DNA from: a virus
IMG/VR virus record: IMGVR_UViG_3300042691_041923
Span: 1-25,478 of that record
DNA: 25,478 bases
Strand: one strand, 5' to 3'
Part shown: positions 1 through 25,478 of the stretch, piece after piece
How the letters are laid out: the number at the start of each line of letters is the position of its first letter
Position numbering within the stretch: position 1 is the stretch's first letter
Position numbers and translations under genes: made by a program
The notes under the pieces: model-generated
Seen by the model: only the letters and a program-made list of their open reading frames with translations
Told to the model about the DNA's origin: nothing
Database searches by the model: none

Positions 1-2
1 CT

Positions 3-740
3 ACAGAATCTGTTACTCCAACACCCACAGTAACTCCAACCAATACAATTACTCCTACAGAGTCTGTTACTCCAAGTATTACTCCTACCAATACAGTCAC
101 ACCAAGTAATACTAATACTCCCGGATTATCTCCTACACCTACTCCGAGTAACACTCCTACTATATCTTTAACTCCTAGTATAACCCCGACAGAGTCTCTT
201 ACACCAACTCCAACAGCCACTCCTACAGAATCTGTTACACCAACTAATACAGTAACACCAACAGTAACACCAACCAATACAATTACTCCTACAGAGTCTG
301 TTACCCCTACACCAACAGTAACACCAACCAATACAATTACTCCTACAGAGTCTGTTACACCAACTAATACAGTTACTCCTACAGAGTCTGTTACCCCTAC
401 ACCCACAGTAACACCGACTGAGTCTGTTACCCCTACACCAACACTAACACCGACTAATACAGTAACACCGACTGAGTCTGTTACCCCTACACCCACAGTA
501 ACTCCGACTAATACAATTACCCCTACAGAATCTGTTACTCCAACACCCACAGTAACACCAACCAATACAATTACCCCTACAGAATCTGTTACTCCAACAC
601 CCACAGTAACTCCAACAGTAACTCCCACAGAGTCTGAGACCCCAACCCCAACCCCAACAGTAACATCAACAATAACTCCAACAGAATCTCTTACTCCTAC
701 ACCAACAGTAACACCAACAGTAACTCCTTTACCTGATCCT
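3..740 (+). repeat. Degenerate coding repeat array (Thr/Pro units)
   Basis: Imperfect tandem repeats of 18-36 nt made of ACAGAATCTGTTAC, ACACCCACAGTAAC and ACCAATACAATTAC blocks. All copies stay in one frame, and differences fall largely at third codon positions (ACA/ACC/ACT, CCA/CCC/CCT). This indicates selection on the protein rather than a recent expansion. Recombination between copies could change stalk length. Confidence 0.8.
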
Positions 741-899
741 GGAGTTGAATCCTTTGCTATCCAAGTTGATACCTTTGTAACTCAAACGCCAACCACAACA
801 AGGACTCCTACTCCAACAAGGACCCAGACAAAGACTCCAACCCCTACTAGGACTCCTACTAGGACTCCTACTAGAACTCCAACTCCCTCCAGACCTTAA
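3..899 (+). CDS. Thr/Pro-repeat virion protein, C-terminal part (5' end outside window)
   Basis: The frame is open from the window edge to TAA at 897-899, giving 298 visible residues and no start. Almost all of it is Thr/Pro repeat built from [12 protein letters not shown] and TNTITP units. A short non-repetitive linker around codons 244-260 (LPDPGVESFAIQVDTFVTQ) follows, then a basic tail of TRTP units ending TPSRP. The repeats are therefore acidic and the last 30 or so residues basic. The complete gene at 15187-16080 has the same kind of tail behind an Ig-like head, so this protein probably has a globular N-terminus outside the window. Such low-complexity stalks are common in environmental phage virion proteins. 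Its place next to the adhesin gene fits a fibre, whisker or capsid decoration role. The exact structure it belongs to is unknown. Confidence 0.8.
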   Translation, partial: TESVTPTPTVTPTNTITPTESVTPSITPTNTVTPSNTNTPGLSPTPTPSNTPTISLTPSITPTESLTPTPTATPTESVTPTNTVTPTVTPTNTITPTESVTPTPTVTPTNTITPTESVTPTNTVTPTESVTPTPTVTPTESVTPTPTLTPTNTVTPTESVTPTPTVTPTNTITPTESVTPTPTVTPTNTITPTESVTPTPTVTPTVTPTESETPTPTPTVTSTITPTESLTPTPTVTPTVTPLPDPGVESFAIQVDTFVTQTPTTTRTPTPTRTQTKTPTPTRTPTRTPTRTPTPSRP

Positions 900-917
900 T
901 TATTAATATCAAATTAA

Positions 918-925
918 CATAAATA
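918..925 (+). promoter_or_regulatory. Candidate late promoter CATAAATA
   Basis: CATAAATA ends 10 nt before the ATG of the adhesin gene. It differs from the T4 late promoter core TATAAATA at one base. The same octamer lies exactly 10 nt before the virion-type gene that starts at 8046 on the minus strand. No Shine-Dalgarno sequence is present between it and the ATG. Role is inferred. Confidence 0.45.
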
Positions 926-935
926 TAATACGAAT

Positions 936-3617
936 ATGGCTACAGACAACAACCAATTTAGATTAAAATTAACACCAAGTACATATTACCACTTCACAGT
1001 TGATTGGGGTGATGGTGCTAGAGAAATGTTTACCGGAACTACTAATTCATTAGAAGCATCTGCTGGTTTAACACACATTTATGCTCAACCTGGTATTTAT
1101 AATGTACAAATCACAGAATTGTCTGCTGGTGGATTTCCTTCTGTTTATTTTAACGGTGTAGATAATACATCATGGTATGTAGATGATTCTAAAGTTAGAA
1201 GAGTGAATCAATGGGGTCATGTTGCCTGGAAAACTTTAGAAGGGGCTTTTGAAGGGTGTGTTAATTTAAGTGCTGTAGATACTACCTCTTCTAAATTAAC
1301 TGGGGTTGATTCTTTAAATGAGGTTTTTTGGAATTGTGGTCGTTTAAGTGCACTTCCTGTTTCTTTTCCAGCAGTTATTAATCATGATAACGGATATGAC
1401 AATGCATTTTCAGGTTGTACAAGAATAACTTCAATGCCTTATATCGAACTCAGTGGAGTAACTTCATTAAGTTCTACATGGCAAAATTGTTCAAGTTTAA
1501 CAACATTTCCTTCACTCAGTACACGAAATATAATTTCAATGCTTCAAACCTGGTTTAATTGTAATTCTTTGACCTCATTCCCTCAGCTTAGTACACCAAA
1601 TGTGGTTGATTTCTACAACACATGGAACAATTGTAATTCTTTAAGTTCTTTTTCATATATAGACACATCAAAAGCAACACGGCTTGAGGGTGCTTGGTTT
1701 AATTGCAATTCTTTGACCGCATTCCCTCAGATTAGTACACAAAATGTATCTAATTTTAATGATGCTTGGGGCAATTGTTCTAACTTAAGCGCTTTCCCTA
1801 CTTTAAACACTTTAAGCGGAACTGATTTCAACGCCGCCTGGTCAGGGTGTTCTAACCTAAATTCGTTTCCTGTTTTAAGTACTCATGGTGGAACTAGTTT
1901 TCAGGCTGCTTGGGAGGGTTGTTCTAAATTAAAAACATTTCCATCTTTAAGTGTACTTAATGGAACTAATTTTCAGTACGCTTGGAATGGGTGTTCTTCA
2001 TTAACAGCTTTCCCTCTCCTTAATACGGCAAAGAATACTTCTTTTGCCTATACTTGGCAAAATTGTTCAAGTTTAAGTTCTTTTCCTCTTATTAATACAG
2101 GTGTTGGAACAGATTTTTCATATGCTTGGTATGGTTGTGAAAATTTAGGCTCCAATCCAGCTTCAAGAATTTTTCCTTCTATAAACACAATTAATGCGAC
2201 ACAACTTCCGGGCGCTTGGCAGAATTGTAAAAATTTAACGGTTTTTCCTCCAATTAGCACAAACAATGTAATTAATTTTACGGGGACTTGGGCGAATTGT
2301 GAAAGCTTGAGTTCTTTCCCTCCTATTAATACAACCAACGGCACGGCTTTTGGGGATACATTTGCAAATTGTTACCGTCTTTCAGCTACTCCATTCCCCC
2401 AATTAAATTTAAATGCGGGTGGGCACAATGCATTTAGAATGTTTGATAATGTTAAATTACAAACTCAGTCATTCAGTGCATTATTGACTGGGTTATCTGC
2501 AGGCAATTTAAACACTAATGGGATTTTTGGGGGGGGAAAATCTAGATACAATAGAGGTGCTTTGTCTGCTGTTTTAGCACTTGCTCAAGATAGAAATTGG
2601 GCTATAGATTCTGGAGGTTATGAACCTTCAGTATCTAATGGTACTACAGATTGGACAGCTACTGCAGGATTAAGTTCTAATGCTGCTATTGCTTATAAGC
2701 ATATACAATATCAAAAAGAATATCCTTATGGTGGTGCATTTTTTGCTCTTGCTTCAGCTGCCTCAATGGCACCTTATAGTTATTCAACAAATGGAGTTAA
2801 TTGGACTCACAAATCTATCACATCTACTGTTAACGGTACTTTACCTTCACCACTTCGTGGTGTAGCGGCGACTTATGCATCTCCTTCTTTTTATGTATTA
2901 ACTGAAAATGGGTATGTAATTCGCTCTACTAGTGATGTTGGAAGTGATCTTTGGAATGATACTTTAACTATAACAACTTCTGCAGATGCTCCTTGGGTAG
3001 ACATCACTACAGGCCCTACTGCCACCACAGGAAATTTCCTATATTTTATTTGTGCGGGTTCTATTGTATCCAGAATTTGGTCTGAAAATCTTTTTTCCGA
3101 GGATGCTCAAACTTTACCAGTTTATCAAAAATGGAATAATATTGAAGCAGCAAACAATTCATCAACGGTTATAGCAGTCGGCAATGGTTTATATTGCGCC
3201 AGGACCGCCGATTTCGGTAATACTTGGACTGCTATCGCAATGCCTACCAATCAAAATTGGAGAAGTATTCAATATGGTCTTTGTGAAGATAATGTTTATC
3301 GTTGGGTCGCTGTTTCTTCTGGTGCTACCGCTGGTACAGCAGCTGCTTATTCAGAAGATGATGGTGTTACTTGGACATCAGTAGCATTACCCTCAACAGG
3401 AGATTGGTTGTCTGTTGCTTATGGTGATAAAACATTCGTAGCAGTTAAAGGTGGTACATCAGCGGCTTATTCTTTTAACGGGAAAACATGGACTGCTATT
3501 ACATTACCTACAAACTCTACAGCTACAGAAGTCACTTATGGTAATGGAAGGTTTGTAACTATTCCGAATTCATATTCTGCAAGTTTCGTTTCTTATGCTC
3601 CAGATACACCAGTTTAA
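936..3617 (+). CDS. Putative tail adhesin: PKD-like start, BspA-type leucine-rich repeats, Asp-box C-terminus
   Basis: 893 aa. Residues about 15-70 resemble the PKD-like opening seen in BspA/DUF285 proteins (VDWGDGAREMF, then HIYAQPGIYNVQI). Residues about 90-510 hold roughly 16 copies of a 22-25-aa unit with the core AWxxCxxLxxFPxxxT, as in DUF285/BspA-type leucine-rich repeats. Residues about 570-893 contain repeated Asp-box-like strands (YSTNGVNWT, FGNTWTAI, YSEDDGVTWT, YSFNGKTWT), expected of a sialidase-type beta-propeller. No signal peptide or membrane segment is seen. Both domain types are known in surface adhesion and carbohydrate contact, so a receptor-binding tail fibre or host-contact protein is likely. 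It lies directly after a Thr/Pro stalk protein. A G8 run at 2529-2536 sits between the two halves. Domain calls are solid; the virion location is inferred. Confidence 0.8.
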   Translation: MATDNNQFRLKLTPSTYYHFTVDWGDGAREMFTGTTNSLEASAGLTHIYAQPGIYNVQITELSAGGFPSVYFNGVDNTSWYVDDSKVRRVNQWGHVAWKTLEGAFEGCVNLSAVDTTSSKLTGVDSLNEVFWNCGRLSALPVSFPAVINHDNGYDNAFSGCTRITSMPYIELSGVTSLSSTWQNCSSLTTFPSLSTRNIISMLQTWFNCNSLTSFPQLSTPNVVDFYNTWNNCNSLSSFSYIDTSKATRLEGAWFNCNSLTAFPQISTQNVSNFNDAWGNCSNLSAFPTLNTLSGTDFNAAWSGCSNLNSFPVLSTHGGTSFQAAWEGCSKLKTFPSLSVLNGTNFQYAWNGCSSLTAFPLLNTAKNTSFAYTWQNCSSLSSFPLINTGVGTDFSYAWYGCENLGSNPASRIFPSINTINATQLPGAWQNCKNLTVFPPISTNNVINFTGTWANCESLSSFPPINTTNGTAFGDTFANCYRLSATPFPQLNLNAGGHNAFRMFDNVKLQTQSFSALLTGLSAGNLNTNGIFGGGKSRYNRGALSAVLALAQDRNWAIDSGGYEPSVSNGTTDWTATAGLSSNAAIAYKHIQYQKEYPYGGAFFALASAASMAPYSYSTNGVNWTHKSITSTVNGTLPSPLRGVAATYASPSFYVLTENGYVIRSTSDVGSDLWNDTLTITTSADAPWVDITTGPTATTGNFLYFICAGSIVSRIWSENLFSEDAQTLPVYQKWNNIEAANNSSTVIAVGNGLYCARTADFGNTWTAIAMPTNQNWRSIQYGLCEDNVYRWVAVSSGATAGTAAAYSEDDGVTWTSVALPSTGDWLSVAYGDKTFVAVKGGTSAAYSFNGKTWTAITLPTNSTATEVTYGNGRFVTIPNSYSASFVSYAPDTPV

Positions 3618-3630
3618 AATAATTTAAAAT

Positions 3631-3843
3631 ATGAATACATTAAAATACCCACTAACTACTAAATATGTTGTAATACACAACGGAGAGGATTTTTGTAAAT
3701 GTGTTACCGTTAAACCAGATCAAGAATTTTTAACTGGTCAACCTTTTATGGATGTATTTGATTCTGAAGAAGAAGCTAGAAATACTTTTCCTCAAGCTTT
3801 TGAAAATTTAGAGACTTCTGCTAACGAGACCCCAACCAATTAA
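3631..3843 (+). CDS. Small protein of unknown function, downstream of adhesin
   Basis: 70 aa, starting 13 nt after the adhesin stop on the same strand, so probably co-transcribed. The N-terminal half is beta-rich (TKYVVIHNGEDFCKCVTVKP). The C-terminal half is acidic (DVFDSEEEARNTF) and ends ETPTN. I recognise no family. Its position suggests an accessory or attachment partner of the adhesin, but nothing in the sequence proves this. The 3' end overlaps the convergent gene that ends at 3821 by 23 nt. Confidence 0.6.
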   Translation: MNTLKYPLTTKYVVIHNGEDFCKCVTVKPDQEFLTGQPFMDVFDSEEEARNTFPQAFENLETSANETPTN

Positions 3844-4084
3844 CAGAATTAGCTACTTGTACTTCAGTAACATCGAAGTAAATGGGATGTGTTTCTGAAC
3901 CACATTCTACATTTATAGCTATAATTTTTCTTAAACCTTGGCGACCGGGAATTAATCTATCTAAAGGGACTTCTCCTACAATAGCATAATCCCTTCCTTC
4001 AAATTCTTTACCAATTACAAAATGAAGAAATTGGTGTAAATCTTGATGTCCTACTTGTTCTGGTTTAATGAGATAAGCTTGCAT
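3821..4084 (-). CDS. Hypothetical phage protein
   Basis: 87 aa, stop TAG. It is a compact, mixed alpha/beta sequence with no membrane segment (KEFEGRDYAIVGEVPLDRLIPGRQGLRKIIAINVECGSE). It follows the WYL_2-like gene at 4093-4365 with an 8-nt gap on the same strand, so the two probably form one transcript. No family recognised. The TAG stop is useful because it shows amber is not reassigned here. Confidence 0.65.
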   Translation of the reverse strand: MQAYLIKPEQVGHQDLHQFLHFVIGKEFEGRDYAIVGEVPLDRLIPGRQGLRKIIAINVECGSETHPIYFDVTEVQVANSVNWLGSR

Positions 4085-4092
4085 TTGTATAT

Positions 4093-4365
4093 TTAAATCT
4101 GTTTAAAAGAATAATCCAGGATAGAATCTATACGAAAAGATCGCCAAGCTTCTTTATCCAAATCCCATACTCTTATGTTATTGGGATTATCTTTAATGGT
4201 TGGTTTATTTTCTTCATTAACCATTTCAGTTTTAGGGAGAAATTGTGTAGACAAAGTGCAATTCATTTTACGAATACTTTGGTCTACTTTTCGAAATTCG
4301 ATAATGGCAGTTGAATTTTTAAGTTTTTCTTTAAGAATTTCTTTAGTAATCATAGGTGAAGACAT
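4093..4365 (-). CDS. WYL_2/DUF2693-like SH3-barrel protein
   Basis: 90 aa. The order of motifs matches the WYL_2 (DUF2693) family of small phage proteins: an N-terminal helix (MITKEILKEKLKNS), then strand FRKVDQSIRKMNCTL with the conserved K-C-T-L turn, a variable linker (residues about 43-62), and the signature RVWDLDKEAWRSFRIDSI. The family is predicted to form an Sm/SH3-like beta barrel that may bind nucleic acid or small ligands; no precise function is established. Met at residue 5 is an alternative start. It diverges from the exonuclease gene at 4430. Confidence 0.85.
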   Translation of the reverse strand: MSSPMITKEILKEKLKNSTAIIEFRKVDQSIRKMNCTLSTQFLPKTEMVNEENKPTIKDNPNNIRVWDLDKEAWRSFRIDSILDYSFKQI

Positions 4366-4429
4366 ATAATAGAAAATAAAAAATATTTTTCAACCTTGAA
4401 TTTTATTATTTTAATATTAGATTATATCT

Positions 4430-5332
4430 ATGAAATCATTAATAATAGACGGTTCTAATTTATTGTTTAGAGTTTATTGGATCGCTAATTCTAAACCCCG
4501 ATATGTTAATTCTAATGGAAATTGGACTGCACCTGCTTATCTTTTTTTAAAGTCTTTAAAATCCTTACAAGATAAATTTAAACCAGAAGAAACCTGGCTT
4601 TGTTGGGATAAAAAAATAAATTACCCTTCTACCAATTACCGAAAACAATTAGCTCCGGAGACTTATAAACAAAATAGAGATAGTGATTTAGCTAATAAAG
4701 TACACGAACAATATGACTTAATTGAACCTTGGTTAGAGACATTAGGAATTAAACAAATGTATCCTTGGAACTTAGAAGCGGATGACATTATATCCTGGCT
4801 CTCTAAAGAAAAATGTATTTCTTCTGTAATTGTTTCCGTTGACAAAGATTTACTTCAATTGATAGACGGTAATACTTCTTTTTTTGATCCTATTAAAAAG
4901 AAATTAATCGACTTAGAAAATTTCGAAGAAGAGCTAGGAGTTAAAGTAGAAGAATTTGTAAATTATAAAGCTTTACTAGGAGATAAATCCGATAATGTAG
5001 ATGGCATTGACGGATATGGAGAAGTTAAATCTAAACGATTAGTTACTGAGGGGTATGAGGGTATTGCTAAAAAATTATCAAATGAAGACAAAGAAAAATT
5101 TGATAAAAATATTCAAATTGTTAATCTTTTAGGTTCTTATAATAAAGAACAAGGCGAGGTAGAGTGTTATGAAAAACAATATAATGAATTAAAAAATCTC
5201 AAACCCAACATTAAAAAGTTTGAAATTATGTGTCATGAATCTGAGTTTTTTTCTTTTATTAAAGCTTTAGACTCATGGAAAGACTCATTCACTAGAACAC
5301 AATCTCTTTTAAATTTAATTCATCAATTATAA
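4430..5332 (+). CDS. 5'-3' exonuclease of the FEN / T4 RNase H type
   Basis: 300 aa. Acidic metal-binding motifs occur in the family order: D7 in LIIDGSNLLFR; EADD at residues 116-119; DKD at 138-140; and the helix-hairpin-helix segment GDKSDN (about 184-189) followed by GIDGYGEVKSK. The region before the EADD motif (YRKQLAPETYKQNR) matches the helical arch that threads the 5' flap. These enzymes remove RNA primers and 5' flaps during lagging-strand synthesis, using two metal ions. Length is close to T4 RNase H (305 aa) and T5 exonuclease. No polymerase domain is attached, as is usual for phage versions. The tail overlaps the convergent gene at 5323 by 10 nt. Confidence 0.9.
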   Translation: MKSLIIDGSNLLFRVYWIANSKPRYVNSNGNWTAPAYLFLKSLKSLQDKFKPEETWLCWDKKINYPSTNYRKQLAPETYKQNRDSDLANKVHEQYDLIEPWLETLGIKQMYPWNLEADDIISWLSKEKCISSVIVSVDKDLLQLIDGNTSFFDPIKKKLIDLENFEEELGVKVEEFVNYKALLGDKSDNVDGIDGYGEVKSKRLVTEGYEGIAKKLSNEDKEKFDKNIQIVNLLGSYNKEQGEVECYEKQYNELKNLKPNIKKFEIMCHESEFFSFIKALDSWKDSFTRTQSLLNLIHQL

Positions 5333-5541
5333 TCTTCTAATTGTTTTTTTATAGACAAAAATTGTTCAGCCGATATGTTTTTTTTAATTATGTTTATTAT
5401 ATAAAGCTGTAATTCTTTTTTTGTTATTTGTTCATTTCCTAACTGTAAGGCTACTTTTTTACGAAAATCTTCATCGTACTCAAAATCAATACCTATACGA
5501 TTATTACCATGAAAATGCAATTTACCTATTTCTAAATGCAT
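5323..5541 (-). CDS. Hypothetical small protein
   Basis: 72 aa. The N-terminus is beta-rich (LEIGKLHFHGNNRIGIDFEYDEDF). Two Lys/Glu-rich helices follow. It overlaps the HExxH gene upstream by 10 nt, so both are probably made from one mRNA with coupled translation. No family recognised. Its start codon lies inside the A/T-rich 3' end of that gene, which leaves no room for a separate ribosome site. Confidence 0.6.
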   Translation of the reverse strand: MHLEIGKLHFHGNNRIGIDFEYDEDFRKKVALQLGNEQITKKELQLYIINIIKKNISAEQFLSIKKQLEDYN

Positions 5542-5894
5542 TTTTTCCTTCTTTTCTTTTTTTTAGAATTTTTTAAAACAAATTGATAAACTTTGTCAGA
5601 TAGGTATTTTAAAAATCTAGCATTGTGTAAAATAGAACAATTATTAATTAAACGAGATTCAGCATACAAAACCATAGTTTCAGACCAGTCAGGATAAAGA
5701 TAATGTATACACTCATGGTAAGCAGTGCGTAATAACACTTTACGAAAGTCTACTTCTAGAATATCTTCCTCTTCTTTACACCAACCACAATAACGCAATT
5801 TTTTAAAAATTACAAATCCTGGAGGTTTTCGTTTAATTAATCTTAAACATTCATTGTAAATTTTTAATATATGCTTTTTATTTAATTTGTGCAT
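5532..5894 (-). CDS. HExxH putative metallopeptidase (SprT-like or phage type)
   Basis: 120 aa. The centre reads RTAYHECIHYLYPDWSE, with HECIH at residues 60-64, followed by an acidic helix (LYAESRL, E79) that could give the third zinc ligand. The pattern of HExxH, then L-x-P-D-x-S-E, then a Glu-containing helix is typical of small putative phage metallopeptidases. Cys36 and Cys39 (CGWC) could bind a second metal. The tail is very basic (KKKKRRKK), which suggests nucleic acid contact. Catalysis is not proven, because some HExxH proteins of this size are only binding modules. It is the first gene of a minus-strand pair and diverges from 5962. Confidence 0.65.
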   Translation of the reverse strand: MHKLNKKHILKIYNECLRLIKRKPPGFVIFKKLRYCGWCKEEEDILEVDFRKVLLRTAYHECIHYLYPDWSETMVLYAESRLINNCSILHNARFLKYLSDKVYQFVLKNSKKKKRRKKCI

Positions 5895-5903
5895 ATGTAA
5901 AGT

Positions 5904-5954
5904 ATTTAATTAAAATTATATAATAAGTGAGGATTTAATCACTTTTAATTAAAT
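5904..5954. promoter_or_regulatory. Symmetric divergent promoter/operator region (nested inverted repeats)
   Basis: The 67-nt space between divergent genes holds a perfect 12-bp inverted repeat: ATTTAATTAAAA at 5904-5915 and TTTTAATTAAAT at 5943-5954. A second perfect pair lies inside it: AAGTGA at 5925-5930 and TCACTT at 5939-5944. Read outward, each outer arm gives TTTTAATTAAATA, and the start codon follows about 8 nt (minus) or 6 nt (plus) later. The arms therefore look like mirrored promoter elements. The inner pair could be an operator or hairpin. Confidence 0.45.
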
Positions 5955-5961
5955 ATATCAT

Positions 5962-6234
5962 ATGTTGAATCCCTTAATAGGTCCTGGTGGATTTAATCCA
6001 GAAAACAAAAAACATTTACCCTTTCCTTTAGAAAATATAGAAGAGGATTTTGCTAATGTGTATTTTGAATTAGATAAAATACGAAAAAGAATAGAAGTCA
6101 CCAAAAGAAATAATGTTGTTAATTTAACCCCAGCAAGGATTAAAAAACTTAAAAAGATGCAATTTAAAATTAATACAACTATGTCTTTGATTAGGGGTAT
6201 GGTGAAATCACTGGATACTTTTTGGATTGATTAA
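5962..6234 (+). CDS. Hypothetical small basic helical protein
   Basis: 90 aa. It has a Pro/Gly-rich start (MLNPLIGPGGFNPEN) and then two long charged helices separated by VVNLTPARIKKLKK. The protein is Lys-rich and has no membrane segment or cysteine motif. No family recognised. The stop overlaps that of the convergent gene at 6231-6650 in the shared tetramer TTAA. Confidence 0.65.
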   Translation: MLNPLIGPGGFNPENKKHLPFPLENIEEDFANVYFELDKIRKRIEVTKRNNVVNLTPARIKKLKKMQFKINTTMSLIRGMVKSLDTFWID

Positions 6235-6650
6235 ACATCTTCCATCCCAGGAAATGTAATCTTAGTCAATGGAGTTGAAATTTGTGTAGACAAAAATTGC
6301 ATTTTAACTCCACTAATTTGGTTACATGATTCACATTTAAATTTATTTTCTTTGTTTAAAACAATAGGGACAACATTTGCTATTTGACAATAAGCACAAG
6401 ACAAATTGATTGAGTGTTTAGAAACCGCTTCTAAATGTTCATTTAAAATTTTAGTGGATTCTAATAGATCTCTTTTTTGTAAAATAGTATTAACTATAGC
6501 AAATATTACCAATTGAAGTATAAAGGATAAAATAAAAAATCCCCAAAATTTTTCTAAAATTAGAAACCCTGCAAATCCTATAGTAGTACTCACTAATATA
6601 GTAAAAATAAAAGAAATTAAAATAACTAAAAATTCAATTTTTTTAAACAT
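6231..6650 (-). CDS. Two-helix membrane protein with C-terminal zinc ribbon
   Basis: 139 aa. Two hydrophobic segments lie at residues about 5-32 and 35-57. A short charged helix follows, then a four-cysteine ribbon with C85-x2-C88 (CAYC) and C106-x2-C109 (CESC). The first loop is positively charged at residues 3-4 and after the second helix (QKRD), so the ribbon is probably cytoplasmic. I have the impression of a recurrent phage family with the core NVVPIxLN between the two CxxC pairs, but no function is known to me. A metal-dependent membrane scaffold or regulator is possible. Confidence 0.7.
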   Translation of the reverse strand: MFKKIEFLVILISFIFTILVSTTIGFAGFLILEKFWGFFILSFILQLVIFAIVNTILQKRDLLESTKILNEHLEAVSKHSINLSCAYCQIANVVPIVLNKENKFKCESCNQISGVKMQFLSTQISTPLTKITFPGMEDV

Positions 6651-6669
6651 GTATTATATCTTATTATAA

Positions 6670-6717
6670 AAAGAAGGGATGTCACCAAAAATGACATCCC
6701 TTCTTTAATTTTTTTTA
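6670..6717 (-). terminator. Strong intrinsic terminator, probably bidirectional
   Basis: A perfect stem with arm AAGAAGGGATGTCA (6671-6684) and its complement (6692-6705) encloses a 7-nt loop; one more A-T pair forms at 6670/6706. On the minus strand the stem runs into TTTTT, which ends the 7583-6720 transcription unit. On the plus strand a run of eight T follows within a few bases, so it could also stop plus-strand read-through from 5962-6234. Confidence 0.85.
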
Positions 6718-6719
6718 TA

Positions 6720-7040
6720 TTAAAATGGTTGATTTTCGTCTTTTATTTTTAAAATTTGTGGTGTTCGTTGACTGGATACAGCAGAGGTTTTTTGCACCTT
6801 AAAACGAATTAATGTTTCTGATTTAATGGGTGTTGAAATTTGGCAATTAAACTGTTGGCGAATTTCATCTACACTTTTTCCTTGTTTCAATAGTTTACGA
6901 CCCTCTCTGCCAATATACTGTTCTCTCAGAGCTTCTACAGAATCAAATTTATATTTTTTAACCTGATCTTTAAGATAATTGGGTGTTCTGACTAAGTCCA
7001 AACCTGTCACATTGCATTTGATTGTATATTTGTTTTTCAT
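6720..7040 (-). CDS. Conserved-looking phage protein with a CNVTG...RTPNYL motif
   Basis: 106 aa from ATG at 7040. A longer frame to 7115 exists, but it lies within the upstream gene and its extra residues look non-coding, so I chose the internal Met. The sequence opens MKNKYTIKCNVTGLDLVRTPNYL and continues with a helical region (VEALREQYIGREGRKLLKQGKSVDEIRQQF). The last part is a beta-rich tail with IRFKVQK. The RKLLxxGxSxxEIR segment suggests a small helix-turn-helix-like unit. No function is known to me. It begins 1 nt after the stop of the gene at 7042-7269 and ends at the terminator. Confidence 0.65.
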   Translation of the reverse strand: MKNKYTIKCNVTGLDLVRTPNYLKDQVKKYKFDSVEALREQYIGREGRKLLKQGKSVDEIRQQFNCQISTPIKSETLIRFKVQKTSAVSSQRTPQILKIKDENQPF

Positions 7041-7041
7041 T

Positions 7042-7269
7042 TTAATTGTTTGTATGTGGGATGTCAACAATAGCTGAAACCTTTTCATAAATTTTATCGG
7101 TAGCACCATCGACATATTTCATCAAATCTAGAGGTTTAAGTTCAATGGAATCAAAAGAAACTCCTTTATCTTCACATTTATCACCAATAATGTTAACAGC
7201 TTCTTCCAAAGCAGACCAACGACAAAGTTGATACAAAGACATTTCATTAATATTAACTGTATTTTTCAT
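7042..7269 (-). CDS. Hypothetical small helical protein
   Basis: 75 aa, mostly helical: SLYQLCRWSALEEAVNIIGDKC, then MKYVDGATDKIYEKVSAIVDI. No membrane segment or metal motif is seen. It sits between 7311-7583 and 6720-7040 on the same strand, and all three probably share one transcript ending at the hairpin near 6690. The start lies about 40 nt after the previous stop. No family recognised. Confidence 0.6.
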   Translation of the reverse strand: MKNTVNINEMSLYQLCRWSALEEAVNIIGDKCEDKGVSFDSIELKPLDLMKYVDGATDKIYEKVSAIVDIPHTNN

Positions 7270-7310
7270 ATAGGTTGTTAATATAATATAAAAACATTAA
7301 ACATATCAAC

Positions 7311-7583
7311 CTATTTTTCAAAAATAATTTTATTAGCAACAGCGACTTCAAAAACGTCTTCAGGTAATTGTTCTACAAAATCTAACAAACCAGAACACAC
7401 TGCTTCTTTAAATTCATTTTCAATTAAACACAACACATATCGATCTGGTAATTGCATAAACTCAAAAATATTATCATCTTTAAAATTTAAAAACAATAAA
7501 AAGATACCTCTTCTGTGTTTCGTAAAAGCGTATAATCCTCTTTCAATTGGTCTGGAAACTTTTTCTTTTTTATTAAAAAACAT
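7311..7583 (-). CDS. Hypothetical protein, first gene of a minus-strand unit
   Basis: 90 aa. The N-terminus is basic (MFFNKKEKVSRPIERGLY). The middle is strongly hydrophobic and probably beta-rich (GIFLLFLNFKDDNIFEFMQL, YVLCLIE), and an acidic helix (LLDFVEQLPEDVFEVAV) follows. The hydrophobic parts are short, so a soluble alpha/beta fold is more likely than a membrane protein. It has its own promoter-like element at 7593-7620. No family recognised. Confidence 0.6.
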   Translation of the reverse strand: MFFNKKEKVSRPIERGLYAFTKHRRGIFLLFLNFKDDNIFEFMQLPDRYVLCLIENEFKEAVCSGLLDFVEQLPEDVFEVAVANKIIFEK

Positions 7584-7592
7584 TTTTAAACT

Positions 7593-7620
7593 ATATTAAT
7601 AAAAAAATGTTTAAAATCAA
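7593..7620 (-). promoter_or_regulatory. Sigma70-like promoter, start codon 9 nt after -10
   Basis: On the minus strand TTGATT (7620-7615), a 16-nt spacer, and TAATAT (7598-7593) precede the ATG at 7583 by 9 nt. This predicts an mRNA with almost no leader. Confidence 0.5.
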
Positions 7621-8046
7621 TTAAATTGTGACGCCGATATCCTCTACATTATATACAGGAATTGCGTAAGAACCATTATTGACATTTAATATCAAATAAT
7701 TTCCACTAAGTCCTGTAACTATAGTTTGTCCCATTATATTCATACCATAAGCAGACAAGCTACCATTAATTAAAACATCTCCATCGGAACGAATCGCCAA
7801 ACCCCCATTAGATGTTGCTAAGAGTGCTAATTCATTGCTTTCAAATGTTCCTGCTATGTTAGATTTAGCACTAGAAAATTCAGGTTCAGCTCTAGCAGAC
7901 AAGGTACCAATCATCACAAAATCACCCAAAAATGGAGAAAGATGGGATGCAATAGGGTCATGTGAAGCGTCGGGATAACGAACATCGCTCACTGAAGTAC
8001 TATGATGGTTATGACGGTGATATTTAGAATGAAACCTATTAGACAT
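7621..8046 (-). CDS. Putative virion-associated protein, His-rich N-terminus
   Basis: 141 aa. The N-terminus is rich in His and Ser (RFHSKYHRHNHHSTSVSD) and is followed by RYPDASHDPIASHLSPFLGDFVM. The rest is a beta-rich Gly/Ser/Asn region typical of fibre or collar proteins (GTLSARAEPEF, SNGGLAIRSDGDVLINGSLSAYG). The part with SDGDVLINGSLSA resembles the repeat strands of phage tail spikes. A CATAAATA element exactly 10 nt before the ATG, as at the adhesin gene, also argues for late expression. Virion location is inferred; the family is not named. Confidence 0.6.
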   Translation of the reverse strand: MSNRFHSKYHRHNHHSTSVSDVRYPDASHDPIASHLSPFLGDFVMIGTLSARAEPEFSSAKSNIAGTFESNELALLATSNGGLAIRSDGDVLINGSLSAYGMNIMGQTIVTGLSGNYLILNVNNGSYAIPVYNVEDIGVTI

Positions 8047-8056
8047 ATTATGTTAA

Positions 8057-8064
8057 TATTTATG
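8057..8064 (-). promoter_or_regulatory. Candidate late promoter CATAAATA
   Basis: Minus-strand CATAAATA ends 10 nt before the ATG at 8046, the same octamer and spacing as at 918-925. There is no Shine-Dalgarno sequence. Confidence 0.45.
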
Positions 8065-8099
8065 ACATAATCCAATAAATAATAATAATATTTTGTATT

Positions 8100-8753
8100 A
8101 TGTTTTTTGCTTTAGTTGATTTCTTTTTAAGAATAGAGTATGTTACTTTAATTGGTGCATTTTTAACGGGTATAGCTGGACCTATTTTAGTTCTTTTTAT
8201 AAGACACGGGTTGAATAAAAAAATAACAGAATTTGAAAAAAGAAAAAAAGAATTTGCTCATGTTTTACAAGTACAAGAAATTGTTAATGAATCATTAAAT
8301 TCTTTACAAGAAAAATATAATTTAGATCGAATTTGGTTAGCTCAATTTCATAATGGTGGTAATTATTATCCAGGTAATAAGGGAATGAAAAAAATGTCTG
8401 TAGCTTTTGAATCAACCGCACCTGGTATATCAGTAGACATAATGAAAATGCAAAATTTACCGGTTTCTTTCTTTTCGAATGCTTTGCAAAAATTAAGTGC
8501 CGCAAGTGAAAATTATATTATAAATGTAGATACAGAAGAAGATCAAGCTTTAAAATCTTTTTGGGAAGCAAGAGGTATTAATACCGTTTATTTGTTTCCT
8601 ATTATTTGTATACAAGGAGGGTTTATTGGGGTTTTAGGTATTGATTTTATCAAAAAAGAAGGATTTCTTAATGAAGATTCTTTTGATGTTTTAAAGAAAG
8701 AAGCCCATTTATTGTCTGGTTATATAGCTCTACTGACCAACGAGGATAAATAA
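8100..8753 (+). CDS. Membrane-anchored GAF-like domain protein in lysis region
   Basis: 217 aa. One hydrophobic segment at residues about 14-38 (YVTLIGAFLTGIAGPILVLFI) is followed by a basic, charged helix (RHGLNKKITEFEKRKKEF). Residues about 60-215 resemble a GAF-type sensory fold: LDRIWLAQFHNGGNYYPG, a variable middle, then LFPIICIQGGFIGVLGIDF and a last helix. The FHNGG motif seems to recur in phage and plasmid relatives. No catalytic domain is attached. It lies 7 nt before a holin-like gene, so a role in sensing or timing lysis is an attractive guess. It could equally be a membrane-bound sensor with no link to lysis. Confidence 0.6.
   Translation: MFFALVDFFLRIEYVTLIGAFLTGIAGPILVLFIRHGLNKKITEFEKRKKEFAHVLQVQEIVNESLNSLQEKYNLDRIWLAQFHNGGNYYPGNKGMKKMSVAFESTAPGISVDIMKMQNLPVSFFSNALQKLSAASENYIINVDTEEDQALKSFWEARGINTVYLFPIICIQGGFIGVLGIDFIKKEGFLNEDSFDVLKKEAHLLSGYIALLTNEDK
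8745..8752 (+). promoter_or_regulatory. Candidate late promoter GATAAATA before holin-like gene
   Basis: GATAAATA spans the end of the GAF-like gene, with its TAA stop inside the motif, and lies 8 nt before the ATG at 8761. It matches the motif seen before the virion genes. Late transcription of lysis genes is the rule in T4-like phages. Confidence 0.4.
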
Positions 8754-8760
8754 TTATATT

Positions 8761-9096
8761 ATGAAACTTCCAGACTTTGCAGAATCATTTATAGTTAAAA
8801 TGGCTATTTCTAAAAGTGGACCATTAATTATGAAGGCTACTACAGGTGTTGTAGCTGCAATTGTCGCTTATTTAGCGCAAAAAGTCCCTGGTATTGAAAT
8901 ATACCTTAACGAATATATATTAACCGGTATTCTTTGGATGGGTATTGATTATGCTTACGGATTAATTCCCGAATCTATTAAGAAAAAATACGGAAAAGAA
9001 ATGCAAGAAATTTTAAACCAAAACGGTGCTAGCATAAAAATTGATGGTTATGTTGGACCTGAAACCGTTAAAGCAATTAATCAAATTAAAAAATAA
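8761..9096 (+). CDS. Holin-like membrane protein with a C-terminal peptidoglycan-binding-like end
   Basis: 111 aa. Hydrophobic stretches lie at about residues 20-42 (PLIMKATTGVVAAIVAYLA) and 48-68 (ILTGILWMGIDYAYGLI). A basic linker (KKKYGKEMQEIL) and the end KIDGYVGPETVKAINQ follow. The last part resembles the second half of a type 1 peptidoglycan-binding domain (the usual DGxxGPxT pattern), too short to be a full domain. Position two genes before another holin-like gene and three before the lysozyme supports a holin or lysis-accessory role. The family is not certain. Confidence 0.6.
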   Translation: MKLPDFAESFIVKMAISKSGPLIMKATTGVVAAIVAYLAQKVPGIEIYLNEYILTGILWMGIDYAYGLIPESIKKKYGKEMQEILNQNGASIKIDGYVGPETVKAINQIKK

Positions 9097-9098
9097 TC

Positions 9099-9389
9099 AT
9101 GAAAGCAATAGTATCTAAAATATTAGGAGTGTCTAAATCATTTATTAATTTTATTTGGCCCTTAATTACAAAACAAGCAGGCGCATCGTTAGCTATACTT
9201 CTTCCAATTGCGTATCAAATTGTTAAAGAATTAGCTAAAAATAACAATTTAAAAAATCCACAAAAAAGAGAAGAAGCATTTAAACAATTAGCAACCGAAG
9301 TTAAAAAAGAAGGAATTGAAGCAGGTGATTCTCTTTTAAATCTTGCGATCGAAATGGCTGTTAATGTTTTAAAAGACACACTCAAATAA
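9099..9389 (+). CDS. Putative holin or lysis accessory protein
   Basis: 96 aa. The N-terminal half has amphipathic and hydrophobic segments (SFINFIWPLITKQAGASLAILLPIAYQIV). The C-terminal half is a charged helix (NPQKREEAFKQLATEVKKEGIEAGDSLL). One hydrophobic stretch followed by a soluble helical tail is a common small holin layout. It begins 2 nt after the previous stop and is followed 3 nt later by the next gene, so the cluster is an operon. The name is inferred mainly from location. Confidence 0.55.
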   Translation: MKAIVSKILGVSKSFINFIWPLITKQAGASLAILLPIAYQIVKELAKNNNLKNPQKREEAFKQLATEVKKEGIEAGDSLLNLAIEMAVNVLKDTLK

Positions 9390-9392
9390 AAT

Positions 9393-9575
9393 ATGGAAAA
9401 GGATTATTCAAGATTTATTAATAATCCTTCTCAACTTCGTGATGATAGACCTTTTTGGTTAAGATTAATATCATCTTTAAAACTTTCTTTTTTTATAGAT
9501 TCAAAAAAAGAAAAAAACACAGATCAAATTAAAAGAGGAGTGGGTGTACAAATTAAAGGAGGCGTTGAATTTTAA
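9393..9575 (+). CDS. Small protein within lysis operon
   Basis: 60 aa. Basic and moderately hydrophobic in the middle (PFWLRLISSLKLSFFID), ending GVGVQIKGGVEF. The stop TAA overlaps the lysozyme ATG as TAATG, so translation is probably coupled. Its 3' end contains AAAGGAGG about 12 nt before the lysozyme start, one of very few Shine-Dalgarno-like strings in the window. No family recognised; a short amphipathic membrane-associated peptide is possible. Confidence 0.55.
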   Translation: MEKDYSRFINNPSQLRDDRPFWLRLISSLKLSFFIDSKKEKNTDQIKRGVGVQIKGGVEF

Positions 9576-10264
9576 TGAAACAATTTTTTTTAAATTTACT
9601 AAAAACACTTTTTCAAAAAGAATCTTTTGATGTCAAAGAATCAATATCAAATAAACCTAAAAGAACATATTTAGATTACGATTGGTCATCTGTTATTGAA
9701 TTTGAAACTGGTGGTAAAAATTATTATGAGAAATTTTTAAAACATCTTACTTGGCCAAAAGGAGAATCTGGAATAACTATGGGTATAGGTGCTGATTTAG
9801 GGTATATGTCTAAAGAAGAATTTGAAAAATATTTTTCACTATATTTTACATCAGATGAAAATATTTTAATTAAAAGTGTTATTGGGTTAAAAGGAGAAAA
9901 CGCCAGAAAGGTTTTACCTAAAGTAAAACATATAGAATTGTCTTGGGCAAATGCTTCTGAAGCATTTGTAAAATGGACCTTACCTAAATTTTGGGAAATG
10001 TCTAACAATCTTTGGCCTGGATTAGATCAATTAAAAGAAAGTGCTCAAATTGCTTTAGTAAGTTTAGTTTTTAATAGGGGGGCTTCTATTAAAGGTTCTT
10101 CTAGAATAGAAATGAAAAACATTAAATCTTTAGTGACGACTAAAGATTATAAAGGAATCGCCAAAGAAATTCGAAACATGAAAAGGTTATGGCTCAATAA
10201 AAATTTAGACGGTCTTTTAAAAAGAAGAGACTCTGAAGCAAAGATGATCGAAAATTGTGTTTAA
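9575..10264 (+). CDS. Endolysin, lysozyme-like (T4-lysozyme / pesticin-like fold)
   Basis: 229 aa. After a basic leader of about 35 residues comes the lysozyme-like region. SVIEFETGG places the likely catalytic Glu at residue 44. SGITMGIGADLGY follows (T68 in the position of the family's Thr). Further on are LVSLVFNRGASIKG, which resembles the conserved helix N-terminal to the active-site cleft, and the final RRDSEAKMIE helix. This order fits lysozymes that cleave the glycan chain of peptidoglycan. It ends the lysis operon, as in many phages. The N-terminal KQFFLNLLKTLFQK is an amphipathic helix and could be a weak export or membrane signal. The exact glycosidase family needs a profile search. 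Confidence 0.75.
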   Translation: MKQFFLNLLKTLFQKESFDVKESISNKPKRTYLDYDWSSVIEFETGGKNYYEKFLKHLTWPKGESGITMGIGADLGYMSKEEFEKYFSLYFTSDENILIKSVIGLKGENARKVLPKVKHIELSWANASEAFVKWTLPKFWEMSNNLWPGLDQLKESAQIALVSLVFNRGASIKGSSRIEMKNIKSLVTTKDYKGIAKEIRNMKRLWLNKNLDGLLKRRDSEAKMIENCV

Positions 10265-10392
10265 TGTATTAATTCTTTAATAATAGTTTTAAAATACAAC
10301 CATTCTCTTAAACAAAAAAGATAAACAATTTCTGGTAAGTTTATTGTAAAATAATAAACAAAAAATAAAGTAAAAAAGATTTTCTTTCTCAT
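10261..10392 (-). CDS. Small hydrophobic protein, 43 aa
   Basis: ATG at 10392 to TAA at 10261-10263. The sequence starts MRKKIFFTLFFVYYFTINL, a basic N-terminus followed by a hydrophobic helix, and continues EIVYLFCLREWLYFKTIIKE. It could be a membrane peptide. It fills an otherwise empty 140-nt gap. Its stop shares TTAA with the lysozyme stop, the same arrangement as at two other convergent pairs. It has no recognised family, and small size keeps the confidence moderate. Confidence 0.5.
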   Translation of the reverse strand: MRKKIFFTLFFVYYFTINLPEIVYLFCLREWLYFKTIIKELIH

Positions 10393-10404
10393 AATTATTA
10401 TATA

Positions 10405-10941
10405 ATGAAAAAATTTGATTTAGTCTATTCTCAATTATTAAAAGAATTTAATGTAGAAGATCGTAACGACCCTTCTTTTTATGATTATGTAGTTATTTTA
10501 TTAAAACAACTTCGTAGTAATTCCAATTTAATTGATCCCAATAAATTATCAGATCTTCGCAAGACTGCCATGGAAGTAATTAAGAAAGGTTATTATCTTT
10601 TTAATGACGAAAAAAATAGCATTTCACAAAAAATTGAATTTATTTTTAAAGGCGGAAAAGACAATAATAAAAAAACAGAGGATCAATCTGTTAATAATTT
10701 AATAGTTAAAATTAGTTCTATTCCTCCTAAACCGGAAGAGAAAGCAAAAATCATAGAAGACACTTATGATGAATCTTCTATTTCAGACATTGTTAGTTAT
10801 TTAGAAACTAAAAAAGTTGAAGCGGAGACTCAAGCAGCTGCAGGTACAGAAACCCCAGCTCAAGTAGGAGAAACCCCTTCAGCTCTCCCAGGGGGTGCTC
10901 AACAACCAGCTGATACCTCCCAATATCTTAAAGGACTTTAA
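10405..10941 (+). CDS. Hypothetical protein with capsid-targeting-like N-terminus
   Basis: 178 aa. The first 14 residues, MKKFDLVYSQLLKE, resemble the short leader of T4 internal head proteins that the prohead protease cuts at (L/I)xE. Residues 15-120 are charged and helical (YVVILLKQLR, LSDLRKTAMEVIKKGYYLF). The C-terminal 40 residues are low-complexity Ala/Gly/Pro/Thr/Gln (AAAGTETPAQ, ALPGGAQQPA) and end QYLKGL. No catalytic motif seen. It could be an internal head or scaffold-associated protein. The stop shares TTAA with the convergent gene at 10938. Confidence 0.65.
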   Translation: MKKFDLVYSQLLKEFNVEDRNDPSFYDYVVILLKQLRSNSNLIDPNKLSDLRKTAMEVIKKGYYLFNDEKNSISQKIEFIFKGGKDNNKKTEDQSVNNLIVKISSIPPKPEEKAKIIEDTYDESSISDIVSYLETKKVEAETQAAAGTETPAQVGETPSALPGGAQQPADTSQYLKGL

Positions 10942-11114
10942 AGAACAGAATCTTCAAAGTCTTCAGGATCTAAATCTTGAATTTTTTCTTTTAAATAATC
11001 CACAGCGTATTCAATTTCTTTAAAGGTGTAGAATTGATTTTTAAAAATTTCTAGAATAGCTTCATCAAAAGCAGTATCTACATAACATTCAATTTCATTT
11101 TTAGTAAGTGACAT
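10938..11114 (-). CDS. Small acidic protein, 58 aa
   Basis: ATG at 11114, TAA at 10938-10940. The sequence is helical and very acidic: MSLTKNEIECYVDTAFDEAI, then YAVDYLKEKIQDLDPEDFED. The composition, the fill of a 195-nt gap and the shared TTAA stop with the gene ending at 10941 support a real gene. A GATAAATA element lies 13 nt before the ATG (11128-11135 on the minus strand). No family recognised. Confidence 0.6.
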   Translation of the reverse strand: MSLTKNEIECYVDTAFDEAILEIFKNQFYTFKEIEYAVDYLKEKIQDLDPEDFEDSVL

Positions 11115-11136
11115 ATTTTTTTTTCTTTATTTATCA

Positions 11137-11454
11137 CTACTTACACATATTTTTGAGAAAAGTTTTTTTATCATAATAAAAACAATAAATGATGAATCTT
11201 CCCTTTTCATTTATACAAACTTCATTATCTTGTTTTTCGATACCCCAAAATGCCATTTCTTCTAAATAAATATCAACTAAGTTACAAACTACCATTACAT
11301 AATTTTTATGCATGTGTAGTGGCAATTGAATTACATTAAACCAAAAAGGAATATTTTTGTAATCAAGATCGTTTACGTATTTGGTGTAACAAGAAGTAAC
11401 CCCCAAAAGAATACATTTTTCTTTTAATTCTTCGTTAAAATCAAATGCAGTCAT
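11137..11454 (-). CDS. Hypothetical protein
   Basis: 105 aa. It has no long hydrophobic helix but many aromatic and cysteine residues (KCILLGVTSCYTKYV, NIPFWFNVIQLPLHMHKNYVMVVCNLVDIYLEEMAFW). The pattern suggests a small alpha/beta fold. It starts 8 nt after the stop of the gene at 11463-11801 and is likely in the same transcript. No family recognised. Confidence 0.6.
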   Translation of the reverse strand: MTAFDFNEELKEKCILLGVTSCYTKYVNDLDYKNIPFWFNVIQLPLHMHKNYVMVVCNLVDIYLEEMAFWGIEKQDNEVCINEKGRFIIYCFYYDKKTFLKNMCK

Positions 11455-11462
11455 TCAAATCT

Positions 11463-11801
11463 TTACAATTTCCCTCCGATTCTACAAGTAGCATTCTCCC
11501 CCAAAAGATTATGCCACGCTTCTCGAACTTCTTCTCTCAAAATTTCTGCAGAAGATTCTTTAATAGCCCCTGTCCTAAAACCCGAACAGGTCAAATAATT
11601 CAAAAGACGACGAACCCTCCAAGGATTTTCTTTATCCACTTCAAAATAATTTCGCATTCTTTGAACACACTCTTTTCCTCTAATAGCCCATTTACCTTTC
11701 AACCAAAGACGTAGACTTTGCCATTCTGGATCATCCACTACGACTTGAATGTTAGTAGCTTTAACCTGACGCGCCAATTCCTGTGTTTCTTTTGTAATCA
11801 T
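11463..11801 (-). CDS. Hypothetical basic protein, possible DNA- or RNA-binding
   Basis: 112 aa. Rich in Arg and Trp: VDDPEWQSLRLWLKGKWAIRGKECVQRMRNYF, then NPWRVRRLLNYLTCSGFRTGAIKESSAEILREEVREAWHNLL. Helical and basic, with no clear domain. Base use is less AT-rich than in neighbours, which may mean a different origin. It heads a minus-strand unit that continues into 11137-11454. No family recognised. Confidence 0.6.
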   Translation of the reverse strand: MITKETQELARQVKATNIQVVVDDPEWQSLRLWLKGKWAIRGKECVQRMRNYFEVDKENPWRVRRLLNYLTCSGFRTGAIKESSAEILREEVREAWHNLLGENATCRIGGKL

Positions 11802-11871
11802 ACTTTATAAATTAAAAAGGATTTTGAAATTTTAAGCACGCTTATTTTTTTATATTTAAAAAATACATAAT

Positions 11872-12132
11872 TTAAAATTCAATTCCGAAATTAGTGAATG
11901 CGTTTAATCGAATGACTTTTCCGAAATGGTCATAATCTTTATCAATAGTACCCCCCAAATACCACATGTATGTTTTGTGATTAGGTTCGAATAATTTAAT
12001 TTTATACTCAGAATTATTTAAATTTATTAAAGAACTGGAGGAATTTTGAATAAACTTTCCGGATTCAGTAAAATTTGATGCAAAAGACACAGAACAAAAC
12101 AAAAATAAAAAACACATTAAAAAGAAATGCAT
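11872..12132 (-). CDS. Small secreted protein with signal peptide
   Basis: 86 aa. The N-terminus MHFFLMCFLFLFCSVSFA is a hydrophobic run ending S-F-A, a likely signal peptidase I site before SNF. There is no lipobox cysteine at the right place. The mature part of about 68 residues is polar and beta-rich (SEYKIKLFEPNHKTYMWYLGGTIDKDYDHFGKVIRL). A phage protein exported to the periplasm could modify the host envelope or block superinfection, but this is a guess. It has a promoter-like element at 12140-12166, which overlaps the start of the divergent gene. Confidence 0.65.
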   Translation of the reverse strand: MHFFLMCFLFLFCSVSFASNFTESGKFIQNSSSSLINLNNSEYKIKLFEPNHKTYMWYLGGTIDKDYDHFGKVIRLNAFTNFGIEF

Positions 12133-12137
12133 AAATA
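12130..12137 (+). promoter_or_regulatory. Candidate late promoter CATAAATA
   Basis: CATAAATA ends 7 nt before the ATG at 12145. It is the third exact copy of this octamer close before a start codon. An upstream ATG at 12127 would place the motif inside the coding region, which is one reason to prefer 12145. Confidence 0.4.
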
Positions 12138-12139
12138 CA

Positions 12140-12166
12140 ATTATATGAATTTTAAAGAATTTACAA
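12140..12166 (-). promoter_or_regulatory. Sigma70-like promoter for secreted protein
   Basis: Minus-strand TTGTAA (12166-12161), a 15-nt spacer, and a perfect TATAAT (12145-12140) lie 7 nt before the ATG at 12132. The element overlaps the first codons of the divergent gene, so the two genes may interfere with each other. Confidence 0.45.
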
Positions 12167-13038
12167 CTATTTTAAAGGAAGCTAAATTTAGAGAGACACC
12201 ACCCGAATTAATTAAACAAGTTAAAAAATTAACAGAACTTTATATCAATCAATATAGTAGTAGTAATGAAGATAGTGTAAAAGATCTTATTAAGAAAGGT
12301 AAAATTTTAGAATTTAATAAAAATAAATTTTACAGACCTTATTTCGAACACTTTTTAAAAGAGGATGATGAAGATCTTGCTTCAGTAGAAATGCCTGATT
12401 ATTTTGCTCCCAAATTCGGGTCCTTAACTGTTATGGATTTAGAAACAGGAAAAAAAGAAAAAATTCAAGTCATGTGTGTTTATGGTGATGTCACAGATGC
12501 TTGGGCTGCTTATAGTGATAATTTTCATACCATTAATTTATATGATGAAAATTTAAAGACTTTATCACCCGCTTTAATTGAATCAAAAATTTTACATGAA
12601 GCTACTCATGCCTTTCAACAATATAAAGGTGTTTCTGATAGATACACTAAAAAATCCAATTCAGGAGAAGATTTAGATATAGAAAATTATTATAAACGAC
12701 CCATCGAATATGATTCACATTTAAATGAAATTGTTTACAACATACGACAAAAGTTTAATATGTTGACAACTTCAATTAAAAAAGCCAAAGAAGACGCCAC
12801 TAAAAGAATATTGCAAAATAGATTGGATTTATTTTTACAAGAATTAAAAGTTTTAATTAAAGCAGATCCTGAATCTTACTTTAAACTTAAAGAATTAACT
12901 CTACCTTCTTATCTTCAAAATTTTGAAAATTTTCTAGAAACCATTAAAGGAGAATCTTCGGATGAATCACCACTTTGGAAAAAGTTTAAACTTAAAATGG
13001 TAAATCTTTATAATGAATTATCTTCTGAAAATCTTTAA
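12145..13038 (+). CDS. HExxH zinc-metalloprotease-like protein with capsid-targeting-like N-terminus
   Basis: 297 aa from ATG 12145; 12127 is a possible but less likely start. The leader MNFKEFTTILKEA resembles T4 internal-protein targeting peptides. A zincin motif lies at residues 151-155 (HEATH, within KILHEATHAFQQYKG). About 33 residues on, RPIEYDSHLNE offers E188 and H192 as a third zinc ligand, the normal order for gluzincin-like enzymes. Residues before it (YSDNFHTINLYDENLKTL) would form the edge strand. The C-terminal third is helical. If the leader is a true packaging signal, this would be a protease carried in the head and injected. Active-site residues are visible; substrate and packaging are inferred. 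Confidence 0.65.
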   Translation: MNFKEFTTILKEAKFRETPPELIKQVKKLTELYINQYSSSNEDSVKDLIKKGKILEFNKNKFYRPYFEHFLKEDDEDLASVEMPDYFAPKFGSLTVMDLETGKKEKIQVMCVYGDVTDAWAAYSDNFHTINLYDENLKTLSPALIESKILHEATHAFQQYKGVSDRYTKKSNSGEDLDIENYYKRPIEYDSHLNEIVYNIRQKFNMLTTSIKKAKEDATKRILQNRLDLFLQELKVLIKADPESYFKLKELTLPSYLQNFENFLETIKGESSDESPLWKKFKLKMVNLYNELSSENL

Positions 13039-13040
13039 AG

Positions 13041-13071
13041 TTGATAAAAATTAAAAGTATTTTACTATACT
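13041..13071 (+). promoter_or_regulatory. Sigma70-like promoter for thyX
   Basis: TTGATA (13041-13046), a 19-nt spacer, and TATACT (13066-13071) lie 8 nt before the thyX ATG. The spacer is longer than usual, but both hexamers are good. The predicted mRNA has almost no leader. Confidence 0.45.
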
Positions 13072-13079
13072 TCTAATTT

Positions 13080-13721
13080 ATGAAAGTCAAATTAATTTCT
13101 TTAACAAAACCGTTAATTGAAGGCATAAATACAGCTGAAGAATTAATTTCTTATTGTGCTAGGGTTTCTAATCCATCTAATCAACTCAATACAGAAACGG
13201 CTCCTAGACTTCTCAAGTATTGTATAGACCATCAACATTGGTCTATATTTGAACAAGCATTTATGACAGTCGAAATTAAAACATCCAGAGCTATAGCAGC
13301 TCAAATTCTTCGACATCGTTCTTTTTCTTTTCAAGAGTATAGTCAAAGGTATGCTTCAGCAAATGAATTTGAAGATATAGAGTGGAGACTTCAAGGTAAA
13401 ACTAACAGACAAGTTGGAGAAGAAGATGTGGATCTTTCACCAGAATTAAAAGACGAGGTTGATGTCGCAATAACAACATGTAAAGAACTTTATAAAAAAC
13501 TTATTGATAATGGGTTGGCTAAAGAATGCGCTCGTATGATTTTACCTCTTAATACATCCACAACACTCTATATGTCTGGAAATATTCGTTCTTGGTTGCA
13601 CTATCTTCAATTAAGAACTAAAGAAGACACCCAAAAAGAACATCGTGATATCGCCTTAGAAATTAAAAAAATATTTGTAAAACAATTTCCGGTTACCTCT
13701 TGTGCTCTTAATTGGATATAA
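13080..13721 (+). CDS. thyX: Flavin-dependent thymidylate synthase ThyX
   Basis: 213 aa, a typical ThyX length. The signature RHRxxSxxxxSxR is complete at residues 78-90 (R78 H79 R80, S83, S88, R90 in RHRSFSFQEYSQR). The N-terminal HQHWSIFEQAFMTVEI and the C-terminal SGNIRSWLHYLQLRT, which contributes to the dUMP and flavin sites, are also as expected. The enzyme makes dTMP from dUMP using methylene-tetrahydrofolate, with FAD and NADPH. It supports fast phage DNA synthesis, and AT-rich genomes need much dTMP. It has its own promoter-like element and is followed 9 nt later by a DUF5661-like gene. Confidence 0.95.
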   Translation: MKVKLISLTKPLIEGINTAEELISYCARVSNPSNQLNTETAPRLLKYCIDHQHWSIFEQAFMTVEIKTSRAIAAQILRHRSFSFQEYSQRYASANEFEDIEWRLQGKTNRQVGEEDVDLSPELKDEVDVAITTCKELYKKLIDNGLAKECARMILPLNTSTTLYMSGNIRSWLHYLQLRTKEDTQKEHRDIALEIKKIFVKQFPVTSCALNWI

Positions 13722-13730
13722 TTATATAAT

Positions 13731-14018
13731 ATGAATAATAAATTTGACACATTTTATGAAGCTCTTTTAGGTGGCTTAGCTAGAGGTAAAACTATAGAAG
13801 ACATCGCTAAAAAACACGATGTAAATTTAGAAGATTTACAAAAAGAACTTGCATTGGGTTCTAAAGTAGAATTAGAACATTTTAAAAAAGAGGGAGAAGA
13901 AGCTACTGAAGAAGACAAAAAGAATGCAGAAGTCGTAGCTAAAGACCATTTATTTGAAGATCCCAAATATTATACTAAATTATCAAAGATGGAAAAGCGT
14001 AAGGATGGCAATTTATAA
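13731..14018 (+). CDS. DUF5661-like protein
   Basis: 95 aa. The C-terminal half fits the DUF5661 pattern: GSKVELEHF, then an acidic stretch, then AEVVAKDHLFEDPKYYTKL. The N-terminal half (FDTFYEALLGGLARGKTIEDIAKKHDVNLEDLQKEL) has a helix-turn-helix-like look with KTIEDIAKKHDV. The N-terminus MNNKFDTFYEALL is only loosely like the targeting peptides of other genes here and lacks LKE. The family is found in phages; its function is unknown to me. The end overlaps the next gene by 14 nt. Confidence 0.7.
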   Translation: MNNKFDTFYEALLGGLARGKTIEDIAKKHDVNLEDLQKELALGSKVELEHFKKEGEEATEEDKKNAEVVAKDHLFEDPKYYTKLSKMEKRKDGNL

Positions 14019-14418
14019 AAATATTCAAATTACAAAATATTTTTTAGATTGTAACCCAAATACATATTTTATATTTGGGGATAATCTAGAACGAAGAGGT
14101 TATGGGGGTGCTGCAGCTTTAAGAGATCACCCGCATGCTTTTGGGTTTATTACTAAAAAATTTCCAGACAAAAGAGACACCTCTTATTATCATGTAGAAG
14201 AATACAAAGAAGTGTTTTTTGAAGAACTTCTCAAGTTAACAAAAACAATTGAAAGAAGACAAGATAAAACATTTTATATTTCTCAACTTGGTGGAGGACT
14301 TGCTAATAGGTATCTCATATGGGAAAATTTAATTAGAGATAATCTAGTCAGAACGTTATCTAAATTTGATAATGTGGTTTTTTGTTGGGAAGAAAGTTTA
14401 GTTTCTAAGTTGTCTTAA
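14005..14418 (+). CDS. FGDN-motif protein, possibly macrodomain-like
   Basis: 137 aa from ATG 14005, inside the end of the previous gene; an upstream in-frame ATG at 13954 lies deeper in that gene and its extra residues look non-coding. The key region is TYFIFGDNLERRGYGGAAAL, then HAFGFITKKFP, and later KTFYISQLGGGLANRYLIWENL. The order of a Gly-rich loop after a strand, a conserved N, and a second Gly-rich loop resembles ADP-ribose-binding macrodomains. The same FGDN-plus-GG pattern occurs in uncharacterised phage and bacterial proteins. A link to ADP-ribose or other nucleotide signalling is possible but not shown. Confidence 0.6.
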   Translation: MAIYKNIQITKYFLDCNPNTYFIFGDNLERRGYGGAAALRDHPHAFGFITKKFPDKRDTSYYHVEEYKEVFFEELLKLTKTIERRQDKTFYISQLGGGLANRYLIWENLIRDNLVRTLSKFDNVVFCWEESLVSKLS

Positions 14419-14440
14419 ACGAATAACATAAGTATATGTA

Positions 14441-15190
14441 GTGAGAACGTATACTTTTAACAACGAAATATTCATACAAATTAACGGTGTTATGAGTATG
14501 CTTGATGATATTGTTGTCGCAAGAAGGACTAAACAAAATTTCAATGAGGCAATTGATTGGATTAAAGTCCGTTTTGTATATTCTCCTAAACAAAGAGTAT
14601 TGTTAGATCTTTTAGATAAAGCACAAAATATACAATTACCAGTAGTGGCTTTTTCGTTGGGTGGTATCGCAAGAGATGCAAACAGGACTTGGAATAAATT
14701 GGGTGGTTATTATGTATCTAATCCTGATCCCGCTTATGCCAAAAAAGTACAACAACCTAACCCTATTGATATCACTTTAAATTGTTCTATATTAACAAAA
14801 TATGCGGGTGATATGGATCAAATTATTACAAATATACTTGCATGGACAAATCCTCAACACATTTTAAGTTGGAGAATACCTGGTGTTTATGACCATGAGA
14901 TTAGAAGTCCTGTAATATGGAATGGGACTTTAAACACTACATATCCCACTGATTTAAATGCTTCTCAAATAGCTCGATATCAAGCAGACACGAGTTTTAC
15001 TATTAAAGGATGGATATTCAAAAATATACCAACACAAGGAGATGCTAAAATATTTAAAATTAATTCAGATTTTTCATTAATTAATGAATTAACAACCAAA
15101 TATTCTTTAGATCAAATAGATTCTAATTTCACTGAAAGGGTTTCTATTTCAGCGGTACCTCAACCTCAAATAGTTTTAAATGAATTATGA
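14441..15190 (+). CDS. Conserved T4-like myovirus virion structural protein
   Basis: 249 aa with a GTG start at 14441. An in-frame stop directly upstream rules out an earlier start, and residues before the first internal Met ([16 protein letters not shown]) belong to the conserved region. I recall the same pattern in environmental T4-like phages: [71 protein letters not shown], and the end [15 protein letters not shown]. They annotate it as a structural protein; I cannot assign the precise component, though a tail or tail-completion role is plausible. The gene heads the second virion block and overlaps the next gene by ATGA. CATAAGTA lies 6 nt before the start. Confidence 0.7.
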
Positions 15191-16080
15191 TAAACAAAAA
15201 ATTTTTAGGACCATCTGTTTCAATAGGGGACGTAAAAACATTTTCTGTTTATGGTAAATCTTTTTTTGATATTTCTGGTTTATTTCTTTCAGGAAGTGTA
15301 TTTGATAATAATACTTTTTTTAATCCTTTTTCAGCTTCACCTAAACTTTCAGCCCAATATCCTGGATTTTCTGGTATAAAATTAAACACAGATGCATATC
15401 AATATAATAATGATAACACCTTAACATTTACCATGCCTTCAGCTTCATCTCCTGGTTATGTTGATGTTATTTTAATGAATGGTGCAGGGTGGGGTAAATT
15501 GACTCAATTCGTAATAAAAGATACAATTAACCCATTTATTTCGGGTTCAAATTTGTATAATAATTTTGAACCATATCAAAGACCTTGGAAAAATGGTATT
15601 TTAATTGAAGGTACTATTATTTTAACACCTACAGTAACAGAATCTGAGACCCCAACTCCTACACCAACAGAATCTGAAACACCTACACCTACACCAACTA
15701 ATACACCAACGGAGACCCCAACTCCAACACCAACAGTAACAGAATCTGAGACCCCAACTCCAACTGAGTCTCTTACTCCAACTCCAACAGTTACTCCGAC
15801 AGTAACAGAGACACAAGGCAATACTCCGACTCCAACACCAACAGAATCTGAAACACCTACACCTACACCTACAGTAACAGAATCTGAAACACCTACACCT
15901 ACACCTACAGTAACAGAATCTGAAACACCTACACCTACACCTACAGTAACAGAATCTGAAACACCTACACCTACAGCTACAGTAACAGAATCTGAAACAC
16001 CTACACCTACACCTACAGTAACAGAATCTGAAACACCTACACCTACACCAACGGAGACCCCAACTCCAACACCAAATTAG
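15187..16080 (+). CDS. Virion protein: Ig-like head with Thr/Pro-repeat tail
   Basis: 297 aa, stop TAG. The start overlaps the previous stop as ATGA. Residues 1-140 are beta-rich and resemble an IPT/TIG-like Ig fold ([22 protein letters not shown], and the [20 protein letters not shown] strands). After [11 protein letters not shown], residues 150-297 are only Thr/Pro repeats with Glu and Ser ([15 protein letters not shown]). The acidic, proline-rich tail should be an extended stalk and could carry O-linked sugars. The head probably docks on the virion. This is the full-length analogue of the gene truncated at the window start. Confidence 0.75.
15853..16050 (+). repeat. Tandem 36-bp coding repeat, five copies plus partial
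   Basis: Five adjacent copies of a 36-nt unit start at 15853, 15889, 15925, 15961 and 15997, followed by a partial copy. Copies are nearly identical at the nucleotide level; the fourth has GCT in place of CCT, which gives Ala for Pro. Each unit encodes 12 residues with the core [10 protein letters not shown]. Such identity, unlike the varied codons of the array at 3-740, points to recent expansion. Confidence 0.9.
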
Positions 16081-16093
16081 TTAAATATAATAT

Positions 16094-16294
16094 ATGCCAC
16101 TTTTAACTCCAATTTTATCTACAACTCCAGGTCAACCGTTGTCTTATAGCCCTTCAATGGCAGAGACCTTTTCATGGATACCTGTGTCAGGGAGTGGGAG
16201 AGGTTTATTTGCACAAGCAGTGTATCCTATTAATGTACAAGAACAATTAACAACTATTACTAATGTTCTTTGTGCTATTTTAGCTAAACCTTAA
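16094..16294 (+). CDS. Small protein at end of virion block
   Basis: 66 aa. Pro/Ser/Thr-rich first half (LLTPILSTTPGQPLSYSP), then FSWIPVSGSGRGLFAQAVYP and a final helix. GTTAAATA followed by 6 nt precedes the ATG, similar to other late-type starts. It follows the Thr/Pro protein by 13 nt, so a small virion or assembly protein is likely. The 3' end overlaps the convergent gene at 16280 by 15 nt. No family recognised. Confidence 0.55.
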   Translation: MPLLTPILSTTPGQPLSYSPSMAETFSWIPVSGSGRGLFAQAVYPINVQEQLTTITNVLCAILAKP

Positions 16295-16816
16295 CAAGTT
16301 GTCTCCGGTTGAAATAAAATCTTTAACCTCATTATCTATAATAGGTTGTCCATTGTGAACTATATTAACAACCTCTTTGTATATTTTAAAGGCATGTTTT
16401 TCAAAAATATTATTAGCCTGTTCATAACCTAAAGCTTCATACCAACATTGAACTTGTGGGAATTGTGGTGAAGCATGAAAGATACATCCATTATGAAAAT
16501 TTCCCAACCAACACAAAAGAAAAAGACCTCCTTTAATGTCTTTTTCTTTAACCATAAATTCCCAAAAAACAGCTCTTTCTTCTGGTGCTTTACCAGCGTA
16601 ACGATTTAATTTAGTCAAATACTGGCCATCCAAAAAAACAATAGAACGACCTTTAGAGGTCACATAATTTTTTAAATTTTCTACATTATTATCATCCATA
16701 TAAGCTTTACGGATAGTAGGCCATTTAACATTATTTTTTCTCATAGCAAAGAAAGGTGAATTACTAAGAGGTTGTCGGTTCATAGATACTTTTTTGTCTT
16801 TGCGGTTATCAATCAT
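16280..16816 (-). CDS. Hypothetical protein
   Basis: 178 aa. Notable parts are KWPTIRKAYMDDNNVENLKN, GRSIVFLDGQYLTKLNRYAG, GGLFLLCWLGNFHNGCIFHA and the last helix NIFEKHAFKIYKEVVNI. The middle is a hydrophobic alpha/beta core rather than a membrane segment. Cys and His near HNGCIFHA could form a site, but no family pattern is recognised. It has its own promoter-like element within the 3' end of the phosphatase gene. Met12 is an alternative start; the promoter spacing favours 16816. Confidence 0.65.
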   Translation of the reverse strand: MIDNRKDKKVSMNRQPLSNSPFFAMRKNNVKWPTIRKAYMDDNNVENLKNYVTSKGRSIVFLDGQYLTKLNRYAGKAPEERAVFWEFMVKEKDIKGGLFLLCWLGNFHNGCIFHASPQFPQVQCWYEALGYEQANNIFEKHAFKIYKEVVNIVHNGQPIIDNEVKDFISTGDNLLRFS

Positions 16817-16823
16817 AAAACAA

Positions 16824-16852
16824 AGAATAAAAGAAATTTAAAATTTAGTCAA
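16824..16852 (-). promoter_or_regulatory. Sigma70-like promoter inside phosphatase 3' end
   Basis: Minus-strand TTGACT (16852-16847), a 17-nt spacer, and TATTCT (16829-16824) precede the ATG at 16816 by 7 nt. The -35 lies in the last codons of the upstream gene, so this is an internal promoter of the block. Confidence 0.5.
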
Positions 16853-17411
16853 GATTTAATTTTTGTTTTCTATCAGGCATCCATATACCATCTTCTAAAG
16901 AACACTTTTTCCAATCAGATACGTGAGTTTTAAGATCCATTCCTATAATTTGAGAAGCAAAATTGAGAATACGAATGTTAGGCCACGCTATATTTCTAAC
17001 CTTCAATATTTCTTTTAAAGCTTGTTCCACGGATCTACCAGACATTACCAAAGCTATAATACCAACAGCAGTAGATCTTGAAATACCCGCAAAACAATTT
17101 ACCCCAAGATTGTGTGGTTGTTCATCTTTTACAAAGGGTTTTAGGAATGTTATTATATTTTGAACATGATGGAGTTGTGGTGCTTCATGTTCTAGGTGCT
17201 TCCACCCAATACCGTCTTCGTCTGACCAATCTGCAAAAAATTGATGAAAATGTTTTACGTTCTTTTCATTAAAATTTTTGCGCATTCTGTTAATTTGTTT
17301 TCTGTCTTCTTCTCCAACAACAGAAACCCAAACATCATATTCAGTATTGTTTTTGTTGAAACTATAACTCTCTGCGTCACTTAAATTTGTAATTTTAATT
17401 TTGTTGATCAT
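16845..17411 (-). CDS. Dual-specificity / tyrosine-phosphatase-like protein
   Basis: 188 aa. The P-loop CFAGISRS is complete, with C106 and R112 giving CX5R followed by S113. A likely general acid lies in DWSDEDG (residues 61-67), about 45 residues before the Cys as in dual-specificity enzymes. The helix after the P-loop (STAVGIIALVMSGRSVEQAL) is also typical. These enzymes remove phosphate from Tyr/Ser/Thr, and some act on RNA 5' ends, nucleotides or lipids. Its substrate is not visible. With an RNA ligase and a phosphoesterase nearby on the same strand, an RNA end-processing role is one option, host signalling another. Confidence 0.8.
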   Translation of the reverse strand: MINKIKITNLSDAESYSFNKNNTEYDVWVSVVGEEDRKQINRMRKNFNEKNVKHFHQFFADWSDEDGIGWKHLEHEAPQLHHVQNIITFLKPFVKDEQPHNLGVNCFAGISRSTAVGIIALVMSGRSVEQALKEILKVRNIAWPNIRILNFASQIIGMDLKTHVSDWKKCSLEDGIWMPDRKQKLNLD

Positions 17412-17562
17412 TTAATTCTTTTTGTTTTTTTAAAAGAAGTCTACCATATTTTTCAATTGCTTTTAGTGCATAAGAATCTAATTTTTCTAAACAACCATGA
17501 GCAGATAACCCACTTTCATAAAAAACAATTTCTTCAATTATTGCAAGTTGTTCATCGGTCAT
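17395..17562 (-). CDS. Hypothetical small helical protein
   Basis: 55 aa from ATG 17562. A longer frame reaches 17610 through a Lys-rich stretch inside the upstream gene; I prefer the shorter form because it overlaps that gene by only 11 nt. It is one helical domain (MTDEQLAIIEEIVFYESGLS, KLDSYALKAIEKYGRLLLKK) and overlaps the phosphatase start by 17 nt. No family recognised. Confidence 0.6.
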   Translation of the reverse strand: MTDEQLAIIEEIVFYESGLSAHGCLEKLDSYALKAIEKYGRLLLKKQKELNDQQN

Positions 17563-18037
17563 TTTTTTCTTTTTTATCTTTCTCTTTCCAATAATTTTCG
17601 GTACCTTCATCGCAAGCTACATAACCATCTTTTCTTGCTTGTTCGTAACACAATGTTCTATACCAACCACCACGCTTGCAAGGTTCTCCGTGTTTTCCTG
17701 TTACTTCACAAGTATACACAGACTTCCTTTCCGCTTCTGAAATAATATCATCAATAATATCACTTTGAATATTATTTGCACCATAAACTGTTGTATAGAA
17801 ACTAAGTGTTCCATACTTTTCTTTAATCTGTGTCGCAACAACCTGAACTTCATCCCCTTCCTTGGAACAGAGATCACAAAAATATTGAAGTTTTTCCATA
17901 CATTTATCAAGAAGATTATACCAACCGTCATCATGTTCTATACCCCAAGCCATGCAAGTCTGCATCATATCTCCTTTATAATCTCTAAGAATTTTGGGAT
18001 ATTTTTTTACAAGTTCAAGTTCAAGTTTTTGATCCAT
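17552..18037 (-). CDS. Uncharacterised phage protein with C-rich KEKYGTLSFY...GGWYRTLC core
   Basis: 161 aa from ATG 18037; a TTG three codons earlier is possible, but it overlaps the -10 element. Conserved-looking segments are GDDGWYNLLD-like DDGWYNLL (residues 36-43), QIKEKYGTLSFY (70-81), an AER-S helix (102-106), and YTCEVTGKHGEPCKRGGWYRTLC (109-130). I recognise the ensemble as a common but unassigned phage family. The Cys at 110, 120 and 130, together with His116, could bind zinc. It is the first gene of a minus-strand operon running to the phosphatase, with overlaps at both junctions. Confidence 0.7.
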   Translation of the reverse strand: MDQKLELELVKKYPKILRDYKGDMMQTCMAWGIEHDDGWYNLLDKCMEKLQYFCDLCSKEGDEVQVVATQIKEKYGTLSFYTTVYGANNIQSDIIDDIISEAERKSVYTCEVTGKHGEPCKRGGWYRTLCYEQARKDGYVACDEGTENYWKEKDKKEKNDR

Positions 18038-18045
18038 ATTATTCA

Positions 18046-18073
18046 ATAATAATATTTTTTATAGAAATGTCAA
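18046..18073 (-). promoter_or_regulatory. Consensus-like sigma70 promoter
   Basis: Minus-strand TTGACA (18073-18068, exact consensus), a 16-nt spacer, and TATTAT (18051-18046) precede the ATG at 18037 by 8 nt. It drives the 18037-16845 unit and predicts a nearly leaderless mRNA. Confidence 0.6.
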
Positions 18074-18101
18074 TAGAAGAAATTTCGAATTAAAATTTAC
18101 A

Positions 18102-18314
18102 CTATCTTGGTAAATAAATTGATTTAATCTTAAAAAGTTCTTCTTCTGGAGACAGTTTGTAATTTCCATAATACCAAGGAGCTTCTTGAACTTCAAACAC
18201 TTCTATCGTTTTTATTGTTTTAGGTGTTGTGTAATCTCCTTCATATCCATCAACTAACACTAATGTTTCTGGATCTTGTTTTTGTAGTATTTCAATTAAT
18301 TCTTTAATTTTCAT
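18102..18314 (-). CDS. Small phage protein, KELIEILQKxDPE..V type
   Basis: 70 aa. The start MKIKELIEILQKQDPETLVL and then VDGYEGDYTTPK form a pattern often seen in small uncharacterised phage proteins: a helix, the D-P-x-x-x-V turn, then a short beta hairpin. The end is FKIKSIYLPR. Function unknown. It starts 12 nt after the RNA ligase stop and probably shares its mRNA. Confidence 0.7.
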   Translation of the reverse strand: MKIKELIEILQKQDPETLVLVDGYEGDYTTPKTIKTIEVFEVQEAPWYYGNYKLSPEEELFKIKSIYLPR

Positions 18315-18326
18315 AATTTTTTTAAT

Positions 18327-19406
18327 TTATAAATTTTGTTTGATTAAATCAAAGTATTGTTTTGGTGTTATTAATTTCTCATCTAAAATAGAAAAAGCTA
18401 GAGCAGAACTTTCTTTATGATTGTTTTTAATAGCTTCTGCAATTTCTCTTCGTGATGGGAAATTACGGATTCCATGAACAAATTCTTTTATTTTTTCGAT
18501 ATAATTTTTAGTTTTTTCATTAGCTTCCACTATTTTTTCCATTAAAGAAGAAAGTTGAGTAGCAATTTCAAAATCAAATTCTCTTTCTATACTTTTAAAA
18601 AATTCTTCATAAGAAGGCATTTCTTTTTCTATATAATATTCAATTAAATTATTTTCGGAATTTAATTGAGACTTGATTCGATGAATCCAAAGATACCAAT
18701 CTGATTTAATTTTGATTTTATTTTGACCTTTATTATAGGTAAGAACAATTCCTTCTTCACCTTTCCAATTTTTAACCCAATTAACAATTTGAGAAAGATC
18801 TTTTAAATTATCAATTTGATATCTTTTAGGGGTGGGCGGACACCCCAAACCTTTCCAAATTTCTATTAATTCTGCACCATGAACTAATTTTAAATTTCTT
18901 TTATCGACAGCACCCAAGAAATAAAATTTTACTTCTTGAGGTCTAATAACAATAACATTATTGGGCGTTAGAATTTCAAAGAGTAACGAATAATGAGAAT
19001 TGTTTAAAAAATATTCTTTAATCTTGGGATACTTTTCTGTCAGTATTTCAAAGTCTTTGGAGTTTTCTTGAATCTTATAAGAAGTAGTCCCCCGAGTTCT
19101 CATATTAAATTGATTATTGACAAAGTCAGCAATCAACAGAGAGCCGTCTAATTTAGATTCTACACACCAATCATTAAAATTTTGAGGATCAGGATAACAC
19201 TCTGGTTTTTCATTACAATTAAAAAATTTAGGAAACCCACATGACAATACTTCTCCCTTTTTATCTACAATAAGAGAACGAAAATGAAGATTATTAGAAT
19301 TCCATTTAGCATCTATTTGAGGGATAATTAAATAACAATCCAATCCACAAAAAGTTTGAGGATTAATATGAAAGTATCCTTCTTCTATCGGTAAATTGAT
19401 TTTCAC
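18327..19406 (-). CDS. RNA ligase, T4 Rnl1-like
   Basis: 359 aa from GTG 19406. The frame also opens at TTG 19445 (372 aa), but that TTG lies in a palindrome and in a promoter -35, so I prefer GTG. Nucleotidyl-transferase motifs are present. Before motif I, FRSLIVDKKG and FPKFFNCNE match the Rnl1 pattern. Motif I is KLDGS with the AMP-accepting K85, then RTRGT (motif Ia/III region), EGIVL (motif IV) and KIKSDWY (motif V). The C-terminal third is helical, as in Rnl1. T4 Rnl1 reseals tRNA cut by host anticodon nucleases, so an RNA-repair role against host defence is likely. No kinase domain is attached. Confidence 0.85.
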   Translation of the reverse strand: MKINLPIEEGYFHINPQTFCGLDCYLIIPQIDAKWNSNNLHFRSLIVDKKGEVLSCGFPKFFNCNEKPECYPDPQNFNDWCVESKLDGSLLIADFVNNQFNMRTRGTTSYKIQENSKDFEILTEKYPKIKEYFLNNSHYSLLFEILTPNNVIVIRPQEVKFYFLGAVDKRNLKLVHGAELIEIWKGLGCPPTPKRYQIDNLKDLSQIVNWVKNWKGEEGIVLTYNKGQNKIKIKSDWYLWIHRIKSQLNSENNLIEYYIEKEMPSYEEFFKSIEREFDFEIATQLSSLMEKIVEANEKTKNYIEKIKEFVHGIRNFPSRREIAEAIKNNHKESSALAFSILDEKLITPKQYFDLIKQNL

Positions 19407-19417
19407 TTCAAATGTTA

Positions 19418-19445
19418 ATTTTACTATATTGACTTTAAAAGTCAA
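19418..19445 (-). promoter_or_regulatory. Promoter with 17-bp palindrome (possible operator) before RNA ligase
   Basis: Minus-strand TTGACT (19445-19440), a 16-nt spacer, and TAAAAT (19423-19418) precede GTG 19406 by 11 nt. The first 17 bases (19429-19445) form a perfect palindrome of 8-bp arms around one base: TTGACTTT / AAAGTCAA. Each arm includes a TTGAC -35-like core. A repressor bound here would block the promoter. Confidence 0.5.
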
Positions 19446-19449
19446 TTAA

Positions 19450-19524
19450 TTATTGCTGTGATAGGAATGTCAAGATAACCCAAACCACAACGATAATGAT
19501 AACAGCCATATAAGAACTTTTCAT
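19450..19524 (-). CDS. 24-aa single-helix membrane peptide
   Basis: ATG at 19524 overlaps the TGA of the phosphoesterase (ATGA), and TAA lies at 19450-19452. The sequence is one hydrophobic helix (AVIIIVVVWVILTFL) with a polar start MKSSYM and end SQQ. The ATGA coupling and the ideal transmembrane pattern in an otherwise empty gap argue that it is real. Possible roles are a membrane anchor or regulator of the coupled enzyme, or a small toxin-like or superinfection peptide. None of these is shown. Confidence 0.55.
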   Translation of the reverse strand: MKSSYMAVIIIVVVWVILTFLSQQ

Positions 19525-20216
19525 ATTTTGAACTCATAAAGTTCATTAATATTTAATAATTTATGAAGGCAATTATTGATTTTTTCATATGTCGAACTGT
19601 GGAAATGACCATAGAAATGCCAAGATGGATCACATATTTTAAAAATTTTATCCATATCTTTTCTTTCTTGTGTGAGTTCTTTCAAGAGAAATTCGTCTTC
19701 TCCGGCCCAACCATAAACAATCTCATTAAACGATTGAGGAAAGCAAAAAGAAGGAGCGGTATGTGTTATAAGGACGTCGACTTTTTTACATTTATTTTTT
19801 TGAAAATTTAATCCTTCATTTTGCCAATAAGAAACATTTAACCTTCTACCCGTTCGATCAATAGAAATAGCACCACCAATAAATTGAATAAGTTTAGAAT
19901 TATACTCATAAACAGAGTAATCTTCTATTAACTCAAAATATTCTAACCCATAGTTAACGTCTTTAAAGTAATCTGGGTCATCATGATTACCTCGAATACC
20001 CTTAAAGTATATATTGTTTTCTTTAAAAAGATGATTAAGCTTAGTCATTGTTTGAAGCTGTCTTTCTTTAGATTCAAACCCTATACCTAAATCCCCCACA
20101 CTAATCAAATAACAATTTTCTAATTTATTTTTGTCAATTAAATAAAATAATTCCGACCAATTTCCGTGATGGTCACCTAAAAGAATTAAAGGTTTATCAT
20201 TATCTAATTTTTTCAT
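19521..20216 (-). CDS. Calcineurin-like metallophosphoesterase
   Basis: 231 aa. The metal-binding motifs are in order: GDHHGNW (D15, H17), GDLGIG (D42, in place of the common GDxxDR), RGNHDD (N77, H78), ITHTAPSF, and the final FYGHFHSS. The family cleaves phosphomono- or diesters, often with Mn or Fe. Phage members include protein phosphatases, 2',3'-cyclic phosphodiesterases and nucleases. The next large gene is an Rnl1-like ligase on the same strand, so a role in healing RNA 3' ends is plausible. The lack of GDxxDR points away from Ser/Thr phosphatases. Translation of the following 24-aa peptide appears coupled. Confidence 0.8.
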   Translation of the reverse strand: MKKLDNDKPLILLGDHHGNWSELFYLIDKNKLENCYLISVGDLGIGFESKERQLQTMTKLNHLFKENNIYFKGIRGNHDDPDYFKDVNYGLEYFELIEDYSVYEYNSKLIQFIGGAISIDRTGRRLNVSYWQNEGLNFQKNKCKKVDVLITHTAPSFCFPQSFNEIVYGWAGEDEFLLKELTQERKDMDKIFKICDPSWHFYGHFHSSTYEKINNCLHKLLNINELYEFKI

Positions 20217-20222
20217 GAATGT

Positions 20223-20250
20223 ATTTTAATAAAATAAAAATAAAAAACAA
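20223..20250 (-). promoter_or_regulatory. Promoter-like element for metallophosphoesterase
   Basis: Minus-strand TTGTTT (20250-20245), a 16-nt spacer, and TAAAAT (20228-20223) lie 6 nt before the ATG at 20216. The region is a long A/T tract, so the match is less informative than others. Confidence 0.35.
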
Positions 20251-20263
20251 CAAAAAATAAGGG

Positions 20264-20292
20264 TTGCAGAATTTAAAAATTTACCATAACAT
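20264..20292 (+). promoter_or_regulatory. Sigma70-like promoter for plus-strand operon
   Basis: TTGCAG (20264-20269), a 17-nt spacer, and TAACAT (20287-20292) precede the ATG at 20302 by 9 nt. It is divergent from the phosphoesterase promoter in the same 85-nt gap. Confidence 0.5.
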
Positions 20293-20301
20293 GATCGAGT
20301 A

Positions 20302-20646
20302 ATGAAAAAAATATTAACACTTATTGGTTGTTTATTTTGCGGGGGATGTGCTGTTTACAGTGATCCTTCTTATGTTGTTTCAAGACCATATAATACCCCG
20401 ATTTACAGGGCTCAAACCGGAGTATGGGAACCCCAACGTTATTATGGCAGGTTTCATAGAGACGAAATTCAAATTGCCATGGCTGATGAATTTATTAAAA
20501 ATGCTCAAGCGAATGAAATAGCTTGTAGTATGTATGGTCCTGGTAATCCGTATTCTGAATCTTTGTGGAGACGTCAAAATCAATTGAGGGAAGCAGGTGC
20601 AAGAATTCAAAACCCTTGGAATGGATATTTTCAAAATAGACATTAA
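20302..20646 (+). CDS. Small putative lipoprotein
   Basis: 114 aa. MKKILTLIGCLFCGGCAVYSD has a basic N-terminus, a short hydrophobic core and a Cys at residue 16 after G-G, which fits a lipoprotein signal although the -3 residue is Cys rather than Leu. The mature part is polar and aromatic (RPYNTPIYRAQTGVWEPQRYYGRFHRDE), followed by a helix (IQIAMADEFIKNAQANEIA) and a Trp/Arg/Gln-rich end. Phage lipoproteins of this size include outer spanins and superinfection-exclusion proteins. Spanins normally sit beside the lysozyme, which is not the case here. It leads the plus-strand unit of small genes. Confidence 0.65.
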   Translation: MKKILTLIGCLFCGGCAVYSDPSYVVSRPYNTPIYRAQTGVWEPQRYYGRFHRDEIQIAMADEFIKNAQANEIACSMYGPGNPYSESLWRRQNQLREAGARIQNPWNGYFQNRH

Positions 20647-20655
20647 TATAAAATC

Positions 20656-20874
20656 ATGATCAACAAAACACCATCCAAACGAATCCTTCTTACTAATTCT
20701 TTTTTGAATTATTATAAGGTTTATTATAATGATAGTTTGAATTATCTATTGGAAAAATATTCTTTTCAATTACTAGAAGGTACTGGAATAGAATTTCATA
20801 ATGTTTCACGGGATGATGAAAATTATATTGAAGAAGCAGAAAAAGAATTTTTAAAATATGAGTCTGGAAATTAA
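20656..20874 (+). CDS. Hypothetical small protein
   Basis: 72 aa, 9 nt after the lipoprotein stop. Tyr/Asn/Leu-rich (FLNYYKVYYNDSLNYLLEKY) with a more acidic end (DDENYIEEAEKEFLKYESGN). It looks soluble and helical. It overlaps the next gene by 17 nt. No family recognised. Confidence 0.6.
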   Translation: MINKTPSKRILLTNSFLNYYKVYYNDSLNYLLEKYSFQLLEGTGIEFHNVSRDDENYIEEAEKEFLKYESGN

Positions 20875-21049
20875 AGTTCATCGAGAAACAATTCAAGATT
20901 GTTGGTATGAGGTTATGCTCTCACCATTTAAAACCGAAGAAGAAGCTTGGGATTACATAAAAAAATACCACAAATATTATCCAATAGATCATCAAAATTA
21001 TCGTATCACCACTCCAACCAAAGTTCATTACTTTCGCGGGTGTTTTTGA
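20858..21049 (+). CDS. Hypothetical small protein
   Basis: 63 aa, starting inside the end of the previous gene. The pattern VHRETIQDCWYEVMLSPFKT and then EEEAWDYIKKYHKYYP suggests a small beta-alpha fold of the kind often seen in phage proteins that begin with a beta hairpin followed by a helix. No family recognised. Confidence 0.6.
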   Translation: MSLEIKVHRETIQDCWYEVMLSPFKTEEEAWDYIKKYHKYYPIDHQNYRITTPTKVHYFRGCF

Positions 21050-21050
21050 G

Positions 21051-21079
21051 TTGACGTTTTAAAAGAAATCTTTTATTTT
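21051..21079 (+). promoter_or_regulatory. Sigma70-like promoter
   Basis: TTGACG (21051-21056), a 17-nt spacer, and TATTTT (21074-21079) lie 8 nt before the ATG at 21088. This starts the coupled gene chain at 21088-22499. Confidence 0.5.
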
Positions 21080-21087
21080 TATTTTTA

Positions 21088-21351
21088 ATGAATATCAAAT
21101 ATTGTAAGTGTTGTGCTTCTCTTATTGAAGAAGAACGTTTGGAAGTTCTCCCAAATACTTCTTTCTGTGCTCCTTGTGCTCAAAAAATAAATCCAGTAAA
21201 ACCTAGAAAAGGATTCATGGCATTTGATCATAAAACAGGCGGAGTTCTTCAAGTAATGTCTGCTGAGGATTATGATAAGAATAAAAAGTATTTTATTCCC
21301 AATGGAAGTAGGAGTTGTGTTAAAAATTTTAGTAGGAGTGTATGTTCATGA
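21088..21351 (+). CDS. DksA/TraR-like zinc-finger protein
   Basis: 87 aa. Four cysteines form the finger: C6-x2-C9 (CKCC) and C27-x2-C30 (CAPC), joined by ASLIEEERLEVLPNTSF. The spacing and the RLExxPxxxxC segment match the C-terminal finger of DksA/TraR proteins. The usual N-terminal coiled coil is absent. In bacteria DksA binds RNA polymerase; phage relatives may do likewise, but a truncated form like this may only bind nucleic acid or protein. The remaining half (KGFMAFDHKTGGVLQVMS) is unassigned. It overlaps the next gene by ATGA. Confidence 0.65.
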   Translation: MNIKYCKCCASLIEEERLEVLPNTSFCAPCAQKINPVKPRKGFMAFDHKTGGVLQVMSAEDYDKNKKYFIPNGSRSCVKNFSRSVCS

Positions 21352-21509
21352 ATAAAGAAAAAATAAAAGATGTAGATCTTAAAAAAATAGATGATAAAAA
21401 TTATATTTTAGAATTTTTCAATAAAGGATATAATATTAAAATAGAAGCTAATGAAGCGGTTTGTTATAGCTTGTTTAGACAAATTAAAAAACATTTAAAA
21501 CTCCAATGA
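21348..21509 (+). CDS. Small charged protein, 53 aa
   Basis: Start and stop both overlap neighbours as ATGA (21348-21351 and 21506-21509), which strongly supports a real gene. The sequence is Lys/Ile/Asp-rich: MNKEKIKDVDLKKIDDKNYI, then NIKIEANEAVCYSLFRQIKK. A small beta-strand and helix fold is likely. No family recognised. Confidence 0.65.
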   Translation: MNKEKIKDVDLKKIDDKNYILEFFNKGYNIKIEANEAVCYSLFRQIKKHLKLQ

Positions 21510-21718
21510 AAGAAAATACCCTACAAGAGAAGTATCTCAAAACTCTCAAAAATTGTAAAAGCACTATCGGAGATTTACAAATTCTAGTAGAAAAAGAATA
21601 TTGTAAATTCTCAGCAAACCCTTCTAAGGATAAACAAAAAGAACTTAAAAAAATTTCTAGGATCATGGAAAAAGCTTTAATGGAAATTGTTAAACGTAAA
21701 GAATTGAACATCACATGA
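21506..21718 (+). CDS. Hypothetical small coiled-coil-like protein
   Basis: 70 aa, coupled by ATGA on both sides. Two helices rich in Lys and Glu (LQEKYLKTLKNCKSTIGDLQ, and DKQKELKKISRIMEKALMEI) suggest an antiparallel coiled coil. No membrane segment and no family recognised. Confidence 0.65.
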   Translation: MKENTLQEKYLKTLKNCKSTIGDLQILVEKEYCKFSANPSKDKQKELKKISRIMEKALMEIVKRKELNIT

Positions 21719-21948
21719 AAAAAGAAATTGACGATAAAATATACGTTCACCGAATCGCTTTAAGAGATCTTTCTCAAAAACAAGAAGAGATTTTTGAAAC
21801 ATTAGCAAAAGAACTTTGTCTTAATCGTGAAGGGGAACAGTGGATGTTCGATTACATTTATAATTCAGAAGAAGAAGAAAAGCATATTCCTTTTGATGAA
21901 TATCTTTCTTTTTATAAAGTAAATTATTCAGATTTAATAGAAAAGTGA
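21715..21948 (+). CDS. Hypothetical small acidic protein
   Basis: 77 aa, ATGA overlap before and GTGA after. The sequence is acidic and helical (VHRIALRDLSQKQEEIFETL, then a WMFDYIYNSEEEEK patch). No known motif. The tight coupling suggests it is made in a fixed ratio with the next protein. Confidence 0.65.
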   Translation: MKKEIDDKIYVHRIALRDLSQKQEEIFETLAKELCLNREGEQWMFDYIYNSEEEEKHIPFDEYLSFYKVNYSDLIEK

Positions 21949-22499
21949 CACCATCTTTCTGTAAAATCGGGTCCATACCTTTTCACTTTTATGCATTTAT
22001 AGATTCTTCTTTTACCCATAAAGACAATCAAGGCTACCAAGAAGTTATGGTAATAGGATTAACTAGTATTCCAGGTAGATGTTGGGGTCTTTCTGTTATT
22101 TTTTCACAAGGAGGAGCTTTGTATCGCCAAATACCCCCTCACGCTTTAACTTTTTCAGAAAATGCTTCTTCTTGGACTTTAGATCAGGCTCAACTTTGGA
22201 ATTGTTATTCCTATTCCTTTACCACTCTCTATAACCCTATATTAAAGGGTATGAGAATGTCGACTAAAATTCATAATAAAATTTACTATGGAGAATATCT
22301 TTTTAGTGCAACTCACATTGAAGATGGTTGGTCAAATACTCCAGAACAAGATAAAGAATTCTTTTTTATTAAATTAGATAATGGTAGATTAACCATTCAA
22401 CCTACTAACAAAATTACCTTTATTGATAAGAGTTTTATAGATAATACATCTATTGCTTCTTTAAAATTAAATGAAACGGTTTATTCTTGTTCAGAATAA
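21945..22499 (+). CDS. Conserved uncharacterised phage protein
   Basis: 184 aa with a GTG start in a GTGA overlap; no in-frame ATG lies near. I recall the same pattern in uncharacterised phage proteins: an opening around PFHFYAFIDS, then VMVIGLTSIPGRCWGLSVIF, GGALYRQIPPHAL, LDQAQLWNCYSYSF, YYGEYLFSATHIEDGWS and LDNGRLTIQPTNKITFIDKSF. It is beta-rich and has no signal or membrane segment. Function unknown. It is the last and largest gene in the coupled chain, so it may be its main product. Confidence 0.7.
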   Translation: MTPSFCKIGSIPFHFYAFIDSSFTHKDNQGYQEVMVIGLTSIPGRCWGLSVIFSQGGALYRQIPPHALTFSENASSWTLDQAQLWNCYSYSFTTLYNPILKGMRMSTKIHNKIYYGEYLFSATHIEDGWSNTPEQDKEFFFIKLDNGRLTIQPTNKITFIDKSFIDNTSIASLKLNETVYSCSE

Positions 22500-22503
22500 T
22501 TCG

Positions 22504-22531
22504 TTGATATTTTAAAAATACCCTTTATATT
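22504..22531 (+). promoter_or_regulatory. Sigma70-like promoter
   Basis: TTGATA (22504-22509), a 16-nt spacer, and TATATT (22526-22531) lie only 6 nt before the ATG at 22538. Confidence 0.5.
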
Positions 22532-22537
22532 GATTAT

Positions 22538-22726
22538 ATGATTAATAAAATTTATAATGCAGGTCTCATTCTTATTGCTACTCCATTTCTTGTGGTCGGA
22601 GGATCTTCTCTTTATACTATGTTTCAAATTGAACCAGTTGGAACTTGTTTAAATCTTTCTTTTGTTTTAGGAGCAGCATTAATTGTTATTTCTTGGTATC
22701 TTTCTGATAAAAAAGATAATGAATGA
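22538..22726 (+). CDS. Small two-helix membrane protein
   Basis: 62 aa. Two hydrophobic helices, residues about 7-30 (AGLILIATPFLVVGGSSLYTMF) and 36-55 (TCLNLSFVLGAALIVISWYL), are joined by a short loop, with a charged tail SDKKDNE. Positive residues near the N-terminus and after the second helix put both ends inside the cell. It could be an inner-membrane exclusion or holin-like protein, but it is far from the lysis genes. No family recognised. Confidence 0.65.
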   Translation: MINKIYNAGLILIATPFLVVGGSSLYTMFQIEPVGTCLNLSFVLGAALIVISWYLSDKKDNE

Positions 22727-22747
22727 AATAACAAAATTGATACAGCC

Positions 22748-22993
22748 TTAATTTGTCTTTTGAATCCCTAATTCCCAAGATTCTACAGAAGAGGATTCTT
22801 CTTTTTGTAAGAAAACAGTTAAAAGAATTTCTTCATCTTTCTGTCTCATGGAGAAATAATAATTAAAAATTTCTCCAGATTCTTTTAAAGGATAGAGAAC
22901 TTCATTAGCGACTTGTAAAAGATCCTGGGGTTCTTTCCAATTTAAAGTCGTGAGGCTTTCGATTAAAAGGGTTAAAATGTCTTCCAGATTCAT
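22748..22993 (-). CDS. Hypothetical small acidic protein
   Basis: 81 aa, MNLEDILTLLIESLTTLNWK followed by LLQVANEVLYPLKESGEIFN and a beta-rich end (EEILLTVFLQKEE). The profile is amphipathic helices and one beta hairpin. It converges with 22538-22726 and diverges from 23039. TATACT lies only 2 nt before the start, too close to be a usual promoter. No family recognised. Confidence 0.6.
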   Translation of the reverse strand: MNLEDILTLLIESLTTLNWKEPQDLLQVANEVLYPLKESGEIFNYYFSMRQKDEEILLTVFLQKEESSSVESWELGIQKTN

Positions 22994-23038
22994 GAAGTAT
23001 AATTAAAGATAAATATTATTTAAATCCCTTAAAAAAAT

Positions 23039-23254
23039 ATGAATAAATTTGATAAAGTTTATAAAAATTACGATCCTTCAACTAAAAAATTAGCTTCTTT
23101 AAACTCTAAACAAATTGAACAAATTGATCTGTTAGTAGATTATATCAGCAGTCATCTTCCTTCCTACGAAACCAAACAAGAACAAAAAGCTATCTTTGAA
23201 ACCCTTATTGAAGAAATTGAAGATGTGATGAGTATCTATCAAGATGGTTGGTAA
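23039..23254 (+). CDS. Hypothetical small helical protein
   Basis: 71 aa, MNKFDKVYKNYDPSTKKLAS, then helices SKQIEQIDLLVDYISSHL and KAIFETLIEEIEDVMSIY. The MNKFDKVY opening is similar to the other M..F leaders in this region, but it lacks the (I/L)LKE end. Acidic and soluble. Stands alone between two minus-strand genes. No family recognised. Confidence 0.6.
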   Translation: MNKFDKVYKNYDPSTKKLASLNSKQIEQIDLLVDYISSHLPSYETKQEQKAIFETLIEEIEDVMSIYQDGW

Positions 23255-23279
23255 TCTTTAAAATTAAATGATTTAAAGA
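23255..23279. repeat. 8-bp inverted repeat between convergent genes
   Basis: TCTTTAAA (23255-23262) and TTTAAAGA (23272-23279) form a perfect 8-bp stem with a 9-nt loop, placed across the stops of the genes ending at 23254 and 23273. It is A/T-rich and lacks a T-run, so it is at best a weak bidirectional terminator. Confidence 0.35.
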
Positions 23280-23803
23280 GGAGTCACAGTAGAAGGTGAT
23301 TGCCACTGTGAGAAAGGTGGAGCTTTATCAATAAAGTAAGGACCGGGAAAGTTCTTTTTGGTGTAAGAAAAGAGTTGTTTTAAAGCCGGAGAATCTTCAG
23401 GATAATCATTGTAATGCCAAAAAGAAATATAAGTTCCATCCATATTGGATTGTTTCGGCATGATGATTCCAGAGTGTTTAGTAGAAATAGTTTGAGGATT
23501 ACCTAAAATTTCTCGTTCTTTTCCATTCCAAAGACCTAAAACTTCTGGATCTTCAGATAATTTATAAACGTCACTAGGTCTTTCTTTAGGTAATATAATA
23601 CCTAAATCTTTTAAAGATTTTAACACAAAAGAATGAGTTTCTTCTCTTTCGTTTTTATCTCTTTTCTTTAAGAAAGATCCATTCTCATCTCCTATAAAGA
23701 AAATAAAATTATTGTATCGAGAGTCGAGACGATCATAAACATTCGCCACAATATCAGGATTTTCTTTTAAAATAGAAGAGACTAAAGAATCAAATAAGTT
23801 CAT
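23273..23803 (-). CDS. Hypothetical protein with capsid-targeting-like N-terminus
   Basis: 176 aa. The leader MNLFDSLVSSILKE is one of the best matches to the M..F.....(I/L)LKE pattern. The rest shows YNNFIFFIGDENGSFLKKRD, then THSFVLKSLKDLGIILP, and a C-terminal part rich in Pro/Ser/Trp (HYNDYPEDSPALKQLF, GPYFIDKAPPFSQWQSPS). No catalytic motif is evident. It follows the gene 23811-24443 by 7 nt on the same strand, so both are co-transcribed. A head-packaged protein is an inference from the leader only. Confidence 0.65.
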   Translation of the reverse strand: MNLFDSLVSSILKENPDIVANVYDRLDSRYNNFIFFIGDENGSFLKKRDKNEREETHSFVLKSLKDLGIILPKERPSDVYKLSEDPEVLGLWNGKEREILGNPQTISTKHSGIIMPKQSNMDGTYISFWHYNDYPEDSPALKQLFSYTKKNFPGPYFIDKAPPFSQWQSPSTVTPL

Positions 23804-23810
23804 ATAAGGA

Positions 23811-24443
23811 TTAAGAATTAGTTAAACGATTAAAGATTTCTTTAAGCTTTTCAAATTGTTCTAAAGATTCGGGAGACCAATGTTTATTAGGTAAAAGATC
23901 TCCCGCAGTAATTCTTTGAGAGTCTAATTCTCTCATCTTCTGATTTTCTTCGTCTCTATATCGGTTATAGGCTTTTCCTTCCTTATCCAGAAAGTCTTTT
24001 AATTCCTTTTCTGCCGAAGCCAAAGCTTGAGACTTCTCTTCTTCGGGGAGATCTTTACTATATTTGATTCTCATAACCGACATATTCAATTCTTGACGAC
24101 GCTTCTCTACCTCACTCAAATTGTATTTTCTATCTAATTCTTTTCGAAAGGACTCCATAGTATCCAAAAACATATTTTGATTGACTATATGACCTAAAGT
24201 AAAGATCAAATCGGTTAAAAGGCCTTCTGGAGTATCTGCATCGGCATATCCATTATGTTTATTCAATTGATACAAAGAATAATAAGACTCTTTATCTTTG
24301 AATTCTTTAAGAGTCATTCCTTCAAAGTTCTTTAAAAAATCTTCTAAAGATCCGGATTGTTTAACACTTAGAGCTAAATCGGATTCCGATATACGAATCC
24401 TTTGATAAGCTTGTTCTAGAAGTAATTGATCTTGAGTTTTCAT
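23811..24443 (-). CDS. Hypothetical coiled-coil protein
   Basis: 210 aa. The N-terminus MKTQDQLLLEQAYQRI loosely resembles the leaders of neighbours (LLLE in the LKE position). The centre has long charged helices (ESFRKELDRKYNLSEVEKRR, EEEKSQALASAEKELKDFLD), so a coiled coil is likely. No enzymatic motif. It could be a scaffold or internal protein, or a partner of the gene that follows it. No family recognised. Confidence 0.6.
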   Translation of the reverse strand: MKTQDQLLLEQAYQRIRISESDLALSVKQSGSLEDFLKNFEGMTLKEFKDKESYYSLYQLNKHNGYADADTPEGLLTDLIFTLGHIVNQNMFLDTMESFRKELDRKYNLSEVEKRRQELNMSVMRIKYSKDLPEEEKSQALASAEKELKDFLDKEGKAYNRYRDEENQKMRELDSQRITAGDLLPNKHWSPESLEQFEKLKEIFNRLTNS

Positions 24444-24505
24444 GAATTAATGTATTATTTAATCTCTTTAAGCTGGACTAAAAAGTAAATATACTAAATA
24501 ATAAA

Positions 24506-24832
24506 ATGAAATCCTTTAAAAACTTTTACTTAGAATCTGCTCCTTATGTGGGGAATTGCACTAATCTCTTTGACGGAGATACGGGAGAATGTGTTCTAAG
24601 AACCTTTAGAGACGTCAATGACTTCGCCGAACAAGAAGAATCCTTTAGAGAACAAGCGCAAGAAAACCCTAATCTCTTTCTTGATAGAGAAGAATTCTTG
24701 TCTTTAATTAATAAACCTTCTGACTTAGATCTTAAAGAAAATTGGGAATATTACTTCTATCCGGGAGAACCTAATGTCTACGTAGCTTATGATCCCGAGG
24801 AAGACATTCACTACTTCTTTAGTAAAAATTAA
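24506..24832 (+). CDS. Hypothetical acidic protein with targeting-like N-terminus
   Basis: 108 aa. MKSFKNFYLESA is similar to T4 internal-protein leaders (MKTYQEFIAEA), though the cut site would be YLE rather than LxE. The rest is acidic with many Asp/Glu and aromatic residues (FDGDTGECVLRTF, EFLSLINKPSDLDLKENWEY, PNVYVAYDPEEDIHYFF). No family recognised. It is the first of two co-transcribed genes; the second starts 1 nt after its stop. Confidence 0.6.
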   Translation: MKSFKNFYLESAPYVGNCTNLFDGDTGECVLRTFRDVNDFAEQEESFREQAQENPNLFLDREEFLSLINKPSDLDLKENWEYYFYPGEPNVYVAYDPEEDIHYFFSKN

Positions 24833-24833
24833 A

Positions 24834-25232
24834 ATGAAATTCGATTCCTTAATAGAAAAGATATTAAAAGAAGACTTAGATGTAAGCCTTCCTCATAACT
24901 TTAATCCTTATTCGGTAGATTCGTGTATGTATGCTGCAGAACTCTTAACTAAGAAATTATTAGATCAAGGAAAGAAAGACTTTCAGGTCATAGAAGGATT
25001 TATTAAGATTAAAGGGATCGAAGGAAAGTTTATGCATACTTGGATTGAAACTCCAGAAGGAAAGATAGATCCCACTATTAAACAATTCTTTACTAAAGAC
25101 GATAGTGATGAATATATTAAGAGTAAAGTTCAATATATTGTTAAAAAGAGATATAAACCGGAAGAGTATCAAAGCCTCTGTTCTCAATATCCCGTAGACC
25201 CTTCTAGGCATTTTATTAAAGAAAAAGAATAA
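24834..25232 (+). CDS. Putative Cys-His-Asp (transglutaminase/papain-like) protein with targeting-like N-terminus
   Basis: 132 aa from ATG 24834. A longer frame from 24789 lies in the previous gene and is rejected. The leader MKFDSLIEKILKE fits the M..F.....ILKE pattern. The order of residues then resembles a small transglutaminase or papain-like fold: C31 at the start of a helix (SCMYAAELLTKKLL), strand DFQVIEGFI, H68 in FMHTWIE, and D79 in GKIDPTI. C...HTW...DPT is a pattern seen in transglutaminase-like proteins. This is a motif reading, not a domain hit. A head-carried protease or amidase would be consistent with the leader. Confidence 0.6.
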   Translation: MKFDSLIEKILKEDLDVSLPHNFNPYSVDSCMYAAELLTKKLLDQGKKDFQVIEGFIKIKGIEGKFMHTWIETPEGKIDPTIKQFFTKDDSDEYIKSKVQYIVKKRYKPEEYQSLCSQYPVDPSRHFIKEKE

Positions 25233-25233
25233 A

Positions 25234-25268
25234 AAATAGGGATTTTAAAATGAAATCCAGGTTTTTTA
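25234..25268 (+). terminator. Probable intrinsic terminator
   Basis: GGATTT and AAATCC form a 6-bp stem around a 7-nt loop, flanked by A6 upstream and T6 downstream, which can pair to lengthen the stem. It lies just after the stop of 24834-25232. Confidence 0.55.
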
Positions 25269-25352
25269 TTATTCTAAAATAATAAAATAAGTAAAAGATA
25301 AGAGGGTTTTCCTCCAGAGAACTATATAACCTCTTATTAGATAGTGTTAGTC

Positions 25353-25466
25353 ATGAATTACAAGTTATATAGAGCTTTTCTCCACTTTAAATGTATTATC
25401 AAGAACCCTAAGCACTGGAGATTCTACGTCAAAGGAATATTAAGAGAATTAAAAATAACAAAATAA
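25353..25466 (+). CDS. Small basic protein, 37 aa
   Basis: ATG at 25353, TAA at 25464-25466. The sequence is basic and aromatic (MNYKLYRAFLHFKCIIKNPK, HWRFYVKGILRELK), as in small phage proteins that may lie on membranes or nucleic acid. It is the only open frame in the 246 nt at the window end; the 120 nt before it hold the terminator and otherwise nothing I can assign. Moderate confidence because of the size. Confidence 0.45.
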   Translation: MNYKLYRAFLHFKCIIKNPKHWRFYVKGILRELKITK

Positions 25467-25478
25467 TAAAGGAAAAAG

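Follow-up and report, generated by a model that had tools for sequence, protein, structure and literature searches.

Why do several otherwise unrelated proteins in a short piece of phage DNA begin with the same kind of N-terminal peptide? The window, by which we mean the whole 25,478-base phage fragment taken from an IMG/VR record, contains six genes whose N-termini were singled out in a sequence-only reading as resembling the capsid-targeting sequence (CTS) of T4, and all six are present at the positions given below. That reading is largely borne out by a gp21-type prohead protease in the same phage, by the enrichment of the leaders, by late promoters common to leader and head genes, and by a scaffold protein that carries the leader itself. 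The best reading of the leaders is as capsid-targeting propeptides like those of the T4 internal proteins, with a probability of about 0.84; that most of the bodies behind them are injected effectors is somewhat more likely than not.

The first of the genes encodes a 178-aa protein (10405..10941, plus strand) with the leader MKKFDLVYSQLLKE at 10405-10446, which is kept in four orthologs that are 69-85% identical overall. The protein has no family match. The second encodes a 297-aa putative zinc metalloprotease with the motif HEATH (12145..13038, plus strand), and its leader, MNFKEFTTILKE, occupies 12145-12180. In three orthologs with 53-59% overall identity, the first 13 residues are the same except for an I/L exchange, MNFKEFTT(I/L)LKEA, making the leader more conserved than the body. 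The HExxH motif is retained across the homologs as HEATH or HEITH, and as HEILH and HEVYH in distant ones, whose leaders have the same layout and another sequence, namely MISFKQFFTE (G013) and MTQIFNLTIQKLLSE (G029; its GTG start, which follows a TAAATA box, was identified by eye). The putative metallopeptidase had no significant match among Pfam and PDB profiles, and its AlphaFold model is poor (pLDDT 58). A late-promoter-like box, CATAAATA (12130..12137, plus strand), lies 7 nt before the ATG at 12145; the three orthologs retain it directly ahead of their ATG and differ in the rest of the upstream DNA. Because of this conservation, and because an in-frame stop lies a short way upstream in one ortholog, the start at 12145 is the right one, rather than the mechanical ORF start at 12127.

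The remaining four genes lie close together near the right end of the window. A 176-aa protein on the minus strand (23273..23803) carries the leader MNLFDSLVSSILKE at 23762-23803, and its ortholog in a related phage, G033, is 67% identical with the leader kept. Next to it, also on the minus strand, a 210-aa protein (23811..24443) starts with MKTQDQLLLEQAY (about 24402-24443) and has a late box 12 nt upstream; this gene is missing from the corresponding place in G033, where the same leader is common to seven genes with unrelated bodies. On the plus strand, a 108-aa protein (24506..24832) with an ortholog in G033 begins with MKSFKNFYLE (24506-24535), 5 nt downstream of a late box, and has the same residue pattern as MKTYQEFIAE of T4 IPIII. 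Finally, a 132-aa putative Cys-His-Asp hydrolase, its motif recognized by eye (24834..25232, plus strand), carries the leader MKFDSLIEKILKE at 24834-24872. It starts 1 nt beyond the stop codon of 24506; the start of its ortholog is at the same place. Its AlphaFold model is of low confidence (pLDDT 48), and a PDB search gave chance-level matches only. A further gene, encoding a DUF5661 protein (13731..14018, plus strand; PF18905, E=6.9e-15), starts with MNNKFDTFYEALLGG and its homolog in G002 with MNKFDSLLESLLNG; this start is leader-like and has no LxE, so its membership of the set is doubtful. DUF5661 was the only significant family found with PHROGs and Pfam among the leader proteins of the window. 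The LxE-type starts of 4093 and 11137 (both minus strand) and of ThyX (13080) were rejected as falling outside the leader classes or belonging to ordinary enzymes.

In T4, ten residues suffice as a CTS, positions 4 and 7 serving targeting and positions 8 and 10 processing, and gp21 cuts after L/I-x-E (PMC9026906). The window presents the same arrangement, a short leader of about 10-19 residues on otherwise unrelated proteins: among 34 proteins compared, the only bodies that match are three window/G033 ortholog pairs. The leaders end on L/I-x-E, as LKE in the four main ones (10405, 12145, 23803 minus and 24834) and LLE in the one at 24443 minus, with Y-x-E instead in MKSFKNFYLE. LKE had been proposed as the end of the leader; this is correct for this lineage but not in general, since other phages show LVE, LNE, LLE and ITE. 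The two N-termini described as looser, at 24506 and 24443 minus, both exist, but MKTQDQLLLE at 24443 minus represents a second class, MKS(K/Q)DQxLLEEAY (class 1 below), and is not a loose copy. Leaders of class 2 have F3 or F4 and a hydrophobic residue near positions 6-8, fitting the T4 targeting positions of about 4 and 7. Class-1 leaders (MKSQDQxLLEEAY) lack an aromatic residue at position 4 and may therefore use a second docking mode. An unsupervised EM motif search on N-termini returned a blurred motif only, and a tblastn search of a 20-residue class-1 leader against named phages gave no match, which says little at such a length. One alignment (A5), in which only M1 and E9 were conserved, was dropped as evidence, its rows having been picked by motif.

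The window alone, being a fragment, contains no head genes. A second record, G001 (IMGVR_UViG_3300032116_000297, 51,222 bases), is 100% identical to window positions 1-15938 and extends the phage by about 35 kb. It encodes the T4-type prohead protease gp21 that the sequence-only reading had presupposed (PF03420, E=2.9e-28; phrog_207, 1.1e-54), a gp22-type scaffold (T4_CASP, PF25623, 9.4e-7; phrog_237, 1.3e-5) and a gp23-type major capsid protein (MCP; phrog_138, 1.8e-85). The protease keeps GE(L/M)NHP and G(V/I/M)S(S/T)RxLG, the His and Ser motifs common to T4 gp21, and starts with MGLKFLVE, comparable to MNEPQLLIE of T4 gp21. The scaffold starts with MDFKQILKE, the pattern of the window leaders. 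Since gp21, scaffold and MCP are encoded in G001, the phage belongs to the T4 superfamily. It is distant from anything named: the best identity of its MCP is about 34%, to cyanophages, and a megablast search of the window against named phages gave no match. A comparison of MCP cut sites, also suggested by the sequence-only reading, gave a divided answer. Most distinct MCPs of the relatives have L/I-x-E soon after an ENQ block that is also found in T4 gp23, but in this phage and in G034, its kin, the homologous site reads WCFE↓A. This position, a cut site as judged from the alignment, would agree with a Glu-specific gp21, though not strictly with L/I-x-E.

To measure enrichment, we compared eight phages with both gp21 and gp23 with six large gp21-minus phages, obtained by the same ThyX search and the same gene-calling. 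The main motif was [LIF]xE with E at residue 9-15, i.e., the T4 gp21 specificity with F added. It occurs in 231 of 1123 genes of the gp21-positive phages and in 116 of 1086 genes of the others (P=1.4e-10), an excess of about 110 genes across the eight records, so that roughly half of the gp21-positive matches are background. The excess is smaller at residues 16-22 (165 vs 118), and farther positions are about equal. Three stricter leader classes gave gp21-positive to gp21-minus ratios of 21:3, 25:7 and 19:5. Some of the gp21-positive genomes had been looked at when these classes were formed, which makes G033, seen only after the leader regexes had been fixed, the cleanest test. The regexes matched 15 of its 101 genes (P=1.2e-10), 9 of 84 genes in the window plus G001 (P=3.4e-6) and 51 of 905 genes in the other seven gp21-positive phages (P=1.1e-9). 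Control matches amounted to 13 of 1208 genes in gp21-minus phages and 31 of 2915 internal methionines of gp21-positive phages. Applied to 49 kb of T4 sequence, the regexes picked up three genes, two of which are ipII and ipIII. The genome-wide scan thus found the leader enriched over chance, and only where the gp21 protease is present; this tie is a correlation, because the two groups of records may differ beyond the protease.

G033 (54,950 bases) matches the right part of the window piecewise, at 71-93% identity. Seven of its genes start with MKS(K/Q)D(Q/E)xLLE(E/Q/N)AY and another dozen or so with M.FDSL..ILKE-like sequences, making up a presumed cargo island, and the bodies of its leader proteins have no match to each other. 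Next to the putative zinc metalloprotease and the possible Cys hydrolase of the window, the bodies found in relatives include a GNAT acetyltransferase in G033 (PF13508, 2.8e-6, just above the cut-off) and a weak ADP-ribosyltransferase match in G033 gene 17678, where an ART-like AYHGT start follows the leader (PARP, 0.0037, and ART-PolyVal, 0.0063, both below the Pfam cut-offs). Leader proteins elsewhere gave one Zn_protease and one Zeta_toxin match, and none of the 51 leader proteins scanned with PADLOC matched a defence family.

These leaders could also act as core-docking and protease sites on proteins many of which help to build the head, as structural or assembly factors, and are not injected. 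The scaffold and gp21 themselves bear such N-termini, T4 gp67, gp68 and gp24 are processed too, and 10405, which is conserved, has no enzyme motif and is present together with gp21 in G034, is possibly a core or structural protein rather than cargo. However, the presence and absence of genes in close relatives and the unrelated bodies, some with enzyme-like motifs, fit accessory cargo better, and we regard this explanation as unlikely.

As a class, the leader genes also tend to have the late-promoter box of the head genes. A late box, defined as TAAATA or TAAGTA 3-14 nt before the ATG, precedes 38 of 60 strict-class leader genes compared with 231 of 929 other genes of the same phages (P=1.5e-9), and no enrichment was seen for an Lx[DKQ] control. 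The gp21 and scaffold genes are preceded by the same box. Within the window it is found before 12145, 24443 minus and 24506, and 24834 directly follows 24506; it is truly absent at 10405 and 23803 minus. The 22 strict-class genes scored as lacking a box include 12145, because the gene caller took an upstream start. The tie to gp21 and to late promoters, the LxE ending, and the likeness to the T4 IPI-III leaders and to the phage's own scaffold N-terminus all speak against a docking peptide for some other target, such as the tail, a membrane, a chaperone or a phage compartment, which we consider quite improbable.

As a separate observation, late-promoter boxes lie 5-9 nt before the ATG and there is almost no Shine-Dalgarno sequence, which suggests that the late mRNAs are leaderless.

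The N-termini might instead be kept as a DNA or RNA element, i.e., a start-site enhancer, a recombination repeat or the trace of a recent duplication. Near-identical leader DNA does occur in one gene pair, at a recombination breakpoint. Two additional leader genes are present in G033 between the orthologs of 24506 and 24834. The DNA upstream of window gene 24834 is identical to that of G033 gene 18013 at 56 of 60 positions, its leader DNA matches G033 gene 17678 at 41 of 42 positions vs 38 of 42 for its own ortholog, and its body DNA is identical to G033 gene 17226 at 56 of 59 positions. The simplest account is that the two G033 genes were gained or lost by recombination within the repeated leader; this is one clear case of a process that may be more general, and T4 is known to recombine between short stretches of homology (PMC9391042). 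However, class-1 leaders vary at synonymous sites and not in protein (codons 2-15: pS 0.80, pN 0.20), while codons 19-32 of the same genes show a pS of 0.64 and a pN of 0.75, and the distant metalloprotease homologs retain the layout with a different leader sequence. Judged from these comparisons, the class-1 leader codons are under purifying selection, and the conserved unit in the class-1 leaders and in 12145 is the peptide. The synonymous divergence largely refutes a nucleic-acid element for class 1 and the metalloprotease, where it could be an added role only, and as the explanation of the leaders we hold it to be highly improbable.

Finally, the resemblance could be due to chance, MK-F---L-E being a common start when a genome is rich in AT. 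About 11% of control-phage genes have LxE at residues 9-15, so that single loose cases are uninformative, and a loose member such as 13731 may be a coincidence. For the set, chance is refuted by the enrichment tests, including the internal-methionine and gp21-minus controls, and its probability is negligible.

For leaders acting as capsid-targeting propeptides, we infer docking, cleavage, packaging, injection and a cargo function as follows. Late in infection, the leader, a short segment that has aromatic or aliphatic residues around positions 3-4 and 6-8 and an L/I/F-x-E whose glutamate is at 9-15, would attach its protein to the core of gp22-type scaffold within the prohead. During head maturation, the gp21-type protease would cut after the glutamate and the leader would leave, and the unrelated body would remain in the head to be delivered with the DNA. 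Because unrelated proteins start with a T4-like head-directing peptide, the phage and its relatives probably carry a variable set of helper proteins in their heads and inject it along with the DNA, most likely to act against host defences or in host takeover.

The closest known counterparts are T4 IPI, IPII and IPIII (CTS MKTYQEFIAE), which likewise combine a short N-terminal leader on unrelated bodies, L/I-x-E at about residue 10, a gp21-type protease and a gp22-type scaffold; MNFKEFTT of 12145 resembles MKTFKEFTS of IPI. The injected internal proteins of T4 are few, and for two of them a role against host defences is established or suspected, IPI acting against GmrSD and IPIII being needed on ECOR17 (PMC9391042). 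Here, by contrast, leader genes are far more numerous, fall into two or more classes and occur in cargo islands, and the presumably packaged bodies mostly lack a known function, some having enzyme-like motifs. G033 gene 17678, from a phage other than that of the window, may be likened through its weak match to T4 Alt, a packaged and injected ADP-ribosyltransferase. In phiKZ and SPN3US, whose head and ejection proteins have gp175/gp245 propeptides, a relative of gp21 cleaves head proteins on the C-terminal side of Glu, and cargo is ejected (PMC10052503, PMC9026906), but the specificity is A/S-x-E and the propeptides are mostly long. The N-terminal 30 residues of P1 DarB suffice for capsid targeting (PMC9024508), but the Dar proteins share no common consensus and P1 seemingly has no separate scaffold.

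A recent review suggests, without going further, that the CTS may be a general protein-loading route of T4-like phages (PMC9026906), and our analysis tests this idea in phages far from T4. A full-text literature search, whose coverage took in few subscription papers, turned up studies of capsid targeting in T4, P1 and giant phages, and no pairing of 'capsid targeting sequence' with metagenomes; the only match combining the term with cyanophages was a T4 review. The combination of leader, gp21 and late promoter picks out about a dozen proteins per genome that may be injected, most of them without a known family, as a candidate list for new anti-defence and host-takeover proteins, and the natural leader variants could be used for protein delivery in T4-type capsids. 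More tentatively, and at slightly less than even odds, a sizeable group among uncultured T4-superfamily phages may possess a modular capsid delivery system with at least two interchangeable leader classes, leader repeats as recombination splice points through which cargo is gained and lost, and about a dozen injected, mostly uncharacterised effectors per genome, arranged in islands. If this is true, injected counter-defence proteins would be findable simply from their N-termini.

Among the leader-bearing proteins, one of 72 residues in the phage record G028 (L114:9509-9727) begins with MKSFKSYIHE. The leader is followed by a stretch, GGVFGTGG...YASGDSRVPHVLG, that imitates the major capsid protein's N-arm, and phmmer matched the protein to the major capsid protein of contig G001 (1e-7). 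Similar proteins are encoded at L101:17085, L120:8228 and L184:4120. It could be a head-assembly or decoy protein. In G033, a relative of the window's right end, the leader MKFDSLIEKILKE is immediately followed by an ADP-ribosyltransferase-like body (AYHGT; L212:17226-17678). The protein may be an analogue of T4 Alt; its Pfam matches are weak.

A 120-residue protein of the window (5532-5894, minus strand) contains HECIHYLYPDWSE, which by eye resembles a zinc motif of the SprT type, and is conserved, without the leader, in several phages encoding the T4-type prohead protease gp21. The window also encodes two repeat proteins. The first (936-3617, 893 residues) carries repeats of the TSLSSTWQNCSSLTTFP type, BspA-like as judged by eye; it has PHROG matches of unknown function, and DNA repeats give the region numerous self-matches. 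The second (15187-16080) has long repeats at its end.

In the window, G001 and seven other gp21-encoding phages, the T4-type late-promoter box TAAATA lies 5-9 (up to 14) nt upstream of the ATG, as at window 12130-12137, and Shine-Dalgarno sequences are nearly absent (4 of 88 genes in G001). In T4, by contrast, the commonest distance from box to ATG is 25-29 nt, and Shine-Dalgarno sequences are present. Since the late boxes of T4 occupy positions -13 to -6, a box 5-9 nt before the ATG indicates that the late mRNAs of these phages are probably leaderless or nearly so.
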